Positions 1 through 64,000 of a DNA stretch of 64,000 nucleotides are shown here, piece after piece. Position numbers and translations under genes: made by a program. The stretch's first letter is position 1, and each line of letters opens with the position of its first letter. Source of the DNA: Microbacterium ginsengiterrae. GTDB lineage: Bacteria; Actinomycetota; Actinomycetes; Actinomycetales; Microbacteriaceae. The notes under the pieces were generated by a model. That model was not told the origin of the DNA. It did not search any database and saw only the letters and a program-made list of their open reading frames with translations. The stretch is taken from the NCBI RefSeq assembly GCF_014205075.1, contig NZ_JACHMU010000001.1, positions 992,001-1,056,000 on the forward strand, written 5' to 3'.

Positions 1-275
1 CCACGCGCGCGCTCCCCAGCGGAATCGGCGATGTCGGAGCGCTCCCCGGCGGAGCGAAGGTGCTGCCGAACGAGGCGCGCTCGGAGCGCTTCATCGGCGC
101 CGCCCCGCCGGCGGGGACCGGCGTGCACCGGTACTTCTTCGTCGTCGACGCCCTCGACGTGGAGACCCTGGATCTCGCGCCGGACTCGACACCGGCCGTG
201 CTCGGCTTCAACCGTCATTTCCATTGCCTCGCCCGCGGTGTGCTCATGGGAACGGCCGATCCCGCCGAGCGCTGA
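1..275 (+). CDS. YbhB/YbcL (PEBP) family protein, 3' part only
   Basis: The frame is open from the window edge (codon phase from base 3) to a TGA at 273-275, so about 90 C-terminal residues of a gene starting upstream are visible. They carry the family pattern VHRYFFVVDAL (the conserved HRY.F..YAL strand) followed by an LDL stretch and a C-terminal helix ending in LMGTADPAER. Bacterial PEBP/Raf-kinase-inhibitor-like proteins are usually 150-180 residues and cytoplasmic; their ligand is unknown. The stop lies 28 bases before exodeoxyribonuclease III, which has its own promoter signal. Family assignment is fairly sure; function is not. Confidence 0.75.
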   Translation, partial: TRALPSGIGDVGALPGGAKVLPNEARSERFIGAAPPAGTGVHRYFFVVDALDVETLDLAPDSTPAVLGFNRHFHCLARGVLMGTADPAER

Positions 276-303
276 CGTCCGCACTCGCCCGTAGGCTGGG
301 AGC

Positions 304-1149
304 ATGCGTCTGGCCACCTGGAACATCAACTCGATTCGCACCCGCGTCTCGCGCGCCGTCGACTTCGCCGTCCGCGAGGACATCGATGTGCTCGCGCTGC
401 AGGAGATCAAGTGCAAGCCCGAGCAGTTCCCGTACGCGCCCTTCGAAGAGGCCGGCTATCACGTCGAGGCCCACGGGCTGAATCAGTGGAACGGCGTCGC
501 GATCGCCAGCCGTCTGCCGATCACCGACGTGGAGACCTCGTTCGCGGGGATGCCGGGCTTCGCGAAGGGCCATGAGGGCCCGGATGCTCCGCTCGAGGCG
601 CGCGCGATCGGCGCGATGATCGACGGAGTCAAGGTCTGGAGTCTCTACGTCCCCAACGGCCGCTCGCTCGACGACCCGCACTACCGCTACAAGCTCCACT
701 GGCTCGACGAGTTGCGCCAGGCGACCGCGGCGGAGCTCGCTGCGAACCCCGAGCTTCCGCTGGCGCTGGTCGGCGACTTCAACATCATCCCCTTCCCCGA
801 GGACAACGGCGACCCGGCCATCGTCGAGGGCGTCTCGACGCACGTGTCACCGGAGGAGCGCGCGGCGTTCTTCGCCCTGGAGTCCGCCGGCGTCACCGAC
901 GTCGTGCGGCCCCTCATCCCCGAGGGCTTCACCTACTGGGACTACCAGCGGCTGAAGTTCCCGCGCAACGAGGGGATCCGCATCGACTTCGTCCTCGGCT
1001 CCCGCGCGCTCGCCGATGCGGTCACCGGCGCCTCGATCCACCGCAACGAACGCAAGGGCGAGCAGCCCAGCGATCACGTGCCCGTGGTCGTCGACCTCGA
1101 CTTCGCCGGCACGGACGACGATGACGACATGCCGATGATCTTCGCCTGA
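304..1149 (+). CDS. xthA: Exodeoxyribonuclease III
   Basis: A 281-residue AP endonuclease / 3'-5' exonuclease of the EEP fold, which cleaves the backbone at abasic sites and removes blocked 3' ends in base-excision repair. Visible catalytic landmarks in order are WNINS (Asn7), LQEIK (Glu34), SLYVPNG, the GDFNI metal/catalytic Asp-x-Asn, IDFVLGS and the terminal SDHVPVV His. Length matches the family. The ATG at 304 is preceded at exactly six bases by TAGGCT (292-297), so the message is probably leaderless. The C-terminus adds a short acidic tail (DDDDD). The gene stands alone before a two-component operon. Confidence 0.95.
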   Translation: MRLATWNINSIRTRVSRAVDFAVREDIDVLALQEIKCKPEQFPYAPFEEAGYHVEAHGLNQWNGVAIASRLPITDVETSFAGMPGFAKGHEGPDAPLEARAIGAMIDGVKVWSLYVPNGRSLDDPHYRYKLHWLDELRQATAAELAANPELPLALVGDFNIIPFPEDNGDPAIVEGVSTHVSPEERAAFFALESAGVTDVVRPLIPEGFTYWDYQRLKFPRNEGIRIDFVLGSRALADAVTGASIHRNERKGEQPSDHVPVVVDLDFAGTDDDDDMPMIFA

Positions 1150-1215
1150 CCGGATCGGCTGGAATCCCCCGCAGGACGGATGCCGTCGGCGGCCGTCCAC
1201 CCGTAGCGTGGAGGA

Positions 1216-2475
1216 ATGGCCGCACCCTCTCGCGCACTGACGCCTCGCCAGCGCCAGGCTGATGCCCTGCTCGCGCTCGTCGTCTTCGTCAGCGGCGTCA
1301 TCAGCGCGGCGCTGTCGGCGATCTCCGAGCTCTATGGCGACGAGCAGGCACCGCTCTGGCAGGCACTCGTCTACATCGCGGTCATCGCGGCACCGCTGGC
1401 GTTCCGGCGGGTCTGGCCGGCATCCGTGGCCGTCATCGTGTGCGTGGCGTACTTCCTTGCCGTCACGATGCGCCTGCCGGAACTCTATGCGGGCAACATC
1501 GCCATGTTCATCGCGCTCTATTCCGTCGGTGCGTGGATGAGCAATCGTCGCGCCGCGATGATCGTGCGCGTCGCGATCATCACGGGGATGTTCATCTGGC
1601 TGCTGGTGTCGGTGTACCGCGACGCGATCGAGACGGCGAGAGACGAGGAGATCATCGCCGGGGCGCTGTCGCCCTACCTCGCCTACATGGTCTTGAATCT
1701 GATGATCAACGTGCTGTATTTCGCCGGCGCCTATTTCTTCGGCGAGCACGCATGGCGCTCCGCGATGCAGCGGCAGGCGCTCGAGCAGCGGACGGCCGAC
1801 CTCGAGCGCGAACGCGAGGTGACAGCGGCCCAGGCCGTCGCGCTCGACCGTGTGCGCATCGCCCGCGAGCTGCACGACGTCGTGGCGCACCACGTCTCCG
1901 TCATGGGCGTCCAGGCCGGCGCCGCACGGATGATCGTCGACCAAGACCCTGCGGCATCGAAAGAGATCCTCGGCGGCGTCGAGCAGTCGGCCCGCGAGGC
2001 CATCGACGAACTGCATCACCTGCTCGAGACGCTGCGCTCCTCGGACACCGAGGCGGAGGACGCGTCCACCCTCGGGCTGTCCGACATTCCCGCTCTCGTC
2101 GAGGCGTCGAGTGCAGCGGGGCTCGCCACCCGGTTCACGGTGGTCGGCGAGGAACGCGATGTGCCGTCGGTCGTGCAGGTCAATCTCTATCGGATCGCCC
2201 AGGAGGCGCTGACGAACGCGCGCCGCCACGCCGGCCCGGCCGCCACGGCGGACGTCCGCCTGCGGTACACGGACGGTGCGATCGAGCTCGACGTCGTCAA
2301 CACAGGGCGACATGCTCTCTCGCCGCGCCCGGGGATGGGCCAGCTCGGCATGCGCGAACGCGCCATCGCCTCGGGCGGCACGCTCGAGTCCGGCCCGCGG
2401 GAACAGGGCGGCTGGCGGGTGCGCGCACGGGTGCCGCTGCATGCTCCCGCGCTGATCGGCGGAGCCGGGGCATGA
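1216..2475 (+). CDS. NarL/DesK-type sensor histidine kinase
   Basis: A 419-residue membrane kinase. The N-terminal 175 residues form about five hydrophobic segments with short loops, so the stimulus is probably sensed in or at the membrane. A coiled stretch leads to a HisKA_3 dimerisation box, RIARELHDVVAHHVS, with the phosphorylatable His220, followed by an HATPase_c domain (N box EALTNARRHAG, then GMGQLGMRERA). It overlaps the response-regulator start by ATGA, so the two are translationally coupled. TAGCGT lies six bases before the ATG and GGAGGA fills the gap, so the start has both leaderless and Shine-Dalgarno character. The signal is unknown; LiaS/DesK-like envelope sensing is one possibility. 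Confidence 0.92.
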   Translation: MAAPSRALTPRQRQADALLALVVFVSGVISAALSAISELYGDEQAPLWQALVYIAVIAAPLAFRRVWPASVAVIVCVAYFLAVTMRLPELYAGNIAMFIALYSVGAWMSNRRAAMIVRVAIITGMFIWLLVSVYRDAIETARDEEIIAGALSPYLAYMVLNLMINVLYFAGAYFFGEHAWRSAMQRQALEQRTADLEREREVTAAQAVALDRVRIARELHDVVAHHVSVMGVQAGAARMIVDQDPAASKEILGGVEQSAREAIDELHHLLETLRSSDTEAEDASTLGLSDIPALVEASSAAGLATRFTVVGEERDVPSVVQVNLYRIAQEALTNARRHAGPAATADVRLRYTDGAIELDVVNTGRHALSPRPGMGQLGMRERAIASGGTLESGPREQGGWRVRARVPLHAPALIGGAGA

Positions 2476-3143
2476 GCGATCCCATCCGCGTCATGCTCGT
2501 CGACGACCACGCCCTGCTGCGCGCAGGATTCCGCACGATCCTCGACGCGCAGCCCGACATCCGGGTCGTCGGCGAGGCTGCGACCGGGGCCGAGGCTGTG
2601 GCGCAGGCGACAGCCTTGCAACCGGACGTCATCAGCATGGATGTGCAGATGCCGGACATGGACGGCATCGAGGCCACCCGCCGCATCGTCGCCGATCCGG
2701 CGGTGCATGCGGCCATCGCGATCGTCACGACCTTCGACCAGGACGACTACCTGTTCAGCGCGCTGGATGCCGGCGCCAGTGGCTTCCTGCTCAAGAACAG
2801 CGGACCAGAGGATCTCGTCGCGGCCGTGCGGGTGCTCGCCGTCGGCGACGGGATGCTGGCGCCGGAGGTCACAAGACGCGTGGTGCGCCGCTATGCCGCA
2901 CCCGCCGCGAGCGACACCGCGGCGAAGCGACCGACGCCGTCGGAGCCGGCGGAGCCGCTGACGGAGCGCGAATCCGAGGTGCTCGCACTCATGGCGGAGG
3001 CGATGAGCAACGCCGAGATCGCCGCCCGGCTGTTCATCGGCAAGGCGACCGTGAAGACGCACGTGTCCCGCATCCTGCAGAAACTCGGCGCCCGCGACCG
3101 CGTGCAGGCGATCGTCCTGGCGCTGCGCGGCGGCCTCGTCTAG
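2472..3143 (+). CDS. NarL/LuxR-family response regulator
   Basis: A 223-residue DNA-binding response regulator, partner of the kinase just upstream. The receiver domain shows the acidic pair Asp11-Asp12, the phospho-acceptor Asp57 in SMDVQMPDMDG and the conserved Lys in FLLKNSGP. A short Ala/Pro/Thr linker leads to a LuxR helix-turn-helix (LTERESEVLALMAEAMSNAE, then ATVKTHVSRILQKL). The start overlaps the kinase stop as ATGA. Nothing in the window proves its target; the ABC exporter at 4.0-6.0 kb is a neighbour but is separated by a gene on the other strand. Confidence 0.93.
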   Translation: MSDPIRVMLVDDHALLRAGFRTILDAQPDIRVVGEAATGAEAVAQATALQPDVISMDVQMPDMDGIEATRRIVADPAVHAAIAIVTTFDQDDYLFSALDAGASGFLLKNSGPEDLVAAVRVLAVGDGMLAPEVTRRVVRRYAAPAASDTAAKRPTPSEPAEPLTERESEVLALMAEAMSNAEIAARLFIGKATVKTHVSRILQKLGARDRVQAIVLALRGGLV

Positions 3144-3162
3144 ACGCCGCTCAGGAACGACG

Positions 3163-3194
3163 AAGGGGAAGAAGAGCGCCTGCTCTCCTCCCCC
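3163..3194. terminator. Probable bidirectional terminator
   Basis: An imperfect inverted repeat between convergent genes pairs GGGGAAGAAGAGC with GCTCTCCTCCCC around a short GCCT loop. It lies 20 bases after the response-regulator stop and 19 bases before the stop of the opposite-strand FMN reductase. There is no T-tract, as is common in this group. Confidence 0.5.
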
Positions 3195-3212
3195 TCGCGG
3201 GTAGTTCGACGC

Positions 3213-3785
3213 TTACGCGTTGACGAGCTCCGACGCGTGCTGCGTGCGGGAGATGAGGCTGTTGAAGGCCTCGAGGTATCCGGCGAGGAAGCCGGCCGTC
3301 GAGTCGTCGGTCACCTGTCCTTCGTCGGTGAACAGACCGGGGCGGTCCTGGATGAAGCCCTCCGGCTGACCCATGGTGATGGCGTTGAAGTGTCCGAGGA
3401 TCGCACGCAGGTGCTGCTGCGCGGCAGCCGTGGCGACACCGGAGCCGGAGGCGCCGATGACGGCGACGGGCTTGTTGAAGAACGACATCTCGCCATAGGG
3501 GCGCGTCGACCAGTCCAGGGCGTTCTTCAGCACGCCGGGGATGGAACGGCTGTACTCGGGGGTGATGATGATCACGCCGTCAGCATCGCTGATGGCCTGC
3601 TTGAAATCGATCGCGACCTGCGGGAAGTCGCCGTCGTAGTCCGCGGAATAGAAGGGGAGGTCCTTGATCGGGATCTCGACGAGCTCGGTGCCCTCGGGGG
3701 CGAGGTTCTCCAGCACGCGCGAAAGGCGGCGGTTGATGGAGGTGCTCGAGATGCTGCCGACGATGTAGCCAATGGTGCGGGTCAC
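3213..3785 (-). CDS. NAD(P)H-dependent FMN reductase (flavodoxin-like)
   Basis: A 190-residue member of the NADPH-dependent FMN reductase / quinone reductase family (PF03358), cytoplasmic. The N-terminal VGSISSTSINRRL is the phosphate-binding loop; PEYSRSIPGVLKNALDW and ASGSGVATAAAQQHLR are the other flavin-contact segments typical of the family. I chose the GTG at 3785 because AGAAGGA sits about ten bases upstream and the protein then begins TRTIGYIVGS like its relatives; the longer in-frame ORF (from 3842) has no similar support. It probably reduces quinones, azo compounds or free flavin. Convergent with the two-component operon. Confidence 0.88.
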   Translation of the reverse strand: MTRTIGYIVGSISSTSINRRLSRVLENLAPEGTELVEIPIKDLPFYSADYDGDFPQVAIDFKQAISDADGVIIITPEYSRSIPGVLKNALDWSTRPYGEMSFFNKPVAVIGASGSGVATAAAQQHLRAILGHFNAITMGQPEGFIQDRPGLFTDEGQVTDDSTAGFLAGYLEAFNSLISRTQHASELVNA

Positions 3786-3856
3786 TGGAAAAATCCTTCT
3801 GATCGGGCTCCGAGGAGCCGGGTGCGTTCGTGCTGGGTACAACGACCCATCGGCAA

Positions 3857-3870
3857 ATTATATTCCAGTG
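3857..3870 (-). promoter_or_regulatory. -10 box and operator-like arm upstream of the FMN reductase
   Basis: On the minus strand a perfect TATAAT lies at 3857-3862, about 72 bases before the GTG. It is directly preceded by CACTGGAA (3863-3870 read on the minus strand); the reverse complement of that octamer overlaps the start codon at 3783-3790. No convincing -35 was found. Confidence 0.45.
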
Positions 3871-3972
3871 AATGTAAGAGATGCCTGGGCGCCCCTCTCC
3901 TCCTCGAGGCGGAGAGGGAAGATCCCCCCTGGGGCGGATGCCGCGGGGGCGGCCCTTCCCTAGCGTGGAACC

Positions 3973-4004
3973 ATGCGGCGCACACAGCGAAGGAGCCCCT
4001 CCAC

Positions 4005-4008
<4 letters not shown>
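3973..4008 (+). CDS. Leaderless 11-residue leader ORF coupled to the ABC ATPase
   Basis: ATG at 3973 lies exactly six bases after TAGCGT (3961-3966) and opens an 11-codon frame, MRRTQRRSPST, whose TGA (4006-4008) overlaps the GTG start of the ABC ATPase (GTGA). The peptide is rich in Arg, Ser and Thr and its AGGAG codons double as the Shine-Dalgarno sequence for the next gene. The same arrangement recurs at 6070 and 25605. It is inferred to be translated from a leaderless message and to feed ribosomes to the main gene; there is no direct proof. Confidence 0.5.
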
Positions 4009-4897
<889 letters not shown>

Positions 4898-4901
<4 letters not shown>

Positions 4902-5995
4902 ACACCACGGCACCCGCAGCCGTCTCGACCGCTCAGGGCACCTGGCTCGTCGCGGAGCGCGAACTCAGCACCAAGCTCCGCAGCAAGGCGTATCTCGTCT
5001 CGACCGCGATCCTGCTGCTCATCGCACTGGGCGGGGTGATCTGGGCCGGAATCGCCTCCGCCAACCCCAGCGCGACGCCCGTCGCCGCCACCAGTTCCGC
5101 GGCCTCGACCCTCTCCGAGCTGGGCGGGTACGAGATCACAGAGGTCGACAGCCCGGATGCGGCGCGGGATCTCGTCGCGGCGGGCGAGGTCGACGCCGCA
5201 GTGATCGATGACCCCTCCTCCCCCGGTGGACTCGCGATCATCGCCGACCGGGAGGCCCCACAGTCCCTGCTGATGGTCCTGTCCGTGACCCCAGAGGTCG
5301 AACTGCTGGATCCCGACCCGGCGGCGGGGCCGCTGCGGTACCTCCTGGGCATCGCGTTCGGACTCGTGTTCATGATGGCCGCGATGATGTTCGGGATGCC
5401 GGTCGCGACGAGCGTCGTCGAGGAGAAGCAGACCCGCGTCGTGGAGATCCTGCTCTCGACGATCCCCGCACGCGTCCTGCTCGCGGGAAAGGTCGTCGGC
5501 AACACGATCCTCGCGATGTCGCAGATCCTGCTCCTCGCTGCCGTCGGCACCATCGGCCTGACCGTCACCGGGCAGACGACGGTGCTCGCCGGCATCGGCG
5601 GCCCCGTGCTCTGGTTCGCGGTGTTCTTCTTCTTCGGCTTCATCCTCCTTGCGGCGATGTTCGCGGCCGCCGGGTCCATGGTGTCGCGCCAGGAGGATGC
5701 CGGGACGACGTTGACCCCGGTGATGTATCTGACGATGATCCCGTACTTCCTCGTGATCTTCTTCGGCGACAACCCGGTCGTGATGACCGTGCTCTCGTAC
5801 GTGCCGTTCTCCGCTCCGGTCGGGATGCCGATCCGGCTGTTCTTCAACGAGGCGGAGTGGTGGGAACCGCTGGCCTCGCTCGCGATCATGCTCGTGACCT
5901 GCGCACTGGTGATCACCCTCGGCGCGAAGATCTACGAGAACTCCCTGCTGAAGATGGGGGCGCGCGTGAAGTTCCGCGAGGCGCTACGGGGCTGA
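4898..5995 (+). CDS. ABC-2 type transporter permease (NatB-like)
   Basis: A 365-residue permease of the ABC2_membrane_3 type. One N-terminal membrane segment (about residues 30-53) is followed by an extracellular domain of roughly 110 residues and then five or six membrane segments from about residue 145. The cytoplasmic coupling motif VVEEKQTRVVEILLSTIPA is typical of NatB/YhaP. It is translationally coupled to the ATPase (ATGA). It ends 17 bases before a strong hairpin at 6013-6055, so the unit is a two-gene operon preceded by the short leader ORF. Confidence 0.9.
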
Positions 5996-6012
5996 ACGCA
6001 TCGGAAGGGGAG

Positions 6013-6055
6013 GCAGCCGGCTGGGTGTCCTGTGACGGGACGCCCAGCCGGCTGC
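6013..6055. terminator. Strong stem-loop terminator after the ABC operon
   Basis: An 18-bp stem (6013-6030 with 6038-6055; one G-T pair) closes a 7-base loop. It starts 17 bases after the permease stop and lies immediately before the nitroreductase promoter box TAGCGT. No U-tract follows. Confidence 0.8.
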
Positions 6056-6069
6056 ATTAGCGTGGATCG

Positions 6070-6120
6070 GTGTGGACGACGGGGTCCGGACCATGTCCGC
6101 ACTCCCGAAAGGCACCATGA
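6070..6120 (+). CDS. Leaderless 16-residue leader ORF coupled to the nitroreductase
   Basis: GTG at 6070 lies exactly six bases after TAGCGT (6058-6063). The frame of 16 codons ends in a TGA at 6118-6120 that overlaps the nitroreductase ATG at 6117 (ATGA). It runs out of frame with the nitroreductase. Same architecture as the leader ORFs at 3973 and 25605. A rival reading is an in-frame GTG at 6072 giving an N-terminally extended nitroreductase. Confidence 0.45.
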   Translation: MWTTGSGPCPHSRKAP

Positions 6121-6704
6121 GCACGCCCACCCTCGACCGCACCGCCGAGACCTCGGTCCCCCTCCTCGACGTCCTCGCCACCCGCTGGAGCCCGCGCGCC
6201 TTCGACGCGACCGCGCCGATCGATGAGGCCAAGCTCATGGCCGCCCTCGAGGCCGCGCGCTGGTCACCGTCGGCCCGCAACACCCAGCCGTGGCGCTTCA
6301 TCGTCGCCCGGCGCGGCACGGACCTGCACGCCGCCGTCGACAGCGCACTGATGGGCTTCAACCGCGAGTGGGCAGGACAGGCCCAGGTCCTCATTGCGGC
6401 CTTCGCCGAGGAGGCCGACGCCGAGGGGGCTCCCCACCCGTGGGCGCAGTACGACCTCGGTCAGGCCGTCGCGCACCTCTCCGTGCAGGCCCACGCCGAC
6501 GGGCTCTTCGTGCACCAGATGGGCGGCATCGATCGCGCTGCCCTCGAGGCGCTCCCCGGCGTCTCGGAGAACCTCCGCGCCGTCACGGTCATCGCTCTCG
6601 GCGCGCTCGGCGACACGGCCGCCCTGTCGGAGCCGCTCCAGCAGCGTGAGGCCGCGCCCCGGGCACGTCGTCCGCTCGCCGACAGCATCATCGCGGAGGC
6701 CTGA
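6117..6704 (+). CDS. Nitroreductase family protein
   Basis: A 195-residue FMN-dependent nitroreductase-like oxidoreductase. The N-terminal TRWSPRAFD, then EAARWSPSARNTQPWRFIV, are the classic FMN-phosphate and substrate-binding segments; HLSVQAHADGLFVHQMGG and a GALGD turn follow. I start at ATG 6117 (GAAAGG upstream, homologue-like N-terminus); ATG 6093 and GTG 6072 are possible longer starts. Such enzymes reduce nitro compounds, quinones or flavins with NAD(P)H, and the physiological substrate is unknown. It is convergent with the TetR regulator of the phenylacetate genes, with only 22 bases between stops. Confidence 0.88.
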   Translation: MSTPTLDRTAETSVPLLDVLATRWSPRAFDATAPIDEAKLMAALEAARWSPSARNTQPWRFIVARRGTDLHAAVDSALMGFNREWAGQAQVLIAAFAEEADAEGAPHPWAQYDLGQAVAHLSVQAHADGLFVHQMGGIDRAALEALPGVSENLRAVTVIALGALGDTAALSEPLQQREAAPRARRPLADSIIAEA

Positions 6705-6726
6705 GGCGCACGCTGCCCGATGGCGC

Positions 6727-7332
6727 TCAGGATGTCGCGAGCCCGTCCAGAGCGACAGTGAGCACGTCACGGGCGAGGTCCTTCGCCTGCTCGGCCCCGG
6801 TGGGCCGGTACCACTCGACGATCGAGTTCACCATGCCGAACAACAGGCGAGTGGCGACCGACGGGTCGACATCAGAGCGCACGGTTCCTTCTGCCTGAGC
6901 GACGCGGAGCAGAGCCGTCACACGACGGTCGAACTCCCGTCGCCGCTCGAGCGCCGCGCGCTCTATGTCGCTGTTGCCGCGAACGCGGAGGAGGAGCGTG
7001 ACGTACGCCAGTCGATCCGCGAGCACGAGCACGGCACCGAGGAGCATGTGCTCCAGTCGCTCCCGCGCTGATCCGTCGCGCGCCTCCGCCTCCGCGAGGA
7101 CGGCTTCGAGACCACCGAGCGCCTCATCGAGGGCGACCTGCAACAGCTCCTCCTTGGAGGCGAAGTGGTGGTACAGCGCCGATTTCGACAGACCCAGCCG
7201 CGCGGCGAGCGCCGACACCGATGTCGCGTCGTATCCCTGCGCGATGAACATCTCCACGGCGATCTCGAGGATCCGCTCGCGGTCGTAGCCGGGGCGGCCA
7301 CGGCGTGCGGGCGTCTGCGAGGGGTCTGACAC
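6727..7332 (-). CDS. paaR: TetR-family repressor of the phenylacetate genes (PaaR type)
   Basis: A 201-residue TetR regulator with an N-terminal helix-turn-helix, TSVSALAARLGLSKSALYHH, followed by FASKEELLQ, and an all-helical ligand domain. The start is taken at GTG 7332 (VSDPSQTPARRGRPGYD), because the preceding 16 residues of the longer frame are low-complexity Arg/Ala. It diverges from paaF, and an identical 20-bp operator stands before paaF and before paaA. In other bacteria PaaR-type TetR repressors respond to phenylacetyl-CoA; applying that here is inference from position. Confidence 0.85.
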   Translation of the reverse strand: MSDPSQTPARRGRPGYDRERILEIAVEMFIAQGYDATSVSALAARLGLSKSALYHHFASKEELLQVALDEALGGLEAVLAEAEARDGSARERLEHMLLGAVLVLADRLAYVTLLLRVRGNSDIERAALERRREFDRRVTALLRVAQAEGTVRSDVDPSVATRLLFGMVNSIVEWYRPTGAEQAKDLARDVLTVALDGLATS

Positions 7333-7406
7333 GCGCTCCAGTCTGGCACGGGCACCGGCGCCGCACCGTCGGGAACGCACCGTGGCCGACGCGTGCCGTA
7401 CCCTAT

Positions 7407-7426
7407 TACTGAACGAACGGTCAGCA
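7407..7426. promoter_or_regulatory. TetR operator upstream of paaF
   Basis: The 20-base site fits the palindrome TACTGANCGNNCGNTCAGTA except for one base at the right end (C for T), and differs from the paaA copy at only that position. It lies 29 bases before the paaF ATG and in the divergent paaR-paaF interval, so it can repress both directions. Confidence 0.8.
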
Positions 7427-7455
7427 ATTCCCGGACATCGAGGTCAGGAGCGCAG

Positions 7456-8199
7456 ATGGATGAGCCGTCCCTGCTCGTCGAGCACCACCACGATCGCGTG
7501 GTCGGCGCGCTGAACCGCCCTGGCAGACGCAACGCCATCGACCGCGATCTGATCGACCGACTGCACGCGCTGTGCGAGGAGCTCGAGAACGAGCCGCGCA
7601 CGCTCATCCTCACCGGCACCGGTGGCGACTTCGCCGCCGGGGCCGACATCGCCCAGCTGCGGGCCCGTCGCGCGGCCGATGCACTCCGCGGGATCAACGC
7701 CAACGCGTTCATCCGGGTCCGCGAACTCCCGATGCCCGTGATCGCCGCCATGGACGGCTACGCGCTCGGAGGAGGGGCCGAGCTCGCGTACGCCGCCGAC
7801 ATCCGGATCGCCACCCCGCGGCTCCGGATCGGCAACCCCGAGCCGGATCTCGGCATCCTCGCCGCGGCGGGGGCCACCTGGCGGCTACGCGAGATCGTGG
7901 GAGAAGCGCTGGCGAGCGAGATGCTGCTGACGATGCGCATCCTCGATGCGCACGAGGCGCACGCGGCCGGACTCGTCTCGAGCATCCACGACCCGGCCGA
8001 CCTCATGCCCGCAGCCCACGCCATCGTCGGTCGGATCGCCGCCGCCGATCCCCTCGCGATCCGGCACACGAAGACCGCGCTCCGGGCTCCGCGCGACGCG
8101 CATCCGTCGATCGACGCCGATCTCCAGGCCGAACTGTTCGAGAGCCCGGAGAAGATGCGCCGCATGACCGCGTTCCTCGAGCGGAAGGGGCGCCCGTGA
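7456..8199 (+). CDS. paaF: 2,3-dehydroadipyl-CoA hydratase (crotonase family)
   Basis: A 247-residue enoyl-CoA hydratase of the lower phenylacetate pathway. It has the crotonase oxyanion segments GDFAAGADIAQL and MDGYALGGGAELAYAADIRIA, and NPEPDLGILAAAGATWRL; both glutamates expected for hydratase activity (GGGAEL and NPEPDLG) are present, which favours hydratase over isomerase. ATG 7456 is chosen for CAGGAG at 7445-7450; the longer ORF would extend through the operator. It overlaps paaH by GTGA. First gene of the paaFHZ unit. Confidence 0.88.
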   Translation: MDEPSLLVEHHHDRVVGALNRPGRRNAIDRDLIDRLHALCEELENEPRTLILTGTGGDFAAGADIAQLRARRAADALRGINANAFIRVRELPMPVIAAMDGYALGGGAELAYAADIRIATPRLRIGNPEPDLGILAAAGATWRLREIVGEALASEMLLTMRILDAHEAHAAGLVSSIHDPADLMPAAHAIVGRIAAADPLAIRHTKTALRAPRDAHPSIDADLQAELFESPEKMRRMTAFLERKGRP

Positions 8200-9038
8200 A
8201 GGTGGGAGTGCTCGGCGGCGGACGCATGGGGTCCGGCATCGCGCACGCGTTCCTGCTCGCCGGGTGCAAGGTCGTCGTGGTGGAACGCGACGAGGAGTCC
8301 GCCGACGCCGCCAGGCGACGCATCATCGGGATGCTCGCGAAGACCGTGGAGCGCGGAAGCACGGAGGCGACGGTCGACGAGCTGGCGGTCGGCCTGCACA
8401 CCGGCTCCGACGCTGCGGCTTTCGCGGGTTGCGCGCTGATCATCGAGGCGGTCCCCGAGGATCGCGCGCTGAAGACGGACGCCCTGGCCATGATCGAACG
8501 CGCCGCACCGGATGCCGCGCTCGCCTCCAACACCTCGTCCATCTCCATCGACGACCTGGCCGCACGGCTGCAGCGCCCTGAGCGGATGCTCGGACTGCAC
8601 TTCTTCAACCCGGTGCCCGCGTCCGCACTCGTCGAGATCGTCGTCGGGCCGGCCACGGATCCGGACCTCGTCGAGCGCGCGCGGACGTGGGTGCAGATGC
8701 TCGACAAGACCCCGATCGTCGTGCGGGACTCGCCCGGCTTCGCCTCCAGCAGACTCGGAGTCGCCCTCGCACTGGAGGCGATCAGGATGCTCGACTCCGG
8801 AGTCGCATCCGCCGAGGACATCGACCGCGCCATGGAACTCGGGTACCGGCATCCGATGGGCCCGCTGCGCACGACGGACATCGTCGGACTCGATGTCCGT
8901 CTCGGGATCGCCGAAGAGCTCCACGCGACCCTCGGCGAGCGCTTCGCACCACCCGCCCTCCTGCGCAGGCTCGTCGCGGAGGGGAAACTCGGCCGCAAGA
9001 GCGGCGAGGGCTTCTACACATGGGAGACGACAACATGA
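8196..9038 (+). CDS. paaH: 3-hydroxyacyl-CoA dehydrogenase (3-hydroxyadipyl-CoA dehydrogenase)
   Basis: A 280-residue short-form dehydrogenase. The N-terminal Rossmann loop GVLGGGRMGSGIAHAF binds NAD; ASNTSSISI and LHFFNPVPAS hold the conserved Ser/Asn and catalytic His; the C-terminal domain has the expected YRHPMGPLRTTDIVGLD helix and ends GEGFYTW. It oxidises 3-hydroxyadipyl-CoA to 3-oxoadipyl-CoA. Start GTG overlaps the paaF stop and its own stop overlaps paaZ (ATGA), so all three are coupled. Unlike E. coli PaaH it is the single-unit ~280-residue form, not the ~480-residue duplicated form. Confidence 0.9.
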   Translation: MKVGVLGGGRMGSGIAHAFLLAGCKVVVVERDEESADAARRRIIGMLAKTVERGSTEATVDELAVGLHTGSDAAAFAGCALIIEAVPEDRALKTDALAMIERAAPDAALASNTSSISIDDLAARLQRPERMLGLHFFNPVPASALVEIVVGPATDPDLVERARTWVQMLDKTPIVVRDSPGFASSRLGVALALEAIRMLDSGVASAEDIDRAMELGYRHPMGPLRTTDIVGLDVRLGIAEELHATLGERFAPPALLRRLVAEGKLGRKSGEGFYTWETTT

Positions 9039-11080
9039 CCGCGATCGTGCCGAGCTACCTGCAGGACCGGTGGTGGACACCGGAACCCGCCGGCGACCCC
9101 ACCGTCGTGCGCGACGCATCCACGGGAGAGGTGATCGCACATGTCAGCACGGAGGGGCTGGATCTCGGCGCAGCGCTCGCACACGCGCGCACCGTCGGGC
9201 AGGCCTCCCTCGGCGCGCTGACCTTCCACCAGCGTGCGCTGCTGCTGAAGCAGTTCGCCATCGCCCTCACCGAGCGGAAGGACGAGCTCTACGCGCTCTC
9301 GGCGCGCGCCGGCGCGACGACGGCAGACTCCTGGGTGGACGTCGACGGCGGCATCGGCGTGCTGTTCGCCTACTCGGGCAAGGGGCGCCGCGAGCTTCCG
9401 AACGCGCAGGTGTACCTCGACGGGGCGGTCGAGTCCCTCTCGAAGGACGGCTCGTTCCTCGGGCGCCACATCCATACCCGCCTGCGCGGCGTCGCGGTGC
9501 AGATCAACGCGTTCAACTTCCCCGTGTGGGGACCGCTGGAGAAGTTCGCACCCGCCTTCCTCGCCGGGATGCCGTCGCTCATCAAGCCGGCGACGCCGAC
9601 CGGCTACATCACCGAGGCGATGGTGCGGATCCTCGTCGACTCAGGGCTGCTACCTCCCGGCACGCTGCAGCTGGTGAGCGGCAGCGTGCCGACCCTCTTC
9701 ACCTCGGCCGGAGGATCGCTCGGCACAGGCGACCTGCTCACTCTCGGAGACATGGTGAGCTTCACGGGGAGCGCGTCGACAGCCGCGTCGCTGCGTTCGC
9801 GCACCCCGTCCGGCGTGCGCTTCACCGCCGAGACGGACTCGATCAACGCCTCCGTCCTCGGCCCTGATGCCATCGCCGGGACGCCTGAGTTCGACGCGTA
9901 CATCCGCCAGCTCGTCGCCGAGATGACGAGCAAGGCAGGGCAGAAGTGCACGGCCATCCGGCGCGCCCTCGTGCCGGCGTCTGAGGCCGACGCGGTGGTC
10001 GACGCTGTCCGCAGGAGGATCGAGGAGAAGGTCGTCGTCGGGGACCCGCGCACGGAGGGCGTGACGATGGGACCGCTGGTGTCGCTCGAGCAGCGCGATG
10101 AGGTGCTGGGGCAGGTGCGGGCGCTCGAGGAGGGCGGCGGACGGATCGTGATCGGATCCGCGACCGCCGCGGACCCGCACGGCGCGTTCGTCTCCCCCGT
10201 GCTGCTCCGATTCGATGACGCCGGTGCCGACGCCGTCCACACGATCGAGGCCTTCGGTCCCGTGTCGTCCCTGCTCACCTACGAGACGGTGGACGAGGCC
10301 GCCGACATCGTCATGCGGGGCGGCGGGTCCCTCGTGACGAGCGTCGCGACCCACGACCCCGACTTCGCCGCGTCGTTCCTGGCCGGCGTCGCCGCCGGCA
10401 ACGGCCGAGTGCTGTTCCTCGACCGCGACACGGCGCGCTCCTCCACCGGACACGGGTCGCCGCTGCCGAGTCTCGTCCACGGCGGCCCCGGCCGCGCGGG
10501 CGGCGGAGAAGAGCTCGGCGGCATCCGCGCCGTCCTGCACCACATGCAGCGGACGGCGGTGCAGGGGTCACCGCAGATGCTCACCGCGGTCACCGGGGCC
10601 TGGCACACGGGAGCCGCTACGAGGGAGGACGGCGTCCACCCCTTCCGGAAGCCCCTGACGCAGCTGCGCGTGGGCGACCGGATCGCCTCGGCGTCCCGCG
10701 AGGTGACTCTCGACGACATCGAGACGTTCGCGCACTTCACCGGCGACACCTTCTACGCGCACATGGATGAGGAGGCGGCTGCCGCGAACCCGTTCTTCCC
10801 CGGCCGGGTCGCGCACGGGTACCTGCTGGTCTCCTGGGCCGCCGGGCTCTTCGTCGATCCGGAGCCCGGCCCCGTGCTGGCGAACTACGGCCTGGAGAAC
10901 CTGCGCTTCCTCACACCCGTCTCCCCCGGCGACAGCATCCGCGTCGAGCTGATCGCGAAGCAGATCACGCCGCGCGAGACGGACGAATACGGCGAGGTGC
11001 GCTGGGATGCCGTCATCCGGAACCAGGACGACGAGCCCGTCGCGACGTACGACGTGCTCACCCTCGTCGCGAAGGAGTGA
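9035..11080 (+). CDS. paaZ: Oxepin-CoA hydrolase / 3-oxo-5,6-dehydrosuberyl-CoA semialdehyde dehydrogenase
   Basis: A 681-residue fusion. Residues 1 to about 520 are an aldehyde dehydrogenase with the catalytic Cys305 in GQKCTAIRR and the FNFPVWGPLEKF cofactor region. Residues about 540-680 are a MaoC hot-dog domain with the hydratase signature HFTGDTFYAHMDEEAA and PGRVAHGYLLVSW. Together they open the oxepin-CoA ring and oxidise the resulting aldehyde. The length is the usual one for PaaZ and both active sites look intact. Last gene of paaFHZ, 72 bases before the paaA start. Confidence 0.95.
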   Translation: MTAIVPSYLQDRWWTPEPAGDPTVVRDASTGEVIAHVSTEGLDLGAALAHARTVGQASLGALTFHQRALLLKQFAIALTERKDELYALSARAGATTADSWVDVDGGIGVLFAYSGKGRRELPNAQVYLDGAVESLSKDGSFLGRHIHTRLRGVAVQINAFNFPVWGPLEKFAPAFLAGMPSLIKPATPTGYITEAMVRILVDSGLLPPGTLQLVSGSVPTLFTSAGGSLGTGDLLTLGDMVSFTGSASTAASLRSRTPSGVRFTAETDSINASVLGPDAIAGTPEFDAYIRQLVAEMTSKAGQKCTAIRRALVPASEADAVVDAVRRRIEEKVVVGDPRTEGVTMGPLVSLEQRDEVLGQVRALEEGGGRIVIGSATAADPHGAFVSPVLLRFDDAGADAVHTIEAFGPVSSLLTYETVDEAADIVMRGGGSLVTSVATHDPDFAASFLAGVAAGNGRVLFLDRDTARSSTGHGSPLPSLVHGGPGRAGGGEELGGIRAVLHHMQRTAVQGSPQMLTAVTGAWHTGAATREDGVHPFRKPLTQLRVGDRIASASREVTLDDIETFAHFTGDTFYAHMDEEAAAANPFFPGRVAHGYLLVSWAAGLFVDPEPGPVLANYGLENLRFLTPVSPGDSIRVELIAKQITPRETDEYGEVRWDAVIRNQDDEPVATYDVLTLVAKE

Positions 11081-11115
11081 TCGGCGTGGTCATCACTCCG
11101 CGAGTGTGAGAGAAT

Positions 11116-11135
11116 TACTGAACGAACGGTCAGTA
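11116..11135. promoter_or_regulatory. TetR operator at the paaA promoter
   Basis: A 20-base palindrome fitting TACTGANCGNNCGNTCAGTA completely, 17 bases before the paaA ATG. A plausible promoter lies just upstream (TGGTCA, 17 bases, GAGAAT at about 11109-11114), which would put the operator over the start point, as expected for repression. GAGGGAG at 11141-11147 is the paaA ribosome-binding site. Confidence 0.8.
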
Positions 11136-11152
11136 AAGACGAGGGAGTCGCC

Positions 11153-12127
11153 ATGACCGAGCAGGACATCGACGAAGAGCAGAACGTCAGCGCCGAGCAG
11201 CGCCGCTTCAACGAGATCATCGCCGCGGACTCGCGCATCGAGCCGCGCGACTGGATGCCGGATGCCTACCGCCGCACGCTCATCCGGCAGATCAGCCAGC
11301 ACGCCCATTCCGAGATCATCGGGATGCAACCCGAGGGGAACTGGATCACCCGTGCGCCGAGCCTCAAGCGCAAGGCGATCCTCATGGCCAAGGTGCAGGA
11401 CGAGGCCGGCCACGGCCTGTATCTGTACTCCGCCGCGCAGACCCTCGGCATCACACGCGAGGAGATGACCGATCAGCTCATCACCGGGCGGGCGAAGTAC
11501 TCGTCGATCTTCAACTACCCCACCCCGACGTGGGCCGACATGGGCGCGATCGGATGGCTCGTCGACGGGGCGGCGATCTGCAACCAGGTCCCCCTGTGCC
11601 GTGCGTCCTACGGCCCATACGGCCGAGCCATGGTGCGCGTCTGCAAGGAGGAGTCGTTCCATCAGCGGCAGGGGTTCGAGATCCTGCTCACTCTCATGCA
11701 GGGCACCGCCGCCCAGCGCGAGATGGCGCAGGATGCCGTGAACCGCTGGTACTGGCCGAGCCTGATGATGTTCGGCCCCCCGGACGGCGACTCCCCGAAC
11801 TCCGCGCAGTCGATGGCGTGGAACATCAAGCGGTTCTCGAACGATGAGCTGCGGCAACGCTTCATCGGCATGCTCGTCCCGCAGGCCGAGGTGCTCGGCG
11901 TCACGCTCCCCGACCCCGAACTGCACTTCGACGAGGAGACGGGGCACCACATCGGCGGTGAGATCGACTGGTCGGAGTTCTTCGAGGTCCTCGCCGGGCG
12001 CGGACCGATGAACGCCGAGCGGGTGAGGGCTCGCCGCCAGGCCCACGAGGACGGTGCCTGGGTGCGCGAAGCCGCCGCGGAGTACGCACGCAAGAGCGCC
12101 GCGCGGACCGAGGAGGTGGCGGCATGA
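11153..12127 (+). CDS. paaA: Phenylacetyl-CoA 1,2-epoxidase, catalytic subunit PaaA
   Basis: A 324-residue carboxylate-bridged diiron oxygenase subunit. The metal-ligand pattern of bacterial multicomponent monooxygenases is visible as [20 protein letters not shown] (ExxH) and [15 protein letters not shown] (second ExxH). It epoxidises the ring of phenylacetyl-CoA using electrons from PaaE. Its stop overlaps the paaB start (ATGA), and paaABCDE are all joined by 4-7 base overlaps. Length equals that of characterised PaaA. Confidence 0.97.
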
Positions 12128-12408
12128 GCGAGATGTGGCCGCTGTGGGAGGTCTTCGTCCGCGCCAATCGCGGGATGAGCCACGTGCACGCCGGGTCCCT
12201 GCACGCACCGGACGCCGAACTGGCCGTCCGCAATGCCCGCGATCTGTACACGCGTCGCGGCGAGGGCACCTCGATCTGGGTGGTCCCGTCCGAGGCCATC
12301 ACGGCGAGCGACCCGGATGCCAAGGGGGCGTTCTTCGAGAGCCCGGCGGGCAAGAACTACCGCCACGCGGTCTACTACACCGCCTCCGAGGGGGTGCCGC
12401 ACCTGTGA
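12124..12408 (+). CDS. paaB: Phenylacetyl-CoA epoxidase subunit PaaB
   Basis: A 94-residue small subunit. It has the family features [20 protein letters not shown], the [11 protein letters not shown] stretch and a C-terminal [10 protein letters not shown] strand. PaaB bridges PaaAC heterodimers in the epoxidase complex and is needed for function but has no active site. The start overlaps paaA (ATGA) and the stop overlaps paaC (GTGA). Size matches the family. Confidence 0.95.
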
Positions 12409-13256
12409 ACGCCACTTCGCCGGGGGCTCACACGCCCCGCCCTCTGCCGCACGGAGCGGTCACGGTGGACGAGCTCGATCTCGCCGCCGAACTCGCCGGC
12501 GACTCGGATGCCGTCGCCACCTCGACCGTCGCGGAGTACGCGCTGTGGCTCGGCGACGACGCACTGATCCTCTCCCAGCAGCTCGCGGGCTGGATCACCC
12601 GCGCCCCGGAGCTGGAGGAGGATGTCGCACTGGCCAACATCGCCCTCGACCTGCTCGGCCACGCACGTTCCCTTCTCCGGTACGCCGGGACGGCAGACGG
12701 GCGCACCGAGGACGACCTCGCGTACTTCCGCGACGAACCCGCCTTCCGCAGCGCCTGGCTCTTCGAACAGCCCAACGGCGACTTCGCGCAGACGATCGCG
12801 CGACATCTCGCGGCCTCCACCTATCTCGTCGAGCTGTACTCGGCGCTCCGCGACTCGAGCGATGCGACGCTCTCCGCGATCGCCGCCAAGGCCGTCAAGG
12901 AGGTCGACTACCACCGCGACCACGCCGTGCAGTGGACTCTGCGCCTCGCCGGCGGCACGGCGGAGTCGCGCCAGCGCATGATCCGGGCGGTTGCCGACGT
13001 CTGGCCGTACGTCGACGAACTGTTCCGCGACGAGCCGCTGATCGACGAGCTCGAGGGCGTCGCCGTGCGCCCGTCCCGTCTGCGGACCGGTTTCGACGCC
13101 GTGGTCGACGAGGTCTTCTCGGAGGCCGGGCTCGAGCGCCCGGCGGGCGAACCCTCCGCCGGTGGCGGCCGCCACGGCCGCCACTTCCCCGCGCTGTCCC
13201 GCATCCTCGCCGAGATGCAGGTCCTCGCGCGTCAGCATCCGGGGGCGACATGGTGA
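12405..13256 (+). CDS. paaC: Phenylacetyl-CoA epoxidase structural subunit PaaC
   Basis: A 283-residue ferritin-like subunit that pairs with PaaA. Recognisable stretches are ALWLGDDALILSQQLAGWIT, ANIALDLLGHARSLLRYAG and KAVKEVDYHRDHAVQWTLRL. It retains some ExxH-like residues but in characterised complexes carries no functional diiron site. The start is GTG 12405 overlapping the paaB stop; the first 20 or so residues (Thr/Pro/His-rich) look like a disordered extension. Confidence 0.94.
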   Translation: MNATSPGAHTPRPLPHGAVTVDELDLAAELAGDSDAVATSTVAEYALWLGDDALILSQQLAGWITRAPELEEDVALANIALDLLGHARSLLRYAGTADGRTEDDLAYFRDEPAFRSAWLFEQPNGDFAQTIARHLAASTYLVELYSALRDSSDATLSAIAAKAVKEVDYHRDHAVQWTLRLAGGTAESRQRMIRAVADVWPYVDELFRDEPLIDELEGVAVRPSRLRTGFDAVVDEVFSEAGLERPAGEPSAGGGRHGRHFPALSRILAEMQVLARQHPGATW

Positions 13257-13744
13257 CCACGACGAGGCTCAACGAGGCACGGCGGATCGCCGCCGCCGTG
13301 CCTGATCCCGAATTGCCCGTCCTCACGATCGAGGACCTCGGCGTGCTCCGCGACGTCGCGGTCGACGGCGAGCGCGTCGTCGTCACGCTCACACCCACCT
13401 ACAGCGGATGCCCGGCGCTGGAGACCATGCGCGACGACGTCGTCCTCGCGCTCACCGCCGCGGGCTTCGCCGACGTCGAGGTGCGCATGACGCTGTCACC
13501 GGCGTGGTCGACCGACTGGATCTCGGAGGACGGCAGACGCAAGCTCGCCGACTTCGGCATCGCGCCACCCTCCGGCGTCGCCGCACGAGGGCGCAGCCCC
13601 GTCCCCGTGCGCCTGTCGGTGCCGTGTCCGCAGTGCGGCTCGCTCGACACCCGCGAGGTCTCGCGCTTCGGGTCGACGTCGTGCAAGGCGCTCTACGAGT
13701 GCCGCGCCTGCCTCGAACCGTTCGACCACTTCAAGGCACTGTGA
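13250..13744 (+). CDS. paaD: PaaD, MIP18/DUF59 maturation factor of the epoxidase
   Basis: A 164-residue protein: an N-terminal DUF59/MIP18 domain (VPDPELPVLTIEDLGVLRDV, TYSGCPALETM) and a C-terminal zinc ribbon with two Cys pairs, CPQC and CRAC. PaaD is thought to help deliver or repair metal cofactors in the epoxidase system. ATG 13250 overlaps paaC by seven bases; GTG 13253 is an alternative giving a 4-base overlap. The order paaA-B-C-D-E is the standard one. Confidence 0.93.
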   Translation: MVTTTRLNEARRIAAAVPDPELPVLTIEDLGVLRDVAVDGERVVVTLTPTYSGCPALETMRDDVVLALTAAGFADVEVRMTLSPAWSTDWISEDGRRKLADFGIAPPSGVAARGRSPVPVRLSVPCPQCGSLDTREVSRFGSTSCKALYECRACLEPFDHFKAL

Positions 13745-14847
13745 TCGTGGCCACCCTCACACGACGACGCGGACGCTTCCACGAGCTCGAGATCGCCGAG
13801 GTCCGTCCGCTCACCGCCGACAGCATCGAGGTGACGTTCGCCGTACCGCCCGAGCTGCAGGATCAGTACGCGTATCTGCCCGGCCAGTACGTCGCGCTGC
13901 GCGCCCGCGTGGACGGTCACGAGGTACGGCGCAGCTACTCGATCTGCCGCCCGCCGACGCCCGGGCGCATCAGCGTCGGCATCAAGCGCGATCTCGGGGG
14001 CCTGTTCTCGGTCTGGGCGCACGCGAACCTGGCGCCGGGCGACCGCATCGAGGTGATGAGTCCAGAGGGCGGGTTCACCACACGTCTTCCCGACCTCGAC
14101 CACGCGCACCTCGCGGGCATCGCCGCCGGCTCCGGCATCACGCCGATGATGGCGCTCGCCGCACACGTGCTGTCGTCCTCGCCGACGGCGCAGTTCAGCC
14201 TCGTGTACACGAATCGTGCGACGCAGGACGTGATGTTCCTCGAGGATCTCGCCGACCTCAAGGACCGCCACCCCTCCCGCCTCGCGCTGCACCACGTGCT
14301 GTCGCGCGAGCAGCGCACGGCCCCTCTGCTTTCCGGACGCATCGACGGCGACAAGCTCACCGCGATCCTCGACGGGCTGCTGCGTCCTGACACCGTCACG
14401 GAGTGGTTCCTGTGCGGGCCGTTCGACCTCGTCGCGCTCTGCCGCGAGGTGCTCGAGGGGCGGGGGGTTCCCGCCGACAGCATCCGGTTCGAACTGTTCA
14501 CCAGTGACGCCGACGGCCCGCGCATGGACCGAGGGCGCCCGGTCGTCATCGACGAGGGCGACGACGTCCGCCGGATCGAGTTCACGCTGGACGGCCTGAC
14601 ATCGACCGTCGAGTCGCCGGTCGCCGCGAACGAGGCGATCCTGGACGCCGCTCTCCGGGTCCGCGGCGATGTGCCGTTCGCCTGCGCGGGCGGGGTGTGC
14701 GGCACCTGCCGGGCGCGCCTGACCGACGGTGAGGTGCGCATGACGCAGAACTTCGCGCTGGAACCGGACGAGCTCGAGCGCGGGTACGTCCTCACCTGCC
14801 AATCGCACCCGACGACGGACACCGTCGTGGTCGACTACGACGCCTGA
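13741..14847 (+). CDS. paaE: Phenylacetyl-CoA epoxidase reductase PaaE
   Basis: A 368-residue flavoprotein reductase. An FAD-binding beta barrel (residues about 10-110, with RRSYSICRPP) is followed by an NAD-binding domain (GIAAGSGITPMMALAAH, FLCGPFDLV) and a C-terminal plant-type [2Fe-2S] ferredoxin, CAGGVCGTC and a last Cys in LTCQSHP. It passes electrons from NAD(P)H to the PaaA diiron centre. The start is GTG 13741 overlapping paaD (GTGA); GTG 13747 is a close alternative. Confidence 0.95.
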   Translation: MIVATLTRRRGRFHELEIAEVRPLTADSIEVTFAVPPELQDQYAYLPGQYVALRARVDGHEVRRSYSICRPPTPGRISVGIKRDLGGLFSVWAHANLAPGDRIEVMSPEGGFTTRLPDLDHAHLAGIAAGSGITPMMALAAHVLSSSPTAQFSLVYTNRATQDVMFLEDLADLKDRHPSRLALHHVLSREQRTAPLLSGRIDGDKLTAILDGLLRPDTVTEWFLCGPFDLVALCREVLEGRGVPADSIRFELFTSDADGPRMDRGRPVVIDEGDDVRRIEFTLDGLTSTVESPVAANEAILDAALRVRGDVPFACAGGVCGTCRARLTDGEVRMTQNFALEPDELERGYVLTCQSHPTTDTVVVDYDA

Positions 14848-14860
14848 CACGAGGAACCTC

Positions 14861-15631
14861 ATGATCGAGCTGACCATCACCGACGACGTCGCACACGTCG
14901 TGCTCGACGCACCGGGGAGGCGCAACGCGCTCGACGAGCGCGCCCTCGCCGAACTGGACGCCGCATACGATGAGGCCGCCCGCGCCGGCGTGCGGGCGCT
15001 CCTGCTCCGCGGCGAGGGGCCGGCGTTCTGCGCCGGACGGGACATCAGCGGAGTGGATCCGGCGACCGACGATGTCACCGGGTATCTCGACGGTCTCGTC
15101 ACCCCCCTGCTGCGGAAGATGTCCGCGTTCCCCGCCCCGACGTTCGCCGCCGCGCACGGGGCGTGCCTCGGTGTCGGGCTCGGACTGCTCATCGCCACGG
15201 ACGTCGTCTACGTCGCCGACACCGCGAAGATCGGCTCGCCGTTCGCGATGCTGGGAGCGACGCTCGACTCGGGCGGTCACGCCCTCTTCTACGAGCGTCT
15301 CGGCGCGCACCGGACACTCGACCTCGTCTACACCGGAAGACTGATGAGCGGCACCGAGGCCGTCACGGCCGGGTTGTTCTCCCAGTCGTTCCCGGCCACA
15401 GACCTCCGAGCCGCCACCGAGGAGGCGGCAGCGGCCGCCGCATCGGGTGCGACGAGGGCGTTCCTCGCGAGCAAGCGGCTCATCGCACGACTGCGGGACG
15501 AGCGCCTCGCCCTGTGGGACGCGGTGGCCGCGGAGAACGCCGACCAGGCCGCGCTGCGCGACACCGACGACTACCGTGAGGGGTTCGCGGCCTTCCAGGA
15601 GAAGCGTCGGCCGCGGTTCACGGGGCGGTGA
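14861..15631 (+). CDS. paaG: Ring-1,2-epoxyphenylacetyl-CoA isomerase
   Basis: A 256-residue crotonase-family isomerase that turns the epoxide into oxepin-CoA. Family segments are APGRRNALDERALAELD, FCAGRDISG and AHGACLGVGLGLLIATDVVY. The position of the first catalytic Glu of hydratases is replaced (GVGLGLLIA) while an Asp is kept in MLGATLDSGGHALF, the isomerase pattern. It lies 13 bases after paaE and its end overlaps the convergent membrane-protein gene by 14 bases. The enzymes for activation (PaaK), thioesterase PaaI and thiolase PaaJ are not in this window. Confidence 0.88.
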   Translation: MIELTITDDVAHVVLDAPGRRNALDERALAELDAAYDEAARAGVRALLLRGEGPAFCAGRDISGVDPATDDVTGYLDGLVTPLLRKMSAFPAPTFAAAHGACLGVGLGLLIATDVVYVADTAKIGSPFAMLGATLDSGGHALFYERLGAHRTLDLVYTGRLMSGTEAVTAGLFSQSFPATDLRAATEEAAAAAASGATRAFLASKRLIARLRDERLALWDAVAAENADQAALRDTDDYREGFAAFQEKRRPRFTGR

Positions 15632-16121
15632 AGGGCGCGTCCGCGCGGGTGACCGGAGCGGCCGGAGGCGTGCCGGGGTGGCGCGAGAGGGTGACGGATG
15701 TGATCGCCGCCGCGAGGGTGGCGAGCCAGGCGACCGATGCGATCATCATGGCCACGGCGAAGGCGAGGACCGTGGCGTCGTCGCCGAGCACGCCCCATTC
15801 GGAGAGCACGGAGCCGTAGACCCCGTCGTCACCGCCGTCCTGCAGCGTCAGCCCCATGACGATCAGCGAGGCCCACAGCACGTAGCTCGTGATGTCGTAG
15901 GCAAGACGGCTCTTCCTGGCCGCCGCGGCCACACGATCGAACACGAACACGACCGGGGGAATGTACATCAGAAGTGCGACGACAGGTCCGAGGAACAGTC
16001 CAATCGCCGCCATCCATCCCAGCGGAGCGCCGAGCAGCCCGCGGCCGAACACGACGAACCCGGTGAGCAGCACGGGGGCGATCCACTGGAAGACCCGGAC
16101 GAAGCGATTGGTGAGTCTCAT
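15618..16121 (-). CDS. Hypothetical membrane protein, four transmembrane segments
   Basis: A 167-residue protein I do not recognise. Hydrophobicity suggests four membrane segments at about residues 10-28, 34-60, 78-95 and 117-142, with a basic loop (FDRVAAAARKSRLAYD) between the second and third and a disordered Pro/Ala-rich tail. ATG 16121 is preceded at six bases by TACGCT (16128-16133 on the minus strand), consistent with a leaderless message. Its 3' end overlaps paaG by 14 bases on the opposite strand. No function can be assigned. Confidence 0.75.
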   Translation of the reverse strand: MRLTNRFVRVFQWIAPVLLTGFVVFGRGLLGAPLGWMAAIGLFLGPVVALLMYIPPVVFVFDRVAAAARKSRLAYDITSYVLWASLIVMGLTLQDGGDDGVYGSVLSEWGVLGDDATVLAFAVAMMIASVAWLATLAAAITSVTLSRHPGTPPAAPVTRADAPFTAP

Positions 16122-16135
16122 GCGCTGAGCGTAGC

Positions 16136-16182
16136 GGATGCCCCGCCACCGGCCTCGGGGAGAAGCCGGTGGCGGGGCATCC
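16136..16182. terminator. Terminator hairpin after clpB
   Basis: A perfect 18-bp stem (16136-16153 with 16165-16182) and an 11-base loop, seven bases beyond the clpB stop on the minus strand. The stem begins with GGATGCCCC. No T-run follows. It separates clpB from the membrane-protein gene downstream, whose -10 box begins only three bases further on. Confidence 0.85.
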
Positions 16183-16188
16183 TTCGGA

Positions 16189-18330
16189 TCATGCCGAGGT
16201 CAGGACGAGCCCCGCACCGTCGGTCGCGACGTCCACGCGAACCGTGTCGCCGTCGTGGATGCCGCCCGAGAGCAGCGCCGTGGCGAGCCTGTTCTGCACC
16301 TCCGTCGTGATGAGACGGCGCAGCGGACGCGCACCGTACACCGGGTCGTATCCGCGCTCGGCGAGCCAGGATCGCGCATCCGGCGTGACCGCGAGCGTGA
16401 GCCGACGGTCGTGCAGACGGCGCTGCAGTTGATCCACCGAGAGCTCGACGATCTGCGCGAGGTCGTCCTCGGACAGCGCCGAGAACATCACGATGTCGTC
16501 CAGACGGTTGAGGAACTCCGGTCGGAACGACTGCCGGACCAGCGTCATCACCGCGTCCCGCTTCTCGTCCGCGGGCATCACCGGGTCGATGAGGATCGGC
16601 GAGCCGATGTTCGAGGTGAGGATGAGGATGACGTTGGAGAAGTCGACCGTGCGGCCCTGCCCGTCGGTGAGGCGGCCGTCGTCGAGCACCTGGAGCAGCA
16701 CGTCGAAGACCTCCGGGTGCGCCTTCTCGACCTCGTCGAGCAGGACGACGCTGTACGGGCGGCGCCGCACGGCTTCCGTGAGCTGCCCACCCTGCTCGTA
16801 GCCGATGTAGCCGGGAGGGGCACCGACGAGCCGCGAGACCGAGTGCTTCTCGCCGTACTCCGACATGTCGATGCGCACCATGGCGTGCTCGTCGTCGAAC
16901 AGGAACTCGGCGAGCGCCTTGGCCAGCTCGGTCTTTCCCACACCGGTCGGGCCGAGGAACAGGAACGATCCCGTCGGGCGACCGGGGTCGCTGATCCCGG
17001 CACGGGAGCGCCGGACGGCATCCGACACCGCGGCGACGGCGTCCTTCTGACCGATCAGCCGGCGCCCGAGCTCGCTCTCGAGGTGCAACAGCTTCTCGCT
17101 CTCGCCCTGCAGCAGCCTGCCGACAGGGATGCCGGTCCACGCGGCGATCACGGCGGCGATGTCCTCGTCGGTGACCTGCTCGTTGACCATGCGGCCTTCT
17201 CCGGCAGACGCGGCCTCGGCCTGCTCGGCCTCGGCGATCTCCCGCTCGAGCCGCTTGATCGTCTCGTACTCGAGCTTGGACGCCTTCGTGTAGTCGGCGT
17301 CGCGCATCGCGAGATCACGCTGCGTGATGGCGTCGTCGAGCTGCTTCTTCAGCTCTCCGACCCTGTTGAGCCCCTGCCGCTCACGCGCCCAGCGCTCCTC
17401 GAGTCCGGCCAGCTCGCGCTCCTGCTCCGCCAACTGCTCGCGCAGCGCACCCAGCCGCTCCTTCGACGCGGCGTCCTTCTCGCGCTTCAGGGCGAGCTCT
17501 TCGAGCTTCATCCGGTCGACCTGGCGCTTGAGCTGGTCGATCTCCACCGGGGACGAGTCGATCTCCATCTTCAGGCGGGACATCGCCTCGTCGATGAGGT
17601 CGATCGCCTTGTCCGGCAGCTGGCGCGCCGGCAGGTACCGGTTCGACAGTGCCGCAGCGGCGACGAGCGCGCTGTCGGAGATCGTCACGCCGTGGTGCGC
17701 CTCGTATCGGCCCTTGAGCCCGCGCAGGATCGCAACGGTGTCTTCGACGGACGGCTCGCCGACGTACACCTGCTGGAAGCGCCGTTCGAGCGCGGCATCC
17801 TTCTCGATGTACTCGCGGTACTCGTTGAGGGTCGTCGCCCCGATGAGGTGCAGTTCGCCGCGCGCGAGCATCGGCTTGAGCATGTTGGATGCGGCGACCG
17901 AGCCCTCTCCGCCGCCCGCCCCCATCAGGGTGTGCAGCTCGTCGATGAAGGTGATCACCTTGCCCTCGGACTCGGTGATCTCCGTGAGCACCTGCTTCAG
18001 GCGCTCCTCGAACTGGCCGCGGTACATCGCGCCGGCGACGAGGGCGGAGATGTCGAGGGTGATGAGCTCCTTGTCCTTGAGGGACTCGGCGACGTCTCCT
18101 GCGACGATGCGCTGTGCGAGGCCTTCGACGACAGCGGTCTTGCCGACGCCCGGTTCGCCGATGAGCACGGGGTTGTTCTTGGTTCGGCGGGTGAGCACCT
18201 GGCTCACACGACGGATCTCGCTGTCGCGACCGATCACGGGGTCGAGCTTGCCCTGGCGGGCACGGTCGGTCAGGTTGATCCCGAACTGCTCGAGGGCGGA
18301 CTGCTGTTCTTCCTGCGCGGGCATCGTCAT
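16189..18330 (-). CDS. clpB: ClpB-type disaggregase lacking the N-terminal domain
   Basis: A 713-residue Hsp100 protein with two AAA+ modules. NBD1 has Walker [10 protein letters not shown] and Walker [10 protein letters not shown]; a long coiled-coil M domain (about residues 270-400) identifies ClpB rather than ClpA/C; NBD2 has Walker [10 protein letters not shown] and Walker [11 protein letters not shown]. It begins with [20 protein letters not shown], which corresponds to about residue 140-150 of ordinary 850-870-residue ClpB, so the Clp-N substrate domain is absent. AGGAGG lies seven bases before ATG 18330, so this is a true start rather than a truncation. A HAIR operator lies 30 bases upstream; induction by heat through HspR is inferred. 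Confidence 0.95.
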
Positions 18331-18352
18331 CTGCTTCCTCCTGGAGGTCTCC

Positions 18353-19570
18353 TCACAAAGTTGAGTTGTGCTGACTCAACTTTACCACTGCACCCCAGAT
18401 CACGCGAGCAATCTCCTTCTTCGCCCCCGCGGCGGATGCCACGACCGACCCGCCTTCGCCGATCACCTCGACCGCGTTGTCGGCCTTCTCGAATCCGTGC
18501 TCGGCATCGGCGAGGTTCACCGCGAGCAGATCGACGCCCTTGCGCTCGCGCTTGCGCTGCGCACGCGCGCGGCGCTCGGCCGGATCCGTCAGAGTCTCCG
18601 CCGCGAAGGCGACGATGAGCTGCCCCGCAGGACGGGAGGCCGCGAGCCCCGCGACGATGTCGTCATTCTCGACGAGGTCGATCCGGTCCAGAGTGCCCTG
18701 TTCCTTGGTGAGCTTCTGCTCCGCGGCCGATGCCGGCCGGTAGTCGGCGACAGCGGCGGCCATGATCACGACGTCGGCAGATGCCGCGGCATCCCGCATC
18801 GCCTCACCGAGCTCCGCGGCCGTGCCTGCCGTGCGGACATCGATCCTCGGATGCCGCGCATCGACGAGGACATCCGCCGAGATGTTGGCAGCGACGAGGG
18901 TGACCTCGGCTCCACGCGCCGCAGCCTCGGCGGCCAGCGCCACCCCCTGCCTGCCGCTGGAGCGGTTGCCGAGGTAGCGGACGGGGTCGATGGGTTCGCG
19001 GGTTCCGCCGGCTGAGACGGCGACCCGGAGGCCGTCGAGGTCGCGCGGCGTGAACAGCGAAAGCGCCGCTTCGGCGATCTCCTCGGGCTCCAGCATCCGC
19101 CCCGGCCCCGAGTCACCCCCGGTGAGCTCTCCCTCAGCGGGCCCGAGCACGTGCACGCCGCGCTCGCGGAGCGTGCGGATGTTCGCCCGCGTGGCGGGGT
19201 GCCGCCACATCTCGGTGTGCATCGCCGGTGCGATCGCGACGGGAGCGGTCGTGGCCAACAGCGTCGTGCCGAGCAGATCGTCCGCGAGGCCCGCCGTCAT
19301 CTTCGCGATCGTGTTCGCCGTCGCTGGGGCGACGATCACGAGTTCGGCGGCCTGACCGAGCGCGACATGCCTGACCTTGGCGACGTCGTCGTGGACGCTC
19401 GTCGTCACCGGGTGGCGACTCACCGCTTCCCACGTCGGCGTGCCGACGAATCGCAGCGCGTCCTCGGTCGGGATCACCGTCACCTCGTGCCCCGCCTTGA
19501 TGAGCAGCCGCACGAGCTGAACCGTCTTGTACGCGGCGATGCCGCCTGTGACCCCGACGACGATGTTCAT
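18353..19570 (-). CDS. coaBC: Bifunctional CoaBC (phosphopantothenoylcysteine synthetase/decarboxylase)
   Basis: A 405-residue coenzyme A biosynthesis enzyme. The N-terminal flavoprotein CoaC domain shows [11 protein letters not shown], the active His in KVRHVALGQ and [11 protein letters not shown]; the C-terminal CoaB domain (from about residue 190) shows [20 protein letters not shown] and AAVADYRP. It joins Cys to 4'-phosphopantothenate and decarboxylates the product. The last nine codons (KLSQHNSTL) are themselves the HAIR operator for clpB, 22 bases before the clpB start. An imperfect -10 (CAGAAT) lies six bases before the ATG. Confidence 0.95.
18360..18380. promoter_or_regulatory. HAIR element (HspR-binding site) of clpB, inside the 3' end of coaBC
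   Basis: TTGAGT and ACTCAA are separated by exactly seven bases, the spacing of the HspR-associated inverted repeat (consensus CTTGAGT-N7-ACTCAAG); only the outermost base of each arm differs. It lies 30 bases before the clpB ATG. A clear -35/-10 pair could not be chosen. Confidence 0.85.
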
Positions 19571-19635
19571 GGTCCGATTCTGCCCGACGCACCCGCCCCG
19601 CGCCTCCGCCCCTGCGCAGACCTAGACTGATCCGT

Positions 19636-20328
19636 GTGTGCACGGTCGTGATCGATGTCGCAGAACCAGGGGGATCCCGACTCCTCGCCGTCCGCGATGA
19701 GGACCCGGCCCGCGCCTGGGACTCGCTCGGAGCCTGGTGGCCGGAGCAGTACCCCGGGGTGATCGGCATCCGCGACCGCCGCGCGGGAGGCGCATGGCTC
19801 GCCATCGACCGGTCGACCCGTCGCCTGGCCGTGCTGCTCAACCGGGCCGACGTGCTCGACCTGCCGGAGGATCAGGTGCGCAGCCGCGGCAGCCTCGCCC
19901 TGGAGTCCGTCGCGGGCCGCTCGCCCCACGGCATCCTCCCGATGCACGGGTTCAACCTCCTCGAGGCGACCCCGGATGCCGCGCGCGTCATCTCCTGGGA
20001 CGGAGTGACGCTCACCGAGACCCCTGTTCCGCACGGCGTCCACATGATCGCGCACGATGCGCTCGACGACCCGGCCACCGCGCGTATCGCCCGGTGGCTG
20101 CCGGAATTCCGTGACCGCCCGGCGAGGAGTGACGGTTGGGAGCAGCGCTGGGTCGACCTGCTCGCCGCATCCGCTGAGCTGGACCCGACCGATGATGCGG
20201 CGATCATCCGCGACAACAGGCCGCACGGGTACCCGACGCAGTCACTGCTGTACTGCGTCGCCGACATCGGCCATGGAGATCTCGAGATCGAGCAGTCCAC
20301 CCTCACCGCGCCAGGGCACTGGGGCTGA
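19636..20328 (+). CDS. NRDE (TANGO2-like) family protein
   Basis: A 230-residue protein of the NRDE/TANGO2 family (PF05742). It starts Met-Cys-Thr-Val-Val as the family does, and has VRDEDPAR in place of the NRDE motif and GGAWLAIDRSTRRLAVLLNR. Eukaryotic TANGO2 has been linked to lipid and haem homeostasis; no bacterial role is established. GTG 19636 is preceded by TAGACT, so the message may be leaderless. It diverges from coaBC. Confidence 0.8.
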   Translation: MCTVVIDVAEPGGSRLLAVRDEDPARAWDSLGAWWPEQYPGVIGIRDRRAGGAWLAIDRSTRRLAVLLNRADVLDLPEDQVRSRGSLALESVAGRSPHGILPMHGFNLLEATPDAARVISWDGVTLTETPVPHGVHMIAHDALDDPATARIARWLPEFRDRPARSDGWEQRWVDLLAASAELDPTDDAAIIRDNRPHGYPTQSLLYCVADIGHGDLEIEQSTLTAPGHWG

Positions 20329-20471
20329 GGCGCCGCGTCAGGCCGAGCGAGTCGTTCCGCGAGGACGCGATCGGGCGGTCGTCCCGACCGATTGGACCCG
20401 CGTCGCCGAGCACGATGCCGAACCGATCAGCTCCTATCGCTGACTCCGCCGCGGCCACTAGGCTCGGCCGC

Positions 20472-20951
20472 ATGAGCGATCAGCAACCGGCGCAGGGTCC
20501 GCATGAGGTTCCGCCGCACGTCTCTTCCGCGCCGCCCTACGCTCAGCAGCCGGGCGTCCAGCAACCCGGCGTCCAGCAACCCGGCACGCCGGGGCAGTAC
20601 ACGTACGTCGCGCCGCAGCAACCCCCCGGTACGGCTGCCGCCAACCCGGCAGGACGGGCCAGCCTCATCCTCGGCCTGGTCAGCATCGGGCTCGGCATCC
20701 TCATCGACATCCTCATACAGGTGATGATCCGCACCGATGGGTACATGGTCGTCTCCGTCGTCAGCGGCGTGGGTTCGCTCTTCGCCTTCCTCACCGCGCT
20801 GGCCGCGCTCATCATCGGCCTGATCGGCATCCGGCGCCCTGGCGTCCCGCACGTCGCCGCCGGCATCGGAGCAGGAATCGGGATCGCCGGAGTGCTCGGC
20901 ATCGCCTCGAGCTACCTCATCGGCACCGTCGGTTCGCTGCTCTTCTTCTGA
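20472..20951 (+). CDS. Small membrane protein with Pro/Gln-rich N-terminus (DUF4190-like)
   Basis: A 159-residue protein. The first 60 residues are Pro/Gln-rich and contain the tandem unit GVQQP (20555-20590 region), then come membrane segments at about residues 67-87, 93-120 and 128-155. This layout (disordered proline-rich head, GRASLILGLVSIGLGI) is common in Microbacteriaceae and is often labelled DUF4190; the function is unknown. ATG 20472 lies seven bases after TAGGCT (20459-20464). Confidence 0.75.
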   Translation: MSDQQPAQGPHEVPPHVSSAPPYAQQPGVQQPGVQQPGTPGQYTYVAPQQPPGTAAANPAGRASLILGLVSIGLGILIDILIQVMIRTDGYMVVSVVSGVGSLFAFLTALAALIIGLIGIRRPGVPHVAAGIGAGIGIAGVLGIASSYLIGTVGSLLFF

Positions 20952-20989
20952 GCGACGGGACCACAGCTCCAGGGGTCAGGCCCCGTCGC
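20952..20989. terminator. Weak inverted repeat between convergent genes
   Basis: GCGACGGG at 20952-20959 pairs with CCCGTCGC at 20982-20989. It lies between the stop of the small membrane protein and the stop of the opposite-strand glycosyltransferase, and overlaps the last codons of the latter. It may act as a bidirectional terminator; the 22-base loop makes this uncertain. Confidence 0.35.
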
Positions 20990-22229
20990 CTGCCAGGACG
21001 CGTTCGTAGATCTCGATCATCGCCGCGGTCCGCGACGACTGGCGGAACTCCTCGGCGACTTCGGGGACGGGGACAGGAGCACGGCCGGCGACGATGTCCG
21101 CCGCGGCACGCGTGAGCGTCTCGGCGAGCGCCGCGACGGAAGCGTCGGGCACCGCCCACAGTCCGCCGCGCAGCTCGGCCGCGATGTCCGGATCGCTGAT
21201 GACCGTCGGGGTGCCGAGCGCCGCCGCCTCGAACGGCGTCATGCCCTGCGTCTCGAATCCGATCGACGTCTGCACCACTGCATCCGCCGCCGCGATCCGC
21301 GCCAGGGTGTCTGCGTAGGAGAGCCGCCCGGCGAAGCGGACGCCCGCATGGCCGCGTGCGATCCTCTCGGCTGCCCGCATCTGTCCTCCGCCGCCGATGA
21401 TCTCGATCTGGGCATCCACCTGCGATCGGACGACGGCGTGCAGGAAGGGCAGCAGCCTCTTCTCCGGGCTCATGCGCCCCAGCCACACGAAGCGCGGCCG
21501 ACGCCGCGGCGAGACACCACCTTCGGCGTGAGACACACCTTCTCGCGTGGTGTCTCGCGCCTCAGATGGTGTCTCGACCGCGTGCTCGGCACGCACGGAC
21601 GCAAGCAGGTCGTCGTCGATGCCGTTCCAGACGACGTCGACGGAGGGGAAGACCTCGTGCTGCTCGAGGCGGCGGGCGAAGTGGCCGGACGGGGCGGTCA
21701 CCGCCGATGCGCCCTGCGCGAGGCCGCGCAGGAAGGCCCAGCCGTCGCCACCGGGCACGCGGGGGCCGATGCCGCGCATGGCCGTGCGCCGCCAGAGGTT
21801 CAGCACGGGGAGGACCTGGCGGTGCAACGGCGTCACCGCTGCCATGCCCACGTCGACCCGGTTGTGCATGGTGTGGACGACGGGGATGCCGTGGCGATGC
21901 GCGAAGCGGTGCCCGATGAACGCACCCCAGAAGTCGCCCTGCACGTGCACGAGGTCCACCCGCGGCCGGGAGGCGAACGCCCGGTCGAGGAAGCGGTCGG
22001 TACGACGCCCCGGCCACGACATGGAGTATTCGCGGTCCACCGTGATCGGGATGGATGGGAGGTCGACGAACGAGTTGTCGCCTCCGACCGCACGCGCGGT
22101 GTGCATCTTCGGCGCGACGACCGTCACGGTGTGCCCTGCGCGCTCGAGGTACTGCTTCTGAAGTCGCATCGACACCTGCGCTCCGCCGAGCGATGCGAGG
22201 TGCTGATCGCCGAAGAAGACGATGTGCAT
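20976..22229 (-). CDS. GT4 family glycosyltransferase
   Basis: A 417-residue retaining glycosyltransferase of GT-B fold. The N-terminal Rossmann domain starts MHIVFFGDQHLASLGGAQ; the C-terminal domain has FVWLGRMSPEKRLLPFLHA and the EX7E pair in GFETQGMTPFEAAALGTP, the GT4 nucleotide-sugar site. Between the domains (about residues 223-247) is a charged stretch, APPARENTLY outside the fold, encoded by inverted copies of GAGACACC. It follows another GT4 gene by 18 bases on the same strand, suggesting joint work on a cell-envelope glycolipid or polysaccharide. Donor and acceptor are unknown. Confidence 0.88.
   Translation of the reverse strand: MHIVFFGDQHLASLGGAQVSMRLQKQYLERAGHTVTVVAPKMHTARAVGGDNSFVDLPSIPITVDREYSMSWPGRRTDRFLDRAFASRPRVDLVHVQGDFWGAFIGHRFAHRHGIPVVHTMHNRVDVGMAAVTPLHRQVLPVLNLWRRTAMRGIGPRVPGGDGWAFLRGLAQGASAVTAPSGHFARRLEQHEVFPSVDVVWNGIDDDLLASVRAEHAVETPSEARDTTREGVSHAEGGVSPRRRPRFVWLGRMSPEKRLLPFLHAVVRSQVDAQIEIIGGGGQMRAAERIARGHAGVRFAGRLSYADTLARIAAADAVVQTSIGFETQGMTPFEAAALGTPTVISDPDIAAELRGGLWAVPDASVAALAETLTRAAADIVAGRAPVPVPEVAEEFRQSSRTAAMIEIYERVLAGDGA
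21509..21577. repeat. Cluster of inverted GAGACACC repeats inside the glycosyltransferase gene
   Basis: GCGAGACACCAC at 21509-21520 is perfectly inverted at 21547-21558, with a 26-base loop. Two more copies of the core lie in or beside it: GAGACACAC at about 21530-21538 and TGGTGTCTCG from 21567. The block keeps the reading frame and encodes a non-conserved, charged interdomain segment of the glycosyltransferase. Confidence 0.7.
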
Positions 22230-22247
22230 CGACGTGCCTCCCGGCGT

Positions 22248-23429
22248 CTACTCGGGCAGCGGCTGTTCGCGGTAGAGCGCCTCGAAGGTGTCGAGGGTGC
22301 GGTTGATGTCGTGGACGAGCACGCCGTCGAGGGAGGCCTGCTGCATCCGCTCGTACTCCGCCGGCTCCGCGGTGAAGACGTCGGTCAGTCGCGCGGCGAG
22401 CTCGTCGACGTCGCCGGGGGTGAACAGGTAACCGTTCTCACCGTCATGGACGAGGTGCGGGAGGGCGACCGCCTCGGCGGCGACCACGGGAAGGGCGGAT
22501 GCCATCGCCTCCATGGTCGCGATCGACTGCAGCTCGGCGATCGAGGCGATGACGAACAGGCTCGCCCGCGAGAGCACGGCGCGCAGCTCGGCGTCGGTCG
22601 TGCGGCCGTGGAAGGTGACGCGCTCGGCCAGGCCGAGTTCACCGGCGAGGCGCTCGAGGCTCTTGCGCTGGTCCCCGCCGCCGACGATGTCGAAGGTCAC
22701 ATCCAGTGCGGGGTCGAGCTTCGTCATCGCCTGCAGGATCACCTCGACCTGCTTCTCGGCGGTGAGACGACCGACGAACACCATGCGGTTCTTCTCGCGC
22801 GGCCCCATCACCGGGGTGTACTGGGTGCGGTCGATGCCGCAGCTGACGGGGATGACCCCGGACACCTCGACGGTGCGCTCGAGGAAGTCCGCGGCGCGGC
22901 GGGTCGGGGTCGTGATCGCCCGCGTGAGGTCGAAGGTGCGCTTGGCGTCGGCCCAGGCGAGCTTCAGCACGATGTCGTCGATGAACTTCGGCATCGTGGT
23001 GTGGTCGAGGATGTTCTCGGCCATGACGTGATTGGTGGCGATCACGGGGATGCCGCGCTCGTGGGCGATGCGCGCGAGCCCGCGGCCGATCACGATGTGC
23101 GACTGGATGTGGACGACGTCGGGCTGCACCCGGTCGAGCACCTTGCGCGCGTAGTGCTTCGAGCGCCACGGCCAGACGAAGCGCAGCCAGTCGTGCGGGG
23201 CCCAGCGGACGGAGGGCAGCCGGTGCAGGGTCATCGGCTCGCCCTCGACCACCTCGGTGGCGGGTTCGGCGCGGCGGTACCGACGGTTCGGCGCGACGAC
23301 GTGAACGTCATGACCGCGCTGCACGAGACCCGCAGCGAGTCGTTCGGCGAACCGTGCGGCCCCGTTGATGTCGGGAGCGAAGGTGTCGCAGCCGATGAGG
23401 ATCTTCAGCGGAGCGTCAGGAGAGGTCAC
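22248..23429 (-). CDS. GT4 family glycosyltransferase (PimB/MgtA-like)
   Basis: A 393-residue GT-B glycosyltransferase. It opens KILIGCDTFAPDINGAARFA, the donor/acceptor loop typical of actinobacterial GT4 mannosyl- and glucosyltransferases that build glycolipids, and has VFVGRLTAEKQVEVILQAM and the EX7E pair in IAELQSIATMEAMASALP. The start is GTG 23429. It heads a two-gene unit with the GT4 gene downstream. A role in phosphatidylinositol- or diacylglycerol-linked glycolipid synthesis is suggested by resemblance only. Confidence 0.88.
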   Translation of the reverse strand: MTSPDAPLKILIGCDTFAPDINGAARFAERLAAGLVQRGHDVHVVAPNRRYRRAEPATEVVEGEPMTLHRLPSVRWAPHDWLRFVWPWRSKHYARKVLDRVQPDVVHIQSHIVIGRGLARIAHERGIPVIATNHVMAENILDHTTMPKFIDDIVLKLAWADAKRTFDLTRAITTPTRRAADFLERTVEVSGVIPVSCGIDRTQYTPVMGPREKNRMVFVGRLTAEKQVEVILQAMTKLDPALDVTFDIVGGGDQRKSLERLAGELGLAERVTFHGRTTDAELRAVLSRASLFVIASIAELQSIATMEAMASALPVVAAEAVALPHLVHDGENGYLFTPGDVDELAARLTDVFTAEPAEYERMQQASLDGVLVHDINRTLDTFEALYREQPLPE

Positions 23430-23589
23430 AGATGGGCAGCCTTCGGTACGCGGTGTGGCCCGGTTCGGGCGCTGGCCACTCTACCCGAGCGACCTGCGCG
23501 GCTCCCGCTCCCCCGCCGTACCGTCCGTAGAGCACGTCGGAAGGTATTCTCCGAGGTCGCATCGCATGAGCGGCCGGTAGCGTTGCCTC

Positions 23590-24177
23590 ATGCGCATCGT
23601 CAGTTCCGCCGACCCGCAGCTCTGGATCCCGGTCACCGAATCGTTCGGCTGGAAGGGACGTCGCCATCGCAAGGCGGCGATCCGGATGCTGATGGGCCAG
23701 GCCATGCAACGCGGGCAGGGTCCGCTCCCCCGAGGCTCAGGCGCAGGGGCCTGGCTGATCAGTCAGTTCGCGCCCGCGATGATGAAGCGCGCCGACGGGC
23801 GCGTGCTGGTGTGGACGTGGAAGGCCGAGCCGGAGCTCGTCGTCGCGATGGCCACGACGCAGGAGCTGACCAATGACATCCGTCGCGCCAGGGCCATGAT
23901 GCCCATCGAGTACGACGACACCGAGACGTTCACCACGGTGCTCGGCGCCGGGGAGAAGCTCGTCATGGCGCTGCCCCCTGAGCCGGCCTCGCCTCCGTTC
24001 GTGACCTACACGTGGGACACCGGCTCGCACCTCATCACTGTCACCGCGGTCGGCAGCGACCGCGAGCGCTTCGGGACGCTGATCCCCGCGCTGGACGATC
24101 TGGCCCGCAGCATCCGGATCGCGGGCGACGTGACCGGTGGCGAGTCCCCCGACATCCTGCGCATCGACCCGGCCTGA
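23590..24177 (+). CDS. Conserved hypothetical protein (195 residues)
   Basis: I do not recognise this family. The protein is soluble, with no signal peptide or membrane segment. It has a basic N-terminal region (WKGRRHRKAAIRMLMGQAM), a central beta-rich part (RVLVWTWKAEPELVVAMATT), and a C-terminal half that reads like a mixed sheet (PFVTYTWDTGSHLITVTAVG). ATG 23590 lies six bases after TAGCGT, so it is probably leaderless. It ends nine bases before mgtE on the same strand and may be co-transcribed with it. Confidence 0.7.
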   Translation: MRIVSSADPQLWIPVTESFGWKGRRHRKAAIRMLMGQAMQRGQGPLPRGSGAGAWLISQFAPAMMKRADGRVLVWTWKAEPELVVAMATTQELTNDIRRARAMMPIEYDDTETFTTVLGAGEKLVMALPPEPASPPFVTYTWDTGSHLITVTAVGSDRERFGTLIPALDDLARSIRIAGDVTGGESPDILRIDPA

Positions 24178-24186
24178 GGGGGCGGC

Positions 24187-25557
24187 ATGAACACGCGACC
24201 GATCCCGATGACCGCATCCACGTCCTCCGAACTCGGCGACGCCGTCGAACGGGCACTGGCCCGCAAGGACCTTCCTGCGGCCTCGACCGCACTCGCCGAG
24301 GCCTCCACACGAGAGATCGTGCACGTGCTGGAACGGCTCAGTCCGCGCCAGTGCGCCATCGCGTACCGGCTGCTCTCCAAGCAGGAGGCGATCGAGGTCT
24401 TCGAGGCGCTGTCCCCCGGCCTGCAGGCCGATCTGGTGCACGGCCTCCAGGATGCCGAGGTGGCTGCCCTGTTCGCCGACCTCGATCCGGATGATCGCGT
24501 GTGGCTGCTGGACGAGTTGCCGGCGGCTGTCGCTCCGCGCCTGCTCCGCGGGCTCTCGCCGCACGAGCGCGACCTCACCGCCGCCGTGCTCGGATATCGA
24601 CGCGACTCCATCGGGCGCCGGATGAGTCCGGAGTTCGTGTCCACCCACCCGCAGCTCACCGCCGCCCGGACGCTGCAGAGGATGCGCGAGCGCCTGGACC
24701 GCGCCGAGACCATCTACACGCTTCCCGTGACCGACGGAGGACTGAGAGTCATCGGTGTCGTGAGCCTGCGCGATCTGCTCGCGGCGGACTCCGACGCCCT
24801 CGTCGCCGACCTCATGCATGATGCGCACACCGTCTCCGCCGAGTCGGATGCGGAGCAGGCGGCGCGCGAGTGCACGGAGTCCGGGTTCCTCGCGGTCCCG
24901 GTCGTCGACAGCGAGGAGCGCCTGGTGGGCATCCTCACGATCGACGATGCCGTGCGCATCCTCCGGCATGAGGAGAGCGAGGATGCCGCCCGTCAGGGTG
25001 GTGTCGAGCCGCTGGGACGCCCGTACCTGTCCACCCCGATCCGCCGCATCGTGCGCTCTCGCGTCGTGTGGCTGCTGGTCCTCGCGGTCGGGGCGACGCT
25101 GACGGTGCAGGTGCTGTCGGTGTTCGAGGCGACCCTTGAGCAACTGACCGTTCTCGCCCTCTTCGTGCCGCTCCTCATCGGCACCGGCGGGAACACCGGG
25201 AACCAGGCGGCCACGACGGTGACGCGTGCGCTCGCGCTCGGTGAGGTGAGACCGCGCGACCTGCTGCGTGTGCTGACACGAGAGCTGCGGGTGGGACTGT
25301 GCCTCGGGCTCCTGCTGGGAGCATTGGGGTTCGGCATCACCGCCCTCGTCTACGACTGGCAGATCGGCGTGGTGATCGGCTGCACCCTGCTGGCGGTGTG
25401 CACCGTGGCCGCGACGATCGGCGGGATCATGCCCGTGGTGGCCCGCGTCATCCGCGTCGACCCCGCGGTGTTCTCCAACCCGTTCATCACGACATTCGTC
25501 GATGCCACCGGTCTCGTGATCTACTTCGTGATCGCCCGCGCGGTGCTCGGGATCTGA
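24187..25557 (+). CDS. mgtE: MgtE magnesium transporter
   Basis: A 456-residue Mg2+ channel/transporter. An N-terminal superhelical MgtE_N domain (about 25-130) and two CBS domains (about 135-265) form the cytoplasmic Mg2+ sensor; the C-terminal third holds five membrane segments with the selectivity motif PLLIGTGGNTGNQAATTV. GGGGGC is only a moderate ribosome-binding site. Length and order match the family. No M-box or other riboswitch fits in the nine bases upstream. Confidence 0.95.
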   Translation: MNTRPIPMTASTSSELGDAVERALARKDLPAASTALAEASTREIVHVLERLSPRQCAIAYRLLSKQEAIEVFEALSPGLQADLVHGLQDAEVAALFADLDPDDRVWLLDELPAAVAPRLLRGLSPHERDLTAAVLGYRRDSIGRRMSPEFVSTHPQLTAARTLQRMRERLDRAETIYTLPVTDGGLRVIGVVSLRDLLAADSDALVADLMHDAHTVSAESDAEQAARECTESGFLAVPVVDSEERLVGILTIDDAVRILRHEESEDAARQGGVEPLGRPYLSTPIRRIVRSRVVWLLVLAVGATLTVQVLSVFEATLEQLTVLALFVPLLIGTGGNTGNQAATTVTRALALGEVRPRDLLRVLTRELRVGLCLGLLLGALGFGITALVYDWQIGVVIGCTLLAVCTVAATIGGIMPVVARVIRVDPAVFSNPFITTFVDATGLVIYFVIARAVLGI

Positions 25558-25604
25558 CGAGGCCCCGGTTCGTCCGCGCTACCGCGCATCCGTAGAATCG
25601 CCGG

Positions 25605-25646
25605 ATGGCACGGCCGCGCGCCGGAGGGGAGATCACGAGACGGTGA
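25605..25646 (+). CDS. Leaderless 13-residue leader ORF coupled to the Pr6Pr gene
   Basis: ATG 25605 lies exactly six bases after TAGAAT (25593-25598). The frame MARPRAGGEITRR ends in TGA at 25644-25646, overlapping the GTG of the next gene (GTGA). The GGAGGGGAG codons inside it double as its Shine-Dalgarno sequence. It is the third instance of this arrangement in the window; translation is inferred. Confidence 0.5.
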   Translation: MARPRAGGEITRR

Positions 25647-26353
25647 AGGCACGGAACACGTTCGGTGTGCTTCGCCTCGTGACGGCCGTCGTCCTCGTCG
25701 TCGCGCTCGTGCACCGTCTGTTCTGGGGCCTGAGCTCGCAGACGATCGCGGGGCGGAACTTCCTCGCCTACCTCACGGTGGAATCGAACATCGCGCTCGT
25801 CGTCGTGCTGATCATCGGCGGGATCCTCGCCTTCCGGCGGGACGACGATCCGCGGTGGTTCAGCATCGCCCTCTCGCTCGTCCTCACCTGGACGACCACC
25901 GCCGGTCTCGCCTTCGCGCTCATCGTCTGGCAGGCAGGGCTCCGCGGCATCCGTGTCGACGTCCCGTGGTCGGATCAGGTGCTGCACTTCTGGTTGCCGG
26001 TGTTCACCGCCCTCGCGTGGACCCTCACTCCCGGTCACCGCGCCGTGCCGTGGTGGATCGTGCCGGCATCCCTCGCCTTCCCGATCGCGTGGGGCGGTGT
26101 GACGCTGTGGCGCGGCCCGCTGATCGGGTGGTACCCCTATTACTTCCTCGACCCGCGTCAGGTCAGCGGCATCGGGGAGTTCCTCATCACGAGCGCGCTC
26201 GCCCTGGCCATCTTCGCCGCGATCGCCGCGATCCTCGCGCTCATCAGCCGGATCAGTCCGGCGAAGGTCGACCGCGCGGAGGCGAAGGCGCGGAGGTCGC
26301 GCCGCGCAGCCCTCACTCGCTCGCGGCGCCCAGGAACGGCGTCAACGACGTGA
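25643..26353 (+). CDS. Pr6Pr / FAR-17a-like six-helix membrane protein
   Basis: A 236-residue integral membrane protein with about six membrane segments. Landmarks are LTVESNIALVVVLIIGG (the N-terminal segment before an acidic loop), DQVLHFWLPVFTALAWTL (conserved His) and PYYFLDPRQVSGIGEFLI. The family is called Pr6Pr in actinobacteria and relates distantly to the FAR-17a/AIG1 (androgen-induced) fold; the substrate is unknown. It overlaps the convergent amine oxidase gene by 41 bases. The last 25 residues are Arg-rich. Confidence 0.8.
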   Translation: MKARNTFGVLRLVTAVVLVVALVHRLFWGLSSQTIAGRNFLAYLTVESNIALVVVLIIGGILAFRRDDDPRWFSIALSLVLTWTTTAGLAFALIVWQAGLRGIRVDVPWSDQVLHFWLPVFTALAWTLTPGHRAVPWWIVPASLAFPIAWGGVTLWRGPLIGWYPYYFLDPRQVSGIGEFLITSALALAIFAAIAAILALISRISPAKVDRAEAKARRSRRAALTRSRRPGTASTT

Positions 26354-27689
26354 GGGCGGCGAGCAGGGCGTCCTGCTCGTCGAGCTCCGCGAACTCCTCC
26401 GCGGCATCCCCGCCGACGAGGCCGACGAGGATGCTCTCTCCGGTGACCGGCCGCAGGTTGATCCACGTGCGCAGCAGGTGGTCTCCGCCGACGGTGTGCC
26501 AGATGGTGGCGTCGGTCTCCCAGAAGGGTTCGTCGTACCGCAGCCAGATGGTCTCGATGTGTCCGATGCCGAGGGCGTTGATCGCGCCGCGGTGGGAGAA
26601 CGGCAGCGCGGGGGCGAACTCGATCCGACCGCTCTGCAGCACTCCGAGCGGCACCGTCACCACGACGCGGTCGAATGAGGTCGCCTCGCCGGTGCCGAGG
26701 CGGAGACTGACTCCGGACTCGTCATAGGCGATCCGGGTGACCGGGGAGGCCAGCGTGAGCTGTGTTCCCTCGAGCATCTCCTGGATGACCTCATCGAAGT
26801 CGCCGGTCACACCACGCAGAGCTGCGGACGGGAGCGCAGGGGGGAACCACGCGGAGAGGACGTCGGCATCCGCCCCCGACGTCGTCGTCAGGTAGGCGAG
26901 GAGAGCGGAGAGCGCCGGGTCCTCTGGGTCGGAACCGGTCTTCTCGAGCGCCTCGGCGAGCGAGATGTCGGTGGGCAGGTCGACGGCGGCGCCGATCGCC
27001 TTCTCGAGCGGGGCGTTGACGACCGCATCGATGTCGCCGTCCGGTGCACGCCAGAGCGCCGAGCTCAGATCGATGACGTCGGGCAATCCGTCCTCTTCGC
27101 GCTGCGGCTGCGCCCCCTCCGCGAGCGCGGGCAACAGCCAGCCGCCGAGCTGGATCGGGACGGCCCAGTCGTCGTCGCGCTGAGAGTGCGTCCTCCCGCC
27201 GACGCGGTCGCGCGCCTCGAAGACCGTGACCTCCACGGCGGCGTCCGCGAGGTTCGCCGCGACGGCGGCGCCGGCCAGACCGGCGCCGATCACCGCGATC
27301 CGCTCGCCCTCGGCGGCGAGCGCTCTGACGCGGACCGCCGCGCTCTCACCGGACCGGATGGCGCCGCGGAGCGTGCCCGGTGCGTCCGCATCGGTCGCCT
27401 CACCCGCGAAGAACAACCGCTCCTGGATGGGCTCGGCCAGGCGTTCCCTCGCATCGGGCTGCACGCCGATCCGAGTGAAGCTCACGGCACCGCGTGAGAA
27501 GGGATCGGTCGCCCACTCGCTGCGCATGCTCGCCGCCGGCGCGGGGACGGGGGTCGTCGGCAGCGGCGCGGGGGACGCCGTCGCGGTCGGAGACGCCGTC
27601 GGGCGCGGTTCCGGTGTGCAGGACACGAGAAGCACCCCGAGGGCGCCGGCTCCGGCGCCCACCAGCAGCTCACGACGCGTCATTCTCAT
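26313..27689 (-). CDS. FAD-dependent amine oxidase with circularly permuted sequence, exported lipoprotein
   Basis: A 458-residue protein. MTRRELLVGAGAGALGVLLVSC is a twin-arginine-like signal ending in a lipobox Cys, followed by a Thr/Pro linker. Residues about 57-120 (SEWATDPFSRGAVSF, then RLFFAGEATD.DAPGTLRGAIRSG) are the segment that ENDS normal flavin amine oxidases. Only after this, at about 131, comes the segment that normally BEGINS them: RIAVIGAGLAGAAVAANL with EARDRVGGRTHS. The protein ends (LLAALTSLTPFLG) where normal ones continue into the W..DPFSRG segment. The parts needed for an FAD site are therefore all present but in rotated order. ATG 27689 fits TAGTGT seven bases upstream. 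Substrate unknown. Confidence 0.85.
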   Translation of the reverse strand: MRMTRRELLVGAGAGALGVLLVSCTPEPRPTASPTATASPAPLPTTPVPAPAASMRSEWATDPFSRGAVSFTRIGVQPDARERLAEPIQERLFFAGEATDADAPGTLRGAIRSGESAAVRVRALAAEGERIAVIGAGLAGAAVAANLADAAVEVTVFEARDRVGGRTHSQRDDDWAVPIQLGGWLLPALAEGAQPQREEDGLPDVIDLSSALWRAPDGDIDAVVNAPLEKAIGAAVDLPTDISLAEALEKTGSDPEDPALSALLAYLTTTSGADADVLSAWFPPALPSAALRGVTGDFDEVIQEMLEGTQLTLASPVTRIAYDESGVSLRLGTGEATSFDRVVVTVPLGVLQSGRIEFAPALPFSHRGAINALGIGHIETIWLRYDEPFWETDATIWHTVGGDHLLRTWINLRPVTGESILVGLVGGDAAEEFAELDEQDALLAALTSLTPFLGAASE

Positions 27690-27733
27690 CGCGGCCACAC
27701 TACCTGGTCCGACCCCGCGGACCCGCGTCGACC

Positions 27734-28306
27734 TCAGGCCCGGACGTACTCCTCGAGCACCACCCCGGAGTCGAACGGCGTGACCGCGGTGGGGCGGAAG
27801 TCCGCCGGGGCGTAGTCCCCGGCGGCGAACAGCGGGATGCCGTCGCCGAAGAGCATCGGATTCCGCTTCAGGGCGAGTCGGTCGATCTCTCCGCGCACCG
27901 CCGAGGCGAGGGCGCCACCGCCGCAGAGCCAGATGCCCTTTCCCTCCTCCGCCTTGAGCTCGCGCACGACCTCGACCGGATCACGGTCGGTGAACTCCAC
28001 GCCATCCGCGCCCGCCGGAGCCTCGTGCCCGCGCGTGAACACGATCTGGCGCAGATGCCGATAGGGGTCGGGGTGCTCCGGCAGCGCCACGGCGTACGTG
28101 TTCCACCCCATCAGCACGGTGTCGAACGGGCCGTCCGCGACCGAGAGCCCGGCGGCGGCGGCGAGGTCCGTCGGCGCGGTGCCCGCGTAGGACGCCCAGA
28201 TCGGCGCCATGTGGTCGCCCTCGGCGAGGAATCGGTCGAACTCGCCGCGCGGCCCGGCGATGTATCCGTCCACGGTGACGGCGACGTAATAGGTAAGTTC
28301 ACGCAT
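27734..28306 (-). CDS. Dihydrofolate reductase-like (RibD C-terminal) family protein
   Basis: A 190-residue oxidoreductase of the DHFR/RibD_C fold: YYVAVTVDGYIAGP, then FDTVLMGWNTYAVAL, ELKAEEGKGIWLCGGGALAS and LFGDGIPLF. Such stand-alone proteins are common in actinobacteria; their substrate is generally unknown and they are not the folate enzyme. ATG 28306 is chosen because GGAGG lies six bases upstream; the in-frame ATG at 28312 overlaps that site. It diverges from a TetR gene with shared tandem operators between them. Confidence 0.85.
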   Translation of the reverse strand: MRELTYYVAVTVDGYIAGPRGEFDRFLAEGDHMAPIWASYAGTAPTDLAAAAGLSVADGPFDTVLMGWNTYAVALPEHPDPYRHLRQIVFTRGHEAPAGADGVEFTDRDPVEVVRELKAEEGKGIWLCGGGALASAVRGEIDRLALKRNPMLFGDGIPLFAAGDYAPADFRPTAVTPFDSGVVLEEYVRA

Positions 28307-28321
28307 GTCCATCCTCCAATG

Positions 28322-28363
28322 ACTACAGATGCAGTGGTTCGAGAGTACAACAGCTGCTGTGGT
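28322..28363. promoter_or_regulatory. Tandem operator-like repeats between the DHFR-like and TetR genes
   Basis: Two 17-base direct copies with starts 25 bases apart (28322 and 28347) agree at 14 positions: ACTACAGATGCAGTGGT and ACAACAGCTGCTGTGGT. The second contains the near-palindrome ACANCAGCTGNTGT. They lie in the 74-base divergent interval, where a TetR autoregulatory operator would be expected. Confidence 0.6.
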
Positions 28364-28380
28364 TGCGCTACGGTCATCTC

Positions 28381-28950
28381 ATGGCGAAGAACGAGGAGCG
28401 TCGGAATCTGCTCGCGGATGCAGGCATCGCCGTGCTGGCCAGGGAGGGCTCGCGCGGCCTCACCCATCGGGCCATCGACGCCGAGGCCGGCGCGCCGACG
28501 GGGACGACGTCGAACTACTTCCGTAGCCGGCCCGCGCTCGTCGCCGGGATCTTCCAGCGCATCGGCGACCGGCTCGCCCCGACCGCCGCGGACCTCGAGA
28601 TCCGCTCCGCGGCACCGCCGAGCCGAGAACTGTTCGCCGACTACGTCCGCGACATCGTGCGGCGTCTGCTCGAGCAGCGTGAGGTGACGCTCGCCCTCTT
28701 CGAGCTGAGGCTTGAGGCCGCCCGGCATCCGGAGCTCGCGGCGTCGCTGAGTCGTTGGCAGCGGGACGGTTTCGAGGCGGACGTGGCGTTCAACGAAGCG
28801 GCGGCACTCCCCGGCGGTCGCCGCGAGGTCGCCCTGTTCCACTACGCGATCGACGGGCTCGTGTTCGATCAGCTCACGTCGCCGATCGACCCCGGCGCAC
28901 GGACCGACGAGATCGTCGACGCGCTCGTGGACGGACTGCTTCCGAGCTGA
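28381..28950 (+). CDS. TetR-family transcriptional regulator
   Basis: A 189-residue TetR regulator. The helix-turn-helix is GLTHRAIDAEAGAPTGTTSNYFRSRPAL, whose Gly-Thr-Thr-Ser-Asn-Tyr form is typical of the AcrR-like group. ATG 28381 lies six bases after TACGGT (28369-28374), so it is probably leaderless. It diverges from the DHFR-like gene, and the two tandem repeats between them are its likely operators. Ligand unknown. Confidence 0.88.
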   Translation: MAKNEERRNLLADAGIAVLAREGSRGLTHRAIDAEAGAPTGTTSNYFRSRPALVAGIFQRIGDRLAPTAADLEIRSAAPPSRELFADYVRDIVRRLLEQREVTLALFELRLEAARHPELAASLSRWQRDGFEADVAFNEAAALPGGRREVALFHYAIDGLVFDQLTSPIDPGARTDEIVDALVDGLLPS

Positions 28951-28990
28951 TCCGGTCTGCGCGGCGGCATCCGCACCGGGGAACGCGAGA

Positions 28991-29019
28991 ACCGCCCTCC
29001 CGAGTGCAGGGAGGGCGGT
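28991..29019. terminator. Bidirectional terminator
   Basis: A perfect 11-bp stem (ACCGCCCTCCC with its complement at 29009-29019) and a 7-base loop, followed by TCTTA on the plus strand. It lies between the TetR stop (28950) and the isomerase stop (29042). The stem resembles that of the terminator at 54911-54943. Confidence 0.85.
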
Positions 29020-29041
29020 TCTTACGTCTCGATCAGAGCGA

Positions 29042-30673
29042 TCAGATGTTGACGTCACCGATCAGGTTGACCTTGATGCCCATGCCGTCGAACATCGCGG
29101 CCTTGGCGATCAGCGCCTTGTCAGCGGTCTCCGCGTCCGGCGCGTAGACGAGTTGGGCGTGGTTGGCCTTGTGGCGCGCCATGAACTGGTCGCGCGAGAC
29201 GCCGTGCAGCACGACGTGCGCGAGCGGCCATTCCTCGTTCGTCGCGGCCTTGCGGCGCTGCGTCTCCTCCTCCGGCAGCTCGACGACCGAGGCGCGGAAG
29301 ATGTCGGCCTGCAGGATGCCGTCGGCGATGAACACGCGGCTCAGAACTACTTCGCCGGGCTGGGAGACGCCGTTGAGGGTCGCGCCGCCCGCGGGGAAGA
29401 AGACGTGGCCCTGACGCCACCCCTCCGCCTTGTCCCAGCCGCCGAGGTGCGAGGCCGGCACCGAGCCGGAGATCTCGTACGCCCAGACGAACTGACCGTC
29501 GTACTCCTCACCCCAGCGCACGTCGTGCAGGGTGTTGTCGGGCACGAGTCCCATCGCCCGCCACACGCGGTCGGTGACCAGCGCGTCGACCGCGACGCCC
29601 TCGTCGGCCTCGTTGAAGTGCGGGAAGGCGCGGCCCTCGTGCAGCACGCGCGAGCCGTCGCGCGAGGTCACCGGAGGGCGCTCGGTGGAGTTCAGGATGC
29701 CTTCGGCGAGGTCGGATGCCGGGACGAGGTCCTTCAGACCCTGCTGGTACTGGATGCCGACAGCATCCAGTCCGAAGTCGTCAGCGATGCGCAGGGCGGC
29801 GATGTACATCTTCATCTGCCACTGCACCTGCTCACGGGTGAGCTCGGTCGCGCCATCCTCGCCGTACTTGAACGTCATACCGGCGTCGATGAGCCAGTCG
29901 TAGGCCGCGTTGGCGTCCTCCTCGCTGACGTTGAGCATCTCGGCGTACAGCGCCGACTGCGACAGGCGCTCCTTGTAGATACCGGTCTGGTTGAGCATCT
30001 CGTCGTCGAAGATGGCGTTGTACATGCCCATGCAGCCCTCGTCGAAGACGCCGATGATGGCCTTCTCGTCGAGCAGCTGCGCCGCCAGTGCCTCGCCGAG
30101 CTGCTTCTCGGGGCTGTCAGGCAGTGCGGGAAGTTCGCGGACGTGCGAGTAGTCGTGCGTGATGGTGCCGGTCTCGGTCCACTCGCGGATGCCGTTGATG
30201 AACCACTCGTCGGAGAAGTCCACCGACCAGGTCGTCGAGTACGGCTTGTCCATCTTGGTGAGTCCGGCGTTGAGGCCGAGGAGTCCGACGAGGCCGGGCC
30301 AGTCGCCGGCGAAGTTCGCGACGGTGAGGATCGGCCCCTCGTGCGTGCGGAGCCCTGCGAGGACGTGGTGGGAGTACTGCCAGTTGGCGATCGCGACGAT
30401 CAGGGGCGCGTCGACCGGGATGTTCTTGAACACCTCGAGCCCCATGCGCTGGCTCGAGATGAAACCGTGCCCGGTCTCGGGGTCGACGTCGAAGGCGCGC
30501 ACGACGCTCCAACCGAGGTCGTCGAACACGCTCGTGACGCCCGCCTCGAGCGCCTGCTGGGTGGGCCAGCCGCCGACGTTGGCCGACTCCCGGAGGTCAC
30601 CCGAGGTGATCAGGTAGGCGGTCTTCGGGGCGGATGCCGGACGCGTCGCCGGCGTGGGAAGGGTGTAGCTCAT
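29042..30673 (-). CDS. L-fucose/D-arabinose isomerase family enzyme
   Basis: A 543-residue ketol isomerase related to FucI. Diagnostic stretches are IIGVFDEGCMGMYNAIFDDE, IYKERLSQSALYAEM, FGLDAVGIQYQQGLKDL and a C-terminal FMARHKANHAQLVY (candidate metal-ligand His). FucI-type enzymes interconvert L-fucose/L-fuculose and also D-arabinose/D-ribulose. Beside GH172, GH116 and GH183 genes the second reaction is the likely one here. Its ATG overlaps the GH116 stop (ATGA), so kinase, GH116 and isomerase form one operon that ends at the terminator 28991-29019. No signal peptide: cytoplasmic. Confidence 0.88.
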   Translation of the reverse strand: MSYTLPTPATRPASAPKTAYLITSGDLRESANVGGWPTQQALEAGVTSVFDDLGWSVVRAFDVDPETGHGFISSQRMGLEVFKNIPVDAPLIVAIANWQYSHHVLAGLRTHEGPILTVANFAGDWPGLVGLLGLNAGLTKMDKPYSTTWSVDFSDEWFINGIREWTETGTITHDYSHVRELPALPDSPEKQLGEALAAQLLDEKAIIGVFDEGCMGMYNAIFDDEMLNQTGIYKERLSQSALYAEMLNVSEEDANAAYDWLIDAGMTFKYGEDGATELTREQVQWQMKMYIAALRIADDFGLDAVGIQYQQGLKDLVPASDLAEGILNSTERPPVTSRDGSRVLHEGRAFPHFNEADEGVAVDALVTDRVWRAMGLVPDNTLHDVRWGEEYDGQFVWAYEISGSVPASHLGGWDKAEGWRQGHVFFPAGGATLNGVSQPGEVVLSRVFIADGILQADIFRASVVELPEEETQRRKAATNEEWPLAHVVLHGVSRDQFMARHKANHAQLVYAPDAETADKALIAKAAMFDGMGIKVNLIGDVNI

Positions 30674-33279
30674 GATTCCTCCGGGGTTGGGTGGGTGCGG
30701 ACGAGCGTGGCGCGATGAGTGTCGCCCGCTCGGAGTCGGATGTCACGGGAGACGGTCTCTCCGTGGAGGTCTAGTCGGTCGAGGTCGAGGTGCCCGCCGT
30801 CGAGCCGCAGGGAGATGACGCCGTGGTCCACCTCGACCGTGCCCCAGCCGGTCGCCGTGGTGAACAGAGAGCGGAAGGGTCCATCCGCGGCTGGAGCGAA
30901 GCCGAGCGTCTTCGACGGCGCATCCCATTGCACACCGCTCGCCGCCGCGAGCAGACCCCACGATGCGAGGGAGCGAGCGTAGTGGTTACCGCATTCGATC
31001 TCGTTCCAGGGGTTCCGGTGGCGGCCGTCGTACCGTGCACGCAGGGTCCGTTCGATGAGGAGCGCATCGTCAACCCGACCCGCGAACATCAGCGATGTCG
31101 CCACCTGGTGCTCGATACCGGTCCACACCTCGTCCGAGTACACGAACGGTATTGACGGCCTGCCCCCGCGCGGCCATGACGCCAGCAGCAGCCCACCCTC
31201 ATCGTTCAGGGCGTAGACCCGTTGTGTGCTCTCGTGGCGGCGGAGGTCCGTTCGGTGGTTGTGTGCGACGATCGCGCCCAGTGCGGAATTCACGCGATCC
31301 TCGGGCAACAGGTACCCGAGCCCACCGAGGAAGGCGTGGAACTGGCCGAGCAACTGGTCCGAGAGCACGCCGTCGCCGTACTGGTAGCGATGCTCGTCGA
31401 GGTCTTCGATGACCTGGCGGTAGTACTCGCCGTTCCAGAGCGTGCCGTCCATCGCGGCCGCTGCGCGATCCGCCGCCGCGGTCCAGGCCTCGACCTTCTC
31501 CGGCTCGCCGAGATGAGCGGCCATCCGCACTCCAGCGCGCAGCGCCGCAAGAAGCATGCCGTTCGCCAAGGGCTCCGTGCCGTGGAACTCGATGTCGTAG
31601 GTGTTGTGGAGCTCACCGTCTACGAGCCCGTCACCGTCGCGATCCCATTCACGAAGGGCATGGTCGAGGCTGCGGGATGCTGTGGGCCACAGTTCCCTGA
31701 GGAAGTCGTCGTCGCCGCTGAACCGCCACTCCCTGTGCAGACGCAGGAACGTGCCGAGCTGGCCGTCGACGGCAGGACCCATGAACCAGGAGGGACCGCC
31801 GAAGACGCGGTTCCCCCGGAACTTCTGCGCGCCATCGTCGTCCGTCTCGAGACGGTACTCGGCGCGACGCGCACTGCGCTCCAGACTCGGGAAGAGCCAG
31901 GCGGCCGTCTGCGCGTAGGACCAGACGTGAGTGCAAGTGCCCTCGCAGGATCCGCCGTGATCGAACGACCCTTCCCACGCCGCGAACACCGGGCCATCGC
32001 CCAACGAGGGGTTCGGCGAATCGAGCACGAAGCACGTCGTCGAGCGGAGGGCGGCGATGTTCGCGCCGGCGGCGTCGCTGATGACCGGATCGATCGCGCC
32101 GCCGTAGAGAGCGTCGACGAACGTCGTCGTCGCGCGCTCGAGTGCGGCCAGGTCGCCATGCAGGTGGGCGGCCGCCGACCAGGCGTCCGGCCAGCGTGTC
32201 GCATAGTGATTGCGCACGACGGGGCTGAGCTCTCCCTCATCGGGGTCGGCGAAGATGATGTGGCCGTGCCACCCTCTCCGGCGATTCGGGAAGCTCCAGG
32301 CGAGCACGAACTCGAAGTCGCGGCTCTCGCCGGCGGGAACAGTGTGCCGGATACCGAGCGAACCCGTGCGGATGCGCGGCAGCTTCGCCATCATCTGTTC
32401 CTCGGTGAGCTCCTCGTCCCTCTCGGCGTCCAGTTCGGCGAAGAGTCCGCGCGGCCGATCTTCGAGCGTCAGCCGCGACTCGGCCTCGAGGAGACCGTCG
32501 TCGGAGAAGTCGTTCCAGAAGAGTCGCGCGCCGTCCGGCCAGTAGCTGGTCACCCACTGCGGCTTCACGGTGACCGCGGCGTCGGTCGTGGTGAGACTCA
32601 AAGTGCCGTAGCCCGGATCATCCTGCGGAAGGTCGATGCCGAAGTCGAGCCCGCGGACGTCGCCGTCATCGCGGAATCGCACCTTCTGCGTGGCGCGCAT
32701 GCCCCACGGTGCATCCGGGCCCGGCGCCCCTCGTCCTGCGGTGTGCGTCATGCTTCCCGCCACCGTGACGGCCACGGCCACGGCGCCCGGGTTGGTCACA
32801 CGGTAGCGCAGGACGGCAGCGGGAATGCCTGATGCCTCGGGGTCGAGCGGGACGAGCGGCGTGAAGGCGCGCAACGAGACGTCGACCGGCAGGTCTTCGT
32901 CGACGAAGTCGACGTCGACGACCGGGTATTCGCCGTGCAAGGTCGCACCGGCGAGGCGGGGGAGACCTGCCAACTGCTCGAACGGGTAACCCGCGTCCGC
33001 GTCGTGACGACCGGTGAGGCGAGCCTCGAGGACGCGCGTGACGGTGTCCCCACCGGCGGGTGCGGCGTGGATGGCGAAGAAGGAGTGCGGATTACGCCGC
33101 CCCTTGTCGGGAAGGTTCTCCAGCTCCCAGTCGCGCAGTTCGCCTCGCGCGCCGATCGAGACATTCCCCGTGCCGATGCCGCCCAGAGGGAACGCCGTCG
33201 CCTGCGAGGTGTGCGGGATGCCAGGAGCGCGGCGTCGTTCAGCCATGGCGTCGTCCACGCTGCTCAGCCGCCAGTTCAT
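30670..33279 (-). CDS. GH116 family glycoside hydrolase, candidate exo-beta-D-arabinofuranosidase
   Basis: An 869-residue GBA2-like GH116 enzyme: an N-terminal beta-sandwich (PLGGIGTGNVSIGARGELRD, about 30-330) and a C-terminal (alpha/alpha)6 catalytic domain (HNTYDIEFHGTEPLANGMLL, IPFVYSDEVWTGIEHQV). No signal peptide, so cytoplasmic. Known GH116 members include glucosylceramidases and glucosidases; an exo-beta-D-arabinofuranosidase of this family has been reported from Microbacterium (from memory). Locus context favours that activity. ATG 33279 has GAAGGG eight bases upstream but overlaps the kinase by 41 bases; ATG 33246 would overlap it by eight. Confidence 0.88.
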   Translation of the reverse strand: MNWRLSSVDDAMAERRRAPGIPHTSQATAFPLGGIGTGNVSIGARGELRDWELENLPDKGRRNPHSFFAIHAAPAGGDTVTRVLEARLTGRHDADAGYPFEQLAGLPRLAGATLHGEYPVVDVDFVDEDLPVDVSLRAFTPLVPLDPEASGIPAAVLRYRVTNPGAVAVAVTVAGSMTHTAGRGAPGPDAPWGMRATQKVRFRDDGDVRGLDFGIDLPQDDPGYGTLSLTTTDAAVTVKPQWVTSYWPDGARLFWNDFSDDGLLEAESRLTLEDRPRGLFAELDAERDEELTEEQMMAKLPRIRTGSLGIRHTVPAGESRDFEFVLAWSFPNRRRGWHGHIIFADPDEGELSPVVRNHYATRWPDAWSAAAHLHGDLAALERATTTFVDALYGGAIDPVISDAAGANIAALRSTTCFVLDSPNPSLGDGPVFAAWEGSFDHGGSCEGTCTHVWSYAQTAAWLFPSLERSARRAEYRLETDDDGAQKFRGNRVFGGPSWFMGPAVDGQLGTFLRLHREWRFSGDDDFLRELWPTASRSLDHALREWDRDGDGLVDGELHNTYDIEFHGTEPLANGMLLAALRAGVRMAAHLGEPEKVEAWTAAADRAAAAMDGTLWNGEYYRQVIEDLDEHRYQYGDGVLSDQLLGQFHAFLGGLGYLLPEDRVNSALGAIVAHNHRTDLRRHESTQRVYALNDEGGLLLASWPRGGRPSIPFVYSDEVWTGIEHQVATSLMFAGRVDDALLIERTLRARYDGRHRNPWNEIECGNHYARSLASWGLLAAASGVQWDAPSKTLGFAPAADGPFRSLFTTATGWGTVEVDHGVISLRLDGGHLDLDRLDLHGETVSRDIRLRAGDTHRATLVRTHPTPEES

Positions 33280-34735
33280 GCACGACGCCCTTCGACCCCT
33301 CGTACAGCCGGAGATACCGGTCGAAGAGTGTGTCGTAGAACTCGCGGAGGTTCAGGTCGGGCTCGATTGTCGCCGTCACCGGGTTCCAGTCCGTGATGAC
33401 GGGCGCGGATCCCGTGTCGGCGACGGCAGTGGCCGCGAGGAACGCGGCGCCGTAGCTCGCGCCGATCGTCGTCTGCGGCACCTGCTGCACGAGTCCGGTG
33501 ACATCGGAGACGACCTGCAGCCAGAGCCGTCCCTGTGTCCCTCCGCCGACTGCGACGATCCGGCGGATGTCCGCCCCGGCCGCGCGCATCGTCTCCACGT
33601 TGTGCCGCACGCCGAGCGCGGTGGCCTCGAGCGCCGCACGGTAGAGGTCTCCACGGGTGTGCGCGAGGGTGAGCCCGGCGACGACACCGCGCGCGTCAGG
33701 GTCCTGGATCGGCGTGCGCTCCCCCGCGAAGTACGGCAGGACGAGCAGCCCGTTCGCTCCCGGTCCCGACGCCTCGGCGTCGGCGAGGAGGTCGGGGTAG
33801 TCGGCGCCGGTGAGGCCCTTCAGCCACGCCGTCAGGGCGCCGGACGTGGAGAGACCGCCTGCGAGATTGCGTGTGCCGGGAAAGGCACCGGCCGTGGTCC
33901 ACATCGACGGGGTCCGCAGCGTGTCTTCCCCGGTCGACACGAGGAACATGGTCGTTCCGTACATGAGCATGAGGTCTCCGACCTCGTGTGCTCCGACGCT
34001 CACCGCTTCGGTCCATGCATCGATCGTGCCGGTGATGACCGGAGTGCCCTCAGGGATTCCGGTCCCGGCAGCCGCCTCGGCGGTGACCTCGCCGGCGATG
34101 TCTCCGGCCCACGTGAGACGAGGCTGCTCGATGGAGCCCGCGTAGCGCTGCCACCAGGGCTCGTACCAGGACTCGCCCTCGATGTCGTACAGCGGAGAGG
34201 TCTGGCTCGCGGACTGGTGGTCGAGCACGTAGGCACCGGTGAGTCTGCGTGCGAGCCAGGACGCAGGCATGAACAGACGACGCGCACGCCGCCACGCCTC
34301 CGGTTCCTCGTCGCTGACCCAGGCGATCTTCGCACCGGCCGCCTGCGAGGTGAGCGTGGAGCCACCGACCCGGGTGATCTCCTCCGCCCCGAGCTCGTCG
34401 GTCATGCGCTGGATCTGCGCGCCGGAACGGGTGTCGACGCCGTAGAGGATCGCGGCTCGGACCGGCTCATCATTCTCATCCGCGAGGAGCACGCACGGCC
34501 CCATTCCGCTGACGCCGACGGCGACGATCTGCGCATCGGGATGCGCGGAGATGAGTTCGCCCGTGATACCGGTGAACTCGTCCCACCACACGCGCGCATC
34601 CATCTCGACCCACCCGGCGTGCGGGCGGTCGACCTCATGCGCTCGCGTCGCGGAGGCCACGATCTCTCCGCCTTCGGCGACGAGCACACCCTTCGTGCTC
34701 GACGTGCCGACGTCGACTCCGAGAGTGCAGCGCAT
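33239..34735 (-). CDS. FGGY-family carbohydrate kinase, candidate D-ribulose kinase
   Basis: A 498-residue xylulokinase-type kinase. The first phosphate loop is GVDVGTSSTKGVLV, with GVSGMGPCVLLAD, the ATP segment GTIDAWTEAVSVGAHEVGDL and the second phosphate motif VAVGGGTQGRLWLQ. It would phosphorylate the ketose made by the isomerase encoded two genes downstream; D-ribulose to D-ribulose 5-phosphate is the inferred reaction, though xylulose cannot be excluded. ATG 34735 lies six bases after AGGAGG. First gene of a LacI-controlled operon, 100 bases after lacI-type regulator. Confidence 0.88.
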   Translation of the reverse strand: MRCTLGVDVGTSSTKGVLVAEGGEIVASATRAHEVDRPHAGWVEMDARVWWDEFTGITGELISAHPDAQIVAVGVSGMGPCVLLADENDEPVRAAILYGVDTRSGAQIQRMTDELGAEEITRVGGSTLTSQAAGAKIAWVSDEEPEAWRRARRLFMPASWLARRLTGAYVLDHQSASQTSPLYDIEGESWYEPWWQRYAGSIEQPRLTWAGDIAGEVTAEAAAGTGIPEGTPVITGTIDAWTEAVSVGAHEVGDLMLMYGTTMFLVSTGEDTLRTPSMWTTAGAFPGTRNLAGGLSTSGALTAWLKGLTGADYPDLLADAEASGPGANGLLVLPYFAGERTPIQDPDARGVVAGLTLAHTRGDLYRAALEATALGVRHNVETMRAAGADIRRIVAVGGGTQGRLWLQVVSDVTGLVQQVPQTTIGASYGAAFLAATAVADTGSAPVITDWNPVTATIEPDLNLREFYDTLFDRYLRLYEGSKGVVHELAAEQRGRRHG

Positions 34736-34767
34736 CATGGTCCTCCTGATCACGGATCCTCATGCTC

Positions 34768-34797
34768 ACTGTACGCGAAATCGATTTCATGTTGCAA
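34768..34797 (-). promoter_or_regulatory. Promoter of the kinase-GH116-isomerase operon with LacI operator in the spacer
   Basis: On the minus strand a -35 TTGCAA (34792-34797) and a -10 TACAGT (34768-34773) are 18 bases apart. The perfect palindrome GAAATCGATTTC (34777-34788) sits inside the spacer, so a bound LacI-type repressor would cover RNA polymerase. Confidence 0.85.
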
Positions 34798-34835
34798 GCA
34801 GACCAGTGCCGGCATGCCAACAACAGGCGTCCGGC

Positions 34836-35819
34836 TCAGCGCGCGACGCTGGCTGCCTGCAGTTCGTTGCGCAGAACGACGGTGCGCGGCGGCTGGTCGT
34901 CGCCCGCGATGCGCCCGAGAAGCATCTTCGCGGCGGTCACGCCCATGTGCCGCGCCGGCAGCCGCACCACGGTCACCGCCGACGGCGACAGCGTGGTGAA
35001 CGGCAATGACCCGATCACTGCGACGCCGACCTTCGGAGGCGTCAGCCCGTGCTCCGTGAGCACCTGGATGGCCCCGACGCCGATGAGGTTGTTCCCCGCC
35101 ACCACAGCGTCCGGAGGCTCAGGGAGCGCGAGGAGCTCTTCCATGACCTCTCGCCCACCATCCACCCGGAACGTCGCGAAACGCAGTAGCGCATCGACGT
35201 CAACGTCCGGCTGAGCACGAGTGAGTGCGTCGCGCCATCCGGCGGCTCGTTCGGCGGCCGTGTCGATGTGCTCCGGCCCACCGATATAGGCGATGCGCTG
35301 GTACCCCTCGTCGATCAGCGCGCGCGTCGCCGACGTCCCCGCAGCACGGTTGGCCATCACCACCCCATCGATGTCGTACGTCGTGCTGCGGTCCACAGCG
35401 ACGAGCGGCCTTCCCGTGGCGAGGATCGGAGCGAGGTCCGACTCCTCGGAGGCCGTGGCGATGATCACGCCCGACATGTTCTCCGACATCGCGATCTGAA
35501 GGTACGTCGCCTCTTTGTCGGTCTGCGCATCCGAATTGCACAGCACGACCGAATACCCCGCTTCGGAAGCGACGTCCTCCACCCCTCGCGCCATCTCGGT
35601 GAAGTACGGATTCTCTATGTCGGGGATGATCAGACCGATCACCTCGGAGCTCTGCCGCCTGAGGGTCCGTGCGGTGCGGTTGGGCACGAAGTTCAGCTGC
35701 GCGGCGGCGTCGCGCACCGCAGCGGACTTCTCAACAGAAACGCTCGTGCCATTGAAGACGCGCGAAACCGTCGCGGGAGACACTCCCGCGAGGCGGGCGA
35801 CGTCGTAGATCGTTGCCAT
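34836..35819 (-). CDS. LacI-family transcriptional regulator of the D-arabinan locus
   Basis: A 327-residue LacI/GalR regulator. The helix-turn-helix TIYDVARLAGVSPATVSRVF opens the protein, followed by the hinge and a periplasmic-binding-protein-like effector domain (IGLIIPDIENPYFTEMARGV, AGNNLIGVGAIQVL). ATG 35819 gives the family-typical MATIYDVARLAG start; upstream in-frame residues have no support. It lies between the kinase operon and the divergent GH172 gene, and all five GAAAYCGATTTC-like palindromes in the window flank genes of the same locus, so it is the probable repressor of all of them. The inducer is presumably D-arabinose or an arabino-oligosaccharide. Confidence 0.93.
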   Translation of the reverse strand: MATIYDVARLAGVSPATVSRVFNGTSVSVEKSAAVRDAAAQLNFVPNRTARTLRRQSSEVIGLIIPDIENPYFTEMARGVEDVASEAGYSVVLCNSDAQTDKEATYLQIAMSENMSGVIIATASEESDLAPILATGRPLVAVDRSTTYDIDGVVMANRAAGTSATRALIDEGYQRIAYIGGPEHIDTAAERAAGWRDALTRAQPDVDVDALLRFATFRVDGGREVMEELLALPEPPDAVVAGNNLIGVGAIQVLTEHGLTPPKVGVAVIGSLPFTTLSPSAVTVVRLPARHMGVTAAKMLLGRIAGDDQPPRTVVLRNELQAASVAR

Positions 35820-35901
35820 GACCACCCTCACTGCACATTCCGGCTCGACCCGGAGTGATTGCAACAGTATCGCGCGGGCGGTGCCCTGTGGCGCAGACGC
35901 A

Positions 35902-35915
35902 TGAAATCGATTACA
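35902..35915. promoter_or_regulatory. LacI operator between the lacI-type gene and GH172
   Basis: TGAAATCGATTACA, one arm changed from the perfect palindrome. A possible plus-strand -10 TACAGT (35912-35917) overlaps it, 45 bases before the GH172 ATG. Lying in the divergent interval it could control both GH172 and the regulator itself. Confidence 0.75.
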
Positions 35916-35962
35916 GTTGTCGCAACCATCGAGCATCGAAACACAAGGACGTGAACGAACAG

Positions 35963-37096
35963 ATGACTTTCGCACCCTCTGACCTGTCGACGATCGCCGC
36001 TCTACGCTCCGTGCAGACGCGGTCCATCTCACCGGAGAACTTCGACGGATCGGTCGGCGGCGGCGGGCGGGCGACCGAAGGTACGGGTGCCGACTGTGCC
36101 CGCGACCTCGGCCCCGGATGGAAGATCTCCCCGAGTGTCGACATCAAAGCGGGCGAGACCTTCGATCTGGCGAACATCCAGGGTGCGGGAAAGATCACAC
36201 ACATCTGGATCACCACCCACACGGACAACTGGCGCACGCTCCTCCTGCGCGCGTTCTGGGACGGTGAGGCGGAGCCTGCCGTGGAGGTGCCGTACGGCGA
36301 CTTCTTCTGCAACGGCTGGGGAGTCTTCGCGCAGGTGAACTCGCAGGCCATCGCCGCCAACCCTCACGGAGGCTTCAACTCCTATTGGCCGATGCCGTTC
36401 AGGGACGGTGCTCGCCTGACACTGGAGAACACCTCCACGGTCGACGTCCGCGTCTACTACCAGGTCACCTACGAGATCGGCGGCGACTACTCGAACGATG
36501 CATACTTCCACGCGCAGTGGCGTCGTTCGAATCCCCTTGAGGACCGTACTCCCCATGTCATCCTCGAGGGGATCGAGGGACAGGGGCAGTACGTGGGCAC
36601 GTACATCGCCTGGGGTGTCAACTCCAACGGCTGGTGGGGTGAGGGCGAGATCAAGTTCTATCTCGACGGCGACACCGACTATCCGACGATCGCGGGAACC
36701 GGTACCGAGGACTACTTCGGCGGGGCGTGGAACTTCGACATCCCCGGTCAGGGATACACGGCATTCTCCACGCCGTACCTCGGCATGCCGCAGGTGATCC
36801 GCCCCGACGGGCTCTACGTCAGCCAGCAGCGCTTCGGCATGTACCGTTGGCACCTCCTCGACCCGATCCACTTCCGCACCGGCATCCCCAAGGTGGACAT
36901 CCAGGCTCTCGGCTGGCGGAGCGGCTGGCGCTATCTGCCGCTGCGCGACGACATCGCCTCCACGGCGGTGTTCTATCTCGACCGGCCGACGGCCCGTCGC
37001 CCGCGGACGCCCAGTGCGGACGACATGGAGGTCCACCTGGGGACGGCTCCGGTTCCCGACATCGGCGCCACCCCTCCTCGCGCGCCGCAGAGCTGA
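35963..37096 (+). CDS. GH172 (DUF2961) glycoside hydrolase, candidate exo-alpha-D-arabinofuranosidase
   Basis: A 377-residue DUF2961 protein. Family hallmarks are GAGKITHIWITTHTDNWRTLL, VPYGDFFCNGWG, YYQVTYEIG, GIEGQGQYVGTYIAWG, GTGTEDYFGGAWNF and FGMYRWHLLDPI; the GTEDYFGGAW glutamate is in the catalytic region. GH172 enzymes known to date act on furanosides: a difructose-dianhydride enzyme in Bifidobacterium and exo-alpha-D-arabinofuranosidases in arabinan degraders. No signal peptide, so probably cytoplasmic. ATG 35963 is preferred; GTG 35951 would sit on its own AAGGA. First gene of a four-gene plus-strand run. Confidence 0.9.
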   Translation: MTFAPSDLSTIAALRSVQTRSISPENFDGSVGGGGRATEGTGADCARDLGPGWKISPSVDIKAGETFDLANIQGAGKITHIWITTHTDNWRTLLLRAFWDGEAEPAVEVPYGDFFCNGWGVFAQVNSQAIAANPHGGFNSYWPMPFRDGARLTLENTSTVDVRVYYQVTYEIGGDYSNDAYFHAQWRRSNPLEDRTPHVILEGIEGQGQYVGTYIAWGVNSNGWWGEGEIKFYLDGDTDYPTIAGTGTEDYFGGAWNFDIPGQGYTAFSTPYLGMPQVIRPDGLYVSQQRFGMYRWHLLDPIHFRTGIPKVDIQALGWRSGWRYLPLRDDIASTAVFYLDRPTARRPRTPSADDMEVHLGTAPVPDIGATPPRAPQS

Positions 37097-37101
37097 TCCG
37101 C

Positions 37102-38262
37102 GTGCGCCGCGCCGCTGCGCTCATCGGGATCACCGCGTTGCTGGCCACGACGGGGTGCACCGCATCGACGCCTGCCGAGCCGCGCGATGCCGCCTTGTCC
37201 GCGACCGTGGATGACAGACCGACCGCGATCGCCATCTCGGACGGCGATCTGTGGCCGAGCTGCTGGTCAGACGATGGTGCCCTCTATACCGCGAACGGGG
37301 ACGGCGCCGGTTTCGGATATGAGTTCAGCGACGTCGTCATGAACCGGGTGACCGGGACCCCGGAGGCCGATGATCTCGACGGAGAGGCGCTCGCCCTGGG
37401 CGACGACCTCGGCCAGGTCTGGTCGGGCGAGGGGTTCACGAGGAAGCCGACGGGGATGCTGTGCACCGACGGCTCCCTGTACCTCGCGGTGCAGGACCTG
37501 GCGTTGGACTTTAACTCGGCGCCGGCCGCCACCGTCGCACGCAGCGACGATCACGGGCGAACATGGTCATGGGACAGATCGGCGCCCATGTTCGATGACG
37601 GCGTGTTCACGACGATATGGTTCGCCGATTTCGGCAAGGATGCCGCCTCCGCTCCCGACCCCGAGTTCGCCTACGCGTTCGGATTGGACGGGAACTGGCG
37701 AGATTCGTTCACTGATGCCGTGCCCGATCCGACGGAGCTCTTCCTCGCGCGTGTACCGACGGCATCAGTTCAGGATGTCGCGACATGGGAGTTCTACGCC
37801 GGCGAGCCCGGCGACGTCGAGGCGACGTGGACCGACGGGATCGGTGCCAAACGCCCGGTGCTCGTCGATGAACGTCGACAGCATCCGAGCGATGAGGATG
37901 CCGAGAGGGACGAGGGCGGGAACGGGCAGACCGTCGGCGCACACGACCTCAGCGTGCTCTCGCAGGGCGGCGTGACCTATCTGCCGGGACGCGACCGATA
38001 TCTGTACACATCGTGGACCGAGTTCACGTTCGAGTTCTATGAGTCGCCGACCCCGTGGGGACCGTGGTCTCTTCTCCTTTCGGAGGACTTCGGCGCCTAC
38101 CCCTGGTCCGAGGACCGGATCGGCGGGTACGGTACGACGATCCCGTCGAAGTTCGTGTCCGACGATGAGACGACCCTGTGGCTCCAGTCCAATGTGTGCC
38201 CGTGCGCCCCCGCCGGGGCATCGTCGTACTGGTTCGGCCTGCGCGAGATGACATTGGAATGA
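37102..38262 (+). CDS. DUF4185-like five-bladed propeller lipoprotein (possible second D-arabinanase or arabinan-binding protein)
   Basis: A 386-residue exported lipoprotein: basic start VRRAAALIG, hydrophobic core, lipobox LLATTGC. The mature part repeats propeller-blade patterns (SDDHGRTWSWDRSAP, GLDGNWR, ELFLARVPTASV..VATWEFYAG, SPTPWGPWSLL) resembling those of DUF4185/GH183 proteins, but the canonical GDTFG start of that domain is not seen. It could be a diverged endo-acting enzyme or a surface binding protein. GTG 37102 lies five bases after the GH172 stop, so the two are co-transcribed; the ribosome-binding site is weak. Assignment to the family is moderate. Confidence 0.65.
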   Translation: MRRAAALIGITALLATTGCTASTPAEPRDAALSATVDDRPTAIAISDGDLWPSCWSDDGALYTANGDGAGFGYEFSDVVMNRVTGTPEADDLDGEALALGDDLGQVWSGEGFTRKPTGMLCTDGSLYLAVQDLALDFNSAPAATVARSDDHGRTWSWDRSAPMFDDGVFTTIWFADFGKDAASAPDPEFAYAFGLDGNWRDSFTDAVPDPTELFLARVPTASVQDVATWEFYAGEPGDVEATWTDGIGAKRPVLVDERRQHPSDEDAERDEGGNGQTVGAHDLSVLSQGGVTYLPGRDRYLYTSWTEFTFEFYESPTPWGPWSLLLSEDFGAYPWSEDRIGGYGTTIPSKFVSDDETTLWLQSNVCPCAPAGASSYWFGLREMTLE

Positions 38263-38299
38263 TCGACGGGCGAGACACACCTGACAGAAGGAGGAGAAC

Positions 38300-39046
38300 A
38301 TGACAGAGGTGACATACCCGGACCTCGCGGGCAAGCTCGTCGTGATCACCGGCGGTGGTCGCGGAATCGGACTCGCGACGGCGCGACGGTTCACTGCGCA
38401 GGGGGCACGCGTCGTCGTGCTCGACCTCGCGAACGGCGATTCCGACCTGGAAGCGGAGTTCGTCGAGCTGGACGTGACGGACGCCTCAGCGGTCTCGGCC
38501 GCTGCGGACAAGCTCGTCGCAAGCTTGGGCAGTCCGGACATCGTCCTCAACGCCGCAGGGATCGTCCGCTCGGCCAGCGCCGAGGAAATGTCGGCCGAAG
38601 ACTGGTCGACGGTGCTCGATGTGAACCTCTCCGGCACGTTCCACGTCTGCCAGGCGTTCGGGCGGCACATGCTCGCCGCCCACCGGGGCACGATCGTCAA
38701 CATCGCGTCCATGAGCGCGACCGTGAGCAACTACCCGCAGAAGCAGATCAGCTACAACGCCTCGAAGGCGGGGGTCGTGCACCTCACGAAGACCCTCGCG
38801 GGCGAGTGGGCCGACCGCGGAGTCCGGGTCAACTCGATCTCGCCCGGATACATCGCCACGGATCTCACCGCGGCCTTGCTCGAGCGCGAGCCGGAGCTCG
38901 GCGAGGTCTGGCGCGACCGCACCCCGACGGGTCGGCTCGGCACCCCTGACGAGGTCGCCTCGATAATCCTCTTCCTCGCTTCGGACGCATCGAGCCTGAT
39001 GACCGGGTCCGACGTCATCGCCGACGGCGGATACACCGTCTGGTGA
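38300..39046 (+). CDS. SDR-family dehydrogenase, candidate pentose/polyol dehydrogenase
   Basis: A 248-residue short-chain dehydrogenase. It has the NAD loop TGGGRGIG, NAAG, the catalytic Ser in NIASMSATVSN, the YNASK pair and PGYIATDLT, ending in a classical DGGYTVW tail. AGGAGGAGAAC before the ATG is a strong ribosome-binding site. In this locus, next to a lactonase gene, it may oxidise D-arabinose to its lactone or handle D-arabinitol; the substrate cannot be read from sequence. Confidence 0.88.
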   Translation: MTEVTYPDLAGKLVVITGGGRGIGLATARRFTAQGARVVVLDLANGDSDLEAEFVELDVTDASAVSAAADKLVASLGSPDIVLNAAGIVRSASAEEMSAEDWSTVLDVNLSGTFHVCQAFGRHMLAAHRGTIVNIASMSATVSNYPQKQISYNASKAGVVHLTKTLAGEWADRGVRVNSISPGYIATDLTAALLEREPELGEVWRDRTPTGRLGTPDEVASIILFLASDASSLMTGSDVIADGGYTVW

Positions 39047-39083
39047 TCGCCCGGGCGGGCGGCGCTGCCCGTACGATCGAGGG

Positions 39084-40112
39084 ATGACCGCCTCCCCTCT
39101 CGTCCTGGTCGCCAATGCCGGCGATGGCACCGTGAGTTCCTTCCGCCTCGACAACGGACAGCTTGAGCGGCTCTCCGTGTCCGAAGGTCTCCCGGGATGT
39201 TCGACCTTCGCCGTGGACGCTGCCCGCGACATCGTCCACGCCGCGGTGAAGGGGGAACCAGCCGGGATCCTCACCCTCTCGCTGGATCGGGAGAGCGGAC
39301 AGCTGACGCCGAAGTCCCGGATGGATCTTCCTGCCGGCGGCATGAACTATCTGGCGCTCACGAAAGATGGCGCCGGGCTGCTCGGCGCCTCTTATGGCGG
39401 CGGATACGGCATCAGTTGCCCGGTGACCGGCGGCGTCGTCGGCGAGCCCGTTTCCCGGATCGAGTTCCCCAACCTGCACTCCGTTCTCCCTTCCGCTGAC
39501 GGCCGGTTCGCGTATTTCGTCTCGCTCGGAGCAGATCTCGTGGCGCAGTACGCCTTGTCGGCGGACCTTCGACTTGTACCGCTCGCCCCCGAGACGGTCG
39601 CAGCTCCAGCGGGAAGTGGCCCGCGGCATCTGATCCTCAACGATGCGCAGGATGCGGTGTACGTGCTCACCGAGTTCTCCGGGGAGGTGCTGCACTACAG
39701 CCGCGACACGGTCACCGGCGCTCTGGAGTTCCGCGACGTCGCGACCGCCTATGACACGACGGCCGGGCTCGGCCACAGCGTGTTCGGCGCCGACCCTCTC
39801 GAGCACCACTACATCTGGGGTGCGGATCTGCACGCGAGCGCGGACGAGCGCAGTCTCTGGGCGTCTGAACGTACAGAGAGCACCCTGGGCGCGGTGACCG
39901 TCGGCGGCGACGGGTCGTTGACCGCCCCCTCGCGCTTCACGGTCACCGAGACGCAGCCTCGAGGGTTTGCGATCAGCCGCGACGGGGCCTACCTCGTCGC
40001 GGCTGGTGAGAAGTCGACGACCGTCTCGCTGTACGCAGTACACGATGACGACCTCGAGCTCGTCCAGCGCATCGAGACGGGCAACGGGGCGAACTGGGTC
40101 CGCTTCGTCTGA
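39084..40112 (+). CDS. Lactonase family protein (6-phosphogluconolactonase-like seven-bladed propeller)
   Basis: A 342-residue PF10282 lactonase. Blade motifs include LVANAGDGTVSSFRLDNG, SYGGGYGISCPV, LPSADGRFAYFVSLGADLVA, APAGSGPRHLILN and GNGANWVRFV. Family members hydrolyse sugar lactones. It has a leaderless-type signal of its own (TACGAT six bases before ATG 39084) although it follows the dehydrogenase closely. SDR plus lactonase suggests an oxidative side branch, D-arabinose to D-arabinonate. It converges with the transporter genes. Confidence 0.88.
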   Translation: MTASPLVLVANAGDGTVSSFRLDNGQLERLSVSEGLPGCSTFAVDAARDIVHAAVKGEPAGILTLSLDRESGQLTPKSRMDLPAGGMNYLALTKDGAGLLGASYGGGYGISCPVTGGVVGEPVSRIEFPNLHSVLPSADGRFAYFVSLGADLVAQYALSADLRLVPLAPETVAAPAGSGPRHLILNDAQDAVYVLTEFSGEVLHYSRDTVTGALEFRDVATAYDTTAGLGHSVFGADPLEHHYIWGADLHASADERSLWASERTESTLGAVTVGGDGSLTAPSRFTVTETQPRGFAISRDGAYLVAAGEKSTTVSLYAVHDDDLELVQRIETGNGANWVRFV

Positions 40113-40153
40113 GCGGAACCGGTTCGCCCCGTCGCACCGGTCGACGCGACCTC

Positions 40154-41047
40154 TTATTTCAGTCCGGCCATCTTGATGTTGCCGATGATCTGGCGTTGGA
40201 AGATGAGGAAGAGGATCACGACCGGCGCCGCCGCCAGCACTGATCCGGCCATCAACAGGCCCAGCTCGGTCGACCGCTCAGAGCGGAAGGTCGCGAGGTA
40301 CTGCTGGACGACGAAGCGCTCCGGTGACGTGATCGTCATGATCGGCCACACGTAGGAGTTCCAGTAGGCGAGGAACGAGGTGATCCCCATCACCACGAAC
40401 GGCGGTTTCGACAGCGGAAGGAAGATCCGCACGAAGATCGCGAACCGTCCGCAGCCGTCGAGCATCGCGGCCTCTTCCAGACTGGCGGGGATGTTCAGGT
40501 AGAACTGGCGGATGAAGAAGACGGTCGCCGCCGCCGCCGCGCCCGGAACCACGAGCACGGCGAGCGTGTCGAGCATCGACAGGCGGGTGACGACGATGAA
40601 ACTCGTCAACAGGATCGTCATGCCGGGGATGAACATCGTGGTGATGACGATCGTCCAGATCGTCCGCTTGAACCGGAAGTCGAGGCGAGCGAACGCGTAG
40701 GCCGCGAGCGAGTTGATGGTCAGACTCAGCAGGGTGAACAGGACCGCGCCGAGAAACGTCCACCCCATCGTGAGGGTGAAGGTCGGATCAGCGAGGATCT
40801 GGGCGTAGTTCTCCCATTTCCACACCTCGGGGAAGAACTGGAAAGGCGTCTGGATGACCTCGGTCTTCGCCTTGAAGCCGGCGATGACCATCCAGGCCAA
40901 CGGGAAGAGCGCGGCGACGAGGAACAGGGCCCCCGCGAGCACTTTGCCGATGAGGACGATCCACGAGCCGGGGGTGCGCGGCAGCCGGGGTTGCTTGGGC
41001 TCCTTGCCCGCGAGGACGATACGAGTGGTCTCCTGCATGGAGGTCAT
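40154..41047 (-). CDS. Carbohydrate ABC transporter permease (MalG type)
   Basis: A 297-residue inner-membrane permease with six membrane segments and the EAA loop EEAAMLDGCGRFAIFVRIFL that docks the ATPase. A 30-residue basic cytoplasmic head precedes the first helix. It begins one base after the MalF-type stop, so the two are coupled. With the binding protein upstream it forms an importer of CUT1 type, which usually takes oligosaccharides. No ATPase gene lies in the cluster, so a shared MsiK-type ATPase is presumed. Confidence 0.93.
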   Translation of the reverse strand: MTSMQETTRIVLAGKEPKQPRLPRTPGSWIVLIGKVLAGALFLVAALFPLAWMVIAGFKAKTEVIQTPFQFFPEVWKWENYAQILADPTFTLTMGWTFLGAVLFTLLSLTINSLAAYAFARLDFRFKRTIWTIVITTMFIPGMTILLTSFIVVTRLSMLDTLAVLVVPGAAAAATVFFIRQFYLNIPASLEEAAMLDGCGRFAIFVRIFLPLSKPPFVVMGITSFLAYWNSYVWPIMTITSPERFVVQQYLATFRSERSTELGLLMAGSVLAAAPVVILFLIFQRQIIGNIKMAGLK

Positions 41048-41048
41048 G

Positions 41049-41996
41049 TCAGTCCACCAGCCTCTCCGAGTTGACGAACCGGAACACGACAGCCGACACG
41101 GTACCGAGGACGACGAACATGAGCAGCGCCGCCGCGATCGAGTAGCCGACGTTGATGTCGTTGCGGAAGTGATTGAAGATGAACAGGTTCGGCAGCATGG
41201 TCGAATCGAGCGGACCGCCGTTGGTCATGACGAGCGGGAGCTCGAACTGCTGGATCGCTGCGACGAATCCGGTGATCAGCAGGTAGAGGAGGATGTTCTT
41301 CATCTGCGGCAGGGTGATGTAGATGGTCTTCTGCCACCAGTTGGCCCCCTCCATCGCGGCGGCCTCGTAGAACTCCTGCGGGATGTCCACCATGGCGGCG
41401 ACCATGATCAGCGAGGTGAGACCCATGCCGAGCCAGATCGCCGGCACGGCGATGGCGAGCAACGCCCATGCCGGGTCGCCGATCCATGCGATCGGGTCGA
41501 TGCCGAACAACGCGAGGAACCAGTTCAGCAGTCCGCCGGAGTAGTCGTAGATCAGGACGAAGATGATCGAGGTGATGACGGACGAGATGATCGTGGGGAT
41601 GTAGATGCTGACCTTGAGAACGCCTGCGAACTTCCTGCCGACGCTCACGACGAGGCTGGCGAACAGGAACGCGAGGACGAGCATCGGGGGCACCGTCATC
41701 GCGACGAAGACGAACCCTCGCCCCACCGCCGCCCAGAACAGGCGATCGGACATGACGTCAGTGAAGTTCTTCCACCCGACGAATTCCGGCTCCTTGTAGA
41801 AGCTCCAGTCCTGGAATGAGAGATAACCTGCGTAGATCGCCGGCCAGATCACGAAGATCCCCAGCAGGATCAGGACCGGGAGAAGGAACAGGTAGGCGAC
41901 CTTGTTGTCGCGGTACTTGTATCGATCCGGGTTCCTCTGCTGCGGCGCATCCTCTCGGTTCTGTGCTCTGCTCGGCGTCACCGTCTGCGTGACCAT
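41049..41996 (-). CDS. Carbohydrate ABC transporter permease (MalF type)
   Basis: A 315-residue permease. After a cytoplasmic head with NPDRYKYRDNKVAYLFLLPV there are six membrane segments and the EAA loop EFYEAAAMEGANWWQKTIYI. It pairs with the MalG-type permease downstream. It is separated from the binding-protein gene by a strong stem-loop (42027-42060), which probably lets the binding protein be made in excess. Confidence 0.93.
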   Translation of the reverse strand: MVTQTVTPSRAQNREDAPQQRNPDRYKYRDNKVAYLFLLPVLILLGIFVIWPAIYAGYLSFQDWSFYKEPEFVGWKNFTDVMSDRLFWAAVGRGFVFVAMTVPPMLVLAFLFASLVVSVGRKFAGVLKVSIYIPTIISSVITSIIFVLIYDYSGGLLNWFLALFGIDPIAWIGDPAWALLAIAVPAIWLGMGLTSLIMVAAMVDIPQEFYEAAAMEGANWWQKTIYITLPQMKNILLYLLITGFVAAIQQFELPLVMTNGGPLDSTMLPNLFIFNHFRNDINVGYSIAAALLMFVVLGTVSAVVFRFVNSERLVD

Positions 41997-42026
41997 TTAC
42001 CCACCTCGTCGTCGGTTCGGACGCGT

Positions 42027-42060
42027 ACTTCGGGGGCCGGCGTCGGCCGGCCCCCGAAGT
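42027..42060. terminator. Stem-loop between the binding-protein and permease genes
   Basis: A perfect 15-bp stem (42027-42041 with 42046-42060) with a 4-base loop, 8 bases after the binding-protein stop. There is no T-tract, so it is more likely a partial terminator or 3'-end stabiliser for the upstream gene than a full stop. Confidence 0.8.
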
Positions 42061-42068
42061 GGTCGACA

Positions 42069-43439
42069 TCAGTTGCTGGGCGCCTTGTCCGCAAGGCCGT
42101 CTCGGTCGATCACGGTCTGGATCGCCTGCTCGGCGGTCTTGATCGCGTCATCGGTCGAGGCGGATCCCTTCATGACGGACTCGAAGGCAGTCCCCACTGC
42201 GAGCGAGACATCCCAGGGGTAGGTCGGCTCGGGGATGGCAGTGGGTGCGATGTCGTTGACGATGACATCCGACCACGGGGCGTCCGCGGCGGCGCTGTCG
42301 TCGGCGACGGCATCCTGGACCGACTGACGGACGGGCACCTTCGTGAACTGCGTGTCCACGAAGAAGGGGACGAGGTTCTCCGGGTCGCCGGCGATGGCCC
42401 AGCTGAGGAACTCCCCGGCCGCCTCCGCGTTCTTCGACTTCGCGTCCACGACCCACTTGAAGTTGCCCAGGGTCGTGGCCGTCCGGCCGTCCGCTCCCGG
42501 TGCGTTCGGGAACGCGCCGATGCCCGTCGAGCCGAGCAGGTCGGGGTAGTCCGACCCGACCTCGGACATCATCCACGAGCCGGACACCTTGAAGGCGACC
42601 TTCTCCTCACCGAAGTCCTTGGCCTCGACATACGCGGCGAGGGGCTGCTTGGGCATGTAGCCGTTGTCCCACAGCGCCTTGTACTGCTCCATCATCGCGC
42701 GATAGCCGTCGTCGTCGATGTTCGGGGCGGTCCAGTCGTCATTGAGCGCGGTGTGTCCGGTGAAGTTGTACTGCTGGCCGACGGAGGACCACGCGAACGT
42801 GGGAGCGTCCTGAGCCGGCGAGATGCAGTACTGGCCGCCCTCGAGCGTCGGAGCGATCTTCTCGCAGGCCGCCATCAGCTCTTCCCAGGTCTCCGGACCG
42901 TTCTCCGCGTCGACACCCGCGGCCTCGAGGATGTCCTTGTTCCAGAACAGCACCGTCTGGGGCTCGAGGAGGAGCGGATACGCATAGAAGGTGCCGTCGA
43001 GTTCGGAGACGGGCTTGGCTGCATCGATGATCTCGGCGAGGGCGTCCTCGGGGACGATCGAGTCGAGGTCGTGCAGCTGGCCGGCGTTTACGGCGTCCTG
43101 GATGCTGCCCGAGTGCGTGTAGACGTCAGGGGCCTTGCCCGCGGCCTGGGCGGCCTTCATCTTCTGGTCCCATGCGTCCGCCGGCACCTCGGTGTCGACG
43201 ACCTTGATCTCGTCCTGCGACTCGTTGAACTGCTTGACGATGTTCGCGTACCACTCGTTCTCGACCGGGGTGAAGGTGCGATGCCAGAACTGGATGGTGG
43301 TGACGCCGTCCTCTCCTGCGCCGTCGCCGGCGGCTTCGCCCGGTGTGCTGGAGCCGCAACCGGCAAGAAGTCCGGCCGCGGTGACCGCGCCAAGCGCGGA
43401 CAGCGCGATCCGCCTTCTGCGAGATGTGTTGATTGCCAT
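42069..43439 (-). CDS. Sugar ABC transporter substrate-binding lipoprotein
   Basis: A 456-residue extracellular solute-binding protein of family 1. The signal peptide RRRRIALSALGAVTAAG leads to the lipobox GLLAGC. The mature part has the family features VTTIQFWHRTFTP and AYVEAKDFGEEKVAFKVSGSWM. ATG 43439 follows AGGAGGAACTC. Its promoter carries the locus operator in its spacer. It probably captures arabino-oligosaccharides released by the surface endo-enzyme encoded just upstream. Confidence 0.93.
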   Translation of the reverse strand: MAINTSRRRRIALSALGAVTAAGLLAGCGSSTPGEAAGDGAGEDGVTTIQFWHRTFTPVENEWYANIVKQFNESQDEIKVVDTEVPADAWDQKMKAAQAAGKAPDVYTHSGSIQDAVNAGQLHDLDSIVPEDALAEIIDAAKPVSELDGTFYAYPLLLEPQTVLFWNKDILEAAGVDAENGPETWEELMAACEKIAPTLEGGQYCISPAQDAPTFAWSSVGQQYNFTGHTALNDDWTAPNIDDDGYRAMMEQYKALWDNGYMPKQPLAAYVEAKDFGEEKVAFKVSGSWMMSEVGSDYPDLLGSTGIGAFPNAPGADGRTATTLGNFKWVVDAKSKNAEAAGEFLSWAIAGDPENLVPFFVDTQFTKVPVRQSVQDAVADDSAAADAPWSDVIVNDIAPTAIPEPTYPWDVSLAVGTAFESVMKGSASTDDAIKTAEQAIQTVIDRDGLADKAPSN

Positions 43440-43536
43440 GAGTTCCTCCTCAGGAACGCGATTCGACATCGAATCGATGCTGTTCGGCTGGTGCCATGGG
43501 CCGGGCCGACGGGTCGTCGTCGACCGGGTAGAGGCC

Positions 43537-43565
43537 ACGTTAGACGAAATCGATTTCAACCACAA
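43537..43565 (-). promoter_or_regulatory. Promoter of the sugar transporter operon with LacI operator in the spacer
   Basis: Minus strand: -35 TTGTGG (43560-43565), 17-base spacer, -10 TAACGT (43537-43542). The palindrome GAAATCGATTTC (43546-43557) fills the spacer, the same geometry as in the kinase promoter at 34768-34797. Confidence 0.85.
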
Positions 43566-43600
43566 GAGAGGCGGGGCGGAACTCTCCGCACCCGCCTCTC
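43566..43600. terminator. Terminator after the GH183 gene
   Basis: GAGAGGCGGG (43566-43575) pairs with CCCGCCTCTC (43591-43600); inside it a second 5-bp stem (GCGGA with TCCGC) closes a 4-base loop. It starts 15 bases beyond the GH183 stop on the minus strand and abuts the -35 box of the transporter promoter. Confidence 0.75.
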
Positions 43601-43615
43601 GACGCGCGTCCGAGG

Positions 43616-45487
43616 TCAGCTCACACGCTTCCGGCGGAGCAGCAGCGCCAGCGATCCTGCGACGATCAGTGCGAAGCCGATGGCGATCGGGGCGATCAAG
43701 GCCCCGGCGTCACTGCCCGTCGTCGCGAGAGCATCCGCGCCGGAGTCACCACCTACATCGGGCGCCGAATCCGGAGATCCAGGGCCATCGGGGTCGGTCG
43801 GCGAACCTGGATCCGTCGGGTCCGGATCCGCCGGGTCGACGGGCTCGATCGGATCCATCGGGTCGGTCGGCTCCGTGGGATCGGTCGGATCCGTCGTTCC
43901 CGTCGGATCCGATCGGACCAGCGCGAGGTCATCGATCTGGACCCAGCGATCGCCGTTCAGGACAGTTCCCACGAACACCTCTAGACGTGTTGACACCCCC
44001 GAGTTGAATTCGATTTCGAAGCGCTCGTACGGAACGACGGCGGTGAACTCCTTCACGGCCAGCGTCGCCGCACCGGGGCCCACCTCACGCACGCCGAAGA
44101 AACCCTGTGCGTCCACGCCGCCGGTGACGACGAAGCCTGAGAAGACGTAGTCGGTGTTCGGCGACACGTCGACCGGCTGATGCACGTCCAGGGCCCCTGT
44201 CGTCCCGCGCATCCAGGCCTGGCGGCTGCCTGCGTACGACCAGGCGTGGTTGGTGTCGATCCCGCAGTTCCCGTTGCACCCCCACGGAGCCGTCATGGTC
44301 GCATTGCGCTCGAAGCTCGGGTCCCGCAGAAGGTTCGGATTGACGAGGCCGCCCTCTTCGTCGAGCTGAACGCGGATGAGGAAGACGTTGTAGGGGTCCC
44401 ATTGCGAGAGGGCGATGTAGAGGTCCGAACCCGAGGACCACGGGTGGATGTATCCACCGTAAAGGCCCGGGTAGTCGAACGAGTTCGCGATCCCCTCTCC
44501 CTCGGTCCACGGCCCTTCCGGGCTGTCGGCGGTGCGCAACAGCATCGTCCCGTCCGCCTTGCCGTCCAAGGTGACCATGAGCCACTTGCCGGTGTGCTCG
44601 TTGAACTGTACGGACAGCTCCGAGTTCATCGGGGGCACGATGGCTTCAGCGGCTGTGCCGTCGCCTGCACTCCAGTCGGATCCGTCCCAGTAGCGCCATG
44701 CGGACTTGTCGAGCATGGCGCCCTCCTCGACACGCGCCACGTGCACAGCGCCGAGTCGCCCATTGGGCGTTCCGAACATGTAGACGTAGCCGTCGCGCTT
44801 CTCGAAGGCGACCATCTGGAAGGGATGTTGCGGACCGTCCGGATCGTCCCACTGTGACGCCGTCGCCGTGTTCGTCCAGGTGGGTCCGTCCGTGGAGCTC
44901 CACGTCTCGCCGTTGTCGTCCGAATAGGCGATTCGACTGAAATTCGTCCACCACTGCCCTGCCGGCCCCCACTCTTTCACCGACATGAAGGCCATGTACT
45001 GACGATCGCCGACCGCGATGCCCGCCGTCGGGATGGTCGTCATCTCGTCGCCGGAGATCTTCTTCGAGGGGATGAGCTCACCGGCATGGCCCGGGCGATC
45101 CTCCACGGCCGAGTCGAAGGACATCCCGTCGGAGAGGTCGCTGTCCACGGATCGGAGAAGTGCGTTCGAGCGCCAGTCGCCCCCGCCGCCGCCCGGTCCG
45201 CCCCACTCGCCGAACGTATCGCCGAGCGCCGTGAGCACCTCGCCGGAGCCGTTGTCCCACATGACCCCGAGGTCTGTTCCGGTCACCGCCCAGCGATCGG
45301 CGGTGTCGGTGGTCGCACTGGCCCCGGTCATCTGGGCGATCATGACTGCGGGCGATGGCGGCAACGGCTCGGCCGCAGCGGCACCGGCGGCGCTCGCGCC
45401 GGAGGCTGCGAGCAGCAGACTCAGGGCGCCGGCGAGCCTGAAAGGCGCTCGTCTTCGAGCGGATCGAGGAGAGGCGGATGGTGTCAC
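43616..45487 (-). CDS. Secreted, LAXTG-anchored DUF4185 (GH183) protein, candidate endo-D-arabinanase
   Basis: A 623-residue surface protein. Signal peptide about 1-40; DUF4185 propeller about 45-370 (VTALGDTFGEWGG-like TALGDTFGEWGG, IAYSDDNGETWSS, VYMFGTPNGRLGAVHVARV, GYIHPWSSGSDLYIALSQWD); a carbohydrate-binding-like beta-sandwich about 375-520 (NLLRDPSFE opening); a Pro/Asp/Thr linker; then LATTG at 587-591, a hydrophobic segment and RRKR, the sortase-sorting pattern. DUF4185 is now GH183, whose characterised members are endo-D-arabinanases of mycobacterial arabinan. GTG 45487 follows AAAGGA. A locus operator lies at 45601-45614. Confidence 0.9.
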   Translation of the reverse strand: MTPSASPRSARRRAPFRLAGALSLLLAASGASAAGAAAAEPLPPSPAVMIAQMTGASATTDTADRWAVTGTDLGVMWDNGSGEVLTALGDTFGEWGGPGGGGGDWRSNALLRSVDSDLSDGMSFDSAVEDRPGHAGELIPSKKISGDEMTTIPTAGIAVGDRQYMAFMSVKEWGPAGQWWTNFSRIAYSDDNGETWSSTDGPTWTNTATASQWDDPDGPQHPFQMVAFEKRDGYVYMFGTPNGRLGAVHVARVEEGAMLDKSAWRYWDGSDWSAGDGTAAEAIVPPMNSELSVQFNEHTGKWLMVTLDGKADGTMLLRTADSPEGPWTEGEGIANSFDYPGLYGGYIHPWSSGSDLYIALSQWDPYNVFLIRVQLDEEGGLVNPNLLRDPSFERNATMTAPWGCNGNCGIDTNHAWSYAGSRQAWMRGTTGALDVHQPVDVSPNTDYVFSGFVVTGGVDAQGFFGVREVGPGAATLAVKEFTAVVPYERFEIEFNSGVSTRLEVFVGTVLNGDRWVQIDDLALVRSDPTGTTDPTDPTEPTDPMDPIEPVDPADPDPTDPGSPTDPDGPGSPDSAPDVGGDSGADALATTGSDAGALIAPIAIGFALIVAGSLALLLRRKRVS

Positions 45488-45806
45488 GTCGTTCCTTTCG
45501 ACAGGCTGCGCCCACCAGAGGGCCGCGATCGCAGTGCACGGCGTGACGGACGGAGCGAGAGACAGCGGCGCGGGCCGACGGACTGCTTCGTCCGACGAAC
45601 TGAAACCGATTTCAGGTCACCTTAGGCGTGCACGGGCAGTGCGTCAAGGCTTCGTCATCGCGTACCTCGTGCGAACTGGACACCTGCGGTCCGCCGACGC
45701 CTCGCCCCGCCGCCGCGCCACGACTCCAGTGCTCGGGGGATGGCGAAACCGATTTCAATCCGTTACCGTGTCCGTCATACCCCACCGCCGCGTCGAAAGG
45801 TCCTCC
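45488..45806. promoter_or_regulatory. Divergent control region with two LacI operators
   Basis: This 319-base interval holds no gene. It contains two copies of the locus operator: TGAAACCGATTTCA at 45601-45614, about 115 bases before the GH183 start on the minus strand, and GAAACCGATTTC at 45745-45756, before the plus-strand gene at 45807. A possible plus-strand -10 TACCGT (45764-45769) follows the second. GAAAGG at 45795-45800 is the ribosome-binding site of that gene. The C in the centre (AACCG) marks both as a sub-type of the AATCG sites elsewhere in the locus. Confidence 0.8.
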
Positions 45807-46775
45807 GTGCGCACCGATCGAGCTCCGACACCGGAAGCCACCCCCGCAATCGTGGAAGGCCGCTGGGTGCGCCCGCCCGACGCCGCACCGGCCGAGCCAC
45901 GTTGGGGCCACGCCGACGGTCTCCAGATCGGGATCCATCCTCTCCCGGGTCCCCGTGGCCTCTTGAGAGTGTTCACCCCCTATCTCGACCACCCTCGTGA
46001 CCGCCTGGTCAACTTCATCGCAATCGAGCCGATGACCGCCGACAGCCCACGCCGGGGCTACTCCGAGCTCGAACCGAGCGCTCTCGACGAAGGCGCGAAC
46101 GGAAAACGGTTCTGGTCGGTGGACGCCCCGCATGACTCCTCACCTCGCGATCCACTCGTTCCGGCTCGCGGAGTCGTCGAGCACGTCGACGGCGTCGAAT
46201 GCCTGACGGTCTGGATCGGCGTGGAGCGCTTCGAGAACGGCGCGAATGTCCGCGTTCGACTCCGCTTCCGCGCCGACCGCAGCCACGAGGTCGAACTCTC
46301 CGGATTCACCGCAGGAGGATCCGCGCCGCTACGGAGCCTCATCCTCACGGCCACGATGGGCAACTGGGCACGGCTGAGACGGCTGCACCTCGCCGACCGG
46401 GTCGTGACGACCTCTCAGCTGTGGCCCGATCACTCCGGCACGGGGTTCACGCAGCACGGCCGATTTCCGCTCGCCGAACTCGAACGTGACGGGCACGCGG
46501 CGATCGTCCGCGCCACGGGGGACGAGACCGACCCGACGTCGGTGGAGTACGCCGAGGACACTGCGGCCCATTGGCGCTTCCTCGGCCGCCGGGCCGAGCA
46601 GGCCTGGCGAGTCGACGACCCGCATCCTGACCTCGAAGCGCTCGTCAACGCCCGCTGGTCCTACTGGGCCAGCGCCTCACCGATCCCGGGCGGTCCGGCA
46701 TTCGAGAACTTCGAGATCGTCGAGCCGTTCCGCCAGGGGGCGTCGTACCGCTTCACCGTCGAGCCCATCGACTGA
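45807..46775 (+). CDS. Protein of unknown function in the LacI regulon of the D-arabinan locus
   Basis: A 322-residue soluble protein with no signal peptide. I do not recognise an established family; the pattern GLQIGIHPLPGPRGLLRVFT, PYLDHPRDRLVNFIAIEPM and GYSELE recalls conserved hypothetical proteins seen in carbohydrate loci of other phyla. Its composition (alternating strands, many Arg/Trp/Glu) suggests a beta-sandwich fold, and FRADRSHEVELSGFT reads like a sugar-acting scaffold. GTG 45807 follows GAAAGG by six bases. It has its own copy of the locus operator. A hydrolase, mutarotase or binding role in arabinan breakdown is possible; none is shown. Confidence 0.75.
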   Translation: MRTDRAPTPEATPAIVEGRWVRPPDAAPAEPRWGHADGLQIGIHPLPGPRGLLRVFTPYLDHPRDRLVNFIAIEPMTADSPRRGYSELEPSALDEGANGKRFWSVDAPHDSSPRDPLVPARGVVEHVDGVECLTVWIGVERFENGANVRVRLRFRADRSHEVELSGFTAGGSAPLRSLILTATMGNWARLRRLHLADRVVTTSQLWPDHSGTGFTQHGRFPLAELERDGHAAIVRATGDETDPTSVEYAEDTAAHWRFLGRRAEQAWRVDDPHPDLEALVNARWSYWASASPIPGGPAFENFEIVEPFRQGASYRFTVEPID

Positions 46776-46787
46776 GCCCGGTCCGAC

Positions 46788-47657
46788 TCAGCGGTGCTTC
46801 TCGACCACCCGGCGCACATCGGCGCGCTGGGCATCGGTCGGCTCGGCGATCGCCATGCGGCAGTGCGTGTCGGTGACTCCCAGGACGCGATACCCCTCCT
46901 TCATCCGCGCCATGTCGCCTCCGATCAGTGAGACGACCTCGTCGACGTCGGCCTGCGCGGCGGCGATCGCAGCGGCATCGCCGGAACGTCCGGCATACGC
47001 CAGCGCACGGAAGGGCTTGGGCGTGACTGACGAGACGCCGGAGACCACTCCCTGCGCGCCGGCGTCGACGGCGGCGATGAGGTCACGGTCGGCACCGGTG
47101 TACAGGTCGAAGTCATCCGGGACGACTGCACGGTAGGCCGCGATGTCCTCGAGCGACAGCTCGCTGATCTTCGCGCCGACGATGTTGGGCAGCTGAGCGA
47201 GCCGCACGAGGAGTTCGGGCGTGACGGGGTTACCACTGCGCGCGGGGTAGATGTAGACGTACAGACGCCCGTCGCCGACGGCATCCGACACCGCCTGGAA
47301 GTAGTCGAAGATCGCGTCATCGCTGGACCGGAGGTAGTACGGAGTGAGCGCCGCGAACTCTGTCACCCCGAGGTCCCGCGCGATGTGGGTGAGCCGGACG
47401 GCCTCGAACGCGCTGGGGCGACCGACGTGCACGATCACGCGCATCCGATCGGCGAGCTCCTCCACCGCCGCCTCGACGAGTGAGGAGAACTCCGCCGCGT
47501 CGACCGCCGGGAACTCGCCGGTCGTCCCGAGCACGAAGGCTCCTTCGTTGCCGGACTGCCCCACGAAGCGGAAGATCGCGCGCGATCCGTCGACGTCGAG
47601 GCTCCCGTCGGAATGGAATGCGGTGGGGATCGCGGTGAGGATGTCGTACCGGGTCAC
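46788..47657 (-). CDS. DapA-family (class I) aldolase/lyase, sugar-acid type
   Basis: A 289-residue member of the dihydrodipicolinate synthase / N-acetylneuraminate lyase superfamily. The (beta/alpha)8 barrel shows FVLGTTGEFPAV, the catalytic Tyr in LYVYIYPARSGNP and the Schiff-base Lys in IVGAKISELSLED. Its placement after tctA, in an operon with an HpaI-type aldolase, argues for a 2-keto-3-deoxy sugar acid or related acid rather than lysine synthesis. GTG 47657 overlaps the tctA stop (GTGA). Last gene of the GntR operon; it converges with the unknown gene at 45807. Confidence 0.88.
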   Translation of the reverse strand: MTRYDILTAIPTAFHSDGSLDVDGSRAIFRFVGQSGNEGAFVLGTTGEFPAVDAAEFSSLVEAAVEELADRMRVIVHVGRPSAFEAVRLTHIARDLGVTEFAALTPYYLRSSDDAIFDYFQAVSDAVGDGRLYVYIYPARSGNPVTPELLVRLAQLPNIVGAKISELSLEDIAAYRAVVPDDFDLYTGADRDLIAAVDAGAQGVVSGVSSVTPKPFRALAYAGRSGDAAAIAAAQADVDEVVSLIGGDMARMKEGYRVLGVTDTHCRMAIAEPTDAQRADVRRVVEKHR

Positions 47658-49282
47658 TTCTTCTTCTCCTTGGACTTCTTCTTGTCGATGCTGCGCACGG
47701 TCGAGGTGAGCAGGTCGGGGTTCGCCGCGAGCTCCTCGTGCGCCTTCGAGATCTGGGTGAGGCTTTCGGTGTCGAGCACGGAATCCGCGAACGACGCCCG
47801 TTCGGCCCGCGGCTTGCGGGCGGCGCGGATCGCCGGCATCACGATGGACAGTACGGCGAGCGCGAGCAGCACGATCGCGATGGGGCTGACGACCTCGAAG
47901 AACGGACGGGTCGGCAGGATCGCGAGTGTGCGGGCGAGGTTCTCCTCGGCGAGCGGACCGAGCAGCAGGCCGAGCACGACCGGGCCCGCCGGCACCTGCA
48001 TGCGCTTGAGCAGCACACCGATGACGCCGAACACGAGCATGGTCACGACGGTCGACAGGCTGTTCGAGGTCGCGTAGGTGCCGATGACGCAGAAGATGAG
48101 GATGCCGCTCCACAGATACGGCTGCGGAACGTCGAGGAGCTTGACCATCCCCTTCATGCGCACGAGGCTGAGCCCGAGCGAGAGCAGGGTGGCCACGAGC
48201 ATGATCCCGACGATGGACACGACGAGGTCGGGGCGGTCCGTGAACAGCGTCGGCCCCGGCGTGATGCCCCAGATGATCATCGACCCGATCATCACGGCCA
48301 TCACGGAGTCGCCAGGAATGCCGAGGGCCATGGTCGTCGTCAGCGATCCGCCGAGCGTCGCGCTGGAGGCGGTGTCGGATGCCGCGACACCCTCGATCGA
48401 CCCCTTGCCGAACTCCTCGGGCTGCTTGGACGCCTTGCGTGCCCGCTCCCACCCGATGAGGCCGGCGATGTCACCACCCGCGGCGGGGATGAGCCCGACG
48501 CCGAGGCCGACGGCGCCACCGACGGCGGTCGCCCGACCGCTCTGCTTGAGCTCCGCGCGGCTGGGCCACCAGCGACCGAGGCTCGAGATGGGGCGCACCT
48601 TCGATGCGCGGTGCGTGAGCAACTGGTCGAACAGTTCGGCGATGCCGAACAGCCCGATGATGACGGCGATGAAGTTCACGCCCTCGACGAGCTCGAGTAC
48701 CCCGAAAGTGAAGCGCTTGTCAGCGGTGGCGGCATACGTGCCCACCGTGCCGAGCATGAGGCCGAACACTCCGGCGATGATGCCCTTGAGCATCGACTTC
48801 GACGAGATGCCGATCATGATGGCGATGCCGAAGATGACGAGGGCGAACAGCTCGGGAGACTTGAAGTAGTCCCTCGCGAAGCTCGCGATCGGCACGGCGG
48901 CGACCGCGAAGAGCACGAGAGAGGCGAGGATGCCGACGGCCGACACGATCGCGGACATCGTCAGGGCGAGCCCTGCCCTGCCCTGCTTCGCCATCGGATA
49001 CCCGTCGAGAGTGGTGGCGATGGATGCCGGTGTTCCTGGCGTGTTGATGAGGATCGACGGCACGCGGTCGCCGAAGTTCGCCGCGACGTAGATCGTGAGC
49101 AGGACGGCGAGGCCCTGCACGGGCTCCAGGGTCATCGTGAAGCCCGCGGCGAGGGCGACGGCCATGGTCGCGGTGATCCCGGGGAACGCCCCGACCATGA
49201 AGCCGAGCACGAGACCCACACCCATGTAGAGCAGGATCGAGACGTCGAGGAGCGAGTTGAGCCCCTCCATCAGCGGGGTCAT
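47654..49282 (-). CDS. tctA: Tripartite tricarboxylate transporter, large permease TctA
   Basis: A 542-residue membrane protein with about twelve membrane segments. The family repeats are clear: GFMVGAFPGITATMAVAL with the conserved Pro-Gly, LINTPGTPASIATTLDGYP, GLGVGLIPAAGGDIAGLIGW and TMALGIPGDSVMAVMIG. It translocates a carboxylate delivered by TctC using an ion gradient. The C-terminal tail is very basic (DKKKSKEKKK). It overlaps tctB by ATGA and the lyase gene by GTGA. Confidence 0.95.
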   Translation of the reverse strand: MTPLMEGLNSLLDVSILLYMGVGLVLGFMVGAFPGITATMAVALAAGFTMTLEPVQGLAVLLTIYVAANFGDRVPSILINTPGTPASIATTLDGYPMAKQGRAGLALTMSAIVSAVGILASLVLFAVAAVPIASFARDYFKSPELFALVIFGIAIMIGISSKSMLKGIIAGVFGLMLGTVGTYAATADKRFTFGVLELVEGVNFIAVIIGLFGIAELFDQLLTHRASKVRPISSLGRWWPSRAELKQSGRATAVGGAVGLGVGLIPAAGGDIAGLIGWERARKASKQPEEFGKGSIEGVAASDTASSATLGGSLTTTMALGIPGDSVMAVMIGSMIIWGITPGPTLFTDRPDLVVSIVGIMLVATLLSLGLSLVRMKGMVKLLDVPQPYLWSGILIFCVIGTYATSNSLSTVVTMLVFGVIGVLLKRMQVPAGPVVLGLLLGPLAEENLARTLAILPTRPFFEVVSPIAIVLLALAVLSIVMPAIRAARKPRAERASFADSVLDTESLTQISKAHEELAANPDLLTSTVRSIDKKKSKEKKK

Positions 49283-49806
49283 AGCGGAATCCTCAGAAGC
49301 ATGCCGAACACGACGTAGATGAACGCCGTCACGGCGACGGTGTAGATGACCAGGCTCAGCCAACGACGGTGCCCATAGACGAGCATGAGAGCGGCCATGA
49401 GCAGAGCGGCCGCGATCGGGAACACCTCGATGCGGTAGCCGAAGACGATGACCGACCCGAGCGACCAGACGGCGATGAAGACCCCGGCGATCGCGATCGT
49501 GGCGATCACGCGCACGACACCGCCGGGCTGTATCCGCTCGAGGTCGTCGCGCCCCGGGGCAGGACGAGTGATGGCGATCGCGAGGATGGCGATCGCGACG
49601 ACGACTCCCGTGACGCCGAGGACCAACGGCCAGAAGCGTGCATCGATCTGACCGGGAGCGGCCTCTCGCCGAAGGTCGATCTGGGTGGACAGTGCCAGGT
49701 AACCGGCGGTGATGGCCAGAGCCACGGCGCCGAAGGCGATCTCGAGCGGGCGGGAAGAGGTCGCGCCCTGATACTCGTCGCCTTGTACGACTTCGGGAGA
49801 GGACAT
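49279..49806 (-). CDS. tctB: Tripartite tricarboxylate transporter, small permease TctB
   Basis: A 175-residue membrane protein with four predicted membrane segments (about 25-43, 60-80, 100-150 as two, and 152-170), as in TctB. The motif IDARFWPLVLGVTGV after the first helix fits the family. It follows tctC by 57 bases containing a stem-loop, and overlaps tctA (ATGA). Confidence 0.9.
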   Translation of the reverse strand: MSSPEVVQGDEYQGATSSRPLEIAFGAVALAITAGYLALSTQIDLRREAAPGQIDARFWPLVLGVTGVVVAIAILAIAITRPAPGRDDLERIQPGGVVRVIATIAIAGVFIAVWSLGSVIVFGYRIEVFPIAAALLMAALMLVYGHRRWLSLVIYTVAVTAFIYVVFGMLLRIPL

Positions 49807-49829
49807 GTGATTCCTTCGGAGACGAGGAT

Positions 49830-49857
49830 GCGCGGGCCGGGTCTCCCCGGCCCGCGC
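49830..49857. terminator. Stem-loop between tctC and tctB
   Basis: A perfect 12-bp GC-rich stem (49830-49841 with 49846-49857) with the loop TCTC, six bases after the tctC stop. No T-tract. Like the hairpin at 42027-42060 it probably keeps binding-protein mRNA more abundant than the downstream permease message. Confidence 0.8.
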
Positions 49858-49863
49858 GAGGGA

Positions 49864-50832
49864 TCAGCCGAGCAGATCCTGGAACAGTGCGAACTGATCC
49901 TCGACGAACTTCGTGAACTCCTTCGAGTCGCGGTACACGACGAGGTTCCCGGCATCCGCCTGGAACTGCTGGTAGCTGTCGGACTCGACCGCTTCCTTGA
50001 TCGCCGATTCGAGCGTGTCGCGCACGTCGTCCGGCAGGCCGGCGGGAGCGTAGATGCCGCCCCATCCGCCGAAGATCAGCTCGGTTCCGATGGCCTCTTC
50101 TGCAGTCGGGACATCCGGTGCGTCCGGGTGGCGCTCGTCGTTCATCACGGCGAGGATACGGACCGCGCTGCCCTGCGACAACGCCTCGCCGAGGCCGGAC
50201 ACGGCGGCGACGGTCTCACCGGATGCAGCAGCGGCGACCGCAGGGGCTCCACCGTCGTACGGAACGGGCGTGACCTCTCCGCCGGTCTCGGCGCCGAAGG
50301 CGACGCTGGCCGCCTCCCAGATGGATCCGGCGCCGGAGTTGGCGATCGTGATGGGCGCGCTCTTCGACTGCGCGACGAGGTCGTCGAGCGTCTCGATGTC
50401 GCTCGACGCGGAGACGGTGATGACGCCGGGGGCGAGCATGATCTGACCGAGGAGGTCGTAGTTCTCCGGGAGAACGTCGGCGTCCTGGGTGGTGTTGAGC
50501 ATCGCGATCTCGACGGGACCGAAGCCGATGACGTAGCCGTCGGGCTCCTGCTCGGCGACGTACTCCATCGCCAGCGCCCCGGCTGCACCGGGCATGTTCT
50601 CGGGGATCACGCTGACGTCGAGGATTCCCTCGAGTTCGGTCGCGAGCGCGCGCGATGACAGGTCGGAACCGCCACCAGGGTTCGCCTGGATGATCAGGCG
50701 GATGTCCTTCTCGGGGAAGGACGACTCGGCGTCACCGCCCTCATCGACCTTCGTGCATCCGGACATGACCAGCGCGGCGGCCGTGAACACGGCGGCGGCT
50801 GCCAGGGCGCGATTCGTGCGCTTGATGGACAT
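49864..50832 (-). CDS. tctC: Tripartite tricarboxylate transporter, substrate-binding lipoprotein TctC
   Basis: A 322-residue Bug/TctC-family binding protein. ATG 50832 follows AGGAG; the signal RTNRALAAAAVFTAAALVMS ends in the lipobox VMSGC. The mature N-terminus KDIRLIIQANPGGGSDLSSR is the family's carboxylate-binding loop. Its ligand is a carboxylate that the sequence does not specify. The promoter upstream is embedded in a 33-base perfect palindrome. Confidence 0.92.
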   Translation of the reverse strand: MSIKRTNRALAAAAVFTAAALVMSGCTKVDEGGDAESSFPEKDIRLIIQANPGGGSDLSSRALATELEGILDVSVIPENMPGAAGALAMEYVAEQEPDGYVIGFGPVEIAMLNTTQDADVLPENYDLLGQIMLAPGVITVSASSDIETLDDLVAQSKSAPITIANSGAGSIWEAASVAFGAETGGEVTPVPYDGGAPAVAAAASGETVAAVSGLGEALSQGSAVRILAVMNDERHPDAPDVPTAEEAIGTELIFGGWGGIYAPAGLPDDVRDTLESAIKEAVESDSYQQFQADAGNLVVYRDSKEFTKFVEDQFALFQDLLG

Positions 50833-50876
50833 CTTTGCTCCTCTTTGAGTGCAGGGGGTACCTAACCGACGGGGCG

Positions 50877-50917
50877 AGCGTAGCATCGTTCACTGTTGAC
50901 AGTCAACAGTGAACGAT
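50877..50917 (-). promoter_or_regulatory. tctC promoter inside a 33-base perfect palindrome (GntR operator)
   Basis: Two 16-base arms, ATCGTTCACTGTTGAC and its exact complement, flank one central base (50885-50917). On the minus strand the centre provides the -35 TTGACT (50901-50906); after 18 bases comes the -10 TACGCT (50877-50882). The core CTGTTGACAGTCAACAG recurs with three changes before the gntR-type gene (52418-52434), so it is the likely GntR site. Confidence 0.85.
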
Positions 50918-50951
50918 GGGCGCACGAATCGAAGCGCCAGGGGTCGGTGGA

Positions 50952-51707
50952 TCAGCGGGTCCGGAGGTCGCGTGCCGCCGCGCCCGCGGCGGCACCGAGG
51001 AGAGCGACGTCATTGGCGGCGATGACGAAGTCGACGCCCCGGTCGAACCAGTAGCGCGCTGCGTCGCCACCGGCACAGTCCAGCCCGACAGCCGTTCCTG
51101 CCGCGTGACTGCGCTCGACGACATGCTCGATCATGGTGTGCACCTCCGTCGACTCGGCGAACGTGTGACGCCCGAGCCCTGCGCTGAGCGAGAGGTCGTT
51201 CTGCCCGATGTAGACCGCGTCCACATCCGGCACGGCGGCGATCGCATCGATGTCGCGGTACGCCTCCGCCGTCTCGATCATCACGATGCACGCCGCAGCG
51301 CTGTCCCCATGCTCGTGGTCGGGAACGTCGTCGCGAAGCCCCTGCCAGAGCGGCCCCCAACTCCTGATGCCGCCGGGGGCGTAGTGACAGGCACTCGCCG
51401 CCGCCGCGGCCTCAGCGGCGTCGTTGACCATCGGAACGATCACGGCCTCAGCACCGAGATCGAGGGACCGCATGATGAGATCCGGCGTGTTCCACGGCAC
51501 GCGCACGACAGGCGACGCACCCTGGTGCCGGACCGCATCGACGAGCGGTGCGGCCGACGCCATCGTGGAATAGCTGTGCTGGAGGTCGATGGTGATGAAG
51601 TCGAAGCCCGCCCTCGCCATCACCTGCGTCGTGATCGGATCATCCAGGAACACCCACGCGCCGCTCATCCGATCCCTGCGCTGGAGGGACTGCCGGAACC
51701 CGCCCAT
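50952..51707 (-). CDS. HpaI/HpcH-family class II aldolase
   Basis: A 251-residue metal-dependent pyruvate aldolase. Landmarks are FITIDLQHSYST (catalytic His), SPVVRVPWN (substrate Arg), IVMIETAEA (metal Glu) and VYIGQNDLSLSAGL (metal Asp). Relatives cleave 2-keto-3-deoxy sugar acids (GarL, RhmA) or 4-hydroxy-2-oxo acids (HpaI). The ATG 51707 overlaps the GntR stop (ATGA), so regulator and aldolase are coupled. With TctABC and a DapA-type lyase it forms an uptake-and-cleavage operon. Confidence 0.9.
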   Translation of the reverse strand: MGGFRQSLQRRDRMSGAWVFLDDPITTQVMARAGFDFITIDLQHSYSTMASAAPLVDAVRHQGASPVVRVPWNTPDLIMRSLDLGAEAVIVPMVNDAAEAAAAASACHYAPGGIRSWGPLWQGLRDDVPDHEHGDSAAACIVMIETAEAYRDIDAIAAVPDVDAVYIGQNDLSLSAGLGRHTFAESTEVHTMIEHVVERSHAAGTAVGLDCAGGDAARYWFDRGVDFVIAANDVALLGAAAGAAARDLRTR

Positions 51708-52396
51708 CAGTCCGAGGACTTCTCTGCGACGGTGGCCCGCCACGCCTCGAGCATGCGAGCGCGAGACCCGTCGAGATGATCGGCCAGCTCGGTGAGCACG
51801 GCAGCGCTGTCGCCGCCCTCGATGAGATCGAGCAGCAGTGCGTGGCGCGCGGTGGTCTCATGCAGGTCGTCGTCCACGAGGACGGTCACCCGAAGCAGAG
51901 CCATGGTGATGGGCTCGTACTGACGCCACACGGCGGCGAGTCTCCGGTGTCCGGAGAGGTCGCACAACATGCTGTGGAAGATGACATCGACGCGCGCGAA
52001 CTCGTCCGAATCACCGGCATCCGCCGCCTTCTTCATCGCGTCGACGACCGCGCGAAGGGCGACGAGATCAGGCATCTCCTCGAGAGCCATCGTCATCGAC
52101 ATCGCCAGCGACTCCAGCGCACTGCGCAACGAGTAGAGCTCGTTGATGTCGCGCTCATCGAGACTCTGGACCAGATACCCCTGCCCCTGCTTGGCGATGA
52201 GCCCCTCCGCCTCGAGCACGCGGAAGCCGTCGCGCACCGGGCCACGACTGACGTTGAGCGACTCCGCGAGCTCCGTCTCGACGAGTCGGTCACCCTCGCG
52301 CATCTCGCCACGGACGATCGCGTCGCGGATGTGGTTCGCCACCTGAGTGCCGAGCGCTTCGCGCACCACCTTCACCGGTTGAAGTCTGTTGGCCAC
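51707..52396 (-). CDS. GntR-family regulator (FCD subfamily)
   Basis: A 229-residue FadR-type regulator. A winged helix (RLVETELAESLNVSRGPVRD, then FRVLEAEGLIAKQGQGYLV) is followed by an all-helical FCD ligand domain, with FHSMLCDLSGHRRL carrying the metal-ligand Asp/His type residues. The start is GTG 52396. Operator-like CTGT..ACAGT.AACAG copies before itself and before tctC point to autoregulation and control of the transport operon. The effector is presumably the acid that is transported. Confidence 0.92.
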   Translation of the reverse strand: MANRLQPVKVVREALGTQVANHIRDAIVRGEMREGDRLVETELAESLNVSRGPVRDGFRVLEAEGLIAKQGQGYLVQSLDERDINELYSLRSALESLAMSMTMALEEMPDLVALRAVVDAMKKAADAGDSDEFARVDVIFHSMLCDLSGHRRLAAVWRQYEPITMALLRVTVLVDDDLHETTARHALLLDLIEGGDSAAVLTELADHLDGSRARMLEAWRATVAEKSSD

Positions 52397-52417
52397 GCCG
52401 CTCTCCGCCCCTGGATG

Positions 52418-52434
52418 CTGTCTACAGTTAACAG
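52418..52434. promoter_or_regulatory. GntR operator upstream of its own gene
   Basis: CTGTCTACAGTTAACAG matches the centre of the tctC palindrome (CTGTTGACAGTCAACAG) at 14 of 17 positions. It lies 22 bases before the GTG start. Confidence 0.7.
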
Positions 52435-52511
52435 TCGTTGAAACAGACTAGCGCACCATCTCCGGCAGGCGAAGGGGAGCACGGCAGGAGCCGCGCCCCC
52501 CTTCGGTCATC

Positions 52512-53401
52512 TCAGCCCGCGGTGGCGTTCTCGTAAGCCCGCATGGCCGCCTCCTGCGCGTCGGCGAGCGCCTCTTCCGGCGTCTTGTCTCCGAGCAGTG
52601 CCGCCGTGACGGCATTGTTCAGCTCGTTCTGGATCTCCTGACCCGCCGGCGACGACCCGAACGACTGGCCGTAGTCGACGACATCGTAGAACGTCGAGAT
52701 GACCTGATCGAATCCGGCGTCACCCGTCTCGGTCACGAACTGCTCGCGGATCTCCTGGTCCGCCGCTGGAGATCCTGTGAACAGCCCGGTGTTGAGCCCA
52801 CCGTCGGTCTCGAGCGTCTGCGCCCTGGCGTCCCCGGCCGCCATCCACGCGTCATCCGACGTGAGGTTGATCATCCACGCACAGGCCGCCGCGGGGTTCG
52901 CGGCGCCCACTGGGATCACGAACGCCGTGCCGGATGCCACGGAGAACGGCTCCCCGTCGGCGTCACGGAACGGCACGGCTTCGATGTCGATCTGATCGGC
53001 ATACGGCCCGAGAACGTTCGGATACCACTGCGCGTTGACCTGCGCTCCCACCTGACCGGCGACATATTGGTTGTTGTCCCCAAAGGTGTCGAACGAGTCG
53101 GTGAAGCTTTTGACCGCTGCGAACCCGCCCTGCGCGTCGGTGATCCGCTTGAGCATCTCGATACCCGCGACGTTGCTCGGGTCGTCGAGCGTCGGGGCGC
53201 CATCGGCGTCGTTCAGCTGCCCGCCCATCCCAAGGATCCACAAGCCGGACTGTCCTGTCGCGACCGCAGGCTGTAAATCATCGCCCCGGCAGTGAAGATC
53301 AGGAAGCCGGCGATCCACGGCAGGATGAAGAGATATCCCGCGACCGCCTCGCGCTTGTTGTAGCGCTCTCTTGTCCTGCGCACACGCGACTTCGTCACCA
53401 T
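52512..53401 (-). pseudogene. Deletion fusion of a sugar ABC permease 5' end and a binding-protein 3' end
   Basis: From ATG 53401 (after AGGAGG) the first 45 codons are a normal MalF-type start, TKSRVRRTRERYNKREAVAG, then YLFILPWIAGFLIFTAGAMI. At about 53267 the sequence changes into the C-terminal 250 residues of a family-1 sugar-binding protein (GLWILGMGGQLNDADG onwards to the stop at 52512), in a different reading frame. Read from the permease start, translation stops after 63 residues (53213). So the permease has lost its 3' end and the binding protein its signal peptide and first domain. The rest of the transporter is absent. Confidence 0.85.
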
Positions 53402-53596
53402 CAGAGCCTCCTGACCGCGCACCCGAGCCCGGCAATCGGGATGCTAGAACTCGATGCGCTGCTTCTCAGCGGGGCTTGCGCGCGCGGCACTTGTGTGCGT
53501 GGTCGGCCCTGGCGGCAGAAGTTGCACGCGCTAGCACAATCGCCGCCCTCTCCGCACCCCCTGGAGCAGCCGGGACCGTCCTGAAACCATCGACGT

Positions 53597-54892
53597 ATGC
53601 GCATCCTTCCTGACGACTCTCCCCTGCTCCTGACGCGCGGATACGGCTTCGGCGCACACATCTGGAAGCGCGTGCGGGACGGTGCGCGTTCCGCACCCAT
53701 GCGACTCCTCGGCGACGACACGGTCTTCGTGCGTGGTTCGGAGGGCGTCGACGTCTTCTACGACGACACCCTCGTCGCTCGCCATGGCGCGATGCCCGCG
53801 TTCATCCAGGAGTCGCTGTTCGGCCACGGCTCGGTGCACAGCCTCGACGGAGGCGCGCATCGGCACCGCAAGGCGACCTTCGTCGACGTCGCCTACGAGG
53901 ACAGGCAGGTCGAGCGCCTGCTGCCCCTGCTGGAGAACGAGTGGCAGTCGGAGCTCGACGACTGGATCGCCGGCGGGGAACGGACCGCATATGACGCCGC
54001 CGTCGGCGGGTTCGGCAGGTCGATCATGCAGTGGGCCGGGACCCCCGGGACGCGGGCGGCGCGCACTCGTTGGGCCGCGAGGCTCGCGCAGATCGTCGAC
54101 GGATTCGGTGTTCCTTATTCACCCGAGTACCTGCTCGCCCTCCTCAACAGGAAGTGGTCCGACCGGCACACGGAGCAACTCGTCGAGGCCGTGCGTGCCG
54201 GCACCCTCGAGGCCGTAGAGGGCACCGCCCTGCACGAGTGGGCCTGGCACCGCGATCGCAACGGCGTGCTGCTCCCGGCCCGGACCGCCGGCATCGAGCT
54301 GCAGAACAGCATGCGACCGATGATCGCCGTCGCCCGTTTCGTCGCCTTCGCGGCGAAGGAACTGCACGACCGACCGGAGTGGCGCAGCCGCATCGCCGCC
54401 GAGACCACCGAGCGCGGCTCGCTCGTCGAAGGACCTCTTGCCACGGCCTTCGCCCAGGAGGTCCGCCGCACCGCGCCCTTCGTGCCGATGCTGCCGGGAA
54501 AGGCCATCGCCGATGTCGCTCTGGACGGACAGGAGGTGTCGGCCGGAGGACGCGTCGTGCTGGACATCCTCGGCACGAACACCGATGAGCGCTCGTGGGA
54601 GCGCGCGTCCGAGTTCGACCCCGAACGATTCGTGGGCGTGGACGACTACGAGGCGATCCGCGCCTTCATCCCGCACGGCGGTGCGGATGTCGCAACCGGA
54701 CACCGCTGCCCGGGCGAGAAACTCGCGATCGCCGGACTCGCGGCGGCCGTGGCGGCACTGAGTGATCCCCGGGTCACGATCCTCGACTCGGGACTCGAGG
54801 TCAACCGCCGTCGCCTGCCGACCAAACCGGCATCCGGCGGCCGCGTCCGATCGGCCGAGGCCGCGCCGGCATCCCGCTGCCCGTTCCACTGA
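53597..54892 (+). CDS. CYP152-family cytochrome P450 (fatty-acid peroxygenase)
   Basis: A 431-residue P450. The heme ligand Cys371 lies in PHGGADVATGHRCPGEKLAI, the long loop form of the CYP152 family, and the I-helix has the Arg240-Pro241 pair (NSMRPMIAVARF) in place of the usual acid-Thr pair. In P450-BSbeta, SPalpha and OleT this Arg binds the fatty-acid carboxylate, so these enzymes use hydrogen peroxide instead of a redox partner. HSLDGGAHRHRKATF also fits. The product could be alpha- or beta-hydroxy fatty acid or a terminal alkene. No reductase gene is adjacent. It is followed by a terminator. Confidence 0.93.
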   Translation: MRILPDDSPLLLTRGYGFGAHIWKRVRDGARSAPMRLLGDDTVFVRGSEGVDVFYDDTLVARHGAMPAFIQESLFGHGSVHSLDGGAHRHRKATFVDVAYEDRQVERLLPLLENEWQSELDDWIAGGERTAYDAAVGGFGRSIMQWAGTPGTRAARTRWAARLAQIVDGFGVPYSPEYLLALLNRKWSDRHTEQLVEAVRAGTLEAVEGTALHEWAWHRDRNGVLLPARTAGIELQNSMRPMIAVARFVAFAAKELHDRPEWRSRIAAETTERGSLVEGPLATAFAQEVRRTAPFVPMLPGKAIADVALDGQEVSAGGRVVLDILGTNTDERSWERASEFDPERFVGVDDYEAIRAFIPHGGADVATGHRCPGEKLAIAGLAAAVAALSDPRVTILDSGLEVNRRRLPTKPASGGRVRSAEAAPASRCPFH

Positions 54893-54910
54893 GACTGCCG
54901 ACACACGGAA

Positions 54911-54943
54911 GAACCGCCCTCCCCGGAATGGGAAGGACGGTTC
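54911..54943. terminator. Bidirectional terminator between the P450 and hspR
   Basis: GAACCGCCCTCCCC (54911-54924) pairs with GGGAAGGACGGTTC (54930-54943) at 12 of 14 positions around a 5-base loop. It lies 18 bases after the P450 stop and 24 bases beyond the hspR stop. TCTCC follows on the plus strand. Its stem resembles that at 28991-29019. Confidence 0.8.
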
Positions 54944-54967
54944 TCCATGTCGTCGCTGCGATGCGGA

Positions 54968-55396
54968 CTATGCGTCCTCGCTGCGGATGCCGGGGCGCCA
55001 CAGGACCACCTCTGTCGAGCGGCGCACGCGGCGGCCGCCGGTGACAGGGATGACCCCGGTCGCGCCGGCGGCGAAGACCCGGACACCCGGGCGGTTCTGC
55101 CGCTCGGCGCGCAGCGCACCCTCGAGGTCGAGGACCCGGCGCCGCAGCATCCGCACCTCGTCCTCCAGATCGAGCAGACGCGCGATCGCCGGCAGACTCA
55201 TGCCGTCGGCCGAGAGCCTGGCGACCTCTCGGAGCTGCTCGATGTTGCGCGCCGAATAGCGACGCGATCCGCCGCGAGTGCGGCCGGGGACGACGAGCCC
55301 GATGCGGTCGTACTGCCGCAGCGTCTGCGGGTGCATACCAGCGAGCTCGGCGGCCACGGCGATCGCGAAGACAGGGGCGTCCTCCTCATCGACCAT
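54968..55396 (-). CDS. hspR: HspR heat-shock repressor (MerR family)
   Basis: A 142-residue MerR-type regulator. The winged helix starts PVFAIAVAAELAGMHPQTLR, then QYDRIGLVVPGRTRGGSRRYSARNIEQL is the wing; a coiled coil (LLDLEDEVRMLRRRVLDLEG) follows. HspR binds HAIR elements together with DnaK as corepressor and so senses free chaperone. ATG 55396 follows GGAGGGG. Last gene of dnaK-grpE-dnaJ-hspR, the usual actinobacterial order; HAIR sites lie before dnaK and clpB in this window. Confidence 0.93.
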   Translation of the reverse strand: MVDEEDAPVFAIAVAAELAGMHPQTLRQYDRIGLVVPGRTRGGSRRYSARNIEQLREVARLSADGMSLPAIARLLDLEDEVRMLRRRVLDLEGALRAERQNRPGVRVFAAGATGVIPVTGGRRVRRSTEVVLWRPGIRSEDA

Positions 55397-55423
55397 CGTG
55401 ATCCCCTCCGCTCATCAACATGA

Positions 55424-56407
55424 TCAGACCCGTGCCTTCGCCATGAGGTCGGCGCGCGGGTTCTCCTTCGGCTCCAGTTCATGGAACTTCTGCAGCGCCT
55501 CGCGTGCGGCGTCGTCGAGATGCGCGGGCACCGCCACCTGCAGCTCCACCAACAGGTCTCCGGTGCCCTTCGAGCTCTTGACCCCTCGGCCCTTCACCCG
55601 CAGGACGCGCCCGGAGGGCGTGCCGGGGGCGACGCGCAGCTTGACCACGTCTCCGCCGAGCGTCGGCACCTCGATCGTCGCCCCGAGCGTCGCCTCGGTG
55701 AAGGTGACGGGCACCGTGATGCGCAGGTTCAGCCCGTCCCTGGTGAACACCGGGTGGGGACGGACGGTGATCGACACGACGATGTCGCCGTTCTCACCGC
55801 CGTCCGGCGACGGCCGACCACGACCACGCAGCCGGATCTTCTGCCCGTTCGACACGCCGGCGGGGATCTTCACCTTGAACGGCTTGCCGTCCTCGCCCTG
55901 CAGCGTGATCGTCTCACCCTGCACGGCGGTGGCGAAGTCCAGCGTGGTGCGCGCCGTGACGTCGGCACCCTTCTGGGGGCCGCCGAAGCCGCGGAACCCG
56001 CCGCTCGGCTGACCGAATCGGCCGGAGCCGAAACCTCCGCCCTGGCCCTGGTTGAACATCGCGAAGATGTCCTCGAAGTCGGCACTCTGGCCTCGGCCGC
56101 CCTGACCGAATCGGCTGAAGACGTCCTCGAAGCCACCGGCGCCGGACCCGCCCGCCGTGAAGCGGGCGCCGGAACCCATCGCGCGGATCTCGTCGTACTC
56201 CTTGCGCTGCTCCGGGTCGGACAGCACCGAGTACGCCTCGCTGATCTCCTTGAACTTCGCCTCCGCCTTGGCATCACCCTGGTTGGAGTCCGGGTGATAC
56301 TTGCGAGCGAGCTTGCGATACGCCTTCTTCAGGTCAGCGTCGCTGACGTCCTTGGAGACCCCGATGGTCTTGTAGAAGTCCTTGTCGAACCAATCCTGAC
56401 TGGCCAT
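55424..56407 (-). CDS. dnaJ: DnaJ-family co-chaperone (type II, no zinc finger)
   Basis: A 327-residue Hsp40. The J domain (residues about 10-75: DFYKTIGVSKDVSDADLKKA, YRKLARKYHPDSN with the HPD motif) is followed by a Gly/Phe-rich stretch (about 80-145) and two beta-barrel substrate domains. The four CxxCxGxG zinc repeats of DnaJ/DnaJ2 are absent, so it is the CbpA-like DnaJ1 type usual in the actinobacterial dnaK operon. It stimulates DnaK ATPase. Start 12 bases after grpE. Confidence 0.93.
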   Translation of the reverse strand: MASQDWFDKDFYKTIGVSKDVSDADLKKAYRKLARKYHPDSNQGDAKAEAKFKEISEAYSVLSDPEQRKEYDEIRAMGSGARFTAGGSGAGGFEDVFSRFGQGGRGQSADFEDIFAMFNQGQGGGFGSGRFGQPSGGFRGFGGPQKGADVTARTTLDFATAVQGETITLQGEDGKPFKVKIPAGVSNGQKIRLRGRGRPSPDGGENGDIVVSITVRPHPVFTRDGLNLRITVPVTFTEATLGATIEVPTLGGDVVKLRVAPGTPSGRVLRVKGRGVKSSKGTGDLLVELQVAVPAHLDDAAREALQKFHELEPKENPRADLMAKARV

Positions 56408-56418
56408 GTATCACCGGC

Positions 56419-57060
56419 CTACTCTGCAGGAACGGCGACGACGACCTTCGCTGGGCGCAGTTCGACATCGTCCAGACGGTAGCCGACCTCGACCACCTCG
56501 AGGATCGTCGACTTCTCGGAGCCAGGGGTCGGCTGCTGGAAGATCGCCTCGTGATGCTGAGGGTCGAACTCCTCGCCGGGCTGGCCGTACGCGACCACTC
56601 CGAGCCGCTCGACCACCGAGCGGATCTTCTCGCCGATGGCGAAGAACGGCGTGCCCTCGGTGAGGTCACCGTGCTGAGCGGCCCGGTCGAGGTCGTCGAG
56701 CACCGGCAGGAGGCCCTTCGCCGCCTCGCCCTTGGCGCGGGCGATCTCGAGCTGTCGCTGGTCCTCGGTGCGGCGGCGGTAGTTGGCGTACTCCGCCTGC
56801 AGGCGCTTGAGGTCGTTGAGCAGCGTCGACTCGAGGTCGGCGAGGACGGCGTCCTCCGCCGCGGCCTCTCCGGTCTGCTCTGCACCGAGGATGTCGTCGA
56901 CCGTCAGGTCGTCGTCCGACCCTTCGGCTGCGGCGGCCTCGGTGGAGTCGGGGTTCTGCCCGGTGTCGGGGGCATCCTGCGGCGCGGGGCCGGATGCCGT
57001 GGCATCCGACCCCTCGCCCTCAGGAACCCCGGCGTTCTCGTCGAAGTTCTTGTCCGTCAT
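56419..57060 (-). CDS. grpE: GrpE nucleotide-exchange factor
   Basis: A 213-residue GrpE. The first 75 residues are acidic and low-complexity; a long coiled coil (LNDLKRLQAEYANYRRRTED) and the C-terminal beta wing (GVVAYGQPGEEFDPQHHEAI, then VVEVGYRLDDVELRPAKVVV) follow. It releases ADP from DnaK. It begins two bases after dnaK, so the two are coupled. Confidence 0.95.
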   Translation of the reverse strand: MTDKNFDENAGVPEGEGSDATASGPAPQDAPDTGQNPDSTEAAAAEGSDDDLTVDDILGAEQTGEAAAEDAVLADLESTLLNDLKRLQAEYANYRRRTEDQRQLEIARAKGEAAKGLLPVLDDLDRAAQHGDLTEGTPFFAIGEKIRSVVERLGVVAYGQPGEEFDPQHHEAIFQQPTPGSEKSTILEVVEVGYRLDDVELRPAKVVVAVPAE

Positions 57061-57062
57061 GG

Positions 57063-58919
<1,857 letters not shown>

Positions 58920-58973
58920 GCGATTCTCCTTCTGATTGGAAGTACGTGGTTGAAGTCGGGGGCGACTCGAAAA

Positions 58974-59048
58974 CCTGAGCCGCGATGGCTCAACTGTACT
59001 GCGGCGCATCCAATGCTGTCAAATGAACTTGATGTGCCTCGACTCAAG
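58974..59048 (-). promoter_or_regulatory. dnaK promoter with two HAIR-type HspR sites
   Basis: Minus strand: -35 TTGACA (59017-59022), 18-base spacer, -10 TACAGT (58993-58998). HAIR 1 (59028-59048) reads CTTGATG-N7-ACTCAAG, one arm perfect, just upstream of the -35. HAIR 2 (58974-58994) keeps TGAG-N9-CTCA spacing and overlaps the edge of the -10 and the start point. The pair brackets the promoter, as expected for HspR repression. Confidence 0.85.
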
Positions 59049-59093
59049 TTTGGTTCGGACGCTCCCCCGGCACGGCCGGTCTAGGCTGACCGG

Positions 59094-59765
59094 ATGAACC
59101 GCTCCGCCGCGACGTCGCCCCTCGCCCGCACCGTGACCGTCGCCTGCGTCGGCGCTCTCGCGCTGACCCTGAGCGGATGCGTGTACTCCGCGATCCCGGC
59201 CGACGAGGCACCACGCCCCTCATCGAGCGCGCCGCAGGAGACGGCGGAGCCGGAGGGCGCGGAGTCCGGCGTTCCTTCAGCCCTGACATTCGACGCCGGC
59301 ACCGCCCTTCCCGCCTCTGCGTACATCGAATGGGGCGACAGCCTCATGGCGGACGACGGCTGGGAGATCACCTCCCCCGACGACGGCAACGGCAGTTGGA
59401 CGCACGGCACCGTCGACGGCACCTGCACCGCCCAGTTCTGGCAGGGCTTCACCGGGGACGTCGACACGGTCCCTGGTGACGACAGCGCGTCCTCGGATGC
59501 CATCCTCGCCACGCTTCTGCAGACCGACCCCGCCACGGTGACGGCACACGCGTCGGACGGCACGTTCAGTTATCAGGTGGGCGGCAACGCCGACGTCGAC
59601 CACCGCCGGCTCGCGAGCGGACAGGACGACCGCAACTGGATCATGGCGGCGCGGGCGTTCACTGCGACCGGCATCGGGGTCTATCTCCTCCTCGACTGTA
59701 CGGGAGGCGACGTCGAGGCCGTGTTCGCCGAGGTCGTCGACAAGAACCCGATCATCGCGTACTGA
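59094..59765 (+). CDS. Hypothetical lipoprotein
   Basis: A 223-residue exported protein. The signal peptide runs to the lipobox LTLSGC, then comes a Ser/Pro/Glu-rich linker and a domain of about 160 residues with two Cys (GTCTAQFW and LDCTGGDVE) that could form a disulphide. I do not recognise the family; similar small lipoproteins are common in Microbacterium. ATG 59094 lies six bases after TAGGCT (59082-59087), so the message is probably leaderless. It diverges from the dnaK operon. Confidence 0.75.
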   Translation: MNRSAATSPLARTVTVACVGALALTLSGCVYSAIPADEAPRPSSSAPQETAEPEGAESGVPSALTFDAGTALPASAYIEWGDSLMADDGWEITSPDDGNGSWTHGTVDGTCTAQFWQGFTGDVDTVPGDDSASSDAILATLLQTDPATVTAHASDGTFSYQVGGNADVDHRRLASGQDDRNWIMAARAFTATGIGVYLLLDCTGGDVEAVFAEVVDKNPIIAY

Positions 59766-59780
59766 GCGACGACCGGGGAT

Positions 59781-59812
59781 CGCTCACTTCCCGCCGGGAG
59801 GACCGATCAGGA
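59781..59812. repeat. 32-bp direct repeat, copy 1
   Basis: Identical to 60640-60671. It contains what would be the last nine codons and stop of the DUF3817 gene (encoding IGPPGGK on the minus strand), but here it stands beyond the end of the alpha/beta hydrolase gene, whose own TGA (59807-59809) falls inside it. Confidence 0.9.
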
Positions 59813-60634
59813 TTGACGGTCGAGCCAACCGGCGACCTCGACGGCGAGCGCAACCGGCGCATCGAGCTGGATGAGATGTCCCGCCTCCTCGATCACCGAC
59901 AGCGACGCTGCGGGCAACGTGGCGCGCAGACGATGCGCGCGATCCACCGGGATCCACGTGTCCTCTGCGCCCCAGATGACATGGGTGGGCTCATCGATCA
60001 CCGGATACAGAGATTCGATCTCGTCCGTGAAGCGCTCGTCGGCCTGCGCGATCTGCCGATAAAACGCCGCCTGACCGGCCTCATTGCTCCACGGTTCGAC
60101 GAGCGTCGCCAACTCGTCGTCACGCAGCCCACGGTGACTGGCACCGCGGATGTACGCCTCGATCGCCCCGCGATGGACGTGCGGCGGCATCTGAGCGAAC
60201 ACATCGGCGTGCTGGCGGACGAGCTCGAAGAACGGCGATCCCCATGGGCTGAGAGCGACCACGTCGACAAGGCACAGCGATCGGTATCGCGCTCCGTGCA
60301 GCGTCCGGGCGCGCAGGGCGACGGCACCACCGAAGTCGTGTGCGACGACGTGCGGACGATCGAGGCCCCATGCCGAGAGCAGCGCGGCGAACAGCTCGCC
60401 CTGCTGTCCGAGATCCACCGCGTGCGCGGGGTCCATGGACGACTGCCCGTAGCCCGGCATGTCCCACAGGTGGACGGTGAAGCGAGCCGCGAGCGCATCG
60501 GCGAGCGGGCGCCACAGCGCTGAAGACCACGGCGTTCCGTGCAGAAGCACCAGAGGAGGACCGGACCCGAAACGGTCCCAGGCGACGGACCGGCCGCGCC
60601 ATTCGAATCGCTCACGCAGTGCTCGAGTCGACAT
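59807..60634 (-). CDS. Alpha/beta hydrolase
   Basis: A 275-residue alpha/beta-hydrolase of the haloalkane dehalogenase/epoxide hydrolase-like group. It shows the oxyanion loop LVLLHGTPWSSALW, the nucleophile elbow VVAHDFGGAVAL (Asp, not Ser, in the nucleophile position of GHDFGG type), the acid region VIWGAEDTWIPVD and the catalytic His in EEAGHLIQLDAP. An Asp nucleophile suggests dehalogenase or epoxide-hydrolase-like chemistry. It lies eight bases after the DUF3817 gene on the same strand. The gene is flanked by 32-bp direct repeats, which suggests it was inserted or duplicated into place. Confidence 0.85.
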   Translation of the reverse strand: MSTRALRERFEWRGRSVAWDRFGSGPPLVLLHGTPWSSALWRPLADALAARFTVHLWDMPGYGQSSMDPAHAVDLGQQGELFAALLSAWGLDRPHVVAHDFGGAVALRARTLHGARYRSLCLVDVVALSPWGSPFFELVRQHADVFAQMPPHVHRGAIEAYIRGASHRGLRDDELATLVEPWSNEAGQAAFYRQIAQADERFTDEIESLYPVIDEPTHVIWGAEDTWIPVDRAHRLRATLPAASLSVIEEAGHLIQLDAPVALAVEVAGWLDRQS

Positions 60635-60639
60635 CCGCC

Positions 60640-60671
60640 CGCTCACTTCCCGCCGGGAGGACCGATCAGGA
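60640..60671. repeat. 32-bp direct repeat, copy 2 (native 3' end of the DUF3817 gene)
   Basis: Identical to 59781-59812 and 859 bases away from it. This copy is the natural end of the DUF3817 gene (last nine codons and TGA at 60643-60645). The two copies bracket the alpha/beta hydrolase gene. Confidence 0.9.
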
Positions 60672-61125
60672 GCAGGATCACGTAGAGGGCGACGACGGCG
60701 ACGACGATCAGGACGACCAGCAGCGCAGCATGGTTCAGGAACCACCGCATGAGCCGGTCGTACCAGGTGCGGTCCTGCGGGTGCTCGCTCGCCTCCAGTC
60801 GCCACTCGCCGGTCAGACGCCCCGTGCGCTTCAGCCAGATCTCCATCGGGATGGTCGCGTACGGGACGATCGCACTGGCGACGGCGAGGATGCCGACGCC
60901 GATGGACCAGCGCTGGTTGAAGGCGACGAGGATCGCCGTCGCTCCGTAGGAGAGGAACACGAACCCGTGGATGGAGCCGCCGACGGTCACCAGTAGGGCG
61001 GGCGCGCCGACGGCGCGGGCGATGAGAGCGGCGATCAGTATGGTCCAGGTGATGGCCTCGGCGATCGCGAGCACTCGATAGAGGCTGTAGGGGGTGCGGA
61101 ACATCCCGCTCCTTGTTCGGGTCAC
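60643..61125 (-). CDS. DUF3817 integral membrane protein
   Basis: A 160-residue protein with four predicted membrane segments. DUF3817 features are FRTPYSLYRVLAIAEAITWT, GGSIHGFVFLSYGATAI (conserved His) and YATIPMEIWLKRTG; the C-terminal helix ends LLLIGPPGGK. The family is widespread in actinobacteria and uncharacterised. The GTG at 61125 lies six bases after TACGGT (61132-61137) and could be a leaderless start; ATG 61104 has AAGGAG and would give 153 residues. Confidence 0.8.
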   Translation of the reverse strand: MTRTRSGMFRTPYSLYRVLAIAEAITWTILIAALIARAVGAPALLVTVGGSIHGFVFLSYGATAILVAFNQRWSIGVGILAVASAIVPYATIPMEIWLKRTGRLTGEWRLEASEHPQDRTWYDRLMRWFLNHAALLVVLIVVAVVALYVILLLIGPPGGK

Positions 61126-61196
61126 TCCTCCACCGTACGCGAACGCCGCGGAGCGATTCCCGGAATAGCCGGTCCTCGCGACCTGTTCGCACGGAC

Positions 61197-62075
61197 ATGA
61201 GTCTTGTCGTGACGCCGGCGCCGGAGCGCCGAGACCGTGCGGACGCGCTGGAGCGTCTCCTCGAGGAGCTCTCCGTCAGCATCCGCTCACAGCATCGAAT
61301 CCTGGCCTCGGACGATCAGGCGATCGTGCTCGAACCCGGTGGCATCGCCTTGATCTACATGCTGTCGGGCGAGGCCCGCCTTCCCCGCGACGCCGGACTC
61401 CCGGATATCGTGAGCGCCGGGGACGCCGTGCTCACCTCGGGTCACCGCGCGATCAGCCTGCAGGTGCGGGCGGGCGCCGGCGTACTCGTGACCAATCTCG
61501 CCCTGAATGACGATGCCGCGCACCTGAACGACCTGCTGCCCGCCGCGGCGTGGGTCCGCCGGTTCGATGACCTCGAGCCGGGCGTCGCCGCCCTCGCCCA
61601 TCACATGGGCATCCAGCCGACGACCGCGGCGAGCAGATACGGCGACCCCGTCATCTGCCGGATGATGGCGACGATGCTGCTGCAGGCCATGGTGCGCGCG
61701 TGGACGGTGGCGGGCTGCGCGCCGGAGGGCTGGCCCTCACGCACCGGCGACCCTTTCCTCGATCGCGTCGTCGCCGCCGTCCGTGACGACCCCGGCCATG
61801 CGTGGACCGTGGAGGAGATGGCCTCCGTCGCAGCACTGTCCCGCTCGGTGTTCGCCGAACGATTCCACGCCGTCATCGGGCGCTCCCCCGCCGGGTACGT
61901 GACGGAGGTGCGGATGGAGGCGGCCAAGCGGATGCTGGATGCTGGCCGCTCCGTCTCCGACACCTCACGCAGCCTGGGCTACGGCTCGGATGAGGGGTTC
62001 AGCCGGGCGTTCCGCCGGGCGACCGGTGCGCCACCGTCTCGGTGGCGCACCCGCCGGGAAGCCGTTCTCGTCTAG
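61197..62075 (+). CDS. AraC-family transcriptional regulator (cupin_6 type)
   Basis: A 292-residue regulator. The N-terminal cupin-like effector domain (about 1-180) is followed by two helix-turn-helix units (WTVEEMASVAALSRSVFAER and VSDTSRSLGYGSDEGFSRAF, ending RRATGAPPSRWR). ATG 61197 gives the homologue-like start. It converges with the PDR reductase gene and may control it or the divergent DUF3817/hydrolase genes. Effector unknown. Confidence 0.88.
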   Translation: MSLVVTPAPERRDRADALERLLEELSVSIRSQHRILASDDQAIVLEPGGIALIYMLSGEARLPRDAGLPDIVSAGDAVLTSGHRAISLQVRAGAGVLVTNLALNDDAAHLNDLLPAAAWVRRFDDLEPGVAALAHHMGIQPTTAASRYGDPVICRMMATMLLQAMVRAWTVAGCAPEGWPSRTGDPFLDRVVAAVRDDPGHAWTVEEMASVAALSRSVFAERFHAVIGRSPAGYVTEVRMEAAKRMLDAGRSVSDTSRSLGYGSDEGFSRAFRRATGAPPSRWRTRREAVLV

Positions 62076-62192
62076 AGGTGCGCCGCCACCGCCACACGCG
62101 TGACACTCGCCGCGGCGAATTGGCACGCCGAAGCGCGGCAGCCGACGCAACCTCCCCCGATGCCGTAGCCCAACGACCGGTTAGTGCGGCCC

Positions 62193-63176
62193 TCAGGACA
62201 GTTCGAGCTCGACCGTCGCCATCTCGGCGCCGCCCGACGCACGGACCCTGGACACGCAGGGGCAGAGCTTCGACTTCGCATCCCGCTGGCGCTCGCTGTA
62301 GAAGACGTCGCGGTGGTCGATGTCCCCGTCGAGCCCCACCACCCGCGCTTCGCAGATGCCGCACTCGCCCTTGCGGCAGTCGAACATGGCGTCCGCGCCG
62401 GCGCCCTCGAGTGCTTCCAACAGCGTCTGGGTGGGTGAGACGACGCACTCGATCCCGCTCGCGGGAATCCGCACCAGGAAGGGCTCGGGCTGGAACCAGC
62501 CGCTGTTCCCGAATGTCTCGAACCTCAGGTTGGCTGGCGGCCTGCCAGCATCGTCCCATGCCCGCCGCACGGCGTCCATCAGCCGGATGGGGCCGCACAT
62601 GTAGAGCTCGACATCGTCTTCGAGGGCGGCGACGAAAGCCCTCACGTCGATCGATGTCCCCTCGTCCCGCACATGCGCCTGCAACCGATCGCCGTGCTCG
62701 GCGGTCAGCGCGTCGAGATAGGCCATCTGCGTCCGGCTCCGGCCGCAGTACGCGATGCGGTAGTCCTTCCCCGTCGTGCGCGCGGCGGTCATCATCCCGC
62801 GCAGCGCGGTGATGCCGACCCCACCGGCCAGGAACGCGTAGCTGCGCCCGCCGTAGCTGAAGGGGAAGTCCTGCAGCGGGTGGGTAGCCTCGACCCGGTC
62901 GCCGGGGCGCAGCGCATGCATGACAGCCGCGCCACCGCGCGACACATCGCTGCGATGGATGCAGAGGGCGAAGGATCCGTCGTCGGCGACCTCGGCGATC
63001 GAATAGGAGCGAGTGGTCGGTTCCGCGCCGATGCGCATCCGGACCTCCACATGGGCACCGGGGTCGATGCGCTGCGGGTCGTCCGGCGCCAGTACGATCC
63101 GCCGGATCCGGTCGGTGACCGGCGCGCACTCGACGACAGTGGCGAACTGCCACGCGAGGGTGTGCGACGTCGCCAT
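62193..63176 (-). CDS. PDR/VanB-type oxidoreductase (reductase of a Rieske oxygenase)
   Basis: A 327-residue phthalate-dioxygenase-reductase-like protein: an FMN barrel (RSYSIAEVADDG), an NAD domain (FLAGGVGITALRGMM, LYMCGPIRLMDAV) and a C-terminal [2Fe-2S] ferredoxin (DCRKGECGICEARV, last Cys in LCPCVSR). It supplies electrons to the Rieske oxygenase encoded one base upstream. The order oxygenase then reductase matches vanAB-like pairs. Confidence 0.92.
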   Translation of the reverse strand: MATSHTLAWQFATVVECAPVTDRIRRIVLAPDDPQRIDPGAHVEVRMRIGAEPTTRSYSIAEVADDGSFALCIHRSDVSRGGAAVMHALRPGDRVEATHPLQDFPFSYGGRSYAFLAGGVGITALRGMMTAARTTGKDYRIAYCGRSRTQMAYLDALTAEHGDRLQAHVRDEGTSIDVRAFVAALEDDVELYMCGPIRLMDAVRRAWDDAGRPPANLRFETFGNSGWFQPEPFLVRIPASGIECVVSPTQTLLEALEGAGADAMFDCRKGECGICEARVVGLDGDIDHRDVFYSERQRDAKSKLCPCVSRVRASGGAEMATVELELS

Positions 63177-63177
63177 C

Positions 63178-64000
63178 TCAGCGGCCGCTCGCGGCGGCGA
63201 GTTGCCGCTCCGCCGGGGGCGGTGCGACGGCCGAACGACCTTCTGTCGCCAGCATCCGCTCCAGGAGCCGGCGGACCCACATGCCGCCGGCGTCGATGTT
63301 GAGGCTGTAGAACTCGTAGTCCGGATTGGCGTCGATGGCCTCCTGCTGTGCCTTGAGCATGCGCTCGTCCTCGCTGAAGACGCCGTGCACCCCGTTGCGC
63401 AGCTGGGTGGTGATGAGCTGGCTCTCCAGACGGTAGTTGCGCTGGAACGACCAGAAGTAATGGCAGGTCCGGTCCGTCTCCGGAGTGATCGTGTTCATCA
63501 CGTACCCGTTGACGCCGTGCGACCGATCCCCCTCGCGCGCGCCCGTGCCCGCTGCGGCGACGCCGACATCGAGGCAGATCGTCGACGGGGACTCGAAGTG
63601 GATGATCTGCCAGCGGTCGACACGACCGGAGAAGCCGGGGAACTTGTCGCGCATGTTCTTGAGCCAGAAGGGCGGCGGCTCGATGTCCAGCATCCACCGT
63701 TCGACCGTGACGGTGCCGTCGGTGTGGGTCGTGACGAACTCCGATTCGCTGAGCTCCGCTTGACCGATGCTCGACGTGTGCACGAACTCCTCGTGCGTGA
63801 GGTCCATCAGGTTGTCGAGGACGAGCTGGTAGTTGCACTCCGCGTGGATGAGCTCGCCGTCGCCGGTCCACTCCGGATCGGTCATCTGGTGCATGTCGGG
63901 GATCGTCGACGGGTCTGCGAGCGCCGGTTCGCCCACCCACACCCACACGTACCGGTAGCGATCGACGACGGGAAAGGACGCCACCGTCGCGCTCGGGTTG
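63178..64000 (-). CDS. Rieske-type ring-hydroxylating/O-demethylating oxygenase, 3' part
   Basis: The visible 270 or so residues are the C-terminal catalytic domain of a VanA-like oxygenase; the N-terminal Rieske domain lies beyond the window edge, and the frame is open to 64000. It has FPVVDRYRYVWVWVGEPALAD and the mononuclear-iron region DNLMDLTHEEFVHTSSIG with the expected Asp/His residues. VanA-type enzymes demethylate methoxylated aromatics such as vanillate; the actual substrate is unknown. The ATG-like GTG at 63984 is internal, not a start. Confidence 0.88.
   Translation of the reverse strand, partial: NPSATVASFPVVDRYRYVWVWVGEPALADPSTIPDMHQMTDPEWTGDGELIHAECNYQLVLDNLMDLTHEEFVHTSSIGQAELSESEFVTTHTDGTVTVERWMLDIEPPPFWLKNMRDKFPGFSGRVDRWQIIHFESPSTICLDVGVAAAGTGAREGDRSHGVNGYVMNTITPETDRTCHYFWSFQRNYRLESQLITTQLRNGVHGVFSEDERMLKAQQEAIDANPDYEFYSLNIDAGGMWVRRLLERMLATEGRSAVAPPPAERQLAAASGR

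Follow-up and report, generated by a model that had tools for sequence, protein, structure and literature searches.

The region from 29042 to 46775, which uses both strands of the window analyzed here (64,000 nucleotides, positions 992001 to 1056000 of a genome that forms one contig of 3,037,642 bases), is very probably a D-arabinan utilization regulon of the Microbacterium arabinogalactanolyticum type. We read it in this way because of the Pfam families of its genes, the best PDB matches to three characterized D-arabinan enzymes whose named residues are kept, the distribution of an operator both here and in the loci of relatives, and the published induction of orthologous genes (PMC10509167). 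Judged from sequence, it is the ortholog of the D-arabinan locus published for M. arabinogalactanolyticum; the enzyme set is already known from other Microbacterium, and this is a further example of a published kind, with a substrate and an inducer that we infer. What appears not to have been described in the two key papers are the operators that tie the locus together, an uncharacterized 322-aa protein (here U322), and the nature of a lipoprotein as a divergent GH183, and the take-away for the specialist is the regulon, as defined by its operators, together with the U322 family. D-arabinan sets mycobacterial walls apart, its synthesis is blocked by ethambutol, and the enzymes that degrade it are tools for its study. 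With one regulator and five operators, the genes can be tested together and further members can be searched for, of which U322 is one.

From 29042 to 46775 the order is isomerase, GH116, and kinase (minus strand, a single operon with overlapping ends), LacI (minus), GH172, lipoprotein, SDR dehydrogenase, and lactonase (plus), two permeases and a binding protein (minus), GH183 (minus), and U322 (plus). Each named gene is an open frame at the coordinates given below, and the named relatives of the window's proteins are mostly from Microbacterium. The first-pass annotation, which had described a complete LacI-controlled D-arabinan locus, was borne out on nearly every point, but it missed the 322-aa member and was unaware of this locus type in other Microbacterium. 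Its genes lie where it had placed them; the end of its region (45807 to 46775), however, is a separate, unannotated plus-strand gene with an operator of its own.

The profile searches that had been proposed to check the glycoside hydrolase assignments confirm all of them in Pfam. DUF4185/GH183 matches the product of 43616 to 45487 (minus strand) at 385 bits, and the best PDB match of this putative secreted endo-D-arabinanase is EndoMA1 (8hhv; 444 bits, 225 of 464 aligned residues identical, 49%). Important residues of EndoMA1, ExoMA1, and ExoMA2 are named in sections 8 and 9 of PMC10509167; the catalytic D33, D51, and E243 of EndoMA1 are kept at 72, 90, and 290, as are R198, W138, L292, and Y293, while P141 is replaced by Ala. 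The CBM-like domain keeps N361, D365, R381, D466, W468, and Q470 and has Trp for F379, Gly for Y382, and Thr for N383, so that two CBM contacts of EndoMA1, Y382 and N383, are changed. The C terminus consists of LATTG, a hydrophobic stretch, and RRKR, and the genome holds three sortase genes; therefore wall anchoring, which had been claimed together with secretion, is likely. Elsewhere in the genome (C1:1362311-1362649, minus strand, locus L003), a frame of 412 aa whose start resembles a signal gives a third, weak DUF4185 match next to what looks like an SGNH-type hydrolase, and no regulon operator was found at that site.

Of the two exo-enzymes, the GH172 protein (35963 to 37096, plus strand; DUF2961, 286 bits) would be an exo-alpha-D-arabinofuranosidase of the ExoMA1 type, and the GH116 protein (30670 to 33279, minus strand; N-domain 164 bits, catalytic domain 146 bits) an exo-beta-D-arabinofuranosidase of the ExoMA2 type. 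For GH116 the best PDB match is ExoMA2 (8ic6/8ic7, 1514 bits; 162 of 204 residues, 79%, identical in the stretch counted), and E431, D557, H446, and R483 are found at 436, 562, 451, and 488, the chain numbering offset of 4 having been set from these four matches themselves. A distant GH116 (32% identity) replaces or accompanies the ExoMA2 type in loci L033/L072, L127, and L128. A role in the use of fructan or difructose anhydride, raised beforehand as an alternative, is very improbable: the GH172 family also holds the alpha-D-fructofuranosidase alphaFFase1, which our protein matches at 122 bits, but its best PDB match is ExoMA1 (8ic8) at 821 bits with 338 of 368 residues identical (91.8%), and GH183 and an ExoMA2-type GH116 adjoin it. 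It also keeps Asn253 of ExoMA1 (as Asn257), which is Gly in alphaFFase1 and which, according to the text of PMC10509167, blocks fructofuranose and separates D-arabinofuranosidases from D-fructofuranosidases within GH172. On the identity to ExoMA1 and this residue we reject a fructan locus; D-arabinan as the substrate is supported, by sequence, through best PDB matches that are all M. arabinogalactanolyticum D-arabinan enzymes with their named residues kept.

The remaining proteins fit the earlier description to differing degrees. The "DUF4185-like lipoprotein" (37102 to 38262, plus strand) falls short of the Pfam cut-off for DUF4185 (35.8 bits against 39.5), yet its predicted model is closest to EndoMA1 and appears to have the GH183 catalytic fold; from that model we regard it as a divergent GH183 and assign it to the MIAR_33220 type. 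It differs from EndoMA1 in having only 20% identity to it and in missing the CBM domain; D49 and D67 are invariant and spaced as in the catalytic Asp pair, with the third acid not placed. Pfam bears out the FucI-type isomerase, the FGGY kinase, the dehydrogenase, the lactonase, and LacI. The putative D-arabinose (L-fucose-type) isomerase (543 aa, 29042 to 30673, minus strand) has a single domain match, Fucose_iso_C (PF02952), at 35.3 bits against a cut-off of 29.3; phmmer and profile searches of the PDB gave no relative by sequence, and the gene sits at the same place in the operon in those relatives that were compared. The FGGY pentulose kinase (33239 to 34753, minus strand; PF00370, PF02782), a putative D-ribulokinase, is xylulokinase-like below the NCBIfam cut-offs. 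The sugar importer stands with two permeases (40154 to 41047 and 41049 to 41996, both minus strand, PF00528) and a substrate-binding protein (42069 to 43439, minus strand; PF01547, PF13416), but no ATP-binding subunit was found by Pfam among the locus proteins scanned. The SDR dehydrogenase (38300 to 39046, plus strand, PF13561; GolD/DthD-like, below the NCBIfam cut-off) and the 7-bladed lactonase (39084 to 40112, plus strand, PF10282) hint at a side route in which D-arabinose would be oxidized; the pair (38300 to 40112) is optional in relatives.

As in the PUL of M. arabinogalactanolyticum JCM 9171 (PMC10509167), GH183, GH172, GH116, the ABC importer, isomerase, kinase, and LacI, as well as the SDR, lipoprotein, U322, and downstream DHDPS/TctA genes, occur in the same arrangement, and the defining residues of the three hydrolases together with importer, isomerase, and kinase place the locus among PULs of this type. 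Unlike that PUL, which has several GH183 enzymes (four DUF4185 genes), ours has one strong GH183, with a LATTG-type tail, and a lactonase gene. "Complete" fairly describes the range of known enzyme activities, all of which are covered, though not the number of GH183 genes; the specificities of isomerase and kinase are putative. PUL42 of Dysgonomonas gadei, as described in the text of PMC10115798, has a Bacteroidota organization unlike that of our locus, with GH172 outside the cytoplasm and presumably U322 also, if present. ExoMA1-type GH172 occurs in 47 of 198 sampled Microbacterium genomes.

The locus appears to be held together by a single regulator, as had been proposed: one LacI-family repressor (34836 to 35819, minus strand; PF00356, PF00532) and five operators of identical type. 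Exact copies of the palindrome GAAAYCGATTWCA number five in the whole 3.04-Mb genome, all in the locus and one per transcription unit: before the kinase-GH116-isomerase operon (operator 1, 34776 to 34789), between the divergent lacI and GH172 (operator 2, 35902 to 35915), before the importer operon (operator 3, 43545 to 43558), before GH183 (operator 4, 45601 to 45614), and before U322 (operator 5, 45744 to 45757). Read backwards, the palindrome has no exact site in the genome. With one mismatch there is one further site within the GH183 gene (44005 to 44018), which could be either chance or an auxiliary looping site, and one elsewhere in the genome. At up to 2 mismatches, the window has 13 strand-matches to TGAAANCGATTNCA, where 1.03 would be expected.

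The operator is also conserved among relatives. Among the genomes listed, 23 have an exact TGAAATCGATTACA no more than 71 nt upstream of GH172. Across 20 loci from other members of the genus (398 kb, regions picked for holding the locus), 74 of 75 sites at up to 2 mismatches are just upstream of locus genes; in the same loci the reversed pattern gave 0 sites and six shuffled patterns gave 0, 0, 0, 0, 1, and 2. Ten further loci without U322 have 37 of 39 sites upstream of a locus gene, and sites occur in loci of Leifsonia, Promicromonospora, Antribacter, and Cryobacterium. No conservation was seen in Bacteroidota and planctomycete loci, where 16 of 18 near-matches lie elsewhere (47 loci scanned). 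In the locus attributed to M. arabinogalactanolyticum (L017; LacI 77%), sites precede the kinase, lacI/GH172, the substrate-binding protein, and GH183/U322, and the GH183, GH116, binding protein, and GH172 genes of that species are described as induced both by D-arabinose and by an extract of mycobacterial cell walls (PMC10509167). From their position, and in line with that induction, the five candidate operators would be bound by the LacI of the locus. The main text of PMC10509167 makes no mention of LacI, an operator, or U322, and U322 may be drawn in its figures or supplements. Literature searches pairing D-arabinan with operator and repressor found none, and one on D-arabinose, LacI, and Microbacterium returned, by title, nothing beyond a taxonomy list.

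We propose that, without substrate, the one LacI on five palindromic operators would repress five transcription units until D-arabinose or a product of it frees the repressor; the orthologous locus is published as inducible by D-arabinose. Outside the cell, GH183, which is secreted and probably anchored to the wall, would cleave the D-arabinan of arabinogalactan or lipoarabinomannan, the divergent lipoprotein may bind or trim it at the membrane, and the ABC importer would take up oligosaccharides from which cytoplasmic GH172 (alpha) and GH116 (beta) would free D-arabinose. From family and operon, the FucI-type isomerase would then give D-ribulose, which the FGGY kinase would convert to D-ribulose 5-phosphate. 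Cytoplasmic U322, under the same operator, would share the oligosaccharides or sugar on which the exo-enzymes act and would most likely hydrolyze a linkage or decoration at which these enzymes stop. There is perhaps a one-in-four chance, in our judgment, that the natural substrate is another D-arabinofuranose glycan, of a corynebacterial or nocardial wall or of the Pseudomonas aeruginosa PA7 pilin, as D-arabinan is also described from other Corynebacteriales (PMC10509167) and some GH172 and GH183 enzymes are active on PA7 pilin oligosaccharides (PMC10115798); against this, EndoMA1, like its CBM-like domain, is adapted to D-arabinan in polymer form, and the sequence gives no pointer to the organism from which the D-arabinan comes.

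While the enzymes of the regulon have characterized relatives, U322 (45807 to 46775, plus strand), cytoplasmic here, has no match in Pfam or NCBIfam; it lacks a family entry and has been missed by the annotation used so far. Its model (pLDDT 93.9) predicts a supersandwich fold of the mutarotase type, and in 8 of 20 loci (L026-L033) it ends the kinase-GH116-isomerase operon, observations that would suit a D-arabinose mutarotase supplying the isomerase with the right ring form. We nevertheless consider such a role doubtful. Aldose_epim (PF01263) finds nothing in U322 even at an E value of 10, although it picks up two genes elsewhere in the genome, a profile comparison of U322 with one of that pair gave a probability of 0.3%, and across 78 sequences none of the columns with 95% or more conservation is a histidine. 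GalM catalysis uses histidine, which fits the mutants named for the fold relative, and on these three counts U322 as an ordinary GalM, that is, a galactose mutarotase or aldose 1-epimerase, is unsupported. The fold itself is common to domains of lyases, GH36, GH38, GH97, and GH174 that tie with the galactose mutarotase fold at similar Z, and families beyond those shown in the fold lists may share it too. A search for literature pairing D-arabinan with a mutarotase found none. A more novel reading, which we hold to be less likely than not, would make U322 the founder of a new CAZyme family: a stand-alone supersandwich enzyme beside exo-D-arabinofuranosidases, carrying a signal peptide in Bacteroidota but cytoplasmic in Actinomycetota, that might remove a D-arabinan linkage or decoration for which no enzyme is known or interconvert the released sugar.

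The distribution of U322 bears on whether it takes part in D-arabinan use at all. Within the genus it occurs in 29 of 198 genomes, all among the 47 with ExoMA1-type GH172 and none among the 151 others, and in 28 of the 29 the two genes share a contig, 6.3 to 16.3 kb apart. U322 is accessory, because it is missing from 18 of these 47 genomes, and its presence in every D-arabinan locus is rejected (10 loci without it were read). Those absences would suit a bystander, as would a family-level draw of 150 genomes, with U322 in the source genome only and GH172 matches in 10, which speaks against a tight link outside the genus; in addition, the flanks examined showed no GH172, GH183, or GH116 at 13 of 14 loci from planctomycetes and other groups and at 10 of 16 from other actinomycetes. 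We think a bystander improbable, given the co-occurrence within the genus, the regulon's operator before U322, and a lone U322 gene in a Rhodoglobus MAG (L106), which has no D-arabinan gene in 20.9 kb but a perfect operator 26 nt upstream (9941 to 9954). In an order-level draw of 297 genomes, U322 was present in 8, all with a GH172 homologue, not close in 6 of them. Away from D-arabinan genes, no common partner emerged from 20 neighbor proteins searched against Pfam. U322 is conserved across phyla (42 to 75% identity among 80 loci kept) and recurs in Bacteroidota loci with GH172/GH183/GH116.

In a Pirellulales MAG (L068), an isomerase (56% identity), GH116, GH172, and U322 lie in a row, likely a D-arabinan locus in planctomycetes. 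In our window, DHDPS-family, TctA, TctC, aldolase-like, and GntR-like genes run in the opposite direction downstream of U322 (46788 to 52396); the DHDPS and TctA genes, which have no operator, keep their place in several relatives.
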